NCBI GenBank assembly: GCA_964036295.1
Contig: OZ038466.1
Location: 21,504,597-21,568,596 of the forward strand
DNA: 64,000 nt
Source: Plumapathes pennacea
Taxonomy: Eukaryota > Cnidaria > Anthozoa > Antipatharia > Myriopathidae
Direction: 5' to 3'
Both the position numbers and the translations under genes were made by a program. Of the stretch, positions 1-64,000 are shown in pieces. The notes under the pieces were generated by a model, which saw only the letters and a program-made list of their open reading frames with translations, searched no databases and had not been told where the DNA came from. The first letter of the stretch is position 1; each line of letters opens with the position of its first letter.

Positions 1-718
1 CCCGCGGAAGATCTGTGAAAGACAGGGAGCAGGGGGATTAATTTGCAATGCGGGTTAAGGTAGAGCAGTACCAACTGCACACTGAAAATGTCCAGAAAAT
101 TTACAGCGAGTCAACAGCAGCTGCTCTGTTGTTGGTTCGTATTGTCTTGTAGCTATACGCAGATGGCACTAAAAGTATATGTAAATGTGGGTACGAGCCA
201 AAAAGTTCAATAAATACAAAAAAATTAGTCAATCATCAAACAAGGTACAATGAACTCTCTCTAAGGCGGACACCCTTAGTGCCCGGTCTAGGTGTCCGGC
301 TTATAGAGGTGTCCGTTTTAAGAACGTTGACTGTGTTCCCACGATAACAGACAACCACACAACAGCAACAACACAAACACAACTAAATAACTAACCCTGG
401 TTCTTCCATACTGTCGATACGGTACAAAGCGCCTGCCATCCCTGCTGTGAGACACGGCATAGCTCGTCACCCATTGGTGTGCATCTTGTCGACCCTGGGT
501 AGCCACGCCTGTTACAGTTGCCTGGGCGGCAAAGTCCACTTGAAGCCACTGGTTCTTGTTGTTGTGCTTAGCGCACCAAGCTCCCGCGCGGCCTCGGCCG
601 GCTGGTCGGTTTAGTCTGGAGCACTGGGGCCCGTGATTTGAGTTGTAGCTGGAAGAAGCGGACAAAGAACCGCTTGGAATTCTCTTGTCTTCAACACCTA
701 CAGCAACTTTGCAACGAC
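1..718 (-). CDS. Discoidin domain E5, cut by the window start (exons 396-718 and partial 1-12)
   Basis: The N exon (323 nt) reads [20 protein letters not shown] and [20 protein letters not shown], with an extra Cys absent from E1 to E4. It ends YRQYGRTR before donor GTTAGT. The loop before GAW ([10 protein letters not shown]) also differs from the Tyr-Ala-x-His loop of the others, so the type E assignment rests on position and the start of the exon. Positions 1-12 read Ile-Phe-Arg-Gly after a CAG acceptor, the expected first residues of the C exon. The inner intron (383 nt) has a GGCGGACAC repeat copy. Confidence 0.83.
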
Positions 719-3700
719 CTGGATAAGAAAGGAAACAAGTACGCATCAAGCTAAAAGTTCAGGGCATTGTCTTGTTCCAAATTGTATTGTCCTTGCCATA
801 GCGAGCTGTGTCCCTGCGTTTACTCACCAATGAAACAGCCATAGAATTCTGCTCTGAGGGAAATGTGCCTGTACCAGGACTTCACATGGATTCGCACATA
901 TCGTGCCCTGATCGCTGGAATTATTCCGTGAGACACCACAGTGTTTCTGTCGCGATTACCACGGAATATCTAAAATATGGTAAAAAAAGGGCATTATAGA
1001 TCCGTCTTCTACCAAGCTTGAATAGACCTGCCCAAAACTCGTAAACATATACCGAGAAATAATGCAGTGTCGGGCAGTGCTTATACATACTATGTGCCAA
1101 CATCGGACATTATCCACATCGGACATTATCCATATATCCATATCTGATAACTACATACAGTATGAGAGGGTCTAAACAGGTTCGTTGCCTCGATATTTTC
1201 TTGCGGTGTAAACTGGGAATGCCAAGCATAGGACATTTTTCAAAATAAATTCTAATTTTGTGAGAAATTTAAACGGCACACTGGTCTTTATTTGTTAATA
1301 AATTTCCCTTGTTTCATATGCGTACCCCTTAATCGGTTCTATTAGAGACAAATAAGTGAAAATAGAACACCTGCTTGTTATAGTAATGGGTAAGACAGAG
1401 ACCCTTTACTGTGTTTACCTTCATTCGGTTCTTCTCATAGTAAAACGCGAAGTGTACGGCGTCTTGGCTGAACGACAAGTAGTACTGCGTCACCCACTGA
1501 TTCACGGCCGGGCGCCCTTGAGTTGAGACTCTGACGATCTTAGCGGGCAGTCCAAAGTCTACTTGAAGCCACTGGTACGCGTTGTTGAAGCCTGCTGACC
1601 ACCCGCCCATGTAACGGCCGCTGCGACGATTGTTGAGTCGCGCCAGATGCGGTGCGTGATAGTTGTCCCAGCGAGACGAGGAACTGATCATGGTGTTCTT
1701 TACTCGACGACTCTGCATTCCTAGGGGTCTGTTGCACAGTTTTCCTAGTGGAGAGGATTCAATACAAATCAATTGTAAGTTACCACCCTCTCGCAAGACG
1801 AGTATCTCGTCTTGCAAGAAGGTCGACTTCTAGTATGGTCGACTTTTCATAACAGCGAAAGAACAAATTTCATCTCAGCGATCGGGAAACTTTAATAGAA
1901 ACCAGACTTACTCATTTAAGGTCTGGGTAAAGGCTGTTGAGTCAAAAATAAAGCAATCCTCAAACACTCTTCTTCCGTTCGAATGTATGTAAAGAGAAGT
2001 ATTACGATGTAGAACTTTCCACATTCGTTAGCATCGGCGGGAAATCAGCTGTATTCCTCGGTGCCAAGGACACTATTTCGTCTCGTAATGTCAGCGGTTA
2101 TTGCGGCCCTTGCGTGTTTACGCGCGAGAAGTTCCCACTTTCCTCGATTCCACGTGAATGTGACATGCGTACTGATCGCACACTGCACCCGCGCCCCAAG
2201 GCGGGAAAATACGAAGATGGTGGGAAAGACTTACCCAATCTACAGCCGTAGAGTTCCATCCTCATAGAGATGTGTGACTTCCACGTCCTGGGATGAACTC
2301 GTACGTACCGGGCTTTGAATGAACGGAATCGGTGCGTAATCACAAAGTTCCTCTCAGAATTTCCAAGGAAGACCTGTGTATTTCCAAGAAATGTTTGTTA
2401 GCATTTTAATGGAATGAGAGTGTACTGACAAACAGTGATCAAAGTTCGATTGAGCTAAGTCAGAGCTAAAGCTTAGGTAAATGCTACGACTTGGTCAATA
2501 ACCAACTCAAGAACTTGTTTCAGCATCAAACTTTCAAGTAAACTTGGTTTGAGAGAAAGTTACTCCTGCATCCTGGCGTACCCTTCAAACAACTGAAAAA
2601 TGTGGGTCGTTTTTCGTCTAGTGTCATCTTCCGGGTCAGAGTAGTCTTAAAGACTGTTGTTAAGACTGCTTATTAACTGAAATAAGAATACAATTCGATA
2701 ATAAGAATAAGATTCGACTTAACTTCAAAATAACGGGTTTTCGAATAATCCGAGTTCGAAATAGCGGGGTTCGACTATATTAGCCCCGATCACTATTGAG
2801 AAACGTTCCGTACCCTCGTTCGTCCGTGCTCTTTGTACGGTGCAAACCGAACCCCGTCCAAGCCGTAAGAGACAGTGTAGCTAGTCACCCACTGACTTGC
2901 ATCATATCGACCCTGCGTGGCGATCCTCTTTACTCGGCTGACGGTACCCAAGTCAACCTGTAGCCACTGGTTCTGGTTATTGTACTTGGCAATCCACCCT
3001 CCTCGGGTTGAGCCATGGTTTCTGGCCTGGAGTCGTCCGCTCCATGGGCCGTAATAGTAGTTCCACATTGAAGACGAAGTCAACGCCTGTTTGGTGACTC
3101 TACCGTCTTGCATTCCGAGCGGAAGGTCACAGTAATCTGTTATGGAAACCAATGAATGAATTATCAAGCTAAGAGAAGACAGGAGCTAAAACGCATAAAA
3201 ACTGGATCGCTGGAGATTGCATGGAGTGCCCCAACCTCAACTCGTACAATTAACTCGTTTTCTTCATGCGCTGAGAAATCAATGAACACATTCAGACGCC
3301 TCGTGTGCTATTTTTTCCTTCAGGAAAATCATTTCTTTCTGGTATGTGCCGTTGGTTTTGTTCCAATCGATTACATATTGAGGGAGATATCAATCTATAT
3401 ATTATCTGACGTTACTAACTGCGCAATAACGTCTTACACATTTGGAATCTATGACAGTTATCATTACAAATGGACAGAGTTATAATAACAAATAGTTTTA
3501 AAAATAACATGCTTATACTCAGCCATGTATTGCCTATTAAATATATATCAGCCGGAAAATGCTCATTTTTCTTTGGGGGGGGGGGGGGGGAGGGGTGAGG
3601 AGGTCGGAAGGGGGGGTTGTGGGGGCTAAATGTAGTAGCACAAAGGACCCTGGGTAAGTTTTTTTAGTTTAAAATATTTATCTTTTCTACATCGTTTAGT

Positions 3701-6700
3701 TGAGACAATCAACTACAAGTTCTTACCAACTTTACAGCCGTATAACTCAGCTCTCATCGTTATGTAACCATGCCAACTCCTTGGTTGAATACGTATGTGT
3801 CGTGCGAGGATTGGTGGGTTGAAGGGCTGCTCTGATATGCTGTACCGGTCTCGGTTGGCAATGAAATACTGCGAAACAACAAACAATGAATCATTCGTCA
3901 AAAACAACAACAAAAAACTCCACACTGTAACGCTGATGCTTCTTTATTAAATGGATTATGTCAGCAAAATGGCTTTTCGTTGTGTCTCACTGGCTACATT
4001 CTTCTCTATGCAGACTTAACCTTTTCACTCCCAAGAGTGATCAACTTCATTTTTCTCCTTCAGTTTCTCACCAGAGATATATGATACAGTATGGAGAATT
4101 TGCCACTTGATAGTTCACTCAGACGAAAGCTGATTGGCTTAGCAATTCTCACATTATCACTCTCACATTTTCTTCTTTAATAGCAAGGGATATTGGTATC
4201 AGTTTTTAAAGCACAGACGACACTTGGAAATTTAATCAGCTGTACGAGAAATGAAACGACTTGAAGAAACAAATACCTGGCTGTAAAGAGTCTAAATAGT
4301 AGCTATTTTAAACTTTTTAATACTCGCATGGTATTTCTTTCTTTTTTTTTTCTTTAAACATATTTGAGCGTTCACCCCAAGAACTCATGGCTCATCGACA
4401 AAACAAAACAGGAGCTAAAACGCGTAAAACTGGATCGCTGGAGACTGCGTGGAGTGCCTACATAGTATTTCATTTCAAGAGAGGAAATTATCTTACCTTA
4501 TCTTGGCTATTCTGCCTGTACGTAGCCCAATGCAGTCCATCCTGGCTGTATGACACGGTGTATTTCTTTATCCACTGATTGGCATCTTTCCGTCCTTGCG
4601 TTGCGATTTTCGTGACTCTCATGGCACGCGTGAGGTCCACCTTGAACCACTGGTTGGCGTTGTTGTACTTAGCGATCCACGTGTACCTGCCGTTCAGTCG
4701 ACCCTGAGTTGCCGTGTACCGCTGGTTGTACACAGATGATGCGGTCACCATATTCTTGCCAATTTTTCCAGACGACATGCCCAAGGCGTTGTTGCAAATG
4801 GGGGCTAAACGAAGGACATTTCGTATGAGTACAAATCAACGTTATTTATATAGATGATGATGAAGATGATGAAGATGATGAAGAAGATGATGACGGTGAC
4901 AGTGATGAAGATGATGATGATGATGATGATGATGATGACGATGATGATGATGATGATGGTGAAGATGATGACGTTGCTCCTAAACACCCTTATTCACACG
5001 TTTCTTCCTGTTCTTACCTATAGGACAGCCAAACAGCTCCACACGCATGGACACCCAGCCGTACCAGATCCTCGGATGCACGCGGACATACATGGCTGAG
5101 ACAGGGCGGAAGAGCTTGTGGTACACCACTGTGTGTCTGTCAGTATTACCGTCGAAGACCTACAATAACAAGAACCTCAAAGTAAGTATCACAAATGAAG
5201 AGACCTGACAATGCAAAAACGAGCTCCAGTGCAAAGGCAATCAATCGGTTAAACAATACGTCAACTGGATTAAAAGTCATTCCTCGTTCCGTCCTTTTCC
5301 TTCTCGTTGAAAGACGTCAATTTTTAAACGTGATTACAAAACCGCACATTAATTCATGAAATAAAATTAGGCTGTACAACGGAAGAACAATCTATTCGTC
5401 TTTTCAACCCTTTACGTAAGCCTTCACGTAATGAGAATGCAGTCAGTTTGTGATTGGTCTTGTGAAGGGATCTACTGAGGTCCACTTTTGGCTTTAAAAT
5501 TGTAGAGGAATTTTGCTAGAAACTAAATCGTTCCAAAGAGAACGTATATCTGTCACAACGTAAGACTACGATTTTTGGATCATCTGCTGGTGAACTTGAC
5601 TTCATTGACCAAGGGTGCCCTTCGCTCACGCCTCGTATAATGAACAAATATAAAACAAAACAAAACAAAACAAAACAAAAGCATGCAAGACACACCTTTG
5701 CACCGCGACCAGCTTTGAAAAAGCTGTATTTGAGACCGTTAGGACTGTACGACAAGGTATAGCTCTTAACCCACTGATTTGCGTCTTGTCGACCTTGCGT
5801 GCTGATGCCTCGAACCGAAGTTAGAACACCAAAGTAGACCTGCAGCCATTGCTTTTTATTCTTCTGTCGCGCGCTCCAGGACCAGCGGTGGTTGATTCGT
5901 CCGTGCCACGGGGCGAGGTTCGAATTGTAGTAAGTGGAGGCTGTCATGTGACCGTTGCGGATTCGCTTATCTTCAAGGCCAAGTGGTGCGGAACAGCGAC
6001 CTAAACAGCACAAAAACAAAACAAAACAAATAAACAACAATGAATAATAACCACGTGAGCGAAGAGTAGTGGGAAAAAAACTACTGCGCATGACTGTGAA
6101 ACTGGCTTATACTTGTGTTAATTTGCGTGGACTTTTCCCGAGTCTGGTCGAGCTCAACGGAAGTAAATGCGCACTTATTTTAACTGTAGCTGTTTGTACT
6201 TTTATCTACACAGGATCCAGAGAAAGAAACGTTACCTTCTGGGCATCCGTAAAGCTCAATCCTCATCGAGATGTGTCGATACCAACCGTATGGATGTATC
6301 CGGACAAAATGTGCATGAATTCGGGGAAACAGGCGGTACAGCACCAGCGTGTTCTGGTCCCGATTTCCTTGAAAGTACTGTGTAGATAAAAGCAGGAAAA
6401 TAGGTTTTCGCTGCAACAAATTGTACCACTTAATGAAAAGGAAAATGATGGGAACAAGAAAGGACATTGAGAAGCTGGGACAAGAAGAACAACAAGGACT
6501 AAAATGAGTACAGAACAAAAACAAAGAAAACTTTTAGAATACTTGTTCAATCCAAACAAATTGCAAGTTCAATATCAAAGTAACCAAAGCCCGTGGGCTG
6601 CCTCCTGTAAAAACAATCGCCTTATCTTTACTGTAAAATGAAACGCAATCTTCAACAGCAAAGGCACCTGCAAGAAACCTGTTTTCATACCTTCCTGTTG

Positions 6701-9700
6701 CTGTTCTCTTCAAACTCCGCAAAATTCACTCCATCCTGACTGTAGGTCAAATAATACTTAGTGACCCATTGCCGAGCGTCCTGTCGTCCTTGAGTGGCAA
6801 TCTTCGTTACTCGTGTCGGTCGCTTAAAGTCCACCTGCAGCCATTGGTAATGATTATTTTGTCGCGCACACCATGCGCCCATGCGAGAGCCGACGCGGCG
6901 CAGATTTAGCCGACCATTGTTAGGGGCATGATTTCTGTCCCAGCTAGAGGACGCAGAAAGTTGATTGAACTTGATGCTGCCACTCTGCATTCCAAGTGCT
7001 TTGTTACACTTCGGACCTGAAGATTAAACATGGCAAGTGGTTTGTACGTCAAACATTGAGAGGCAACGCAAAACGAAACGAAACGAAACAAAACAAAACA
7101 AAACTAACCAACGGACTAGAACAATATGTAACACAAGTAGTACCACCACTGAAAACGTCTAAATAGCGCCAAACGATTGAACTCGCGAAAAATAGTTTGA
7201 ACTTTAGACAGGTATTTTTTGCTCGCAGAGCAAAATGAAACAAAACATCAAAGCAGCAAGGCAGCTGTAAGCTCGCGAATTTGTAAAAAGGACTTTTTTT
7301 GCGGAAGTAGCTATTTATTGAACTGGCTCAATTCAACAATTCGTGGTGAAAGCGGTCTAAAAAAGTGTTTTATAATAATTGAGAGAAGAATTATCGACGC
7401 GGTATTCACGGGTCACGCGACGGCAGCACTCCCCGAAATAAGAGATTGTACCTTTTTGGCTTCAGAACTACATAGAGCATGCCTGCATTAGTCCAGAAGA
7501 CAATTTTGGATTGTCTAGGCTTCATTTTGGCGAAACAACAACAATTTCCTTTTTTGAGGTTTCGTAAGAGTTTCTTTTACTAAAAAAACCAAAAGGGAAC
7601 CCTTACTTAACCCTTACCAACGGCGGACCCTTGCTAAAAAGACCAAGGGGGGACCCTTACAAAAAAATCCAAGGGGGGACCCCTACTTAAAAAACCAAGG
7701 GGGGAACCTTACTAAAAATACCAAGGAGGGACCCTTACTAAAAAATCCAAGGGGGGACCCCTACTCAAAAAACCAAAGGGGGACCCTTACTAAAATATCC
7801 AAGGGGGGATCCTTACTAAAATATCCAAGGGGGGACCCCTACTTAAAAAACCAAGGGGGGACCCTTACTAAAAAATCCAAGGGGGGACCCCTACTTAAAA
7901 AACCAAGGGGGGACCCTTACTAAAAAATCCAAGGGGGGACCCCTACTTAAAAAACCAAGGGGGGACCCTTACTAAAAAATCCAAGGGGGGACCCTTACTA
8001 AAAAATCCAATGGGGGACCCCTACTTAAAAAACCAAGGGGGGACCCTTACTAAAAAATCCAAGGGGGGATCCTTACTAAAAAAAACCAAGGGGGGACCCT
8101 TACTGAAAAATCAAAAGGGGGACCCCTGCTTAAAAAACCAAGGGGGGACCCTTACTAAAAAAACCAAGAGGGGACCCTTACTAAAAAATCCAAGGGGGGA
8201 CCCTTACTAAAAAATCCAAGGGGGGACCCCTACTCAAAAAACCAACGGGGGACCCTTACTAAAAAATCCAAGGGGGGATCCTTACTAAAAAAAACCAAGG
8301 GGGGACCCTTACTGAAAAATCCAAGGGGGGACCACTACTTAAAAAACCAAGGGAGGACCCTTACAAAATAACAAGGGGGGACCCTTACTAAATAATCCAA
8401 GGGGAGACCACTACTTAAAACCCAACGGGGGACCCAAGGTAAAAATACCAAGGGGGGACCCTTACTAAAAAATCCAAGGGGGTACCCTTACAAAAAAAAC
8501 CAAGGGGGGACCCTTACTAAAAAATCCAAAGGGGGACCATTACTATAAAATCCAAGGGGGGAGCCCTCCTTAAAAAAACCAAAGGGGGACCCTTACTTAA
8601 AAATCCAAGGGGGGATCCTTACTAAAAAATCCAAGGGGGGACCCTTACTAAAAAATCCAAGAGGGGACCCTTACTAAGAAATCCAAGGGGGGACCCTTAC
8701 TAAAAAATCCAAGGGGGGACCCCTACTTAAAAAACCAAGGGGGGACCCTTATTAAAAAATCCAAGGGGGGACCCCTACTTAAAAAACCAAGGGGGGACCC
8801 TTACTAAAAAAACCAAGGGGGGACCCTTACTAAAAATACCAAGGGGGGACCCTTACTAAAAAATCCAAGGGGGGACCCCTACTACAAAACCAAGGGGGAC
8901 CCTTACTAAAAAATCCAAGGGGGGACCCTTACTAAAAAATCCAATGGGGGACCCTTACTAAAAAATCCAAGGGGGGACTCATACTTAAAAAACCAAGGAC
9001 GGACCCTTACTAAAAAAACCAAGGGGGGACCCTTACTAAAAAATCCAAGGGGGGACCCCTACTCAAAAAACCAAGGGGGGAACCTTACTAAAAATACCAA
9101 GGGGGGACCCTTACTAAAAAATCCAAGGGGGGACCCCTACTCAAAAAACCAAAGGGGGACCCTTACTAAAAAAATCCAAGGGGGGATCCTTACTAAAATA
9201 TCCAAGGGGGGACCCCTACTTAAAAAACCAAGGGGGGACCCTTACTAAAAAATCCAAGGGGGGACCCCTACTTAAAAAACCAAGGGGGGACCCTTACTAA
9301 AAAATCCAAGGGGGGACCCCTACTTAAAAAACCAAGGGGGGACCCTTACTAAAAAATCCAAGGGGGGACCCTTACTAAAAAATCCAATGGGGGACCCCTA
9401 CTTAAAAAACCAAGGGGGGACCCTTACTAAAAAATCCAAGGGGGGATCCTTACTAAAAAAAACCAAGGGGGGACCCTTACTGAAAAATCAAAAGGGGGAC
9501 CCCTGCTTAAAAAACCAAGGGGGGACCCTTACTAAAAAAACCAAGAGGGGACCCTTACTAAAAAATCCAAGGGGGGACCCTTACTAAAAAATCCAAGGGG
9601 GGACCCCTACTCAAAAAACCAAGGGGGGACCCTTACTAAAAAATCCAAGGGGGGATCCTTACTAAAAAAACCAAGGGGGGACCCTTACTGAAAAATCCAA

Positions 9701-12700
9701 GGGGGGAACACTACTTAAAAAACCAAGGGAGGACCCTTACAAAAAAACAAGGGGGGACCCTTACTAAATAATCCAAGGGGAGACCACTACTTAAAACCCA
9801 ACGGGGGACCCAAGGTAAAAATACCAAGGGGGGACCCTTACTAAAAAATCCAAGGGGGTACCCTTACTAAAAAAAACCAAGGGGGGACCCTTACTAAAAA
9901 ATCCAAGGGGGGACCATTACTATAAAATCCAAGGGGGGAGCCCTACTTAAAAAAACCAAGGGGGGACCCTTACTTAAAAATCCAAGGGGGGATCCTTACT
10001 AAAAAATCCAAGGGGGGACCCTTACTAAAAAATCCAAGAGGGGACCCTTACTAAAAAATCTAAGGGGGGACCCTTACTAAAAAATCCAAGGGGGGACCCC
10101 TACTTAAAAAACCAAGGGGGGACCCTTATTAAAAAATCCAAGGGGGGACCCTTACTTAAAAAACCAAGGGGGGACCCTTACTAAAAAAACCAAGGGGGGA
10201 CCCTTACTAAAAATACCAAGGGGGAACCCTTACTAAAAAATCCAAGGGGGGACCCCTACTTAAAAAACCAAGGGGGGACCCTTACTAAAAAATCCAAGGG
10301 GGGACCCCTACTTAAAAAACCAAGGCGGGACCCTTACTAAAAAATCCAAGGGGGGACCCTTACTAAAAAATCCAATGGGGGACCCCTACTTAAAAAACCA
10401 AGGGGGGACCCTTACTAAAAAATCCAAGGGGGGATCCTTACTAAAAAAACCAAGGGGGGACCCTTACTGAAAAATCCAAGGGGGGACCCCTGCTTAAATA
10501 ACCGAGGGGGGACCCTTACTAAAAAACCAAGGGGGGACCCTTACTAATAAATCCAAGGGGGGACCCCTACCTAAAAAACCAACGGGGGACCCTTAGTAAA
10601 AATACCAAGGGGGGAACCTTACTAAAAAAACCAAGGCGGGACCCTTACTAAAAAATCACAGGGGGACCTTACTAAAAAATCCAAGGGGGGACCCCTACTT
10701 AAAAAACCAAGGGGGGACCCTTAATAAAAAATCCAAGGGGGGATCCTTACTAAAAAACCCAAGGGGGGACCCTTACTAAGAAATCCAAGGAGGACCCCTA
10801 CTTAAAAAACCAAGGGGGGACCCTTACTAAAAAATCAAAGGGGGGATCCTTACTAAAAAACCCAAGGGGGGACCCTTACTGAAAAATCCAAGGGGGGACC
10901 CCTACTTAAAAAACCACGTGGGGACCCTTACTAAAAATACCAAGGGTGGACCCTTACTAAAAAATCCAAGGGGGGACCCTTAGTAAAAAAAACCAAGGGG
11001 GGATCCTTACTAAGTAATCCAAGGGGGGACCCCTACTTAAAAAACCAAGAGGGGACCCTTAGTAAAAAAACCAAGGGGGGACCCTTACTTAAAAACCAAC
11101 GGGGGACCCTCACTAAAAAATCTAAGGGGGGACCCTTACTAAAAAATCCAAGGGGGTACCCTTACTAAAAAAAACCAAGGGGGGACCCTTACTAAAAAAT
11201 CCAAGGGAAGACCATTACTATAAAATCCAAGGGGGAGCCCTACTTAAAAAACCAAGGGGGGACCCTTACTGAAAAATCCAAGGGGGGATCCTTACTAAAA
11301 AACCCACGGGGGGACCCTTACTAAAAAATCCAAGGGGGGACCCTTACTAAAAAATCCAAGAGGGGACCCTTACTAAAAAATCCAAGGGGGGACCCTTACT
11401 AAAAAATCCAAGGGGGGACCCCTACTTAAAAAACCAAGGGGGGACCCTTACTAAAAAAACCAAGGGGGGACCCCTACTTAAAAAACCAAGAGGGGACCCT
11501 TACTAAAAAAACCAAGGGGGGACCCTTACTAAAAATACCAAGGGGGGACCCTTACTAAAAAATCCAAGGGGGGACCCCTACTTAAAAAACCAAGGGGGGA
11601 CCCTTACTAAAAAATCCAAGGGGGGACCCCTACTTAAAAAAGCAAGGGGGGACCCTTACTAAAAAATCCAAGGGGGGACCCTTACTAAAAAATCCAATGG
11701 GGGACCCCTACTTAAAAAACCAAGGGGGGACCCTTACTAAAAAATCCAAGGGGGGATCCTTACTAAAAAAACCAAAGGGGGACCCTTACTGAAAAATCCA
11801 AGGGGGGACCCCTGCTTAAATAACCAAGGGGGGACCCTTACTAAAAAACCAAGCGGGGACCCTTACTAATAAATCCAAGGGGGGACCCCTACTTAAAAAA
11901 CCACGTCGGGACCCTTACTAAAAAATACCAAGGGTGGACCCTTACTAAAAAATCCAAGGGGCGACCCTTAGTAAAAAAAACCAAGGGGGGATCCTTACTA
12001 AAGAATCCAAGGGGGGACCCCTACTTAAAAAACCAAGAGGGGACCCTTAGTAAAAAAAACCAAGGGGGTCCCTTACTTAAAAACCAACGGGGGACCCTCA
12101 CTAAAAAATCTAAGGGGGGACCCTTACTAAAAAATCCAAGGGGGTACCCTTACTAAAAAAAACCAAGGGGGGACCCTTACTAAAATATCCAAGGGAAGAC
12201 CATTACTATAAAATCCAAGGGGGGAGCCCTACTTAAAAAACCAAGGGGGGACCCTTACTGAAAAATCCAAGGGGGGATCCTTACTAAAAATCCCACGGGG
12301 GGACCCTTACTAAAAAATCCAAGGGGGGACCCTTACTAAAAAATCCAAGAGGGGACCCTTACTAAAAAATCCAAGGGGGGACCCTTACTAAAAAATCCAA
12401 GGGGGGACCCCTACTTAAAAAACCAAGGGGGGACCCTTACTAAAAAAACCAAGGGGGGACCCCTACTTAAAAAACCAAGAGGGGACCCTTACTAAAAAAA
12501 CCAAGGGGGGACCCTTACTAAAAATACCAAGGGGGGACCCTTACTAAAAAATCCAAGGGGGGACCCCTACTTAAAAAACCAAGGGGGGACCCTTACTAAA
12601 AAATCCAAGGGGGGACCCCTACTTAAAAAAGCAAGGGGGGACCCTTACTAAAGAATCCAAGGGGGGACCCCTACTTAAAAAACCAAGGGGGAACCCTTAC

Positions 12701-15700
12701 TAAAAAAACCAAGGGGGGACCCTTACTGAAAAATCCAAGGGGGGACCCTTACTAAAAATCCAAGGGGGGACCCCTACTTAAAAAACCAAGGGGGGACCCT
12801 TACTAAAAAATCCAAGGGGGGACCCCTACTTAAAAAACCAAGGGGGGACACTTACTAAAAAATCCAATGGGGGACCCCTACTTAAAAAACCAAGGGGGGA
12901 CCCTTACTAAAAAATCCAAGGGGGGACCCCTACTTAAAAAACCAAGGGGGGACCCTTACTAAAAAATCCAAGGGGGGATCCTTACTAAAAAATCCAAGGG
13001 GGGACCCTTACTGAAAAATCCAAGGGGGGACCCCTGCTTAAAAAACCAAGGGGGACCCTTACTAAAAAAACCAAGGGGGGACCCTTACTAAAAAAACCAA
13101 GGGGGGACCCTAACTGAAAAATCCAAGGGGGGACCCTTACTAGAAATCCAAGGGGGACCCTTACTAAAAAATCCAAAGGGGGACCCTTATTAAAAATACC
13201 AAGGGGGGACCCTTACTAAAAAATCCAAAGGGGGACCCTTACTTAAAAAACCAAGGGGGGACCCTTACTAAAAACTCCAAAGGGGGACCCCTACTTAAAA
13301 AACCAAGGGGGGACCCTTACTAAAAAATCCAATGGGGGACCCCTACTTAAAAAACCAGAGGGGACCCTTACTAAAAAATCCAATGGGGGACCCCTACTTA
13401 AAAAACCAAGGGGGGACCCTTACTAAAAAATCCAAGGGGGGATCCTTACTAAAAAAACCAAGGGGGGACCCTTACTGAAAAATCCAAGGGGGGACCCCTG
13501 CTTAAAAAACCAAGGGGGGACCCTTACTAAAAAATCCAAGGGGGGACCCTTACTAAAAAATCCAATGGGGGACCCTACTTAAAAAACCAACGGGGGACCC
13601 TTAGTAAAAATACCAAGGGGGGACCCTTACTAAAAAATCCAAGGGGGTACCCTTCCTAAAAAAACCAAGGGGGGACCCTTACTGAAAAATCCAAGGGGGG
13701 ATCCTTACTAAAAAATCCAAGGGGGGACCCCTACTTAAAAAACCAAGGGGGGACCCTTACTAAAAAATCCAAGGGGGGACCCCTACTTAAAAAACCAAGG
13801 GGCACCCTTACTAAAAAATCCAATGGGGAACCCTACTTAAAAAACCAAGGGGGGACCCTTACTAAAAAATCCAAGAGGGGACCGTTACTTAAAAAACCAA
13901 GGGGGGACCCTAACTGATAAATCCAAGGGGGGACCCTACTTAAAAAACCAAGGGGGGACCCTTACAAAAAAATCCAAGGGGGGACCCCTAGTTAAAAAAC
14001 CAAGGGGAGACCCTTACTAAAAAATCCAATGGGGGACCCCTACTTAAAAAACCAAGGGGGGACCCTTACTAAAAAATCCAATGGGGGACCCCTGCTTAAA
14101 AAACCAAGGGGGGACCCTTACTAAAAAAACCAAGGGGGGACCCCTGCTTAAAAATTCCAAGGGGGGACCCCTACTTAAAAAACCAAGGGGGGACCCTTAC
14201 TAAAAAATCCAAGGGGGGATCCTTACTAAAAAAACCAAGGGGGGACCCTTACTGAAAAATCCAAGGGGGGACCCCTGCTTAAAAAACCAAGGGGGGACCC
14301 TTACTAAAAAATCCAAGGGGGGACCCTTACTAAAAAATCCAATGGGGGACCCTACTTAAAAAACCAACGGGGGACCCTTAGTAAAAATACCAAGGGGGGA
14401 CCCTCACTAAAAAATCCAAGGGGGTACCCTTACTAAAAAAACCAAGGGGGGACCCTTACTGAAAAATCCAAGGGGGGATCCTTACTAAAAAATCCAAGGG
14501 GGGACCCCTACTTAAAAAACCAAGGGGGGACCCTTACTAAAAAATCCAAGGGGGGACCCCTACTTAAAAAACCAAGGGGCACCCTTACTAAAAAATCCAA
14601 GGGGGGACCCCTACTTAAAAGACCAAGGGGGGACCCTTACTAAAAAATCCAAGAGGGGACCGTTACTTAAGAAACCAAGGGGGGGCCCTAACTGATAAAT
14701 CCAAGGGGGGACCCTACTTAAAAAACCAAGGGGGGACCCTTACAAAAAAATCCAAGGGGGGACCCCTAGTTAAAAAACCAAGGGGAGACCCTTACTAAAA
14801 AATCCAATGGGGGACCCCTACTTAAAAAACCAAGGGGGGACCCTTACTAAAAAATCCAATGGGGGACCCCTGCTTAAAAAACCAAGGGGGGACCCTTACT
14901 AAAAAAACCAAGGGGGGACCCTGACTAAAAATTCCAAGGGGGGACCCCTACTTAAAAAACCAAGGGGGGACCCTTACTAAAAAATCCAAGGGGGGATCCT
15001 TACTAAAAAAACCAAGGGGGGACCCTTACTGAAAAATCCAAGGGGGGACCCCTGCTTAAAAAACCAAGGGGGGACCCTTACTAAAAAATCCAAGGGGGGA
15101 CCCTTACTAAAAAATCCAATGGGGGACCCTACTTAAAAAACCAACGGGGGACCCTTAGTAAAAATACCAAGGGGGGACCCTTACTAAAAAATCCAAGGGG
15201 GTACCCTTACTAAAAAAAACCAAGGGGGGACCCTTACTGAAAAATCCAAGGGGGGATCCTTACTAAAAAATCCAAGGGGGGACCCCTACTTAAAAAACCA
15301 AGGGGGGACCCTTACTAAAAAATCCAAGGGGGGACCCCTACTTAAAAAACCAAGGGGGCACCCTTACTAAAAAATCCAATGGGGGACCCCTACTTAAGAA
15401 ACCAAGGGGGGACCCTTACTAAAAAATCCAAGAGGGGACCGTTACTTAAAAAACCAAGGGGGGACCTTTACTAAAAAATCCAAGGGGGGATCCTTACTAA
15501 AACAACTAAGGGGGGACCTTTACTGAAAAATCGAAGGGGGGACCCCTGCTTAAAAAACCAAGGGGGGACCCTTACTAAAAAAAACCAAGGGGGGACCCTA
15601 AGTGAAAAATCCAAGGGGGGACCCTTACTAAAAATCCAAGCTGGACCCTTACTAAAAAATCCAAGGGGGGACCCTTAATAAAAATACCAAGGGGGGACCC

Positions 15701-18700
15701 TTACTAAAAAATCCAAGGGGGACCCCTACTTAAAAAAGCAAGGGGGCACCCTTACTAAAAAATCCAATGGGGGACCCCTACTTAAAAAACCAAGGGGGGA
15801 CCCTTACTGAAAAATCCAAGGGGGGACCCCTGCTTAAAAAACCAAGGGGGGACCCTTACTAAAAAAATCAAGGGGGGACCCTTACTAAAAAATCCAAGGG
15901 GGGACCCCTACTTAAAAAACCAACGGGGGACCCTTAGTAAAAATACCAAGGGGGGACCCTTACTAAAAAATCCAAGGGGGTACCCTTACTAAAAAAACCA
16001 AGGGGGGACCCTTACTGAAAAATCCAAGGGGGGACCCTTACTAAAAAATCCAAGGGGGGATCCTTACTAAAAAAACCAAGGGGGGACCCTTACTGAAAAA
16101 TCCAAGGGGGGACCCCTGCTTAAAAAACCAAGGGGGGACCCTTACTAAAAAATCCAAGGGGGGACCCTTACTAAAAAATCCAATGGGGGACCCTACTTAA
16201 AAAACCAACGGGGGACCCTTAGTAAAAATACCAAGGGGGGACCCTCACTAAAAAATCCAAGGGGGTACCCTTACTAAAAAAACCAAGGGGGGACCCTTAC
16301 TGAAAAATCCAAGGGGGATCCTTACTAAAAAATCCAAGGGGGGACCCTTACTTAAAAAACCAAGGGGGGACCCTTACTAAAAAATCCAAGGGGGGACCCC
16401 TACTTAAAAAACCAAGGGGCACCCTTACTAAAAAATCCAATGGGGGACCCCTACTTAAAAAACCAAGGGGGGACCCTTACTAAAAAATCCAAGAGGGGAC
16501 CGTTACTTAAAAAACCAAGGGGGGACCCTAACTGATAAATCCAAGGGGGGACCCTACTTAAAAAACCAAGGGGGGACCCTTACAAAAAAATCCAAGGGGG
16601 GACCCCTAGTTAAAAAACCAAGGGGAGACCCTTACTAAAAAATCCAATGGGGGACCCCTACTTAAAAAACCAAGGGGGGACCCTTACTAAAAAATCCAAT
16701 GGGGGACCCCTGCTTAAAAAACCAAGGGGGGACCCTTACTTAAAAAACCAAGGGGGGACCCTGACTAAAAATTCCAAGGGGGGACCCCTACTTAAAAAAC
16801 CAAGGGGGGACCCTTACTAAAAAATCCAAGGGGGGATCCTTACTAAAAAAACCAAGGGGGGACCCTTACTGAAAAATCCAAGGGGGGACCCCTGCTTAAA
16901 AAACCAAGGGGGGACCCTTACTAAAAAATCCAAGGGGGGACCCTTACTAAAAAATCCAATGGGGGACCCTACTTAAAAAACCAACGGGGGACCCTTAGTA
17001 AAAATACCAAGGGGGGGACCCTTACTAAAAAATCCAAGGGGGTACCCTTACTAAAAAAACCAAGGGGGGACCCTTACTGAAAAATCCAAGGGGGGATCCT
17101 TACTAAAAAATCCAAGGGGGGACCCCTACTTAAAAAACCAAGGGGGGACCCTTACTAAAAAATCCAAGGGGGGACCCCTACTTAAAAAACCAAGGGGGCA
17201 CCCTTACTAAAAAATCCAATGGGGGACCCCTACTTAAGAAACCAAGGGGGGACCCTTACTAAAAAATCCAAGAGGGGACCGTTACTTAAAAAACCAAGGG
17301 GGGACCTTTACTAAAAAATCCAAGGGGGGATCCTTACTAAAACAACTAAGGGGGGACCTTTACTGAAAAATCGAAGGGGGGACCCCTGCTTAAAAAACCA
17401 AGGGGGGACCCTTACTAAAAAAAACCAAGGGGGGACCCTAAGTGAAAAATCCAAGGGGGGACCCTTACTAAAAATCCAAGCTGGACCCTTACTAAAAAAT
17501 CCAAGGGGGGACCCTTAATAAAAATACCAAGGGGGGACCCTTACTAAAAAATCCAAGGGGGACCCCTACTTAAAAAAGCAAGGGGGCACCCTTACTAAAA
17601 AATCCAATGGGGGACCCCTACTTAAAAAACCAAGGGGGGACCCTTACTGAAAAATCCAAGGGGGGACCCCTGCTTAAAAAACCAAGGGGGGACCCTTACT
17701 AAAAAAATCAAGGGGGGACCCTTACTAAAAAATCCAAGGGGGGACCCCTACTTAAAAAACCAAGGGGGGACCCTTACTAAAAAATCCAAGGGGGGATCCT
17801 TACTAAAAAAACCAAGGGGGGACCCTTACTGAAAAATCCAAGGGGGGACCCCTGCTTAAAAAACCAAGGGGGGACCCTTACTAAAAAATCCAAGGGGGGA
17901 CCCTTACTAAAAAATCCAATGGGGGACCCTACTTAAAAAACCAACGGGGGACCCTTAGTAAAAATACCAAGGGGGGGACCCTTACTAAAAAATCCAAGGG
18001 GGTACCCTTACTAAAAAAACCAAGGGGGGACCCTTACTGAAAAATCCAAGGGGGGATCCTTACTAAAAAATCCAAGGGGGGACCCCTACTTAAAAAACCA
18101 AGGGGGGACCCTTACTAAAAAATCCAAGGGGGGACCCCTACTTAAAAAACCAAGGGGGCACCCTTACTAAAAAATCCAATGGGGGACCCCTACTTAAGAA
18201 ACCAAGGGGGGACCCTTACTAAAAAATCCAAGAGGGGACCGTTACTTAAAAAACCAAGGGGGGACCTTTACTAAAAAATCCAAGGGGGGATCCTTACTAA
18301 AACAACTAAGGGGGGACCTTTACTGAAAAATCGAAGGGGGGACCCCTGCTTAAAAAACCAAGGGGGGACCCTTACTAAAAAAAACCAAGGGGGGACCCTA
18401 AGTGAAAAATCCAAGGGGGGACCCTTACTAAAAATCCAAGCTGGACCCTTACTAAAAAATCCAAGGGGGGACCCTTAATAAAAATACCAAGGGGGGACCC
18501 TTACTAAAAAATCCAAGGGGGACCCCTACTTAAAAAAGCAAGGGGGCACCCTTACTAAAAAATCCAATGGGGGACCCCTACTTAAAAAACCAAGGGGGGA
18601 CCCTTACTGAAAAATCCAAGGGGGGACCCCTGCTTAAAAAACCAAGGGGGGACCCTTACTAAAAAATCCAAGGGGGGACCCTTACTAAAAAATCCAATGG

Positions 18701-21700
18701 GGGACCCTACTTAAAAAACCAACGGGGGACCCTTAGTAAAAATACCAAGGGGGGGACCCTTACTAAAAAATCCAAGGGGGTACCCTTACTAAAAAAACCA
18801 AGGGGGGACCCTTACTGAAAAATCCAAGGGGGGATCCTTACTAAAAAATCCAAGGGGGGACCCCTACTTAAAAAACCAAGGGGGGACCCTTACTAAAAAA
18901 TCCAAGGGGGGACCCCTACTTAAAAAACCAAGGGGGCACCCTTACTAAAAAATCCAATGGGGGACCCCTACTTAAGAAACCAAGGGGGGACCCTTACTAA
19001 AAAATCCAAGAGGGGACCGTTACTTAAAAAACCAAGGGGGGACCTTTACTAAAAAATCCAAGGGGGGATCCTTACTAAAACAACTAAGGGGGGACCTTTA
19101 CTGAAAAATCGAAGGGGGGACCCCTGCTTAAAAAACCAAGGGGGGACCCTTACTAAAAAAAACCAAGGGGGGACCCTAAGTGAAAAATCCAAGGGGGGAC
19201 CCTTACTAAAAATCCAAGCTGGACCCTTACTAAAAAATCCAAGGGGGGACCCTTAATAAAAATACCAAGGGGGGACCCTTACTAAAAAATCCAAGGGGGA
19301 CCCCTACTTAAAAAAGCAAGGGGGCACCCTTACTAAAAAATCCAATGGGGGACCCCTACTTAAAAAACCAAGGGGGGACCCTTACTGAAAAATCCAAGGG
19401 GGGACCCCTGCTTAAAAAACCAAGGGGGGACCCTTACTAAAAAAATCAAGGGGGGACCCTTACTAAAAAATCCAAGGGGGGACCCCTACTTAAAAAACCA
19501 AGGGGGGACCCTTACTAAAAAATCCAAGGGGGGATCCTTACTAAAAAAACCAAGGGGGGACCCTTACTGAAAAATCCAAGGGGGGACCCCTGCTTAAAAA
19601 ACCAAGGGGGGACCCTTACTAAAAAATCCAAGGGGGGACCCTTACTAAAAAATCCAATGGGGGACCCTACTTAAAAAACCAACGGGGGACCCTTAGTAAA
19701 AATACCAAGGGGGGGACCCTTACTAAAAAATCCAAGGGGGTACCCTTACTAAAAAAACCAAGGGGGGACCCTTACTGAAAAATCCAAGGGGGGATCCTTA
19801 CTAAAAAATCCAACGGGGGACCCCTACTTAAAAAACCAAGGGGGGACCCTTACTAAAAAATCCAAGGGGGGACCCCTACTTAAAAAACCAAGGGGGCACC
19901 CTTACTAAAAAATCCAATGGGGGACCCCTACTTAAGAAACCAAGGGGGGACCCTTACTAAAAAATCCAAGAGGGGACCGTTACTTAAAAAACCAAGGGGG
20001 GACCTTTACTAAAAAATCCAAGGGGGGATCCTTACTAAAACAACTAAGGGGGGACCTTTACTGAAAAATCGAAGGGGGGACCCCTGCTTAAAAAACCAAG
20101 GGGGGACCCTTACTAAAAAAAACCAAGGGGGGACCCTAAGTGAAAAATCCAAGGGGGGACCCTTACTAAAAATCCAAGCTGGACCCTTACTAAAAAATCC
20201 AAGGGGGGACCCTTAATAAAAATACCAAGGGGGGACCCTTACTAAAAAATCCAAGGGGGACCCCTACTTAAAAAAGCAAGGGGGCACCCTTACTAAAAAA
20301 TCCAATGGGGGACCCCTACTTAAAAAACCAAGGGGGGACCCTTACTGAAAAATCCAAGGGGGGACCCCTGCTTAAAAAACCAAGGGGGGACCCTTACTAA
20401 AAAATCCAAGGGGGGACCCTTACTAAAAAATCCAAGGGGGGACCCCTACTTAAAAAACCAAGGGGGGACCCTTACTAAAAAATCCAAGGGGGGATCCTTA
20501 CTAAAAAAACCAAGGGGGGACCCTTACTGAAAAATCCAAGGGGGGACCCCTGCTTAAAAAACCAAGGGGGGACCCTTACTAAAAAATCCAAGGGGGGACC
20601 CTTACTAAAAAATCCAATGGGGGACCCTACTTAAAAAACCAACGGGGGACCCTTAGTAAAAATACCAAGGGGGGGACCCTTACTAAAAAATCCAAGGGGG
20701 TACCCTTACTAAAAAAACCAAGGGGGGACCCTTACTGAAAAATCCAAGGGGGGATCCTTACTAAAAAATCCAACGGGGGACCCCTACTTAAAAAACCAAG
20801 GGGGGACCCTTACTAAAAAATCCAAGGGGGGACCCCTACTTAAAAAACCAAGGGGGCACCCTTACTAAAAAATCCAATGGGGGACCCCTACTTAAGAAAC
20901 CAAGGGGGGACCCTTACTAAAAAATCCAAGAGGGGACCGTTACTTAAAAAACCAAGGGGGGACCTTTACTAAAAAATCCAAGGGGGGATCCTTACTAAAA
21001 CAACTAAGGGGGGACCTTTACTGAAAAATCGAAGGGGGGACCCCTGCTTAAAAAACCAAGGGGGGACCCTTACTAAAAAAAACCAAGGGGGGACCCTAAG
21101 TGAAAAATCCAAGGGGGGACCCTTACTAAAAATCCAAGCTGGACCCTTACTAAAAAATCCAAGGGGGGACCCTTAATAAAAATACCAAGGGGGGACCCTT
21201 ACTAAAAAATCCAAGGGGGACCCCTACTTAAAAAAGCAAGGGGGCACCCTTACTAAAAAATCCAATGGGGGACCCCTACTTAAAAAACCAAGGGGGGACC
21301 CTTACTGAAAAATCCAAGGGGGGACCCCTGCTTAAAAAACCAAGGGGGGACCCTTACTAAAAAATCCAAGGGGGGACCCTTACTAAAAAATCCAATGGGG
21401 GACCCTACTTAAAAAACCAACGGGGGACCCTTAGTAAAAATACCAAGGGGGGGACCCTTACTAAAAAATCCAAGGGGGTACCCTTACTAAAAAAACCAAG
21501 GGGGGACCCTTACTGAAAAATCCAAGGGGGGATCCTTACTAAAAAATCCAAGGGGGGACCCCTACTTAAAAAACCAAGGGGGGACCCTTACTAAAAAATC
21601 CAAGGGGGGACCCCTACTTAAAAAACCAAGGGGGCACCCTTACTAAAAAATCCAATGGGGGACCCCTACTTAAGAAACCAAGGGGGGACCCTTACTAAAA

Positions 21701-24700
21701 AATCCAAGAGGGGACCGTTACTTAAAAAACCAAGGGGGGACCTTTACTAAAAAATCCAAGGGGGGATCCTTACTAAAACAACTAAGGGGGGACCTTTACT
21801 GAAAAATCGAAGGGGGGACCCCTGCTTAAAAAACCAAGGGGGGACCCTTACTAAAAAAAACCAAGGGGGGACCCTAAGTGAAAAATCCAAGGGGGGACCC
21901 TTACTAAAAATCCAAGCTGGACCCTTACTAAAAAATCCAAGGGGGGACCCTTAATAAAAATACCAAGGGGGGACCCTTACTAAAAAATCCAAGGGGGACC
22001 CCTACTTAAAAAAGCAAGGGGGCACCCTTACTAAAAAATCCAATGGGGGACCCCTACTTAAAAAACCAAGGGGGGACCCTTACTGAAAAATCCAAGGGGG
22101 GACCCCTGCTTAAAAAACCAAGGGGGGACCCTTACTAAAAAAATCAAGGGGGGACCCTTACTAAAAAATCCAAGGGGGGACCCCTACTTAAAAAACCAAC
22201 AGGGGACCCTTAGTAAAAATACCAAGGGGGGACCCTTACTAAAAAATCCAAGGGGGTACCCTTACTAAAAAAACCAAGGGGGGACCCTTACTGAAAAATC
22301 CAAGGGGGGACCCTTACTAAAAAATCCAAGGGGGGACCCCTACTTAGAAAACCAAGGGGGGACCCTTACTAAAAAATCCAATGGGGGACCCCTACTTAAA
22401 AAACCAAGGGGGGACCCTTACTAAAACATCCAAGGGGGGATCCTTACTGAAAAATCCAAGGGGGGACCCCTGCTTAAAAAACCAAGGGGGGACCCTTACT
22501 AAAAAAACCAAGGGGGGACCCTTACTAAAAAATCCAAGGGGGGACCCCTACTTAAAAAACCAACGGGGGACCCTTAGTAAAAATAGCAAGGGGGGACCCT
22601 AACTGAAAAATCCAAGGGGGGACCCCTGCTCAAAAAACCAAGGGGGGACCCTTACTAAAAAAACCAAGGGGGGACCCTTACTAAAAAATTCAAGGGGGGA
22701 CTCCTACTTAAAAAACCAAGGGGGGACTCTTACTAATAATACCAAGGGGGGACCCTTACTAAAAAATCGAAGGGGGGACCCCTACTTATAAAACCAAGGG
22801 GGGACCCTTACTTATAAAACCAAGGGGGGACTCTTACTAAAAAAACGAAGGGGGAACCTTTAGTTAAGAAACCAAGGGGGGACCCTTAGTAAAAAAGCCA
22901 AGAGGGGACTCTTACTGAAATCAAAGCAGCAAGGCAGGTGTAAGCTCGCGAATTTGTTTTTTTTTTTTTTTTGCGGAAGTAGCTATTTCTAGAACTGGCT
23001 CAATTCACCACTTCGTGGTGAACACGGGCTAAAAAAGTGAGCTAAAAAATTTGATAAGTTTGTTTGCGGCCGCCATGTTAGTCGAACTCGGAACGCGAAA
23101 TGAAGTTGACCTGTGACTCAGCTTGATGTTTAGTTACTTCACATCTTTTGCAGTGCCAATTTTAAAATGTTTCGTGATGGAAAACTTTATAGTTCAGACA
23201 CAAGCACCGATTTTAGTCGGTCACGAGCGTGTCACACGGCTTTGTTGTCACAGTTTTCAAACGTCCATAGCTCCCGATAGATATTTTGTATCAGAATTTT
23301 GCTTTAAGTCTTAAGGCATAATAGTCTTGAACATATCAATGTATTGGACTTATAGGATACGTTACTTTTGAGATGGCTTTCTATGACGTCACATGCAAAC
23401 CAAGAATTGAAATACCTGACTAATTTGCATACTTATGAAATTGTAAACATTCACCGGAAATGGATGTTCTTTAAAGCCGAGATTCAATATCTTTCGGCCT
23501 AGTATATTCCAAGCCGTATTTACTGTCACTACAGAAATTTTTGTGGATACTAAACCAACGGCTTCAGATTTGTTTGCGATTTGATTTCCAAAATGTAGCA
23601 ATAACAACGCAAAACACAACAGAGTGAAACACAACCAAGCTCAGAATCAATGGCCAAACAAACTTCGAACGCATGAAAAACCTTCAAAATGAGAACACGT
23701 TCCGAACAAAAATATGGTCGCAACAACTACGACAACCTCTTGCTTTTAAACTGCATTGTTTGACACACCCTGTTACGCGCCTTCATCATGCCCAAATTTG
23801 GAAAACCGCAACTGCTTTATTTGGATATCCATTGTTGACAACAAAGGGAATAGGGAAGCAGGGAAGTAGGGAAGTAGGGAAGTAGGGAAGGGAAAGTGAT
23901 TACTATACCTCGTGGGATTCGCGAGCTAAAAACTAACCAACAGACTAAAAATGTGTAGCATAAATAGCACCACTGAAAACGGCGAACAATAAATGAAGAG
24001 TATTTTGACTTACATTACGTAAATGACTTACCGACAACGCAGCCATAATATTCTATTCTCATCGAAATCCAACTCCTCCAGGTTAAGGGATGGATTCTGA
24101 AGTAACGGCCTCTCACTGGTTTCAGCTTATGCGTGACAACTACATATCTGTCGTAATTACCGCGGAAGATCTGGTGAAAAAAAGTTATATAAAATGAGAA
24201 TAAGAGGAAATCATGTCGCCGTTGGCTAGAGCCAAATCCAATCAAGTAGCAGGATTGACTATACGGCCTCAAACTGGGCCTTTGCAATCCCCCGTTGTGA
24301 CGAGTACTATTATTTTATGCGTTTATTGCCACGGGCTGAGGTGACGAGCTTTACATAATCGCACAAACTTCAAGATAAGAAATCCTTGGCAAAGTCACGA
24401 AACAATGTTTTAGATAACGACCGTGGATCCTAACACGAATGTGAGTGTCCTACCTAAAACAATCCACTGTGAAAGAAAGTTGACAAAGTCTAAATTGTTA
24501 ATCATCACACCAACCTTGGTGGCCTTGCCCTCCTTGTAGAGCTTAAACTTGCTTCCGTCGCGGCTGTACGATAAATAGTAACTGGTCACCCACTGGTCCG
24601 CGTTCTGCCGTCCTTGCGTCGCAATCCTTCTGACGAGCGTGTCTGCACCGAAGTCCACTTGCAGCCACTGGCGTCTGCTATTCCTCTTTGCACACCACGC

Positions 24701-27700
24701 TCCGCCATCCCGTCCCGCACGGCGTTGATGAAGACGCGCGTTTCGAGGCGCACAGTAGAAGTTGTAGAACGATGAGGCGCGCATCATTTGATGAGGTATT
24801 CGGCGATCTTGCACTCCAAGGGGGATGTCACACTTATCTACATCAAACAAACGCACAAATAAGCAAAAATAGAAAAAGAAACTAGCTTTATATCCACAAA
24901 GGAAACAGCAATCTGTCTCAGTAGTTCAAGCCATTACCCCTTTTACTACCAAGCCCAAAATGCTGATTCTCCCAGCCTTTTAAGAAGAAAATGTATGAAC
25001 AATGTTGTGAGAAATTATACTTTCATCCGCTCTTATCCGAGCAAGTATCAAAAGCCAAGTTCTCCCTACTATATGATATATTTCTGGTGAGAAAGTGAAG
25101 CAGAAAATTGTGTCTGTCGCTATTGCTGTCTGTCTGTCCATCCTTCTGTTGCGCTCTTCTCATTTGCAAAGCGTTAGCAGACTGTAGTGGCTGAAAATAC
25201 GTTTCCAGCTATAGCAATGACAGCGATTCTTAATTTATTTCTTGATGAACTTACTCCAAGGACATCCATACAGCTCGAGCCTCATGGAGATGTGTGAGCG
25301 CCAGCCTCGAGGTTGAACTCGCACGTAGCGACCGTAGATTGGCTCATCAATCGAATGTGGTCGAAGACTAAGTCTGTCAGTGTTTCCTCGGAATGTCTGA
25401 AAGAATCAAACCAGTGTAACCAAATGTTAGAAATGCGATATTTATCTGTTGTTTATATCTCAGGAATAGCAATGAGATATTGCGCAAATTCGGCATGCGA
25501 TGAAAAGGAGAAAGTATAAAGAATATAGTTAGACTATACAAAACCCGTGGAAGAAATACAGATCACGGCCACAAAAGTCCGTTTGCAAATTGTACCCAAC
25601 CTGTTTCTAGTTGCTTTATTGGAACTCCCTACAAACTCAGGTGTTTTACGTCCAGTAGTATTTTTCAATAATTTATATACGCAAGGTCATTTGTGCACAC
25701 TACATACGCATCTACAGAAAACCCAGCCCAACCGCTACAAACTTTTCGGTTGGAAGGCTTGAAAATATTTTCTGAACATGTTTACCTTCGCCCTGTAAAT
25801 TTTTATTTTGAAGCCGCACAAAAAAGCCAAACATTTTCATGCAAGTGTGACTAACGGTGTATTTTGATTGGTTCATTTTCTGCATTGTGACAGACGTTCC
25901 TTTCTCCCACACCCGTTCTTTCACGGAACGCGTGCATTTCACAGGATTCCGGTTGATTTTTTTTCCGAAAGATGATTGGTTCTGTGAGTTCCCATGGGGC
26001 TGACGTCACGATAGTTTACGGTATTTGCAATACACGAGGTCGGATACCCGTCCATTTGCTCCCCGCTCTTGTTCGGGGCACTTCAAAGTTTCGCTGTATG
26101 ACTCAGCGCTTGGCGGTCTTGATGTCCTGGTGCGTTTCTTCACTGAATACGAAGACGTGCTCCTTGTCTTGCTCCGGGACACTTCAAATGTTGGCTGTGT
26201 GACTGAATGTTTGGCGGTTTTGATATCCTGGTGCGCTTCTTCAGTGAATGCCAAGACGGCTATAAACGGCACAGCTGGAACTTCCACGTGTACTGAGAAT
26301 GCTCTGGTCTACTTTTACTATCTCAGGTAAATCAGTCTTTATTACGTGCGTTTGTTATTCAGAAGGTTCTCGAATCTTAGTCATTTTTAGGCCAAACTTC
26401 GAACAGCAGAAGGCAGAAGACAAACCACTGAACAAATGAACACTCGGATTCGTTTTTTGTAGTCAGTTACTTCATACGGAGTTTATAGCGAAGAATTCGA
26501 CATGAAATTACGTCGGCGCTATTCTGATGCACCTTGTGTTAATATCTTTTAATGGTTGCTATTCCACAGTATAAGAGAACTCGCGGTGTGACTTGGTTCT
26601 TGGCGGTTGTGACATCCTGGTGCACTTCTGCATGGCATGAGGCGGCAAAAGTACAGCTGTTCAAGCGACAGGAATGGAAGGCCAAGAAACCTATCAGCGC
26701 GCAACACGTGCCATAAACGGCCGAACTGTACGCTTCCACGTGTACTAAGAATGTTCTTTTCTACTTTTAAAATCTCAGGTAAATCAGCTATATGACGTGC
26801 GTTTGCTATTTAGGAAATTCTTGAATATTAGTCATTTTTAGGTCAAAGTTCGAACAGCAGAAGGCAAACCATAATGAAACACTCGTATTCGTATCCGGTG
26901 TTTCCAGTGAAGAATTTGACAAGAACTGACGTCAGCGCTATTGTGATGCGGAACATTTTTATCCGTAAAAAGTACCTTGTGCTAATATCTTGTGATGGTT
27001 GCTATTCCATATGAGAGCTAGCTTTAGTCGGCGTACTGGTAAAATATCAGCAATGTGAATGTTGAACTCGCTATGTTGGACGCGTGGCTGACATTTAAAG
27101 TTCTTAATCTTTCGTCTGGACAGAGTCCCATTTAATTAGACGATGTACAGTTGTTAGTCTGTTTGACGTCAGAGGAAGTAAAAATAAACTGTGCGGGTGA
27201 GCGCGCGCGTGGAGCTTCCGGTTGGCGAAATAAAAGAAAAGTGCGCGTTGTCTTCGTTTTCAGAAACGTAAAGAACAAAACCCCCCATATTGAACCCCTA
27301 TATAAGACTTGCGTTAAGGGTCAACTAAAAGAGAGGGGGTTGTTAGAGAGAGAGAGAGGGGTGGGGGAGAGGGGGGTTGCGTAATAAAAGAAAAGTGCGT
27401 GTTGTGTTCATTCCACAAACATAAAGAACAACCCCCCTTCCCCCACATTGAACCCCAATGAAGTTTTCCTTGTGTCGAGTCTTACATGAAGGGTCATGAA
27501 GGTTTTACGCGGAGGGGAGCAAGGGGTTCCTTTGTATAAGACATACATGATAGGTGCAGTGAGACGTCCGTATAAGAGTCTTACAAGAAGAACCGAATTG
27601 GATGTTTCCCTATATAAGACTTGCGTTAAGAGTCAACTTAAAGAAAGGGGGTTCTTAGAGGGAGAGAGAGAAAGAGGAAGGGGGTTCATTTAAAGAGATG

Positions 27701-30700
27701 AGATGACAACAGCATGTAAAGTTCGAAATGCATCGCTAATTATCTAATGCGGCGTCACTTTTCTTTTTGTCTATTAATTTTGGTGCATAAAGTCGCCAAT
27801 ATGAGACGAGGGGCTTGGGTTTTTAGAGAGGAGGTGGGAGGGTCATTTCAAAAATTGACCATGTAGAGGAGGTAGGGGCTTACTAGAGCATTTACGGTAT
27901 CACACAAGAGTCCAATAAGTGTCTCTATATTGAGTCTTGAATGAAGGTTAAGTGGTGGGTGTCACTGCACTGGGTTTACATAACGTTGTACTGGAAGTGT
28001 CATAATATTGGCCTGTACTCGTAATAATTAACATCAATAAAATATTTAACTTACGGACCTTGTATGTGTGTGTTTAGTTTTCGCCTGGAGTATGTGTTTA
28101 TTTCGCCAAGTATTCAAATTACGCGTGAGATAATTTGTGGTTTTGTTACTTAATTTAAAGTGTTGTCATTGGCAACGGTCTATCGGTCTATCAGACTTTT
28201 TTTCTCTTACCTTCACAGTATCCCACCACTCGTTGACTCTCGTAAAATGGAACCCATCTGAACCGTACAACACCCAGTAAGCGGTGACCCACTGGTCGGC
28301 GTCCTGCCTTCCCTGGGTCGCTATTCCAGTGATCTTCATGGTCCGTCCAAGGTCCACCTGCAGCCATTGGTTGTGATTGTTGTGACGCGCGCACCACGCA
28401 CCCACGTAGCGTCCGTGTTTCGCGCGTTGAAGACGGCCGAGGAACGGAGCGTGGAAATTGTTGTAGGACGACGAAGCTGTCAAGGCCTTGTTCTTTATTC
28501 GCCCATTTTGTAGTCCAATGGCTTGGTTACATAGATTTTCTGAAAGAAACAATTTGCGATCATTTCCGGAAAAAAGCATGTCAACAGTCAGACACGAGAT
28601 CAGAGAAAGAAACACAAAACAAACAAGCAAAGCATAATTGTTTCTGGGACAAGAGAGCTGAATAGCAGCACTTGAATTACGAACCTTTGTGACGACATCC
28701 GTAAAGTTCCACTCTCATAGAGATAAAGCTTCGCCAAGTTCTCGGATGGATTCGGACGAACCGAGCTGTTATCGGAGGAGTGATTCGGAGAGCCGTCGTA
28801 TGATATCTATCGTAGTTCGCTCGGAAAATCTGAAAAATACATATTTGTTTAGTTGCTTAGAAGGAAAGCGTGATAAAACATGATACACAGAGAGAGTCAG
28901 AAATGAATGTATAAGGTTTACAATGTCACCCCCCCCCCCCCCCCCCCGCCTCCGCATTCCTTTTATAGTTAGTGCGCTTTCAACGTTTTTGTTTCTGTTT
29001 TTCGCGTCTGCAAATTTCCACGATTCAGCAAACGATGTTTATGTTGATCAAACTGCCTCAGCCGACAAAACGAACGAACGAACGAACGAACGAACGAACG
29101 AACGAATGAACGAACGAACAAACAAACAACTTCAGTAATGTATGCTTACCTTAACTCTTCCACTAGAAGTGAAGGCTGTGAATCTCCTTCCATAGCGACT
29201 GGAGGAGATTGTGTAGCTAGACACCCACTGATTAGCATCCTGTCGTCCTTGAGTCGCTATTCCCTTGATCGTAGATCGAGCACCCAAGTCGATCTGCAGC
29301 CACTGTTTGGTGTTACGATGGCGAGCGACCCAAGCTCCGGTTCTGCCGTGACTTGCGTAGGTGTTGAGTCTCGCTCGGTCAGGTCCGTGGTTGTAGTTGT
29401 AGGAGGAGGAAGCACGGAGGAAGCCGGACAAGACCCTGCCGTCCTCCATACCCAGTGGCATGGTGCAACGATCTGTCGATAATTTAGTTCAGGTTAGGTT
29501 AGGTGTAGCAATTTCTTTCTTTCTAGAATTGGTATTTATGTTCAGGAATACTTTGTTGCATTCTTTTTTTACCTTAAACCTCGGTTAGTATTAAACGCGT
29601 ACAAGTGTACTTACTTCCCCAAAACCCTATAGAAGTACGCCACATGCAAGAATTACTGGCTAAATATCGTTCTAGCAACAGTGAACGTTAATAAATATCA
29701 TGTAGTTGTTATCAAACGTAAACTATCTTGAACATGGGTGAAAATATACTCCTCTTGAACCGCATTACAGACGTCGTGGCGATATCTAAATACGTCTTTC
29801 TTTGAATTTTAAGTGTATTAATTTATACACAGAAGTGCTCAACATGACACGAAATACATGCACCCGAGACACTTTACTCAAAACTATATCAACACATCTT
29901 CAATTTACAGGAGGCAAACTTCCAACTTCTATAATAGAAAGCCGGTGCTTAAACAGAACAACGTACCAGTGAGACATCCAATAAACTCGGTCCTCATGGA
30001 GATGTGACTACGCCAGCCCCACGGGCGGATGCGAATGAAGCGTCCTCTGATGGCGGGAACTAAAGCGTAGGACACCACGGTGTTCCTATCCCTGTTTCCT
30101 CTGAAGTACTACAGAGAAAAAAAAAAAAAAAAAAAAGAAAAAAAGAAAGCAGTTATCAGATTTGTGACAAAACAAAATTTTCAGTCAAACAACAAAATCT
30201 TACCTAAGTTACATGATGTTTCTAGCATGGTGATCGGAAATTTAGACTTAATTGACTTGCGTGTGAGCAAGTAGTAATGCAACGTTAAGTTTTCAAGTTT
30301 TTAAATACGTTTAACCCACAGCTTCGAAACTTGACTGTGGGTTTGTTTGTTAGACACCAACGTTAGTTTAGCGACGGGTGACCACATATCGACCTACACT
30401 GTCCCACAAGGAACATCATTCAAAGGATGAAGTAAACTACGCTGCCCAAAACATAGTTTGTTTTGTCTCTTTCAAATTCTGAAATTCCTCTAACTGCGAG
30501 GTCCATGTGACTATTGTGTTTACTATTTACCTTAATGCTGTTTCTTTCCTTATAAGGAACATAATGAATTCCATCCAAACTGTGCATTACATAGTACTGC
30601 GTCACCCACTGGTCAGCGTCCTGTCGACCCTGGGTCGAGACCCTGATGATTTTCGCCGCTCGACCAAAATCGACCTGCAGCCACTGGTAACGGTTGTTGT

Positions 30701-33700
30701 ATTTTGCAGACCAGGCCCCCATGTAGCGGCCACTGCGCCTCCAGTTCAGACGCGAGAGGTATGGGCCGTGATAATTGTCCCACCTCGACGAGGAAGAGAT
30801 CATGCGATTCTTTATCTTTCCGTTTTGCATTCCCATTGGTAGGTTGCACTGGCGACCTAAAAATAGTTCACAGAAGTGTGCGTGTGATGCCAAAGTTTTT
30901 ATGCATACATAATAATATTGCGTATCTCTCTACAGTATCTATTAATACACAACCAATCTTGTAAAATCGTCATGTGACCTGGGCTAATGTGTATGCATCA
31001 TACAAGAGACAAAGCTTGACGTGGCGAATCTAATTTAGTAGCGTCGAATTTCAGAGAAATTTCTATTTTATGTCTATGTATGTATGTACGCATGTAGGTA
31101 GGTGGTAAATAGGTAAGTGAATAGGTAAAGTGGGTAGGTATTGTACATACCTAGTCGGCAGCCATACAACTCCGCTCTCATGGATATGTAGCCGTACCAC
31201 GTTTGTGGGTGAATTCGTACGTAGCGAGCTTGGAATGGCCGCAAGAAACGATGAGTGACGACAAAGTACCTTTCTTGATTACCGGAGAAGATCTGTATAC
31301 AACAAAATTGAAATTCATGCAAATGCACACAACCAGGGCACCAAAATGAAGCTAAAACAAAATGGAGGGACAAAAACGTACCTTTGCGCGTGATCCCTCT
31401 TTGTAAGGATAGAATCTGACCCCCTTTAAACTATAAGACACCTTGTAGCTGGTAACCCACTGGTTGGCGTCGTATCTGCCTTGGGTAGCGATTCTTCGCA
31501 GTAGTGCCTTGGTGCCCAAGTCAATTTGAAGCCACTGGTTTCTGTTCTTGTACTTTGCAATCCAGCCTCCTCTTAAGGAGCCGTGGTTACGCGCTTGGAG
31601 TCTGGCGCACCATGGACCATAGTAATGGTTGTACATCGAGGATGCAGTTAACATTGTTTTGTCGACTCTTCCGTCTTGGAGACCAAGGGGAGCGTCACAC
31701 TTGGCTAAAGGAGACAGCAAGAAGATGGGAGGAGTGTTAAGGCTGGTTCACACGCTAAATCAAGCGCAAGAGAATAGAGAAGTTTCCATCCTCTTGAGCT
31801 AGCGTTTGCGCTTGGTTCACAAACTTTACCGTGTGAACGGTCGCTTGCGCTTGCTTTACTCGCGTAAATAGAAAGGGATTGCCTACTACGGAACAAGAAT
31901 GACATGTGCGCAAAAAAATGTGGTCGGGAGGTCTGATGCTGATACTTAGAAAGCTTTCACAGGGAGAAAGCTAACCTGCGCAGCCGTAGAACTCTGTCCT
32001 CATGGATATATGACTTTTCCATCCTTTAGGATGAATTCGAATGTAGCGAGCGATGATGGGCGGGTTTAAGGCGTTGAATTTCAGTGTGTTCTGGTCTCTG
32101 TTTCCTTGGAAGTACTGTAAAGAAAAAAGAAGGAAAACTCTTAACATAAATTACGATACAGAAAACAAACAAAGCTTTCGGCAAGGACAACAGTTAAAGT
32201 CACCAACAGCAACAACAACAATAACAAGTTACTTCATGGCCGTGGTAAAAGTGTAGGGTAAATAATTGAATTTATTACCACATCACTGCTCTTGAATCTA
32301 TATATGGCCCAGTGTAATCCGTCGTAGCTGTAAGTAACCAAGAACCGAGTCACCCACTGCGAAGCGTCCTGTCGACCTTGGGTCGCAATTTTGGTGATTT
32401 TCATTGCTCGACCAAAGTCCGCCTTGAACCACTGGTTATGGTTGTTATGTCTGGCGCTCCAGGCTCCTTTGTACGCACCGTGTTTTGACCGTTGTAAACG
32501 CCCAAGCCAGGCAGCGTGGTGACGATTATACTCAGAGGAAGCGGATATTTTGGCGTTCTTGAGCGCGCCCGACTGCATTCCCAGAGCGCGGTTACAAAGA
32601 GCAGCTAGAAGAAAATGCAAACAAGCAGAAGAAATTCTGAAGTCAGCTATTTGCCTATTTGTTCTTGTTTGTTTGCTCAACTGTCAATTGCTTCTCTTAA
32701 AAACTCGAGAGAATAGTAGATTATGTTTTTATCTTGACTTTATCTAATCCCACTCTGGAGCGGTTGTTGTTTTTGAACAACCCAAGAAACGCGCTGAAGG
32801 AAATGAGGACATCTTTTAACTTGAAAAATCATATAACATGGCGTGGCAAAGCAACTTACCTGTACAGCCGAAAAACTCTATCCTTGCAGAGATCCAGCCA
32901 TACCAAGTTTTGGGGTGGAAGCGAGCATACTCAGTTGAAATAATCTTCGGGAAGCGGTGATAGACAATAAAATGACGATCATTGTTTCCTGAAAACACCT
33001 GCAAAAGAAATAATAACGACACGTATGTATCTGAGCTTGAAAACAAAATAGAAGAGAGGTCAATGAACACACACATATGGAGAAGCAATGATGGATAGAA
33101 TGATGTTTCTTTCTACCTTTATTCTCTTGTGCTCCTTGTAGGGGTTGAACGTTATGCCGTCCCTACTAAACGATAACGTGTAACTCTTGATCCACTGGTT
33201 GGTGTCCTGTCGCCCCTGAGTTGCCACACCCTTGACCCGGGTCAATTCTCCGAAGTTGACCTGCAGCCACTGCTTGTGATTGTTTGTTCGCGCGCTCCAG
33301 GACCAGCGATGGTTGATTCGTCCGTGCCACGGGGCGAGGTTGTGGTTATAGAAAGTAGAGGCGGTCATGTGACCGTTCTGAACTCGTTTGTCCTCAATGC
33401 CAAGTGGTACATCACATGGGCCTGCCAGAGTATTGTATTCGTTAAAATGGAAAAACTAAATGGTCTTGCGAGGATTTATGTGACCTTTAACAGGAGCGTG
33501 TCAGTGTCAAGGGTTTGAGCTTGATTTTAATTCTTCTGAATCTCTACAGAAACAAGGATCTGAGCTTGTAACACAATTGAAACTGATCGGACAAAGCATA
33601 CACTTCCCCTATGTTTTTGAGAGTGGTGTTAAAGTTCGCAGATGAGTTGTTCAGTCAAAAGCATTAGAAATACTTACTTAGAAGCAATGAATCAGTAAAA

Positions 33701-36700
33701 TATTTTGAAGACATCGAGAGTGATCACGTTCTTACCTTCCCGGCATCCATAGAACTCCGCTCTCATGGAGATGTGTGCGTACCAGCCCCACGGGTGAATG
33801 CGCACAAAACGAGCCTTGATTGGCGGGAAAAGGCGGTGTTGAACGACGCTGTTCTGGTCTCGGTTACCTCTGAAGTACTACAAAACGAGCACGAAAAGTA
33901 AGAATGTTTGCTGTATACCAAAAACAACATCAAGTAAATTTGTCCCATGGAAAACTGGCATTAAAGGGAACTAGATTTTGACTGCGTCGGCAACTAGAGC
34001 TTGACTGCGTTTGACCACTCCCACCACGTTAAAAAATTCCTTTATTTCATCTACCAATATCTCCATGACCCTCCATGACCACCAAACCGTTTCCTATGAG
34101 GTCTTTGCACAACCTTTATAAACCCTCTGCTAACCCATAATTCCTCAGTTGCTCCAACGAAGGGCTAGCGCTCTAAACAAATTATTCACGGCGTGTAGGT
34201 TTCACACATCGTCTCTTAGTCGATTCATTATAAATTTATCCCACACAATTTTATAACTAAAATTGGAAGAAAGAGCATAACTTCCCTTAAAAACATTCTA
34301 ATTCAAATGCTGAATTCAATTCCAAAACTGTTTCCAAGAATTAGCTCTCAGAACCGATACAAAGTGCAAGCCAACCTTTCTGTTGCTGTTTATCTTATAT
34401 TCCGCGAACTGGTTTCCGTCCTGGCTGTACGTTAAGTAGTACTGCGTCACCCACTGACGGGCGTCTTGTCGGCCCTGAGTGGCTAGAATCTTAACTCGGG
34501 TCGCCCGTCTAAAGTCCACCTGTAGCCACTGGTAACGATTGTTATGACGTGCAGACCAGGCTCCCGTGCGCGCCCGCATCCGGCGGAAGTGAAGGCGTGC
34601 ATTTCTGGGTCCGTGGTTGGGGTCCCAGCTGGATGACGCTGTAAGTTGATTATTTTTGAGGCGACCGTTTTGCAATCCCAAAGGCTTGTTACATCTTGGT
34701 CCTGAAATGCAAAGTTTTTTTTGGGTTAGTGTTTTAGGTAAAGTTTCACGTCTTTTAAACGACGTTTAAGGAATTTATTGTGACCCTGCATTTCTACCCA
34801 AATTCACAATAAGCCCTAATCACATGAGCTCTTAACATACAGTTAACCTTTTCACTCTCAAAGTGACAAACTTTAATTTTCTCCTTCCCGCTTTCACCTG
34901 AAACATATCATACAGTGTGGAGAAATTGGCCTTTGATGTTCAGATGAAAGCTGATTAACATATCAATTCTCACTAGATCATTCGTACGTTTTCCTGTAAA
35001 AAGGTTGAGAGAATCTGCATTTTGAGTTTGAGAGTGGAAGAGACAACTTAAATTATTTGATTGGTCACACTGCAGGAATTGCAATGTGACCAAAATATAT
35101 TTTAGCTATATTTTAAACATTAGCTGTTCACGTACCAACGATGCACCCGTAGAACTCCACCCTCATAGAAATCCAGCTTCGCCACGTGACAGGATGGACC
35201 CTGAAGTAACGCCCTGTAACTGGGCTGGCTAGTCGGTTGGTCACCACGATGTACCGGTCGTAATTTCCACGGAATATCTGAGAGAAGGAAAGTTGATTGC
35301 GAGTATTAGTATCGGGAGATGACTACGGTCAGAACATTGTAAACGAAGTTCATCTCAGCTTGTGATTAACTTTACTTTACTCAATATTTTTAGTCCACAC
35401 TGATGACGTTTATCTCAAGGGTTGAGATGAAGAAACCGTGCATGGACCGAAAAATGTGTTACAAAACACGTACAGCACAACCCTACAGCACACGTTATAA
35501 ACACGTGGGTGGCTATCTTGGTGTGTTTCCAGCTCGTGCATCCATTCTCCCGATTAGAGTAAGGTCAAATAGTAATTTAGTGCTGTGTTTAATAGTCCAC
35601 AATAAGGGATTTGCCGGCTAGAACTGTAAACTTATGTTTCTGGGAGACGCCTGCCCGATGGGAGTGGCGGGGGAGGGGTGGGGGGGGGGGGGGGGGGGGG
35701 GTTGGGGTTTGAACCAAGCTGCACCTTTGTCCTTTTGTTTTCTCTGTAAGGAATGAATTTCTGCCCGTCTTTGCTGTAAGTGACGTAGTAGCTGGTGACC
35801 CACTGATCCGAGTTCTGTCGTCCTTGGGTCGCAATTCTCGAGACTCGGGTCAAACCTCCGAAGTCTACCTGCAGCCACTGACGGTTGTTTTTTCTCTTGG
35901 CGCACCACGCTCCTCCGTTTCGTCCTGCACGACGCTGATGAAGACGGGCGTTATGCGCTCCACAGTAGTAGTTGTAGTACGATGAAGCGCGCATGACTTG
36001 GTTGGGAACGCGACGGTCTTCCAGACCAAGAGGCATGTCACATTTATCTGTTGCAGATTGAAATTACGAATTCTTAAGTAAAGGACAAGGTGTTGTGCTT
36101 ATTGTGTTTAACTTAGTCATACTACACCTGGGAACAAAATTCTATTTCTTTTAAATGGCTTTTAAAAACAAACCTCATGGCCTTATAAAATGCTGAAAAA
36201 AGTGGGGAAAATGCTAAAGATTTGAAACTTCTCCAGTTTACAATCATCAACTAACATAATTTGGGCAAAAATCCAAACTTCCATGACTTTTCCATAACCT
36301 AATACCATGTTCTAAAATTCAAAGCCTTTTCTAGGTCTGGAAAGCGATTCGCAGATGACTTGTCATGACTTACTCCAGGGACATCCGTACAACTCAATCC
36401 TCATGGAGATGTGTGAGCGCCAGCCTCGAGGTTGAACTCGCACGTAGCGACCGTATATTGGGTTGGCAAAAGCATTCCCGCGCAGACCGTTCCTATCGTA
36501 ATTTCCACGGAAGGTCTAAAAGAAAACAAGTACAGAAGATGACATTAATAATATCCCATCTGTAGGGCTTAGTTAGGATTTAGTAAAAATAATATATTTA
36601 TATGTTATTAAGGCGCTATCGGGCCCAAGAGGTTGCCATAAACTATCAATGGAGATAAGATATATTTTGTTATATTTGGCTAAAATGACCAAAAAAAAAA

Positions 36701-39700
36701 AAAAAAAAATCACAAAATTCTCTTTTCGCACAAACTATACGAGATATTTGATAAAATACAGAGGGAACACATGACACAACAATCCTCCTGGCACAATCAA
36801 AGAAAGCAAATCATATTTTCAAAACCAAAAATCAAAAAACTAAAAGTAACTGCTCTGAATTATCATGAACACTGTTCTAAGGCATGGGACATATAGAATT
36901 ACTATTACCAGGGCAAGGAAGTATGGTACTATAAAACTCAAACTGTATCCGCTACCATTGCCATACCTTAACAGAGTCCCACCAGTGCTTAATTTTCACA
37001 AAGCTGCTTCCATCGTGGCTGTACAGCACCCAATAAGCGGTGACCCACTGGTTCGCGTCCTGTCTTCCCTGGGTCGCTATTCCAGTGATCTTCATGGTCC
37101 GTCCAAGGTCCACCTGCAGCCATTGGTTGTGGTTGTTGTGACGCGCACTCCACGCGCCCATATAGCGTCCGTGTTTCGTGCGATGAAGGCGCCCGAGGAA
37201 CGGAGCGTGGACTTTGTTGTAGTAAGAAGACGCTGACATGGCATTGTTCTTTATTCGTCCTTGCTGGATTCCAACAGGTCGGTTACAGAAGTTTTCTACG
37301 CGACAAAAATACATGTGAACAGTGAACAGACAAGCGTGTAGTTCAATCACAGTGCGATAGGACTAGGCCATTATAGAGTTGCACGTCCAGTGCCAAGTAT
37401 TTCACGCTAAACTTATCTTATGCACATGTAGTTGTACGTTCTTATAAAGAGCAGACCTATTTTCAAATAGAAGACTTTACGCACATTTGAAAGGAGCTTA
37501 CTTACCTAGGATTCTGCAACCGTACAGCTCTACTCTCATTGCTACGTAACTATACCACGTCTTGGGGTGGACTCTGATGAAACGCGCTTTGATGGCGGGT
37601 GATATCCTGTGTGCCACTGCATTGAACCTATCATAGTTACCACGGAATACCTGAAAACACAGTGTACATACAAATATTGATACTTTTTTGCGAAACCAGA
37701 CACATCTAGATGAAATAAAAGAATTCATTGATTAAGAGGGCCCCCCTTTAAGCACTCCTGCTCGCATCTTAATTAAAACGGTACCTTATACGTTCCCCCA
37801 ACAGCATACGATTTAAAATGGCTTCCATAGCGACTGTGCGTCAGTGTGTAACTGGATACCCATTGATTGGCCTCCCGCCGTCCCTGGGTGGCGATACCTT
37901 TGACGACACTCATTCCACCCAAGTCGATCTGCAGCCACTGTCGAGTGTTACGAAGACGAGCGACCCAGGCTCCGGTTCTGCCGTGGCCTGCGTAGATGTT
38001 GAGTCTCGCTCGGTCAGGTCCGTGGTTGTAGTTGTAGGAGGAGGAAGCACGGAGGGAGCCGGACAAGATCCTGCCGTCCTCCATACCCAGCGGCATCGTG
38101 CAACGATCTGGCAAAGGAGTGAACCCAGTAATAATTTGGTTTTCCACCTGTACTGCCGTTGTTGTTGTTGTTGTTTGTTTTGTTTTTTCACTATTCCCAA
38201 AAGATTGTAACGAACCTTTTAAACAACCGTAGAGTTCATGGTCCGAAGAAACCAATTTGATAAACTCACTCAAAATGATCTGCTTCCTAACTGACCAAGA
38301 GTCCCCATACACAATATCCCCCTGCCCTTAACCATGATGCACTGCGTGCTAGGTATTCGTTATCTTTTTTAATCTCTGATATTCAAGTGTTGCAGGCCGA
38401 TGACCTTTTCCTCGTCTTCGTATTCTTACAGTTTATCACAGTAAATCTGCTACATGTATGCCTGTTTCGTGTGTTCCCGGATGAAAACAGAATCACCCCT
38501 CTCTTTCGTTTGAGCATCACGTCTCACAAGCCCATACGCACCAGTTAAGCAGCCGTAGAACTCGACTCTCATAGAGATGTGACTGCGCCAGCCCCACGGG
38601 CGGATGCGGACGAACTGCCCTCTGATGGCGGGGAGGAATGGATACGACACCACAGAGTGCCGGTCACGATTCCCGGTGAAGTACTTCAGAAAAAAAAGAG
38701 GTAATGCCTGTTTTAGTCTCTTCGGTTTTAGAAGAAAAGTTCTTCATTTACGTTTGGTAAAAGTTAACGGTGGGTGACGATGCGTTAACGTTAGTAACCC
38801 TAACCTTACGCTCTCTCCAGTACTAAAGTGATAATACTCTAAACGTGGGAATAGTAGACCTCTACCTATAACGTTTAAAACTTCGACTGTTCCCAAACAG
38901 TTCTAATAGGCCATTTTTGAGATCTCTGTTGCCTGTTTCAAAGAGGCCTAGTGCAAAACCTTCCCTATGAAAATGAATTCGACTTGCATGAAAATGAAGA
39001 AACTAGGCCTTGGTTTTAAATAGAGGTAAGAAGCATCTCGGAGATGGGCTATAAAGTTTAAAAAACTAGATGATACTGACTATTTCCTAGGAAAATGTTA
39101 AAGCAAGGATTTCACACGTTACCTTGATGTTGTTTCTCTCCTTATATTGAACATAATGGAGACCATCCAAACTGTGCGTGACAAAGTACTGCGTCACCCA
39201 CTGGTCAGCGTCCTGTCGACCCTGGGTCGAGATCCTAATGATCTTCGCAGCTCGGCCAAAATTCACCTGCAGCCACTGGTAACGATTGTTGTACTGTGAA
39301 GACCACGCGCCCATGTAGCGACCACGCCTCTTTCTGTGGAGGCGCGCGAGAAAGGGAGCGTGGTAGTTGTCCCACCTTGAAGATGAGGAAACCACGTGAT
39401 TCTTGATCGCCCCATTCTGCATTCCCATTGGTCGATTGCAAAGTTTACCTGCGAGTTTGAAAGAACGGGCATGGCTTTTGTACAGATTCTAATTCCAACA
39501 ACTATTTTGCTGTTACTGTTATAAAAATGTTAAATTGATATGAAACCTGAAAACTATAACATGTCTGTCCGAACAGAACCTCAAAATATTGAAATAACAT
39601 GAACACTGCAAATAGAATGATCTCAGTGAGAGCTTTCACTTGAGTGGTCACCCATTTCATTTGGAAGTTTACGAGTCTTATTTGGTTCCGGCTGTGAAAC

Positions 39701-42700
39701 ACTTAGCGTACCAACTTTCTTGGTGTTCCGTAAAACATAGTCACAATATACTGGACTTACTCAAATTGACACAGAAACAGTCGCAAAGCCAGGCAATAAC
39801 TCAGGACACCTACCCAATCTGCAACCATATAGCTCTACTCGCATGGCAATATAGCCATACCAGGATCGCGGATGAATGCGAACAAAACGAGCTCTGAATG
39901 GACGGAAAAAGCGATTTGTGACCACAAAGTATCTCTCGCTGTTTCCAAGGAACACCTGCGAGAAAGAAAATCAGTTATACATCATGCACAGAACCCTACA
40001 ACAACCTAAAAAAGTCATTGCGACAAAGGTACCTGGAAGGATAAGACTTAATTTGTCACCTTAAGTAGTAGCAGAAACATCTAGAAGTTGAGAAGTTTTG
40101 TTACTGGCAAGTAATGTAACATTAATATATTTCTGGCAGGTTATGAACTTTCAGTAACGTGATGGATTTTGTTCATGTGACCAGCCTGATGCAAAGGGCT
40201 TATCTGTTCCACTCCTTTCTCAATCCTAAACTAGACAATGAGCGCGAGGCTTGAGAGGCACCCTTACCCGAGTCCCTTTTCCTTCTCTGTAAGGGAAAAA
40301 CCTCACTCCTTTTTGGCTGTATGAAACGGTGTAACTCCTGACCCACTGATTCGCGTCGTACCGACCCTGAGTGGTGATTCTCTTCACTCGAGCAGCCGTT
40401 CCTAAGTCAATTTGAAGCCACTGTTTTCGGTTCTTGTACTTAGCAACCCAGCCTCCTCGTAAGGAGCCGTGGTTACGGGCCTGGAGTCTGGCGCACCACG
40501 GACCGTAGTAATGGTTGTACATGGAGGATGCAGTGAACATTGATCTGGTAATTCGGCCGTCTTGGATTCCGAGAGGAACGTCGCAAGTGTCTAAGTGAAA
40601 AGTAAAGGCACGTATGAGAATCAAAAACGTCATTTAGAACTTTTGAGACCTGTAAGGGACAGTAGGGACATAAGTAATAAAGTCCCATTGTACATTCATT
40701 ATTTGATTGTTCGTGGTTTTATTCGACTCGAGAGAAGAAAAAAAGAGCACAATACTAAACCGTTTTGGTTAGCGTCTGGTGTATTCGGGTTTAGGTTTTG
40801 TTCCTCAATATTTTGAAAAGTTCTTTAATTACGGGGATATAGCGTCCAAACATGAACATAACTGCTCACCAGACATGTTTAGTACAGATATTTCCGTTGG
40901 CTGTTAAAGTTGAAAATGAACTCTCTGTTACACCTCAACAGTAACCTAATATTATCCCTGTCAACAGTAATGTCCCTCTAGTTTTTGACTTAGGCTTCTT
41001 GTTGTCGCGATGTCGACCCGTACCTGTTCGGCAGCCGTAGAACTCAGCTCTCATGCTGATGCGGCTGCGCCAGCCACGAGGACGGATACGAATAAACCGC
41101 GCGAGGACTGGAGGGTTCAACACTTGAAACACGATGCTGTCTCTGTCGCGATTGCCTTGGAAGTACTAAAGAATCGAATGCCAAATTAGTTTCTATTTAG
41201 TTTTGCTGGCACACATTCAACTGTGCAGTAAGGCAACTCTCTCTTACTCATTTTTGTGATTTAGTGATTCACTAACTCACTGTAACAGCTAATTCACTTA
41301 CCCGTTATCTACCGCCAATTTACCCACTCAATGAGTGATTCACTGAGTGGCCAACTCACACAACAACAGCACCCACCCACTCCACACTGATTCACAACTC
41401 ACTCACTTTTTATTTTTATTCACACTCACTGATTCACAATTCACTACCAATTCCCACTCACTCACATTCACATTTAATGATCCACCCATTCACTCACTCA
41501 CTCACTCTCATTCACATTGTAACGACTCGCCCACGCTCACAGGTACACGTACGGTAAGTACCGAGTTAACAGTACTGACCTTGTCGTTGTTCTTAAAGCG
41601 GTACACAGCCCAATGGACTCCATCCATGCTGGAATACACCATGTAGCGAGTCACCCACTGACTGGCATCCTGTCGTCCCTGGGTTGCAATCTTGGTGATT
41701 TTCATTGGTCGACCGAAGTCTACTTTGAACCACTGATTGTGATTGTTATGTCTCGCGCACCAGGCCCCCACGTAGCCATGTCGCTTGGTTCGTCCCAGTC
41801 TACCCAGCCATGCCGCGTGTTTGACGTTGTACTCCGAGGAAGCCGTTATTTGGGCGTTTTTCACACGACCATTCGACAGCCCAAGAGCGAGGTTGCAAAG
41901 CGCAGCTGTCAAGAGATATTTAGATTTATTTCATTGTTTCGTAAAACTCTTTAGCAAAGGATGTGGGTACAGGATAAAAAAAACTAGCAAGAAAACTGGC
42001 AAGGCAGGTAAAAATCCGGGGCCTGGTTGTTCAAAGTATGGGGTGCGATACCAGCTCAGATAACTAGATTAGCTGCGCTGGCGTGGTGATAAAAACGCTG
42101 GTGTATCAACTAAAAGTTGATTGAGATACTGGGACGCCGTAAAAGTAACAGTCGCTTGAAACGACAGCTTCGACTTGTTTAATGGCGTTAGCCTTTCCGA
42201 CATCCACCTTTAGTTGATTTACCATATGTTTTGACTGATACATAGCCAGATTTAAGCAGAGTACAACTAAAGATAAACAGAAAAGATACACAAACAAGGT
42301 TGAGAATGTCGTTTTGTACCTGAACATCCACGCAGCTCCACGCGCATAGATATCCAGCTGTACCAGGTCCGTGGATGAATTCTGACATAAACTGCAGAGA
42401 ATGGCTTCACAAACCGGCGGTAAATCACCGAGTGCCTGTTAGTGTTTCCGATGAATATCTGCAACAAATCGATTCGTAAATGATGAATGAAGACGGTGGC
42501 TGATGGACTTAATTTTCCCAGAGAACATTTCTACTGCTAATACTGTTATGGACCAGAAGATCCTTAGACAGTCTCTGCGTTTATACATGTTCCCAGTCTA
42601 TTCGGTATACTTTCGCCTAACGAAACTGTGTACAACTCAAATTCTCAACCTCATTTCCACTGACACTGTAATTTTCTGTGGGTGCTTCTTACATGTACAA

Positions 42701-45700
42701 CGAATTTAGATTAAAAGTACAGCATATGCTGGGCGAAGATTGTGTTTAGATGTATAACTTATCACCTAATTTCAATACTGGGGAAAAACAAGAACAAATT
42801 TGTAGTTCCTTTCAAAAAGAATCCATTAAGCACCTACCTTTGGTCTCTTATGTTCGAGATACCGATAAAACTTCATGCCGTTCTTACTGTGAGACACTGT
42901 ATAACTCTTGACCCACTGGTTGGCGTCCTGCCTGCCTTGCGTGGCGATGCCAGTAATTCTGGTAATTTCACCAAAGTTTATCTGTAACCACTGCTTTCTG
43001 TTGTTTCGACGAGCACTCCAAGACCAACGATGGTTAATTCTTCCATGCCAGGGTGATAAGTAGTGGTTATAGTATGTCGAGGCAGACATGTGTCCATTCT
43101 GCACTCGCTTATCCTCCACACCAAGGGGGACGTCGCAACGAGCTTTGAAAATCAAGCATTACCGGAACTTTAGTATTGGTGCAGCAAGGGTCAGGAATGC
43201 AAGTATGGGGGAGGGGAGCGAGGACCACCAGGAAGACAAGGACACAAAGTGAAGCATTATCGGTACTTTAGTATCGGTGCAGTAAGGGTCAAAAGATGCA
43301 ATTACAGGGGAGGGGAGGGGGAGGCCGGGCCACCAAGTGCACAGGGAGACAAAGAGAATGAGCAAGGACGTTAACAAGAGTGGAGTGGGACAATGGCAGG
43401 GCATAAAGACAAGCTGGAGGAGAGCAGCGAGACGAAGAGTGAGCAAGGGTAGTGGTAATGTACCCAATCTTAAGGGCATTACTCACAAGCCCTACTTCAA
43501 AAGATTTTTTTGTGAAATACTGATATCTCCTCCACCCAAATCCATTCCCCAATGTAATACTTCTTGTGTTACTCGAACAAAAACACCATAAAGGAAAACA
43601 ACCGGGATAAATAAAAAGGTTGTTGTTGTTGTTTTTTTTTTTTGGAACTATGTGCCATTCATCCATCCAAACCAAAACTAAAACCAAAACACCGCGCGAC
43701 TTGAGCACATTGACTCGAGTTCCACGAAAGTTCTCCACTCTTTCTTTCTTCAGTTCTTCAATCTTTAGGCATTTAACATGCCTAAAGATGCATCGATTAT
43801 AATCTTTACATATCAACATTTTGTGGGCTTTACTCACCTTCAGGACATCCATAGAACTCGGTTCTCATAGAAATGTGTCCGTACCAGCTCCACGGTCGAA
43901 TGCGGATGAAACGTGCTCGGATAGGTGGATGAATAATACGCTGGGAAACACCATTCTGATCCCGGTTTCCAGTGAAATACTGCACAAAACAACAACCACA
44001 TCAATAACATCAAAATTAAGCAAACAAATATTTCTCGAGTACAGCCAACTCTCTCTAAGGCGGACACCCTCGGGACTAGATTTAGTGTCCGCCTTAGAGA
44101 AGTGTCCGCCTTAGAGAGAGTTCAGTTACAGAGAAACAAGTGAAAATCGGCAAGGACCAAACTCTGTATGCTTTCCGTCTTAGAGAGGTGTCCGCTTAGA
44201 GAGAGTTGATTCTATAAAAAACAGAATGCCTTTGCTACTCTAATGCTGTTCTGACAAGAACCAATTGGGAGACTGGAAAACTTGTAATCAGCGCCAATAT
44301 TACGGTAAAGTCTATTATAGGTATATTCATTTGATCGCTCATTGCATCATGCTTCTGCCATAAGGTAAGTCAAAGAAAGCTCTTGTAGTGTTGTAACTTC
44401 AGTAACATAAGATGTCCTATGCTACTAGTAAAACCAATTTCCCGTCAACAAGGCGTGTCCCATAAATAAATACCATGCTAATGAAGACAACAAAATTGTT
44501 GATGAAATCCCATGATTTCTAAGAAAGCGCAGAGTAGTATGTGACCATGTAAATCTGCATAACTGTTACCTTTCTATTGCTCTTTTCTTTAAACTCAGCA
44601 AAATGCGCTCCATCCTGACTGTACGTTACGAAGTACTGCCTGACCCACTGCCGGGCGTCCTGTCGTCCCTGAGTGGCGATCTTCGTTACTCGGGTCGGTC
44701 GACCAAAGTCCACCTGCAGCCACTGGTAGCGGTTGTTGTGATGTGCAGACCAGGCCCCAGTCCTAGCTCGGGATCGGCGCCAGTGAAGCCTGGCATTTGT
44801 TGGTCCATGATTTTTGTTCCAGCTGGAGCTGGCAGAGAGTTGCGTGGATTTTAAGCGGCCATTCTGTAGTCCAAGTGGCTTGTCGCAGCGAGGTCCTATG
44901 AGTATAGAAATTGCTATGTATAAATGGATTTTTGAATACTGAACACTAAAGCACGCCTCTTAGGCAAATTTCAAAATGGCCTAAACTAGAGAAGGGCATC
45001 TGACGTACATTTACATACTTCTATACTTATACACTGAGTTACGACCAAGGTAATATGCGATCGATGGAGAGAGACCAAAAAGAAAAAAAAGACGAAGATT
45101 GCACAACACTTTGACTGATGCACTAGCTCCGTCAGTGCTATTGAATCTTCCACCAAGAATAACGCAGTGTGCTTAAGAAGATGCGCAACTCACTGACTAT
45201 AATACAAACTTACCGACAATGCATCCAAAAAACTCCACTCTCATGGAAATCCAGCTTCGCCACGTGACAGGGTGGATCCTGAAGTAACGCGATGTGACAG
45301 GTCGAGCGAGGCGTTGCGTGACAACTACGTATCTGTCATAGTTTCCTCGGAAAACCTGAACAGGACGAGACAAGTGTTTAGTTATTCTTAAATAAGAACC
45401 ACATAAAAACTGGGCTAATATTACAACAAAGTTTGGGTCTAGTCCAGTATCCAGGCTTGAAAGTCGAAACTGTTTGCCCAAAAAGTTGGTTCACCCAGAA
45501 AGTGACAGAATGAATCTGTTAAATTTTAGGCTTAGATAAACTGGGCTGAAGAGCTTACCACTGTATTCAAGCTTCAGGCGCACGTTTGAAACTTTTTTTG
45601 AAACTTCATTATCAAATATCTCAAACAAAGAATATGAAAGAATATCTCAAATTTAGTGTCCCAACTCGTAATACAGGATACCTACCTTGGTGGATCTTCC

Positions 45701-48569
45701 TTCGCGGTAAGCAGTAAACCGGGTTCCCTTTTTGCTGTAAGCGAGGTAGTAACTCTTGACCCATTGATCGGAATTCTGTCGACCCTGAGTTGCAATCCTC
45801 GTCACTCGAGTCAAACCTCCAAAGTCCACCTGCAGCCACTGAGCTCTGTCACGTCTCTTAGAGCACCAGGCCCCTCCGTTTCTTCCAGCGCGGCGCTGAT
45901 GCAGCCTTGCATTTCTCGGAGCACAGTAGTAGTTGTAGAACGATGATGCAGAGAAAAATTGATTCGGCAGTCGACCATCTTCAAGTCCCAGAGGTACGTC
46001 ACATCGGCCTGATAACACAAACAGGGAAAAACGGTCATATCGCATCACAAAACACCACACCACACCGAATGACATGACATGACAACACGTGACATGACAT
46101 CGCATCCTTCACTCCAAGTCACATTATAACATCACATAACACTGCATCAGATCACATCACGAACCAGACCACACCACAAAGTATGACGTAACTTTACATC
46201 TTACAGAATCGTATCATATCGCACTGCACGGTTTCATACCGTGTCACATGACACATCAAACTGTATCGACGACATAATAAGGTTAAAACGAAAAACAAAC
46301 TTTACTCGTTAGAAGAACTTACTCCATGCACAGCCAAAGAGCTCGATTCTCATGGAGATGTGTGAGCGCCATCCCCGCGGGCGGACGCGGACAAAACGTG
46401 CGTAAAACGGAACTTGGAACGCCTGGGTTTGGACACTTCTTCTATCATAATTGCCTCTAAAAGTCTGTTGTAATGAAAGCAAAGATAAATAGATGAAGCT
46501 GAGAAAATCAGTTCTTTCTCGAGATCTCACGAATCAGAGGCAAATGGAGCTGAAACTCGACATGCTTGAAAGTATAGTAGCCCGGATTTAATCATACATG
46601 GCAACTTAGTCTTATTTCTCATTCGTGCCTGGGCACCAATAACCAAATCTAAGATCGTGACATATACTCAGCCATATACTTCACACGAGGCCTGAAATAC
46701 AAAATCGATACCTTCACAGAATCCCACAACTCGTTGACGCGAGAAAACTGAACTCCATTGAAGCCATGGTACACCCAGTAAGCGGTGACCCACTGGTCGG
46801 CGTCCTGTCTTCCCTGGATCGCTATTCCAGTGATCTTCATGGTCCGTCCAAGGTCCACCTGCAGCCACTGGTTGTGGTTGTTGTGACGCGCGCACCACGC
46901 ACCAGCGTAGCGTCCGTGTTTCGCGCGATGAAGACGGCCGAGGAACGCAGCATGCTGTTTGTTGTACGACGAGGAAGCCGTGAAGGCCTTGTTCTTTATT
47001 CGTCCAACTCGGAGACCAACAGCAGAGCTACAAAAGTTCTCTGGTAAACGATACGAAATAAAACAAAAAGTCAACCCGGGTTTGTGTAATTTAACGCAAT
47101 TAATGAGATATTCGACGTCTAGACTGGAGCTTACCCCGAGTGCGGCATCCATACAGCTCCACGCGCATGGCAATGTAGCTCCTCCAAGCCTTCGGATGGA
47201 TTCGGATGAACCTGGCCTTTATTGACGGGAAGACTTTGTGTGCGACTGTGTGGAACCTGTCATAGTTGCCTCGGAATATCTGAAAACAGAAAGTTGTTAT
47301 TAGGAACATGAGTTCAGCAGCGCTGTCTAAACGATGGAATGAACGACAAACAAGACTGCTGGAAGGAGCAAATGTCGCTAAGTCCAAGAGATCCGCTGAC
47401 ATGAACAATTTCAGTCATCAAGCTGCATTTTAGTTAACACTCAATACGAGGCTAAAATGATATGTTTCGGACAAAGGACAAAATGGAAAACTCTTGTGGC
47501 AGATCATAGAAACCTTCTTCTAACAAGCTATCAGCAGATGTCTGTCACACGTTTTGCGGAACTTGGTATCTAATAGCAGCTGATTGGCAGAATCCCTTGT
47601 CAATGTACCACCCCTACTAAGTCTTGATAAAAGAAAAAAAAGGATTAGCACTAATGAGCGCATAAAGTACTAACCTTAAGTCTGCCATGTGCTGTGTAGG
47701 TTTTAAAGCGGAGTCCTCTCGTGCTGTACGACAACGTGTATCTAGACACCCATTGATTCGCCTCCCTTCGTCCCTGGGTGGCGATACCTTTGACGATACC
47801 CATTCCACCTAAGTCGATCTGCAGCCACTGTCGAGTGTTACGAAGACGAGCGACCCAGGCTCCGGTTCTACCGTGACCTGCGTAGATGTTGAGTCTCGCC
47901 CGGTCAGGTCCGTGCTTGTAGTTGTAGGAGGAGGAAGCACGGAGGGAGCCGGACAAGATCCTGCGGTCCTCCATACCCAGCGGCATGGCGCAACGATCTG
48001 GCAAACAGAATGAACCCAGTAACATTTTTGTTTCTCAACTTTGTTAATTTATGTTTACATTTCTACCAAGATGATAGTATAACAAACCTGTCAAGCAGCC
48101 GTAAAGTTCGGTTCTCATGGAGATGTGACTGCGCCAGCCCCACGGGCGGATGCGGATGAAGCGCCCTCTGATGGCCGGGTGGAACGGATACGACACAACG
48201 GTGTGTCTGTCACGGTTTCCAGTGAAATACTTGAAGATAAAGAAGAGACGAGGAAGAAATAAGAAGCAAGGACTTTCTACGACATTAGAATCTCCATAGC
48301 TCAAACTATGGATACCTCGAACCTTTCGCTAACTCCAATTAACTTTTGGAAATCCTTGAAGACATTTCCCCTAATGCACTGATAACTCGATCTGTTTTTC
48401 GTTTCCTATGAGGATTCAAGTTATCGGGATAGTGTGAATTCACAAGGAATAAATGCAAGGTTGTTTAGTAAATAGGCTCTTGCTAGTATTTATAGTTGTG
48501 AATACCACGTGTAACCAAAAGTTGCCATCGATAACACAACAGATGCATTGATTCAGGTGAGGCTAGCTG

Positions 48570-48616
<47 letters not shown>

Positions 48617-51600
48617 ATTAGGCGTAAATAGTGAATAACGCGACTCTAACCTTGATGTTGTTTCTCTCTTGATAAGGCACAAAATGGAGCCCATCCAAAC
48701 TGTGCATTACATAGTACTGCGTCACCCACTGGTCAGCGTCCTGTCGACCCTGGGTCGAGATCCTAATGATTTTCGCCGCTCGACCAAAATCGATCTGCAG
48801 CCACTGGTAACGATTGTTGTATTTCGCAGACCACGCGCCCATGTAGCGACCACGCCTCTTTATGTGAAGCCGCGCGAGGTATGGGCCGTGGTAGTTGTCC
48901 CACCGGGACGAGGAAGTGACCAAGTGGTTCTTAATTCGTCCGGCCTGCATTCCCATTGGCTTGTTACACAGATGACCTTTCGAATAGAAGGAGGGTGGTA
49001 ACTTTACATAAGTGAAAATTAACTTTGCCATTTGTTCGTACGTAACACCGCGAAAATATGTTTGACGTCACTGCCGTTGGACAGTGTTTGTCGCCATTAA
49101 TATGTAACTCGGTCTACTCGAGGTAACATCTAAGGAACAATCGGCAAGTTAGACATGCATGCAGGACTTACCAAGTCGACAGCCGTACAATTCCACTCTC
49201 ATGGCAATACGGCTGTACCACGTCCTTGGGTGGATACGCACATAGCGAGCTCTAAAAGGACGGAATCTGTGCATCACCACGTAATATCTCTCCGCATTTC
49301 CTTGGAAGACCTGATAAAAGACGTTGGACGGAATTAAATGGACCAGTACGTAATAGCTATAGGTATTTCCTGGAAAAAACTGACAAACAAGGCAATACGT
49401 GATATCTACCGGCATTTTCCTGAAATAACGGATAAAAAAAAAACAAAAAAAAAACACGAAAATGAGGAACAAGCCTGGAGGTTGTCTGTCATCACTTCCC
49501 GGTTTTCCCTCCATTTTACCACAAGAAATTTTGATTTTTTTTTTATCGGCTAAATGGAGAGTGCCCAAAGTATAAGCTGTGAAAGATCAATACCTTTACT
49601 CTTCGACCACTTCTGTACATGCGGAACTTGATGCCCTTAAGGCTGAATGACACTGTGTAACTTTTCACCCACTGATTGGCGTTATAACGACCCTGTGTGG
49701 CGATTCTCTTCAACCGAGAGAGAGCTCCCAAGTCGATCTGTAGCCACTGCTTTCGGTTGGTGACCCTGGAGAGCCAGGTGCCTCTTGATGTCTGCAGCCG
49801 GGCGCCCCATGGTCCGTAGTACTGATTATACATAGAGGACGCAGTGAACATCGACTTGCTGATTCGACCGTCCTGTACTCCAAGCGGAACGTCGCATGGA
49901 TCTGAGCATTAACGAGATTATGTTATTTTATGACCCATCAAATATTTCCTCCCGCGCGTGATTGGTAGAATCGTGACACCGTGAGCGGACGTTATCAGCG
50001 AATAACCCCCGCCTGGCGAACTAACTCTGTTTATTGACAATATCCGAACACAGTTTTATACATTTAATCACAAAAATCATTACAAGACGACTACTGAGGA
50101 GGACATCAATTTATTGGTCGAAAAAGTTAGTGTTGGCAACTTCGCGAGGAAAAAAAGCCCGGTCGAACGGATTTTAGTACTTAGGTATCAAATATTTTTT
50201 TAATATTCTTTTTTATTGTTTCTCTGATTAATCGATCATAAAATCCTGTCACCAACCTGAACGGCACCCGTAGAACTCGGTCCTCATACAGATGTGTCGG
50301 TACCATCCCCTGGGGTGGATACGGACAAACCGAGCCCTTATTGCTGGATTGATGGCCTGAGTTACGATGCTGTTTTGGTCTCTGTTTGCTTGGAAGGTCT
50401 GTTTGAGAAGGAACAGACAAAGATCCATTAAGGGAAACGCATAGACAGAGATACATGAAGGGAAACGCACAAACAAAGGGACAAACAGAAGTGCAAACGC
50501 GTAAAAAGAACATGAAAGCGTTATTGTTGAAGCCACTTGAGAAAAATTGAAAAGTTGCAAGGAAGAAGGGGGGAGGGGGAGAAGGAGGAGAGAATGGGCG
50601 ATGAGGAGTGGAATTGTTGGCACCAAAGTGCACAGCCGTAGGTAAAAAAAAATCAGCTTAACTGAGAACACTTTTTACGACAAAAAATCTCTAGGGCTAC
50701 ACAATGAACCGCTTTAACTGAATTGTCTCTATGAGATTCCTCTTGTTTAAGGAAGCTAAGTTATCTCTCTCTCACTGACCTTATCGCCATTTTTAAACCT
50801 GAACATAGCCCAATGTATCCCATCCAAACTAGACGACAAATAGTACGCCGTCACCCATTGGTTAGTGTCCTGTCGACCTTGAGTCGCTATCTTGGTGATT
50901 TTCATTGGTCGACCAAAGTCCAGCTTGAACCACTGGTTGTGGTTGTTATGTTTCGTGCACCAGGCCCCTACGTATGCTCCTCTCTTGGCTCGGCGCAGTC
51001 TCCCGAGCCACGCGGCGTGATATTTGTTGTATTGAGAAGACGCGGTAATCATGTTGTTTCTGATCGTCCCTCTCTGCATTCCAAGTGCCTTGTTGCAGCC
51101 CGAAACTTTTAAAAAAGAAACAACAAATCGGTTATTATCGTCTGTGACCCAGGATTATTGTTTATTTGTTTGTTTTGGAGTTAGTTGTTGATGGCTCACG
51201 TTTTAATTGTCTCAGCGGCAGTCGTCTTCAAAGCCATATAAAAAGAAATGGAATGTAGCAAATAACCTCAAGCCTTCAATTACTGCAATTCGCAATTAAA
51301 CTGCATGGCATAAAATCCGTCTTCATATCCATATTCTTCACTTGACTCGGAAGCAGACTTTCGCTAAACGTCATGCATAATAGTATTTTTGAAGATTACA
51401 CTCTCACTCAATGGATCAAACTATAGAAAATGTTACTCACACAGAAATATGAATCCTGATCCTAAAAGAAAAACGTTTCCTCCCCACAAAAAAGGAGTTT
51501 AATCTCTATTATGATTTTGAACCAATGCATCCTGTCTGAGTGCCTCATCTCAACATACCTTCACAACCGTAAAACTCTACCCTCATGGAGATCCAACTGA

Positions 51601-54600
51601 ACCAAGTACGCGGATGAATCCGAACGTACGTCGCCGTGAAAGTTTTTTGGAATTGGTGATACACCAGAGAGTGTCTATCTGTGTTACCAATCCACAGCTG
51701 AAAAAGCAAACACGACCTGATCAGTGCTAGAAATTAGCGGTCGTCCGGTCGTCCGAGACGACCAAAAGTTCGATTGGACGACCGGTTTTCTGCCAAATTG
51801 ATAGTTTGGTCGTCCAGGAGAAAACCCACCGGGCAAACTAATTCGCGTATCTGGACATCCTGAACTTTTTTTTTTAACTTCGAGCACTGCCTGATCAACA
51901 AGAACGCCATTTCTCCCAATTAACTGAATTATTATAGCACCCTGAATAGCAGGTACTGATAGCAGCTGAGACAAAAATAGCAGAAAGGACGTTGGCTTTG
52001 TAGTATCCGAAAAAGCAGTATAAGCAATAGCACGACGTGAGTAGAGGCAGTAGCAGTATATAGCTGCAGCAGCAATAGCATGCCTTGAAAAAGCCCTAAA
52101 CCCGGAGCTGGCAGTATTTTACGACGGAATAGCAGGACACTTTTGTGCCTGTAGACCTTCTTCTTTTCTTGTTTTCCTCTTTCCTTGTAAGGGGATGTTT
52201 TCCTTCAAAAAGCTTGCTTTCTATGCACAATATGAAGCAAACTGGTTCGCGTTCTTTCTGTCTCATTAGAAATCTACAGGTTTAGGGCTGATTGCGATAG
52301 GGAAAAGCGTGGTATTTTCAGGGCTAGAGTTCACTCAATCCGGGCTACAACTGGTGTTACCAGCTCGTTAAACAGAGAAAAAATATTCGATCCATCAGTA
52401 GAGTAGTATAGAAGTAGTGGTAAGTAGCTGAACTGGTATTTTTCAAAGATGAGTTCTAACCTTAGGTCTTCCACCTTCCTTATAAGGATAAAATCTCATC
52501 CCATCCGAACTGTAAGACACTGTGTAGCTCTTCACCCATTGGTTGGCGTCTTGGCGGCCCTGAGTTGCCACGCCTTTCACCTTCATTGGGTCAACGAAGT
52601 TGATCTGGAGCCACTGTTTGTGGTTTTTTGCCCGGGCACTCCAGGACCAGCGATGGTTCAACCGACCATGCCAAGGAGCCAGGTAATGATTGTAATAAGT
52701 CGACGAAGTCATGTGACCAGCCCTGATTCGCTTGTCTTCAGTACCAAGTGGCATAGCACAGCGATCTGGTAAATAATTTGTAGAAATAGTTCGATCAAAA
52801 ACACGGAATAAGAAAAACATTCATTGCTTATCTTATAGACGTTCTTTTGAGTTCGATTGAACACATACGTATGCAAAATCACGAGCCCCACTAGACAACA
52901 TCGTCAACACTGAATGTTTACACGTTTTAGGTTTAGTTTTGCAAATCAAGAGTCGATCTTATTGACGGTTAAGTTAGACCCACCTGTGGTAGTGAAATGG
53001 CCAGAAGAAAGCAAAAGGACTCAACACTAAACTTTTAGGTTTCAACAAACAAAACCAAATAGAACGTAAAATTTACCATCATGAAAACAATGGAACAGCC
53101 CGTACCTTCTGGACATCCGTAGAACTCTGCTCTCATGGAGATGTGTCCATACCAACCCCACGGGTGAATGCGGATAAACCGCGCTTTTATTGGTGGATAC
53201 AGTAGGTATTGTTTGACGCTGTTCTGATCCCTGTTTCCTGTGAAGTACTATGGGGAAAAAGCAATTTGTTCAGCCCTTCGTCTTAGGCAGGAAACTACCA
53301 TCCCCCTTGTCCATATGGAGTACAGTTTCTGATCCCATTGAATCGAAGCAACGCTCAAAATCAACAACAACAACAACTGCATATATCTTGAGAATTTAAC
53401 ATATGAGATATGAGAAATGTATGGAGAATTTAACATGCGATCGCTTGCCCAAGAGGCAGTTGACCCAACGATGAATTCTCTTCATGTCACTTGAACTTGT
53501 GTTATATACCTTTCTGTTACTGTTCTCCTCAAACTCTGCAAAATTCGCTCCATCCTGGCTGTAAGTAATGTAATACTGTTTCACCCACTGCCGGGCGTCC
53601 TGTCGTCCCTGAGTGGCGATCTTCGTTACTCGGGTCGGCCGTCCAAAGTCCACCTGCAGCCACTGGTAGCGGTTGTTATGACGTGCAGACCAGGCCCCTG
53701 TCCTTCCTCGTGCCCGGCGCCAGTGAAGCCTGGCGTTTGATGGTCCGTGAACTCTGTCCCAGCTGGACGAGGCCATCAATTGAGTGGCACGAAGGCGGCC
53801 ATTTTGCATTCCAAGGGGTTTGTTACAACGTGGGCCTAAAAAATAGAACCAAGATTACATTACCGTCCTCTCATTCGCGTTCCTGTTTTAAGTTTCTTAA
53901 ATGACTCACCCACGATGCATCCGTAGAACTCCACCCTCATTGAAATCCAGCTTCGCCACGTGACAGGGTGGATTCTGAAGTAACGCGCCGTCACGGGTTT
54001 AGCGAAGCGTTGCGTGACTGTAATGTATCGGTCGTAATTACCACGGAAAATCTGCAAGAAAAACATGTTAATCGTATGAAACTTTATTCGAATGCAAAAG
54101 AGACGTCACCGATCACCTATGACAATACCTCGCATATTGTCAATGACGTCATACTACTGTATAAAAACGTCACTTCCGCCAACATAGTTGAAACCATCTT
54201 TACTCCCATGTACAAAACCAACAGGACACAGCAGTTTAGCTTGTCCTTGAATTTGAATATTTTTCCTCATAATCAGTTACCACAACGCTATTCTTCGTTG
54301 AGAGTTGACACAATATTATACAGCACAACACTCTACAGTGCAACAAGAAACACATAAACAAAAAAGACAAAATTACAACAAAGAGTTAGTGTGAACAGCT
54401 ACCTTAGTCCTCCGCTTCTCTCTGTACGGTGTAAATCTCTGTCCCTTCCTGCTGTACGCCACATAGTAACTCGTGACCCATTGATCGGAATTCTGTCGAC
54501 CCTGAGTTGCAATCCTTGTCACGCGAGTCAGCGCTCCAAAGTCCACTTGCAGCCACTGAGATCTGTCGCGTCTCTTTGAGCACCAGGCTCCTCCGTTTCT

Positions 54601-57600
54601 GCCCGCGCGGCGCTGGTTGAGACGCGCGTTCCACGGACCACAGTAGTAGTTGTAGTAAGACGACGCCCTCATGAGCTGTTTTGGAATGCGGTGTTCTTCG
54701 AGGCCGATTGGCGTATCACATTTGTCTATAATTAGAGTTCATAAAACGTTAATCATAAGCAACAGCTATTTGCCTCACTTAAACAAAAAGATAAGAAATG
54801 CGGAGGGCTTATAACGGTAAAGCTACAGTGCGGATAAGGTCTATGCTGTCCTATATGACAAGATGTGATGTGATATAATTCGATAGAATGGATAACTGAA
54901 TAATTTTCCACACACAAAAAACGGAAGAAAACGTAGTCCTAAGATGCAAACTAACTTACTCCATGCACATCCATAGAACTCAATTCTCATCGAGATGTGT
55001 GATCTCCATCCTCTTGGCTGAATGCGCATAAATCTCGCGTAGACTGGCGGATTAAATGAATGTGTGCGTACAGATCGTCGATCTACGTTTCCTTGGAAAG
55101 TCTGTAAAAAAATTAATGAAATAAAACAATGGTGTTGAGTTCGGCAGCAGAATCTCAGCAGAAAATAAAAGAACGAAGACTTCTAGATTTGATCAGGGTA
55201 AAGATTTTCCCTGAACACTAACTACATATCAATTACGCAATAAAATAAGGAAAACCTGGCATTCCATACTTCCCAGACAAAACCTGATATCTACTGTCAA
55301 TTCCCATACATTTACTACTGTACATTTGGTTTAAGCAGTTGAAAGATTAAATGGGACTTCATTAGATAACTATGCACTACACACATAATCCACACAATCT
55401 TAAAGTCGTTATTTCGGAATAGGTTTGAGCCAAGAAATCTCCGCAAGGATAAAAACAGCTTGCCGATCGAACACCAGAGTTGCACACACTTTTGGGCCTT
55501 CAAGAGTACACAAAATAAAAAGTCTGTCATTTCAAGGACACACATGCCTTTATTGCGATTGCGGTTGATGGGTGATAAATTAAATTACAGGTGTAGAGCC
55601 AAAGCCAAAGGCTTATGTGGCATAGGCTAGGTGGAAATTACAAAGTGACAGATTATCTATTGTGGGGCAGTGGAAAGAATCGAAAATAATTAGTTTCACT
55701 AACAATTCATACAAAAATAAATAAATTTGGTTATACACGATACTTTTACCTTTATACTGCTCCACCAGTCCTTTATTCGTGAGAAGTATAATCCATCCAT
55801 GCTGTGCAGCACCCAATAAGCGGTAACCCACTGGTCGGCGTCCTGTCTTCCCTGGGTCGCTATTCCAGTGATCTTCATGGTCCGTCCAAGGTCCACCTGC
55901 AGCCACTGGTTGTGGTTGTTGTGACGCGCGCACCACGCACCCACGTAGCGTCCGTGTTTCGCGCGATGAAGACGGCCGAGGAACGGAGCGTGGAAACTGT
56001 TGTAGGACGACGAAGCTTTCATAGCTCCGTTCCTGATTCTACCTCTCTGGATTCCCACGGCTACATTGCAGAAGTTCTCTGATAAATACAGTACAAAGCA
56101 TTACGACCTTTATCCATCACAACAGATTCGTGAATGGAGTGGAAAGCTTTGCCGTACGCCTTGATCTCATAAACGCCTTGGAAACCCCTTTTATTACAAC
56201 TTCTGTACAATTTCTCTAACTCAAGAAGGCAATTTAGTATAGAAGAATGGTAAAAAAAGAGTCGGTTGTAAAAATTTATCTCCATCATTTGGAGTTAGAA
56301 AAACATAATTTTATGATTGAAGATTCAGGCCTTAAATCTCAAAACCAGAGAAATGACTCAATTGCTTTAGAGGATCAACACAAAACCGTTTAATAATCTG
56401 CTGAACTCACCCCGCAAGCGACATCCATACAACTCCACTCGCATGGCAATGTAACTTCTCCAAGACTTTGGACGAATTTGGATGAACCTGGCCTTGATTG
56501 CAGGGAGAATCTTGTGTGCCACCGTTGTGTAAATGTCAAAGTTACCACGGAAGATCTGATGAAACAGAACACTTAGTTTAATTATAGTGTCAGGGTTGAT
56601 GGTCTAAAATCTAAATTCGGGGCTTTGTAACTAACAGATTCCCCCTAGAAGCAATAATCAGCTTGGGCAATAGGTTATTTCTGATATGCATGTCGCCTCT
56701 GTTTCAACAAAAGGCCTGGTGCAAAACCTTTCTTACGGCAATTATTAAAACTTGCATGTCGAGGCTAATGCGTCAACTAAGTTCATTTTTTACGGAGTTC
56801 AGTAGTTGAACAGCATTTCTTTGGCCATATAATTTGGAGACATTTTAAAAGCCGCCGCACTGTGAAGAACTTTCCTTTGGTGCGTCAGTCTCTATTTACA
56901 AGACAAAAAGTTTTAGAGCTCCGTTACCTTGAGTCTCCCATTGGATACGAAGTTCCTAAAACGGTATCCGTAGCGACTGTAGGCCAACATATAACTGGAC
57001 ACCCACTGATGAGCTCCCCGTCGTCCTTGAGTTGCAATACCCTTGATGACACTCATTCCACCTAAGTCGATCTGCAGCCACTGTTTGGTGTTACGATGGC
57101 GAGCAACCCAGGCTCCGGTTCTGCTGTGACTTGCGTAGATGTTGAGTCTCGCTCGGTCAGGTCCGTGGTTGTAGTTGTAGGAGGAGGAAGCACGGAGGGA
57201 GCCGGACAAGATCCTGCCGTCCTCCAGACCCAGCGGCATGGTGCAACGATCTGGCGAAAGGAATGAACCCAGTAAGATTTTAGTTTCTCACCTTTGTAAT
57301 GTTTGCATTTTCGCCAACATGAGATGCAGTTGATGTAAATGTTGATACTGCAGCACGAGCAAAACGGTACATACGCACCACAAAACACCCGTCCAAAGAC
57401 CACACATTTGTCATAATAACATTCGTTTAGGCAAAAAAAATTCAAACAACAATCTGAGACAAAGAACTGACCAAAAGAAAGACACTTCTATACGACTCCT
57501 TTTGTAACTGATACATAACTGTGAATATGACTTCAACTTTGTGAACATGTCTCGCCAAACGAAAATATTAAAATTTTGTGCTATTTTACCTGTAAAGCAT

Positions 57601-60600
57601 CCGTACAGTTCTATTCTCATGGAAATATGTGAGCGCCAGCCCCATGGACGGACCCGGATGAAGCGTCCTCTGATGGCGGGATGGAACTGGTTTGACACAA
57701 CCGTGTGTCTGTCACGATTTCCTGGAAAATACTGCAGAAAAAATAGGAGAGTTTTACATCGTGGATGAGACTACGGTGACCTCTCACTTAGACAGACAAC
57801 CTCGGAACTAGCATTTAGTGTCCGCCTTAAAGAGAGTTCAGTTATAGAGAAACAAATAAAAATCGGCAAGGACCAAATCTGCATGCTGTCCGCCTTAGAG
57901 AAAGTTGACTGTATACTCTTTCCCAAAAATATATCATTTTCTCGAGAGTTTCATGCTTCAAGTATGATCTAGACAATTATTTAAGTGCATTGTCACTAAG
58001 GCGAGTAACTCTAGAGTTACATTTTGCATTGTTCGAGATCTTTTCAGTATTACAACGACACTAAAATAATGTAACAACAAAAGATGTTCCATCCTAATCA
58101 ATCATGTTGGCGGGCACATTTTTTCGACGAAAATGAGACGTGCCAAGATACACGGGCTTTCTCTTATTTCCAGGCACTCATTGTCTAAATAGATTTCAAG
58201 AACAAAATTCTTTGTATCAGAAATAACGGAGGCAATGCGTCACCTTAAAGTTGTTTCTTTCCTTGTACGTAACGAAATTGATTCCATCCAAACTGTGCAA
58301 TATGAGGTACTGCGTCACCCACTGGTCAGCGTCCTGTCGACCCTGGGTCGCTATTCTGATAATCTTGGACGGTCGACTAAAATCGATCTGCAGCCACTGG
58401 TAACGATTGTTGTACTTCGCAGACCACGCGCCCATGTAGCGACCACGCCTCTTTTTGTGAAGCCGAGCGAGGTATGGGCCGTGGTAGTTGTCCCACCTGG
58501 ACGAGGAAGTGACCAAGTGGTTCCTGATTCGTCCGGCCTGCATTCCCATTGGCCTGTTGCACATTTTACCTGAATTAAGGAACAACATGATATATGTCAT
58601 GCCCTGCTTATCTTTTTGGTAACAGAATGTTTCGTGCAGGACAACAACGCCGGATACCTTTTGAACGGATGATGTACACGTATCCGGTTTTGTTTGAAAA
58701 ATATTATTTTTTCTCTCTGCGGTTCGGCCTTCCGTCCACACGTAAAAAATGAAGACGGTCGTTGATAACGGAACTTTTCGAAAACACTCTCCAAAGTGGA
58801 AATTTTCGAAAACGCTGACAAAACAAGCAAGTACCATTCATGCCAGAATGAAATAAAAAGTGGTCATTGTTCACTATTAAAAAACGTTACTGACCAAAAT
58901 CTCTCCTTCACACTTACCCAGCCTACACCCGTACAGCTCAACTCTCATTGCAATATGGCCGTACCAAGACGTGGGCTGAATGCGAACATAACGAGCCTTG
59001 AAGGAAGGACGGAATCTGTGCGTGGACACATAGTAGCGTTCACTGTTACCCTGGAAGACCTGCAAGGAGGAACAGCGAAAAAAATCTTAAGTTATTTTGT
59101 TCAAAGTTCGATTAGATCGAAACTTTGACGTCATTTCTAAGCCTGAAAACGGTCGGCTTTTGCCCACAAAACGACTTCCTTGCTTAGTTTTGAGGTAGAC
59201 AAACTTTTTTTTAGTTACTCTTGTATCAAAACTCTGCAGTTTGTTGAACAAAAGCAGGAGGGAAAGAATCCTGTATTCAGTTCGCTAACTGTTGTGGTCA
59301 GGATAGATAGGAGAGCTCACGATAAAAAGAGAAAGAAATCTCGGACCTTTAGCTCGTCAGTAAACAGAGCAGTCCACAGCAAAAACTACCACAATTTTAA
59401 CTTCAGATTACAGATAAGCATTATTTGAAATCAAAATGTCACATAAATGCTGACAGTTTTTATAATGCAGGAAGACCATACTATAACATACCCGTGTGAC
59501 GCCTCCTTGTTTGTAAGGATAAAACCTCGCACCGTTGTGGCTGTAAGACACCATATAACTCTTGACCCACTGATTCGCGTCGTACCGAGCCTGGGTCGCA
59601 ATTCTCTTCACTCGGGCAGCCGTTCCCAAGTCAATCTGAAGCCACTGCTTTCGGTTGTTGTACTTAGCAACCCAGCCTCCTCGCGTGGAGCCGTGGTTAC
59701 GGGCCTGAAGTCTGGCGCACCACGGACCGTAGTAATGGTTGTAGAAGGAAGACGCAGTGAACATAGATCTGGTGATTCGGCCGTCTTGGACTCCAAGTGG
59801 TACATCACAAGGATCTAAAAATCAATAATGATTAATAGGGTTAGATTCGTGAACTTCATTCCATGTGCTTATCATTTCCATTTCGGCTAGTTATGTTTTA
59901 TTCCCAGATAAATAGTTTACTGATATGATATAGACGATGAATCACATATACGTGAACTGCGGAACATAGAATGATATCGAAAGTGACCCTTGCAGTTATG
60001 AAGCAACTTTTAAACCAGTTCAAAGGATGGCCAGGAAAAATATCTGGGTATAAACGGAAATCGAACCCATGACCTTGAGCGTCGCACCGGTTTATCCTTG
60101 CAACTGCGAGAGCCACTTTCATTTTCATTTGAAATAGTGCACTGTCACTGCTTTCGGTGGAGATGCAAAGACAACTACATCTACGAATCTGATCGCTCGA
60201 CCCTTTCTGCGCGTACCTGCACGGCATCCATAGAACTCGGTCCTCATACAAATGTGACGGTACCAGCCCCGCGGGCGGATGCGGATGTATCGCGCCATGA
60301 TGGCAGGATTCAGTGGATTCGTCACGACACTGTGTTGGTCCCTGTTGCCCTGAAAGTACTGAAGAAGAGAGAGCAAAGGTTAAGCAAACTGCAAACTCAA
60401 TAGAATGTCATAACGATTGTGTCAATGTAAAACCCGAACGAGTGGATTTTTGAACGTCAGCTTTCCCAAAACGAAAATGCAACGTTTAAATAACGTGCTA
60501 AACAACTGGAAAAAACCAGTTCGCGCAGTCACGGATTCGCGTAATTTTGAAAACATAATCCTTTTCCAGTTGAACCATTCTTGATCTGTGTCTGCGTCCG

Positions 60601-63600
60601 GTGAGTTAATATCTTTAGAACCAAAGCTATCCTTCTGCAAGAATTTCCAATACAATATCGAGTATTCTGCACGAATAGCTACTCAAAAGGAGGAAGAACA
60701 CTTGACTTTATTGTTCTATTTGGAGTTTCTTGTTTAACTCTAGATTAGTACCATGATGTCAAAGGAAAACTCAAGGTTTGTTCAGCTTTGCACTTTTCAA
60801 AAAGTGCAACGATTTGAAGAATTACTAGGTACGATTGTCTATTCACTTCCCTAATACGACGGCAAGTTATTCCTCTGTTAAATGCAGTGCCAGTAGAGGG
60901 CGACACACCCTGGGTACTAGAGTTTATCCCGTTCTAGGAAGCTCCGCGCTGCGCTGCGCGGCCACGTAAGGGCGACATCACAAGAGTGGCCAAAAAGATC
61001 TACAATAACGTGTGGACTTTAGTGAAAACTCTCTGAGCAGTTAAACAAATTTACCTTGTCATTGCTCTTGAACCTGTACACAGCCCAATGAATTCCATCC
61101 ATAGATGAATACAGCATGTACCTGGTCACCCATTGTCTGTTGTCGTGTCGACCTTGGGTCGCAATCTTCGTGATTTTCATTGGTCGGCCAAAGTCGACTT
61201 TGAACCACTGGTTATGATTGTTATATTTTGCGCACCATGCTCCCACGTACGCTCCGTGCTTTGTTCGACCCAGTCTCCCTAGCCACGCGGCATGGTATTT
61301 GTTGACCACAGATGAGGCAGTAACCTTGTTGTTTCTGAGCAAGCCTCGTTGCATCCCAAGCGCCTTGTTACAACCAGCGACTGAGTTAAGAGAGAAAAAA
61401 CACAGAGCGTTAGGGAAGGCGGATATTCTTCCTCTAAACTCTCTTAATTCTCACGCTTTCACTCGAACATTTCCTTAATATGCTTTGTACTTCGCACTTT
61501 GAATTGTGAACTCAAAATTCAAATCGCTAAATTGGATATGCAGAATAAAATGTCAACAACAAAGTCCAAATACAATCTTGGGCTTATTTTGTTTTAGTTT
61601 TTTAACACATGGATAACTATACACACAAACAGAAGTCCTTAAATTCTTTTGAACTAAATACTATTTTTAGTTCAACTTTGGTTAAAGTCTTGCAGTTTGT
61701 TCGCGAAGAGGATAGGCGAAGGAATTTGGTGAAACTATGTTACAGCGCTAATCGAGTTTAAGAAAAAAGAACAAGCAAACAAAAACGGATGTCACAGGAA
61801 ATATAAAATTACTTAAATTTACCCCTGCCTTAAATGTTAAAGGTTTTCGCTTAATATTCTTGATTATCAGTTACCTGTACAGCCGTACAGCTCAACTCTC
61901 ATTGAGATCCAGCTGTACCACGACGTCGGATGCAGACGAACATAAATTGCGGTGATAGGTCTCAAGAACTCGTGGTAGACAATCGAATGTCTATCAGTAT
62001 TGCCCACAAAATTCTGAAAAAAGAAAGTGTTTCATTAGATAACGATGTATCTGAATGTTGTGGCAGAGATAAGCCTGTCAAGCAGACATGCGAAACGATT
62101 CAACGCGCTTCACTTTTCCACCAGTACATGCCAAGATACACCATTATTCATGTCAGGTCTTGCAAGATGTTTCCAAGATCACGCAAGGAGTTTTAAATCC
62201 GTCGAAATCTTGCTTAAACCTTCAGGATTTTGCCAAGATTGTAAACTTAAAAAAACTATCATTATATTACCATTCAATTTTCCACAAGTACATGCCAAGA
62301 TACACCATTATTCTTGTCAGGTTTTGCAAGATGTTTCCAAGATCACGCAAGGAGTTTTAAATCCGTCTAAATCTTGCTTAAACCTTCAGGATTTTGCCAA
62401 GATTGTAAACTTAAAAGAACTATCATTATATTACCATGTCAAACCGGTGTTAAAACATGACAAATTTATACCTTCGTTCTGTGATTCTCCTTATAATAGT
62501 AGAACTTCATTCCATCCACACTGTATGAGACAGTGTACCGTTTGACCCACTGATTCGAGTCTTGGCGGCCTTGGGAAGCGACGCCCTTCACTCTCATGGG
62601 CTCCACAAAGTTCATCTGCAGCCACTGTCGGTTGTTCCTGTGCCGGACGCTCCATGACCAGCGGTGATTAAGTCGGCCATGCCAAGGAGCCAGGTTATGG
62701 TTATAGTAAGTGGTGGCTGACATCAGTCCATTTCGAAGACGCTTATCCTCCAGTCCGAGTGGCATTGCACAGCGATCTGTTTACATACAGAATACCTTCA
62801 CAATTATCGAAAGAAAAACGACTTTTCGCTTATTCGGAATGTTACGCTGAATTGGAAAGTTCGACCATTAGCTTTCTTTCTGCAATGTTTGTTTCTTTTT
62901 ATTATTACTGTTATTATTTTTTTTATTATTATTATTTTATTATTATTATTTTTTTAATTTTTTAATTTTTTTTCATTTTTTTCAAAATATGGAAATGCTC
63001 AGACAAACAGCTTTTGTACAACATCTTGGGAACTAGAGCGAGTTTTCCGGTCAAACTTCAGCAACTGAAATTAAATGAAGGAAAAATGATTTTGGGCTTT
63101 GCAGTTCAACTTTAATTTCAAAGCCAACGAATGTACGAATCATCATTACAGCACTCATCTAACTCCGATCAACATAAGACACAGTGCATACTTACAGTAC
63201 TACATATAGAGGATATTACACGGCGGCGCGAAGATATAAATTTTATTTTCGAGTGGTAAAAACAATATTTTACGAACGAGCGCTTCGCGAGTGAGTAAAA
63301 TATTGTTTTTACCACGAGAAAATAAAACCCATATCTTCAAGCCGCCGTGTAATTTTCTTTTTATTATATTAGGCACGAGTGTTTTACGAGAAATTGCACA
63401 AACAACCGTGCAAAAGCGGGAAATGATGCCAACGATATCCTCACTAGTGCCACTCGGGTCCCGGATGTAGTTTCGTATGGATTTTACGCACGGTATATTT
63501 TCCAGTAAAACACTCGTGTCTATATAATAAAAACTGACATTTAACTCAGCTCTATAACACCACTTTGGTAACTTCAATAAAGCAATTTACAAAATAGAAG

Positions 63601-64000
63601 TGATCTTGATAATATAGTGGACCCTGTAGAACAAATTAGCGAAAAAAGATAAACTTCACGATAAAATTGTATTATTTTTTAAGTTCAGTACTAGCAATGG
63701 CAAATGGACAAAGCAAGAAACCTACCTTCAGCACAGCCGTAAAACTCCGTCCTCATGGAAATGTGTGAGTACCAACTCCACGGGTGTATGCGGATGTAAC
63801 GAGCCCTTATTGGCGGATAAAATCCATTTTGTTTGACGCTGTTCTGGTCTTTGTTGCCTTGGAAGTACTGTAAGAACACGATAGAATAAGTTATACAGAC
63901 AACTCCCTTTCAGCGGACACCCCTCTAAGACCGACACCCGGTAGGAGTGGTCCCAGTCGTTTCTTGTCATTCACTCAACAGAACTCTCTTTAAGACAGAC
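1..64000 (-). CDS. Giant multi-exon gene for a tandem F5/8 type C (discoidin) domain protein, internal part
   Basis: Seventy-five exons, all on the minus strand, encode successive F5/8 type C domains. Each domain opens with a Cys (C-N/D-x-P-L-G) and has W-L-Q-V-D and I-A-T-Q-G-R cores. Each closes with A-R-x-x-R-I-x-P, I-S-M-R and E-L-Y-G-C. The first and last Cys are the family's usual disulfide pair. Every domain is two exons with phases 1-0 and 0-1, so domain units are symmetrical 1-1 modules. Summed exons give 5,716 codons without a stop. No initiator exon, signal peptide, transmembrane segment or stop exon was found, so both gene ends lie outside. Domains belong to eight types (A-H) repeated in order 4.6 times. 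Family knowledge suggests an extracellular glycan, lipid or matrix-binding protein; the ligand is unknown. Several adjacent genes cannot be excluded, but the unbroken phase argues for one. Confidence 0.88.
247..335 (+). repeat. GGCGGACAC dispersed repeat, copy 1
   Basis: AACTCTCTCTAAGGCGGACA begins this copy, and GGTGTCCG motifs follow in inverted orientation. It belongs to the same family as the copies at 44,045, 57,783 and 63,899. It is probably a small non-autonomous foldback element (inference). Confidence 0.7.
828..1744 (-). CDS. Discoidin domain D5, divergent (exons 1419-1744 and 828-969)
   Basis: The N exon reads [20 protein letters not shown] and [20 protein letters not shown]. It then has GRPAVNQW in place of GRQDADQW and ends in EKNRMK, so it is the most altered D copy. 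The C exon reads [18 protein letters not shown], then [14 protein letters not shown] (Val replaces Pro, and Leu replaces Met), and closes FYGCFIG. The inner intron (449 nt) shows nothing recognisable. The next intron is 109 nt. Confidence 0.88.
2235..3136 (-). CDS. Discoidin domain C5 (exons 2814-3136 and 2235-2373)
   Basis: The N exon reads [39 protein letters not shown] and [13 protein letters not shown]. The extra Cys of GPWC is Ser here. The C exon (139 nt) reads [17 protein letters not shown] and closes ELYGCRLG. The inner intron (440 nt) and the next intron (1,745-2,234) show nothing recognisable. Confidence 0.9.
3179..3230 (+). repeat. 51-bp repeat in the B5-C5 region, copy 1
   Basis: ACAGGAGCTAAAACGC, AAACTGGATCGCTGGAGA and GGAGTGCC match the copy at 4,408-4,458, about 90% alike by eye. 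Its origin is not recognised. Confidence 0.72.
3575..3626 (+). repeat. G-rich tract in the B5-C5 intron
   Basis: A run of 16 G, followed by AGGGG and GGGGGGTTGTGGGGG. It is the only notable element in the middle of this intron besides the 51-bp repeat. Confidence 0.88.
3727..4804 (-). CDS. Discoidin domain B5, divergent and shortened (exons 4497-4804 and 3727-3868)
   Basis: The N exon is 308 nt instead of 326. The loop is cut down to [17 protein letters not shown], losing six codons including the GAWC segment, while [15 protein letters not shown] still marks type B. The C exon reads [19 protein letters not shown] and closes ELYGCKVG. The frame is intact. The inner intron (628 nt) and the following intron (3,137-3,726, 590 nt) each hold one copy of a 51-bp repeat. 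The second also has a G-rich tract at 3,575-3,626. Confidence 0.87.
4018..4190 (+). repeat. Intronic dispersed repeat family 2, copy 1
   Basis: AACCTTTTCACTC, TTTCTCACCAGAGATATATG, ATACAGTATGGAGAA and GAAAGCTGATT appear in this order. The same landmarks recur at 34,846-35,060 and, inverted, at about 24,935-25,110. Confidence 0.68.
4408..4458 (+). repeat. 51-bp repeat in the B5-C5 region, copy 2
   Basis: Same landmarks and strand as 3,179-3,230. The two copies sit in the two introns on either side of the B5 C exon, next to the C5 and B5 N exons respectively. Confidence 0.72.
4852..4975 (+). repeat. GAT trinucleotide microsatellite
   Basis: ATGATGAAGATGATG-type repeats with interruptions fill most of the 213-nt intron between A5 and B5. 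Apparent acidic or Met-rich reading frames here are low-complexity artefacts. Confidence 0.92.
5018..6000 (-). CDS. Discoidin domain A5 (exons 5696-6000 and 5018-5159)
   Basis: The short type A loop [20 protein letters not shown] is present, with the core [20 protein letters not shown], in which Tyr replaces Asp or Asn. The C exon (142 nt, one codon more than A1 to A4) reads [17 protein letters not shown] and closes LFGCPIG. The inner intron (536 nt) has a CAAAA repeat near the N exon. The hydrophobic stretch that an open frame adds upstream of the exon comes from the polypyrimidine tract and is not counted as a signal peptide. Confidence 0.89.
5649..5682 (+). repeat. CAAAA pentanucleotide repeat
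   Basis: Several CAAAA units lie just downstream (transcript sense) of the A5 N exon donor. A similar CAAAA/CGAAA tract lies at 7,071-7,105 upstream of H4. Confidence 0.88.
6236..7016 (-). CDS. Discoidin domain H4 (exons 6691-7016 and 6236-6377)
   Basis: The N exon reads [40 protein letters not shown] and the type H end [11 protein letters not shown]. This is the only H copy with an extra Cys in GAW. The C exon reads [17 protein letters not shown] and closes LYGCPEG. This assignment shows that the order of domain types continues across the 15-kb satellite. The inner intron (313 nt) and the next intron (235 nt) show nothing recognisable. Confidence 0.9.
7101..7157 (+). repeat. Left copy of a second, shorter flanking repeat
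   Basis: AACTAACCAACGGACTAG followed by ACCACTGAAAACG. A related sequence lies at 23,929-23,982 on the other side of the satellite. The two flanking repeats are in opposite relative order on the two sides (short then long on the left, long then short on the right), but each keeps the same strand. Confidence 0.7.
7248..7367 (+). repeat. Left copy of a 120-bp direct repeat flanking the minisatellite
   Basis: It begins TCAAAGCAGCAAGGCAG and contains GCGGAAGTAGCTATTT and ACTGGCTCAATTCA. The same sequence, roughly 85% alike by eye, is at 22,921-23,039, exactly where the satellite ends. About 210 bp of unrelated sequence separates this copy from the first satellite unit. Confidence 0.85.
7680..10250. 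repeat. 1,377-bp tandem block duplication within the minisatellite
   Basis: The sequence from about 7,680 to 8,870 recurs at about 9,057 to 10,250 at an offset of 1,377 bp (53 units less one base). The same order of unit variants is kept, including an identical 201-nt open stretch at 8,010 and 9,387. A further offset of 988 bp (38 units) links about 11,111 and 12,099. Confidence 0.82.
16795..21960. repeat. Higher-order repeats of 960 and 778 bp within the minisatellite
   Basis: A rare unit variant, CCAAGCTGGACCC, recurs with its first CTGG at about 15,641, 17,481, 18,441, 19,219, 20,179, 21,139 and 21,917. The spacings are 1,840, 960, 778, 960, 960 and 778 bp. By eye, about 16,795-17,700 and 17,755-18,660 are identical at an offset of 960. 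The 778-bp form lacks seven units (182 bp). This points to recent amplification of large blocks. Confidence 0.88.
22921..23039 (+). repeat. Right copy of the 120-bp direct repeat flanking the minisatellite
   Basis: It abuts the last satellite unit and has the same orientation as the copy at 7,248-7,367. It differs mainly by a poly-T expansion in the middle (about 22,957-22,972). Confidence 0.85.
23847..23896 (+). repeat. GGGAAGTA short tandem repeat
   Basis: Five or six units of AGGGAAGT or AGGGAAGC lie between the satellite and the G4 C exon. Confidence 0.85.
23929..23982 (+). repeat. Right copy of the second flanking repeat
   Basis: AACTAACCAACAGACTAA followed by ACCACTGAAAACGG, about 80% like 7,101-7,157 by eye. 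It is preceded at 23,847-23,896 by a GGGAAGTA tandem repeat. The rest of 23,040-23,928 shows nothing recognisable. Confidence 0.7.
24032..24837 (-). CDS. Discoidin domain G4 (exons 24515-24837 and 24032-24170)
   Basis: The extra Cys pair is kept ([12 protein letters not shown] and [14 protein letters not shown]), with the loop [12 protein letters not shown]. The C exon is 139 nt, one codon shorter than in G1 to G3: it reads [19 protein letters not shown] and closes YYGCVVG. The inner intron (344 nt) shows nothing recognisable. The next intron, to H4, is 17,015 nt (7,017-24,031) and contains the 26-bp minisatellite. The matching introns elsewhere are 74, 318 and 434 nt. Confidence 0.9.
24935..25110 (-). 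repeat. Intronic dispersed repeat family 2, inverted copy
   Basis: CTACTATATGATATATTTCT then GGTGAGAAAGTGAAG is the reverse complement of the central part of the copies at 4,018 and 34,846. It lies in the intron between domains F4 and G4. Confidence 0.58.
25255..28539 (-). CDS. Discoidin domain F4, split by a 2.8-kb intron (exons 28211-28539 and 25255-25396)
   Basis: The N exon reads [40 protein letters not shown] and the tail VNEWWDTVK. The C exon reads [15 protein letters not shown] and RSHISMR, and closes LYGCPW with A at the split codon. This pairs it with type F N exons and makes the 2,814-nt gap between them an enlarged intron. In F1, F2 and F3 the same intron is 247-648 nt. The extra length consists of degenerate tandem repeats (listed separately). 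Confidence 0.87.
26068..26265 (+). repeat. Two tandem copies of a ~99-bp repeat in the F4 intron
   Basis: Copies at about 26,068-26,166 and 26,167-26,265 share GGGCACTTCAAA or GGGACACTTCAAA, TTGGCGGT, and ATCCTGGTGCG or GTCCTGGTGCG. A third partial copy is at about 26,583-26,648. Short open frames across it on both strands look like by-products of the repeat. Confidence 0.7.
26288..27010 (+). repeat. Degenerate ~453-bp tandem duplication in the F4 intron
   Basis: The stretch from about 26,288 (ACTGAGAATGCTC, then ATCTCAGGTAAATCAG) recurs from about 26,741 (ACTAAGAATGTTC, then ATCTCAGGTAAATCAG). Shared landmarks are TAGTCATTTTTAGG, TTCGAACAGCAGAAGGC, and GATGGTTGCTATTCCA or AATGGTTGCTATTCCA. 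No gene is apparent in it. Confidence 0.75.
27232..27695 (+). repeat. Degenerate tandem repeats with ACTTGCGTTAA and GAGAGG runs
   Basis: AAGAAAAGTGCGCGTTG at 27,234 recurs as AAGAAAAGTGCGTGTTG near 27,389. CTATATAAGACTTGCGTTAA near 27,298 recurs near 27,611, each time followed by a GA-rich run. The remaining intron sequence (27,700-28,210) shows nothing recognisable. Confidence 0.65.
28685..29472 (-). CDS. Discoidin domain E4 (exons 29150-29472 and 28685-28829)
   Basis: The N exon reads [20 protein letters not shown] and [20 protein letters not shown]. The sequence upstream of the exon does not match the intron flank shared by E1, E2 and E3. The C exon reads [16 protein letters not shown], with Ala in place of Gly, and keeps the type E extra codon (YGCRHKG). 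The donor is GTTCGT. The inner intron (320 nt) holds an AACG microsatellite and a poly-C run. The next intron is 145 nt. Confidence 0.9.
29067..29129 (+). repeat. AACG tetranucleotide microsatellite
   Basis: GAAC/AACG repeats lie about 20 nt downstream (in transcript sense) of the E4 N exon donor. A poly-C run at 28,929-28,948 is in the same intron. Confidence 0.92.
29967..30856 (-). CDS. Discoidin domain D4 (exons 30531-30856 and 29967-30108)
   Basis: The N exon reads [20 protein letters not shown] and [20 protein letters not shown]. The C exon reads [18 protein letters not shown] and closes EFIGCLTG, with Ile replacing the Tyr before Gly-Cys. The inner intron (422 nt) has a poly-A run close to the C exon (about 30,117-30,149). 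The next intron (29,473-29,966) shows nothing recognisable. Confidence 0.9.
31151..31704 (-). CDS. Discoidin domain C4 (exons 31382-31704 and 31151-31292)
   Basis: The N exon reads [39 protein letters not shown] and [13 protein letters not shown]. The C exon reads [17 protein letters not shown] and closes ELYGCRLG. The inner intron of 89 nt is the shortest within any domain in this window. The next intron (30,857-31,150) has a short TAGG-rich stretch at about 31,093-31,140 beside the C exon. Confidence 0.9.
31739..31865. repeat. Possible foldback fragment with GGTTCACACG and GTGTGAAC ends
   Basis: GGCTGGTTCACACGC near the left and CCGTGTGAACGG near the right, with AGCGCAAG and CGCTTGCGCTTG between, are partly inverted. 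It sits in the B4-to-C4 intron. Confidence 0.4.
31976..32604 (-). CDS. Discoidin domain B4 (exons 32279-32604 and 31976-32114)
   Basis: The N exon reads [20 protein letters not shown] and [19 protein letters not shown] replaces the GAWC of B1 to B3. The exon ends Ser-Asp-Val before the donor, whereas other type B exons end Asp-Lys. The C exon (139 nt) reads [19 protein letters not shown] and closes FYGCAG, one codon shorter than other type B exons. The inner intron is 164 nt. The next intron (31,705-31,975) includes a possible foldback fragment. Confidence 0.89.
32860..33421 (-). CDS. Discoidin domain A4 (exons 33117-33421 and 32860-32998)
   Basis: The N exon has the short type A loop [20 protein letters not shown] and the core [20 protein letters not shown]. 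The C exon reads [16 protein letters not shown] and [10 protein letters not shown], where Ala replaces the Val or Ile of the Y-V-R-I motif. It then reads [14 protein letters not shown], where Ala replaces Met. The inner intron is 118 nt. The next intron (255 nt) shows nothing recognisable. Confidence 0.89.
33736..34701 (-). CDS. Discoidin domain H3 (exons 34376-34701 and 33736-33877)
   Basis: The N exon reads [40 protein letters not shown] and the end [11 protein letters not shown]. The DFGR motif is DFRR here, as it is DFKR in H4. The C exon reads [17 protein letters not shown] and closes FYGCREG. The inner intron (498 nt) and the next intron (33,422-33,735) show nothing recognisable. Confidence 0.9.
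34846..35060 (+). repeat. Intronic dispersed repeat family 2, copy 3
   Basis: TAACCTTTTCACTCTCAAAG, ATATCATACAGTGTGGAGAA and GATGAAAGCTGATTAACAT match the copy at 4,018. GTTGAGAGAATCTGCATTTT near the right end suggests this copy is longer. It lies in the intron between G3 and H3. Confidence 0.65.
35136..36047 (-). CDS. Discoidin domain G3 (exons 35725-36047 and 35136-35277)
   Basis: The extra Cys pair is present ([12 protein letters not shown] and [14 protein letters not shown]). The N exon ends PYRENKRTK with donor GTGCAG, weaker than the usual GTAAG or GTATG. A long poly-G run sits about 20-50 nt into the intron. The C exon reads [17 protein letters not shown] and closes FYGCIVG. The next intron (34,702-35,135) holds a copy of a dispersed repeat also found near 4.0 and 25.0 kb. 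Confidence 0.89.
35668..35707 (+). repeat. Poly-G tract near the G3 N exon donor
   Basis: Over 20 consecutive G with flanking G-rich sequence. In the transcript it is a poly-C tract beginning about 20 nt after the donor. Confidence 0.92.
36374..37295 (-). CDS. Discoidin domain F3 (exons 36967-37295 and 36374-36515)
   Basis: The N exon reads [20 protein letters not shown] and [20 protein letters not shown], with the tail IKHWWDSVK. It has Ser in GAWS where F1, F2 and F4 have Cys, so the extra Cys of type F is not essential. The C exon reads [16 protein letters not shown] and closes LYGCPW, ending in A. The inner intron (451 nt) contains a poly-A run near 36,691-36,709. The next intron (36,048-36,373) shows nothing recognisable. 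Confidence 0.9.
37506..38107 (-). CDS. Discoidin domain E3 (exons 37785-38107 and 37506-37650)
   Basis: The N exon is nearly identical to E2 over the first two thirds ([40 protein letters not shown]), then differs at its end ([11 protein letters not shown]). The C exon reads [18 protein letters not shown] and YSYVAMR, with the extra codon after the closing Cys (YGCRILG). The inner intron is only 134 nt, and the next intron to F3 is 210 nt. Confidence 0.9.
38214..38241 (-). pseudogene. Relic of a type D C exon (3' end only)
   Basis: The minus strand reads His-Glu-Leu-Tyr-Gly-Cys-Leu-Lys-Gly followed by GTTCGTTACAAT. D2 reads Glu-Leu-Tyr-Gly-Cys-Leu-Thr-Gly followed by GTTTGTTATACT, so both the exon end and the donor-side intron are alike. 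The rest of the exon is not recognisable, and the functional D3 C exon is 300 nt further upstream. It occupies the position that the D2 C exon has relative to E2. Confidence 0.7.
38542..39448 (-). CDS. Discoidin domain D3 (exons 39123-39448 and 38542-38683)
   Basis: The N exon reads [20 protein letters not shown] and [20 protein letters not shown]. The C exon reads [18 protein letters not shown] and closes FYGCLTG. Its acceptor is AAG, as in D2. The inner intron (439 nt) contains a dispersed repeat shared with the E1 intron. The next intron (38,108-38,541) carries a relic of another type D C exon, so this intron is longer than its counterpart at D2 (90 nt). Confidence 0.9.
38897..39050 (+). 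repeat. Intronic dispersed repeat family 3, copy 1
   Basis: TAGGCCATTTTTGAGAT, CTGTTTCAAAGAGGCCTAGT and GCAAAACCTTCC match the order seen at 56,665-56,790. It lies in the D3 inner intron. Confidence 0.58.
39814..40590 (-). CDS. Discoidin domain C3 (exons 40268-40590 and 39814-39955)
   Basis: The N exon reads [39 protein letters not shown] and [13 protein letters not shown]. The donor follows CGG, as in C1. The C exon reads [17 protein letters not shown] and ends ELYGCRLG. The inner intron (312 nt) and the next intron (39,449-39,813) show nothing recognisable. Confidence 0.9.
41024..41905 (-). CDS. Discoidin domain B3 (exons 41580-41905 and 41024-41165)
   Basis: The N exon reads [20 protein letters not shown] and [15 protein letters not shown]. 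The extra Cys of GAWC is present, but the C exon has RSRISMR without the second extra Cys seen in B1 and B2. The C exon begins [19 protein letters not shown] and closes FYGCRTG. The inner intron (414 nt) is mostly a degenerate TCAC-rich repeat. The next intron (40,591-41,023) shows nothing recognisable. Confidence 0.9.
41240..41530 (+). repeat. Degenerate TCAC/ATTCAC-rich repeat
   Basis: Irregular copies of CACTCACTCA and GATTCACAACTC make up most of the B3 inner intron. Confidence 0.8.
42320..43142 (-). CDS. Discoidin domain A3 (exons 42838-43142 and 42320-42458)
   Basis: The short type A loop [20 protein letters not shown] and the core [15 protein letters not shown] are present. The C exon reads [16 protein letters not shown]. 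It ends with VELRGCSG: Arg replaces the Tyr that precedes Gly-Cys in nearly all copies. The inner intron (379 nt) shows nothing recognisable. The next intron (41,906-42,319) holds a short sequence near 42,018-42,110 that may be part of a dispersed repeat, with low certainty. Confidence 0.89.
43155..43352 (+). repeat. 98-bp tandem duplication in the H2-A3 intron
   Basis: AGCATTACCGGAACTTTAGT at 43,155 recurs as AGCATTATCGGTACTTTAGT at 43,253. Both copies continue through a GGGGAGGGGAG tract. Confidence 0.78.
43838..44895 (-). CDS. Discoidin domain H2 (exons 44570-44895 and 43838-43979)
   Basis: The N exon reads [20 protein letters not shown] and [18 protein letters not shown], ending [11 protein letters not shown]. 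It has few internal Met codons, so it is easy to miss, but the frame is open from acceptor to donor. The C exon reads [16 protein letters not shown] and closes FYGCPEG. The 590-nt inner intron carries the best preserved copy of the GGCGGACAC dispersed repeat. The next intron (43,143-43,837) has a 98-bp tandem duplication next to the A3 exon and a poly-T run near 43,630-43,642. Confidence 0.89.
44045..44212 (+). repeat. GGCGGACAC dispersed repeat, copy 2 (best preserved)
   Basis: It opens AACTCTCTCTAAGGCGGACA and closes CCGCTTAGAGAGAGTTGA, forming terminal inverted repeats around internal copies of GTGTCCGCCTTAGAGA. It includes AATCGGCAAGGACCAA, which is also found in copy 3. Confidence 0.75.
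45214..46008 (-). CDS. Discoidin domain G2 (exons 45686-46008 and 45214-45355)
   Basis: The extra Cys pair of type G is present ([12 protein letters not shown] and [10 protein letters not shown]), with the basic loop [12 protein letters not shown]. The linker before the first Cys is Ser-Arg after joining the A of F2. The C exon reads [17 protein letters not shown] and closes FFGCIVG. The inner intron (330 nt) and the next intron (44,896-45,213) show nothing recognisable. Confidence 0.9.
46035..46270 (+). repeat. Imperfect CACAT/GACAT repeat tract
   Basis: Short irregular copies such as TGACATGACATGACA and TCACATCACGAACC fill the F2-to-G2 intron. Confidence 0.75.
46323..47040 (-). CDS. Discoidin domain F2 (exons 46712-47040 and 46323-46464)
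   Basis: The N exon reads [20 protein letters not shown] and [13 protein letters not shown], where Ile replaces Thr of TQGR. Its tail is VNELWDSVK. The first Cys is followed by Ser-Ser, not Asn. The C exon reads [16 protein letters not shown] and closes LFGCAW, ending in A at the split codon. The 247-nt inner intron is plain. The next intron (46,009-46,322) is largely imperfect CACAT/GACAT repeats. Confidence 0.9.
47135..47997 (-). CDS. Discoidin domain E2 (exons 47675-47997 and 47135-47279)
   Basis: The N exon is very close to E3 and E1, with [20 protein letters not shown] and [20 protein letters not shown]. The intron sequence just upstream of the exon is also shared with E3 and E1. The C exon has [22 protein letters not shown] and the extra codon after the closing Cys (YGCRTRG). 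The inner intron (395 nt) shows nothing recognisable. The next intron to F2 is 94 nt. Confidence 0.9.
48088..48976 (-). CDS. Discoidin domain D2 (exons 48651-48976 and 48088-48229)
   Basis: The N exon reads [20 protein letters not shown] and [20 protein letters not shown]. Type D copies 2 to 5 have Ser in place of Ala in the S/A-TQG segment. The C exon reads [18 protein letters not shown] and ends ELYGCLTG, with donor G|GTTTGTTATAC. The inner intron (421 nt) contains a CT microsatellite next to the N exon and a possible dispersed repeat near 48,310-48,440. Only 90 nt separate this domain from E2. Confidence 0.9.
48310..48440. repeat. Possible dispersed repeat with CTAACTCCAATTAAC and AAGTTATCGGGATA
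   Basis: The stretch has internal near-repeats of AACTC/ATAACTCG and a partly inverted right part. It resembles a small foldback remnant, but no second copy is in this window. Confidence 0.3.
48571..48614 (+). repeat. CT dinucleotide microsatellite
   Basis: An uninterrupted CT run in the D2 inner intron, about 35 nt from the N exon. Confidence 0.95.
49172..49901 (-). CDS. Discoidin domain C2, shortened loop (exons 49594-49901 and 49172-49310)
   Basis: The N exon is 308 nt instead of 323. Five codons are missing in the loop before the core: the usual RNHGSxRGGW is reduced to SRGTWLSRV, and the extra Cys of GPWC is Gly here. The frame is kept. The C exon (139 nt) reads [16 protein letters not shown] and ends ELYGCRLG. 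The 283-nt inner intron carries two relic copies of the beginning of a C exon immediately upstream of the real one. Confidence 0.88.
49329..49379 (-). pseudogene. Relic of the 5' part of a type C C exon
   Basis: After a CAG, the minus strand reads [17 protein letters not shown]. This resembles the start of the functional C2 C exon ([18 protein letters not shown]), which begins 19 nt further downstream at 49,310. It stops abruptly and is presumably not spliced in, since the length would not keep the phase pattern. Confidence 0.68.
49389..49430 (-). pseudogene. Second, shorter relic of the 5' part of a C exon
   Basis: The minus strand reads TTTCAGGAAAATGCCGGTAG then ATATCACGTATTG. It parallels the relic at 49,329-49,379 (TTCCAGGAAATACCTATAG, then CTATTACGTACTG) and the real exon start. 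The three stacked pieces lie 40-70 nt apart. Confidence 0.55.
50257..51105 (-). CDS. Discoidin domain B2 (exons 50780-51105 and 50257-50398)
   Basis: The N exon reads [20 protein letters not shown] and [15 protein letters not shown]. As in B1, the first Cys is preceded by a short Val-Ser-Gly leader after an acceptor AAAG. The C exon begins [14 protein letters not shown], with Ala in place of the Gly in F.GN, and keeps the extra Cys of RHICMR. The 381-nt inner intron has A-rich and G-rich stretches. The next intron (49,902-50,256) shows nothing recognisable. Confidence 0.89.
51559..52765 (-). CDS. Discoidin domain A2 (exons 52461-52765 and 51559-51697)
   Basis: This copy has the short type A loop [19 protein letters not shown] and the core [20 protein letters not shown]. 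The C exon starts [16 protein letters not shown], where Leu-Trp-Ile replaces the usual V/I-F-x, and ends EFYGCEG. The inner intron (763 nt, 51,698-52,460) is one of the longer ones. It includes a cluster of GGTCGTCC direct and inverted copies near 51,738-51,820. The next intron (51,106-51,558) shows nothing recognisable. Confidence 0.89.
51738..51820. repeat. Cluster of GGTCGTCC direct and inverted copies
   Basis: GGTCGTCCGGTCGTCC, GACGACC, GGACGACC and TTTGGTCGTCC lie within 80 nt and could form small hairpins. No known element is recognised. Confidence 0.55.
53106..53835 (-). CDS. Discoidin domain H1 (exons 53510-53835 and 53106-53247)
   Basis: Type H is marked by [20 protein letters not shown], then [18 protein letters not shown] and the acidic end [11 protein letters not shown]. 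The C exon reads [13 protein letters not shown] and closes FYGCPEG. The core [12 protein letters not shown] is shared by H1, H2, H3 and H4. The inner intron is 262 nt. The next intron (52,766-53,105) leads to A2 and ends the first visible eight-domain unit; it holds no promoter-like or signal-peptide exon that I can see. Confidence 0.9.
53910..54725 (-). CDS. Discoidin domain G1 (exons 54403-54725 and 53910-54051)
   Basis: Type G has two extra Cys, one in [12 protein letters not shown] and one in [10 protein letters not shown], which may form a second disulfide. The basic loop is [12 protein letters not shown]. The core segment [17 protein letters not shown] uses Asn-Ser in place of Asp-Ala. 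The C exon reads [22 protein letters not shown] and FYGCIVG. Only 74 nt separate this domain from H1, among the shortest introns here. The inner intron (351 nt) shows nothing recognisable. Confidence 0.9.
54960..56078 (-). CDS. Discoidin domain F1 (exons 55750-56078 and 54960-55101)
   Basis: Type F has the longest N exon (329 nt). It reads [20 protein letters not shown], then [20 protein letters not shown], and ends in a tryptophan-rich tail (IKDWWSSIK) not seen in other types. The N exon nucleotide sequence is nearly the same in F1, F2, F3 and F4. The C exon ends YGCAW and donates A, not G, to the split codon, so the linker to the G domain starts with Asn or Ser instead of Gly or Asp. The inner intron (648 nt) has no recognised element. 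Confidence 0.9.
56411..57250 (-). CDS. Discoidin domain E1 (exons 56928-57250 and 56411-56555)
   Basis: Type E is marked by [19 protein letters not shown], then a Tyr-Ala-Ser/Gly-His loop, then [20 protein letters not shown]. It has no extra Cys. The C exon of type E is 145 nt, one codon longer than usual, because of an insertion after the closing Cys (YGCRLRG). E1 has [15 protein letters not shown] and ARFIQIRP, where Gln replaces an Arg conserved in most copies. The inner intron (372 nt) contains a dispersed repeat shared with the D3 intron. Confidence 0.9.
56665..56790 (+). repeat. Intronic dispersed repeat family 3, copy 2
   Basis: TAGGTTATTTCTGATAT, CTCTGTTTCAACAAAAGGCC and TGGTGCAAAACCTTTC match 38,897-39,050, at lower similarity towards the ends. 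It lies in the E1 inner intron. Confidence 0.55.
57590..58569 (-). CDS. Discoidin domain D1 (exons 58244-58569 and 57590-57731)
   Basis: Type D is marked by [16 protein letters not shown] and [16 protein letters not shown], without the extra Cys in GAW. In D1 the core reads [15 protein letters not shown], with Ser replacing the usual Gly after DF. The C exon reads [13 protein letters not shown] and [10 protein letters not shown]. The inner intron (512 nt) carries one copy of the GGCGGACAC dispersed repeat. The next intron (57,251-57,589) shares its first 40-50 nt beside the E1 exon with the matching introns at E2 and E3. Confidence 0.9.
57783..57916 (+). repeat. GGCGGACAC dispersed repeat, copy 3
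   Basis: GTGTCCGCCTTAAAGAGAGT, AATCGGCAAGGACCAAA and GTCCGCCTTAGAGAAAGTTG align with copy 2 in the same order. The left end is degraded. Confidence 0.72.
58918..59814 (-). CDS. Discoidin domain C1 (exons 59492-59814 and 58918-59059)
   Basis: Type C is recognised by [19 protein letters not shown] and the loop RNHGSxRGGW. C1 has [12 protein letters not shown]: Ala replaces the Gly of the TQGR motif, the only such change among the domains read here. The donor of the N exon follows CGG instead of AAG. The C exon begins [10 protein letters not shown] and ends ELYGCRLG. The inner intron (432 nt) and the next intron (58,570-58,917) show nothing recognisable. Confidence 0.9.
60030..60130 (-). repeat. 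Possible tRNA-derived SINE or tRNA-like sequence
   Basis: On the minus strand, GGTTCGATTTCC resembles a pol III B box, preceded by GTGGCTCTCGCAGTTGC as a possible A box about 40 nt upstream. A full tRNA cloverleaf is not evident, so a SINE head or a chance match is more likely than a functional tRNA. Confidence 0.35.
60217..61380 (-). CDS. Discoidin domain B1 (exons 61055-61380 and 60217-60358)
   Basis: Type B is recognised by HAAWLGRL and by [15 protein letters not shown], where Phe-Lys replaces the Leu-Gln of other types. It also has HWAVYRFK near the end of the N exon. B1 carries an extra Cys in GAWC and another in the C exon (RHICMR). The N exon starts with Val-Ala-Gly before the first Cys. 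The inner intron is 696 nt and has no recognised element apart from a GC-rich stretch near 60,945-60,965. The next intron holds a tRNA-like sequence. Confidence 0.9.
61875..62776 (-). CDS. Discoidin domain A1 (exons 62472-62776 and 61875-62013)
   Basis: Type A has the shortest N exon (305 nt). The loop before the QWLQ core is [11 protein letters not shown] instead of the RRxGRxGAW form, about seven residues shorter than in other types. Here the core reads QWLQMNF and the stabilising segment [12 protein letters not shown]. The C exon starts unusually with [10 protein letters not shown] and ends ELYGCTG. The inner intron (458 nt) contains a 164-bp tandem duplication. The next intron (61,381-61,874) shows nothing recognisable. 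Confidence 0.9.
62114..62441 (+). repeat. 164-bp tandem duplication in the A1 inner intron
   Basis: Copies at about 62,114-62,277 and 62,278-62,441 share CATGCCAAGATACACCATTA, GATCACGCAAGGAGTTTTAA and CAGGATTTTGCCAAGATTG with only a few differences. The short open frames across it are incidental. Confidence 0.9.
63215..63353. repeat. Foldback element 1 (139 bp)
   Basis: ATTACACGGCGGC at the left is the exact reverse complement of GCCGCCGTGTAAT at the right. Inside, GTGGTAAAAACAATATTTTAC pairs with GTAAAATATTGTTTTTACCAC with little mismatch, around a short centre GAACGAGCGCTTCGCGAG. Almost the whole element would fold into one hairpin. Confidence 0.85.
63358..63533. repeat. Foldback element 2 (176 bp), adjacent to element 1
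   Basis: The left end, TTTTTATTATATTAGG then CACGAGTGTTTTAC, pairs with the right end, GTAAAACACTCGTG then TCTATATAATAAAAA. These are terminal inverted repeats of about 29 bp. The interior is not palindromic and shows no gene, which fits a MITE-like element. Confidence 0.8.
63726..63867 (-). CDS. Domain H0, C exon only (N exon lies beyond the window)
   Basis: This 142-nt exon reads [11 protein letters not shown] at its start, [10 protein letters not shown] in the middle and FYGCAEG at its end. That matches the C exons of H1 to H4, so it closes an H-type domain whose N exon is outside. The acceptor is CAG and the donor is G|GTAGG. The 949-nt intron that follows (62,777-63,725) has an AT-rich run (about 62,900-62,985) and two foldback elements. 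Confidence 0.88.
63899..64000 (+). repeat. GGCGGACAC dispersed repeat, copy 4, cut by the window end
   Basis: CAACTCCCTTTCAGCGGACA, CTAAGACCGACACC and, at the edge, AACTCTCTTTAAGACAGAC. It is the most diverged of the four copies and continues outside. Confidence 0.6.

Follow-up and report, generated by a model that had tools for sequence, protein, structure and literature searches.

Organization of the discoidin array

The locus described here raises the question of whether a very long run of discoidin domains is built from single domains or from a larger, ordered unit, and of how such a unit may have grown and what it may serve. The window, that is, the whole analysed stretch of 64,000 nucleotides (G000:C5:21504597-21568596), was searched together with 70 kb on each side (204 kb of a 290 Mb genome), using profiles built from the window's own N and C exons and accepting matches with E values of up to 0.05. 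The search revealed an array of 83 discoidin (F5/8 type C) domains, all with open frames and all on the minus strand, in which 83 N exons and 83 C exons alternate from C5:21,599,492 down to 21,472,243. Each domain consists of one N exon (phase 1-0) and one C exon (phase 0-1); these phases were imposed during splice-site choice, open frames were not, and for the N exon of d24 an upstream acceptor with stops was discarded and the exon was trimmed by hand. Because the phases are symmetrical, any run of domains could be copied in frame.

All 83 units fit the discoidin exon models, and nebulin, Ig and FnIII modules are not the building unit. Two of the domains were scanned with PF00754 and passed its cut-off of 28.2 bits (d22, 82.3 bits; d76, 103.9 bits); the remaining 81 were assigned by the window-built exon models only. 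The domain has about 156 residues, and the joints between domains have 3-7 residues, as measured at 63 of 70 joints, namely those with both cysteines. The terminal cysteine pair is found in 67 of the 83 domains, and the other 16 (d4, d7, d8, d16 and d72-d83) lack both members, never one singly. The discoidin domains alone account for 12,844 residues.

The initial annotation, made from the window, had counted 36 complete domains and 75 exons. The domain count was confirmed (d26-d61); the window proved to contain the N exons of d26-d62 (37) and the complete C exons of d25-d61 (37), the remainder being 12 bases of one further C exon at the left window edge. The features of the window are as follows, with the N exon given before the slash and the C exon after it.

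63726..63867, minus strand: C exon of d25 (type H, block 3), from the exon profiles; its N exon lies outside the window.
53106..62776, minus strand: block 4, A-H (d26-d33). A 62472-62776 / 61875-62013; B 61055-61380 / 60217-60358; C 59492-59814 / 58918-59059; D 58244-58569 / 57590-57731; E 56928-57250 / 56411-56555; F 55750-56078 / 54960-55101; G 54403-54725 / 53910-54051; H 53510-53835 / 53106-53247.
43838..52765, minus strand: block 5, A-H (d34-d41). A 52461-52765 / 51559-51697; B 50780-51105 / 50257-50398; C 49594-49901 / 49172-49310; D 48651-48976 / 48088-48229; E 47675-47997 / 47135-47279; F 46712-47040 / 46323-46464; G 45686-46008 / 45214-45355; H 44570-44895 / 43838-43979.
33736..43142, minus strand: block 6, A-H (d42-d49). 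A 42838-43142 / 42320-42458; B 41580-41905 / 41024-41165; C 40268-40590 / 39814-39955; D 39123-39448 / 38542-38683; E 37785-38107 / 37506-37650; F 36967-37295 / 36374-36515; G 35725-36047 / 35136-35277; H 34376-34701 / 33736-33877.
6236..33421, minus strand: block 7, A-H (d50-d57), split by the satellite. A 33117-33421 / 32860-32998; B 32279-32604 / 31976-32114; C 31382-31704 / 31151-31292; D 30531-30856 / 29967-30108; E 29150-29472 / 28685-28829; F 28211-28539 / 25255-25396; G 24515-24837 / 24032-24170; H 6691-7016 / 6236-6377.
7577..22920, no strand: 26-base satellite, about 591 copies over 15.3 kb, in the 17,015-base intron between d56 (G of block 7) and d57 (H of block 7).
1..6000, minus strand: block 8, first five domains (d58-d62; the window edge truncates d62). 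A 5696-6000 / 5018-5159; B 4497-4804 / 3727-3868; C 2814-3136 / 2235-2373; D 1419-1744 / 828-969; E 396-718 / 1-12 (rest outside).

The type-A N exons begin exactly where they had been placed, at 62,472, 52,461, 42,838, 33,117 and 5,696, with spacings of 10.0, 9.6 and 9.7 kb and then 27.4 kb across the 26-base satellite, the insertion of which left the A-H order undisturbed.

Eight domain types in a fixed order

Domains d1-71 form nine blocks of types A-H in a fixed order, the ninth being incomplete; the order claimed in the initial annotation thus holds, and it extends beyond the window. The eight full blocks have 1,231-1,239 residues each, in keeping with the predicted protein period of about 1,245. 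Mean amino acid identity among d1-71 was 0.43 at odd lags, 0.49 at lags 2 and 6, 0.51 at lag 4, 0.70 at lag 8 and 0.69 at lag 16. The lag-8 value (0.7005) was reached in none of 20,000 shuffles of domain order (shuffle mean 0.479, sd 0.010), and for 67 of the 71 domains the closest relative lay some multiple of eight positions away (shuffle mean 8.0). Clustering by neighbour, which would contradict the proposed order, was absent: only 4 of 71 nearest relatives lay off the multiples of eight. Adjacent domains did not exceed the other odd-lag pairs in similarity (mean 0.43, maximum 0.50). Exon lengths also followed type in d1-71: N exons of 305 bases occur in 8 of 9 A domains, of 329 bases in 7 of 9 F domains and of 326 bases in all nine D domains, and the C exon of type E has 145 bases in 6 of 9.

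A tree of all 83 domains revealed the expected type clades with one member per repeat, although their support was uneven. Types A (9/9), D (9/9), G (8/8) and H (9/9) formed pure clades; B, E and F each lacked one member from block 9 (d67, d70 and d71, respectively), and the C clade held all nine C domains together with one stray from block 9 (d70). Support (SH-aLRT/bootstrap) was high for B (97.1/100), E (89.4/99), G (99.3/100) and C without block 9 (99.6/100), and weak for A (66.2/83), D (86.6/46), F (26.7/57) and H (83.3/54). Odd and even types were split at 97.4/95, with d73, 75, 77, 79, 81 and 83 on the odd side. A clean 2-4-8 doubling held only partly: the even types paired as B with F (89.7/97) and D with H (88/69, plus d69), but among the odd types A paired with G (78.9/81). 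Among 5,040 circular type orders, 144 scored as well at lag 4 and 112 at lag 2. The comparisons show what appears to be an older two-fold alternation underlying the eight types, with a four-fold alternation that is only partial. Five of the seven most type-specific alignment columns fell in the stretch 25-46 and two at the joints; the top 28 were spread, with 8 in 25-46, 3 at joints and 17 elsewhere.

The array and its flanking domains

Nothing at the block borders suggests a series of genes. The nine H-A introns measure 165-949 nt, the other borders 65-712 nt except for the 17,015-nt satellite intron, and coral gene models cross H-A borders (29 domains in one Porites model); because of these lengths and models, no H-A border resembles a gene break, and separate genes joined by mistake were ruled out. 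An assembly artefact was also ruled out, as there is no N in the 204 kb and the blocks differ at 20-52% of residues. Read with the coral gene models, the minus strand carries in order an N-terminal domain, 71 discoidin domains, a vWD and EGF-like part, 12 discoidin domains and a vWA domain, and the array and its flanking parts appear, as predicted from DNA and coral models, to constitute one gene.

The exon of the N-terminal domain lies at window position 95,502-95,996 and shares 78% identity with Porites P0122 and 65% with Exaiptasia P0048, in both of which this domain directly precedes the discoidins. The domain (NFDFE..., HINFDDLRG), which corresponds to the first 190 residues of P0041 and P0048 and is common to coral and anemone, gave no Pfam match for the copy in the window gene. 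P0041 and Exaiptasia P0048 begin with an apparent signal peptide, as judged by eye; an upstream scan of the window gene yielded candidates, none of which was assignable.

The interval between d71 and d72 contains stretches that match the vWD and EGF-like region of Acropora P0154. The hand-joined VWD piece scored 42.8 bits, and EGF_Teneurin matched marginally (27.8 bits against a cut-off of 24.3), with other EGF models below their cut-offs; Pfam VWD was also found in Acropora P0154 and Montipora P0003. Montipora P0003 carries nine domains that correspond, one after another, to d63-d71, and vWD comes next. The order in Acropora P0154 is four domains matching d67, d68, d69 and d71, then vWD and the EGF-like part, then nine domains fitting d72-d80, of which seven fit by best match and two match a same-type copy. 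Domains d72-83 repeat in fours (identity 0.57 at lag 4 vs 0.47 at lag 1), and three of the four types form clades of 3/3 and the fourth of 2/3. The vWA domain (112 bits) lies about 1 kb beyond the array and was assigned to the gene by position alone.

Conservation in other anthozoans and related loci

Homologs were typed with models made from the window gene, lower case denoting a best type that leads by less than 15 bits. We classified 60 of the best 120 of 797 homologs and all 32 of a second set, and examined few of a further 118 (10 proteins, some of them from the earlier sets). Complete order was found in Porites evermanni P0121 (E-F-G-H, A-H three times, A; 29/29 domains) and P0122 (H, then A-H twice; 17/17), Pocillopora damicornis P0001 (H-A-B-C-D-E-F-G-H-A-B-C-D; 13/13) and P0006 (C-D-E-F-G; 5/5), Acropora digitifera P0005 (F-G-H-A-B-C-D; 7/7) and Montipora capricornis P0007 (C-D-E-F-G-H; 6/6). 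Acropora digitifera P0004 reads B-C-D-E-F-G-h-A-d and Montipora capricornis P0003 F-G-h-A-d-C-D-C-h; the odd terminal calls of both correspond to block 9 by tree and best match. P0021 reads a-b-z3-d-e-f and groups with block 9, and in Exaiptasia P0048 the N-terminal domain shared with the window gene stands before discoidins typed h-a-B-a. P0121 by itself also peaks at lag 8, at 0.67 against about 0.41 at odd lags. A clean A-H order was not seen in A. cervicornis P0016, and the other classified proteins (within the 60 of the best 120 and the 32 of 32), including several from Nematostella, had no A-H order. Pocillopora is a robust and Porites a complex stony coral, and the A-H order is shown by these gene models in both groups. 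The trees and the N-terminal domain place the window gene in a hexacoral outside the stony corals sampled; it may come from a corallimorpharian, a group that is sister to stony corals according to PMC5068439.

The same genome holds a second discoidin array with a two-domain unit and 33 N exons (G000:C2:36220001-36260000, L023-L026), in which identity is 0.77 at lag 2 and about 0.40 at odd lags and a later copy of an 8.8-kb block is visible by eye. Further clusters of discoidin exons lie on C1, C2, C4, C6, C9, C10 and C11, among 150 matches scored out of 677 candidates, the window's own included.

Growth of the blocks

The blocks of the window gene were compared with those of the corals in a domain tree of 57 of its 83 domains (blocks 2, 3, 5, 7 and 8 and d67-d83; d66 was left out) and 70 homolog domains of over 110 residues, and in a tree of 22 blocks with four or more domains. 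The block tree paired b9 with Montipora, b1 with Porites and b8 with Acropora P0004, each at 100/100, and this one-to-one pairing indicates that the end blocks are old and single. Blocks b2-b7 of the window gene grouped together (96.1/76), as did ten coral central blocks (92.3/93); under a second model these two central groups received bootstrap/SH-aLRT values of 90/99.2 and 97/96.7. Within the coral group, two Pocillopora-Porites pairs at 100/100 indicate that several stony-coral central blocks predate the robust/complex split. A single clade of all window blocks, as full homogenisation would produce, was rejected (p-AU 1.6e-5), as was placement of b2 with the coral central blocks (p-AU 0.007). 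Grouping of b7 with the last Pocillopora/Porites central blocks was not rejected (p-AU 0.08), so that b7 may also be an old separate block.

Identity within b2-b7 was 0.70-0.80 and dropped with block distance from 0.76 to 0.70; compared with b2-b7, block 1 stood at 0.63-0.66, block 8 at 0.58-0.61 and block 9 at 0.49-0.51. The silent-site difference at lag 8 had a median of 0.71 and a minimum of 0.33 and amounted to at least 0.70 in 32 of 63 pairs. Silent sites are thus near saturation, which argues that the blocks are ancient and rules out recent amplification. The 12 least diverged pairs gave dN/dS of 0.13-0.27, indicating purifying selection on the domains in these pairs. The initial annotation had proposed growth by copying of eight already diverged domains. 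This proposal is supported and can be refined: the blocks are not recent, growth seems to have occurred in the middle with the ends kept, and the window lineage probably amplified or homogenised much of its own middle.

Intron alignments between blocks were found in 5 of about 560 same-position pairs, all of them D-to-E, in 7 of about 4,410 other same-kind pairs and in 12 pairs of different kinds. The D-to-E intron (57251-57589, 47998-48087 and 38108-38541 in the window) alone still aligns at the same position (d21, d29, d37 and d45), and the 12 pairs least diverged at silent sites include nine of C, D or E domains; a conversion tract or a splicing element is possible in this region.

Charge and predicted fold

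Domains d1-71 carry a net charge of +1,301 over 10,976 residues (+11.9 per 100 residues), with a median of +19 per domain, compared with a median of 0.2 per 100 residues for 222 homologs and a charge of +1.8 for the paralogous array on contig C2. Of the 14 most basic homologs, 13 could be attributed to this gene on the basis of domain type, tree position or the N-terminal domain, P0016 loosely so, the fourteenth being the unclassified P0072; P0072 and P0028 are nearly as basic, and the A-H order was not shown for either. Strong basicity sets the array apart from nearly all other discoidin proteins retrieved. There was one N-glycosylation site in d1-71 against 74 expected; since such sites are also absent in nectin P0022, P0153, P0155 and the exons of the contig C2 array, their scarcity is not specific support for the function proposed below.

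A model of a five-domain ortholog reached a pLDDT of 88 (61 with a 6-row alignment). For four of the five modelled domains, taken singly, the matches listed include factor V/VIII C2, neuropilin b1 and related structures, so that the factor V/VIII C2 jelly roll is the predicted fold. Taken as one unit, the five-domain chain matched no solved chain among the 50 matches listed (TM by query 0.14-0.22). Relatives in factor V/VIII bind membranes and neuropilin b1 binds peptides; the basic charge alone does not fix a ligand.

Possible origin and function of the eight-domain unit

The explanation that we favour, with a probability of about 0.45, is that an ancient block of eight types was copied mainly in the middle and that its product is a secreted, long, multivalent polycation binding anionic partners; the function is inferred from sequence features. 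An ancestral discoidin domain would have doubled and then diverged, and the eight types would have arisen before the sampled stony corals split. The block of eight would then have been copied by unequal exchange, mainly centrally, while the end blocks stayed unique. The product would be secreted, with loop faces of eight sorts and as many kinds of joint repeating along the chain, and anionic partners such as sulfated mucus or matrix glycans or acidic surfaces might be bound cooperatively along it, in adhesion or in cross-linking of mucus or matrix. FA58C, vWD and EGF domains together recur in marine adhesive proteins, according to passages of PMC10057474.

The unit of eight may instead have no function of its own and be merely the size of the piece copied by unequal exchange, as in satellite DNA, with selection acting on single domains and on total length. 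We consider this somewhat unlikely. Block identity that is highest centrally (b2-b7), lower for blocks 1, 8 and 9 and declining with distance is what exchange would give, the second array of the genome has a unit of two, and domain repeats often grow by several domains at once, many of them centrally, as stated in parts of PMC1553488. Types, exon lengths, loops and joints nevertheless stay distinct and common to corals despite near-saturated silent sites, an argument that concerns upkeep and not origin; the two views can hold together.

Neighbours might also be kept unlike one another to avoid misfolding between domains, which would favour multi-domain units over the copying of single ones. 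Selection against aggregation is discussed in sections of PMC1553488, and the low odd-lag identities, shared by neighbours here and by the alternating contig C2 array, fit such an effect; misfolding avoidance accounts for a unit of two, not of eight, and we regard it as an unlikely explanation. It is more doubtful still that the block is a physical repeat, with one regular turn or binding register per block. The gene would then encode a highly basic extracellular polymer serving as a molecular ruler or fibre, a discoidin counterpart of titin, kept since before the stony corals radiated and lengthened centrally by whole registers.

Discoidin domains bind sugars in several proteins, and the loops differ by type, as might be expected of an immune or symbiont-recognition lectin offering many binding loops to microbes. 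Such a lectin is very improbable, however, because low dN/dS in the measurable pairs and loop residues common by type across species are not what a rapidly evolving recognition array would show. Proteins of the skeletal matrix are often acidic, and Exaiptasia does not calcify. A skeleton-matrix protein of calcifying corals is the least credible reading, given the N-terminal domain and h-a-B-a discoidins of the sea anemone Exaiptasia P0048, even though clear A-H arrays were found in stony corals among the proteins classified and a calcification paper mentions FA58C domains in scleractinian transmembrane proteins (PMC8382919).

Comparison with known repeats

The array shares with nebulin and titin a multi-domain unit repeated with position-specific types. 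Nebulin modules are cytoskeletal, and NBPF-type units are recent and nearly identical, a recency not matched here (lag-8 silent difference, median 0.71 and minimum 0.33). Copying of several domains at once, often centrally, is described in passages of PMC1553488 with the seven domains of nebulin as an example; as in the nebulin super-repeats, types recur here in a fixed order, but exon borders lie inside the domains in nebulin and both between and inside the discoidin domains here. The titin A-band (6 x 7 and 11 x 11 domains) likewise has repeats of repeats with position-specific sequences (parts of PMC10665226), but mixes Ig and FnIII in a muscle protein, whereas one domain kind in eight types is used here. 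NBPF/Olduvai triplets are also a protein-coding higher-order repeat, the tandem form of which is given as human-specific in sections of PMC9584774, whereas the present order is common to several genera, with silent sites near saturation. Sea-urchin nectin (P0022) has tandem discoidins with a signal peptide and is confirmed as adhesive (parts of PMC10057474), but its six domains show no eight-type order, carry a charge of -1.1 vs +11.9 per 100 residues here, and make up the whole protein, whereas the present gene has 83 domains with N-terminal, vWD and EGF-like parts. The three domain kinds of FA58C/vWD/EGF marine adhesive proteins occur together here, the EGF match being marginal. The contig C2 array is also a discoidin multi-domain unit, but of two domains and near-neutral charge.

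Super-repeats are thus already known (nebulin, titin, NBPF), and it is the use of discoidin domains as the repeated unit that sets the present array apart from these. No discoidin super-repeat was described in titles or abstract openings among the matches listed, in a literature that lacks most subscription journals, and six gene models (five from corals, one from an anemone) are not mentioned in it under their locus names. The array adds a clear case of a higher-order repeat in coding sequence that belongs neither to a muscle nor to a primate gene. Because its end blocks each have their own coral partner and its middle seemingly grew separately by lineage, the growth and upkeep of such repeats are open to direct study. 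A very large product and an extreme polycation is predicted, and public coral gene sets carry it as several partial, uncharacterized models, three of those from Acropora digitifera being on a contig of equal length.

Neighbouring sequence

The tRNA and Rfam scans of the 64-kb window found nothing. Outside the window, we observed a Rab-type GTPase gene (113725-116149, minus strand), a TPMT-like methyltransferase frame (119679-120473, plus strand) and lipase-like frames, one of them Pfam-checked (about -41000 to -57500).
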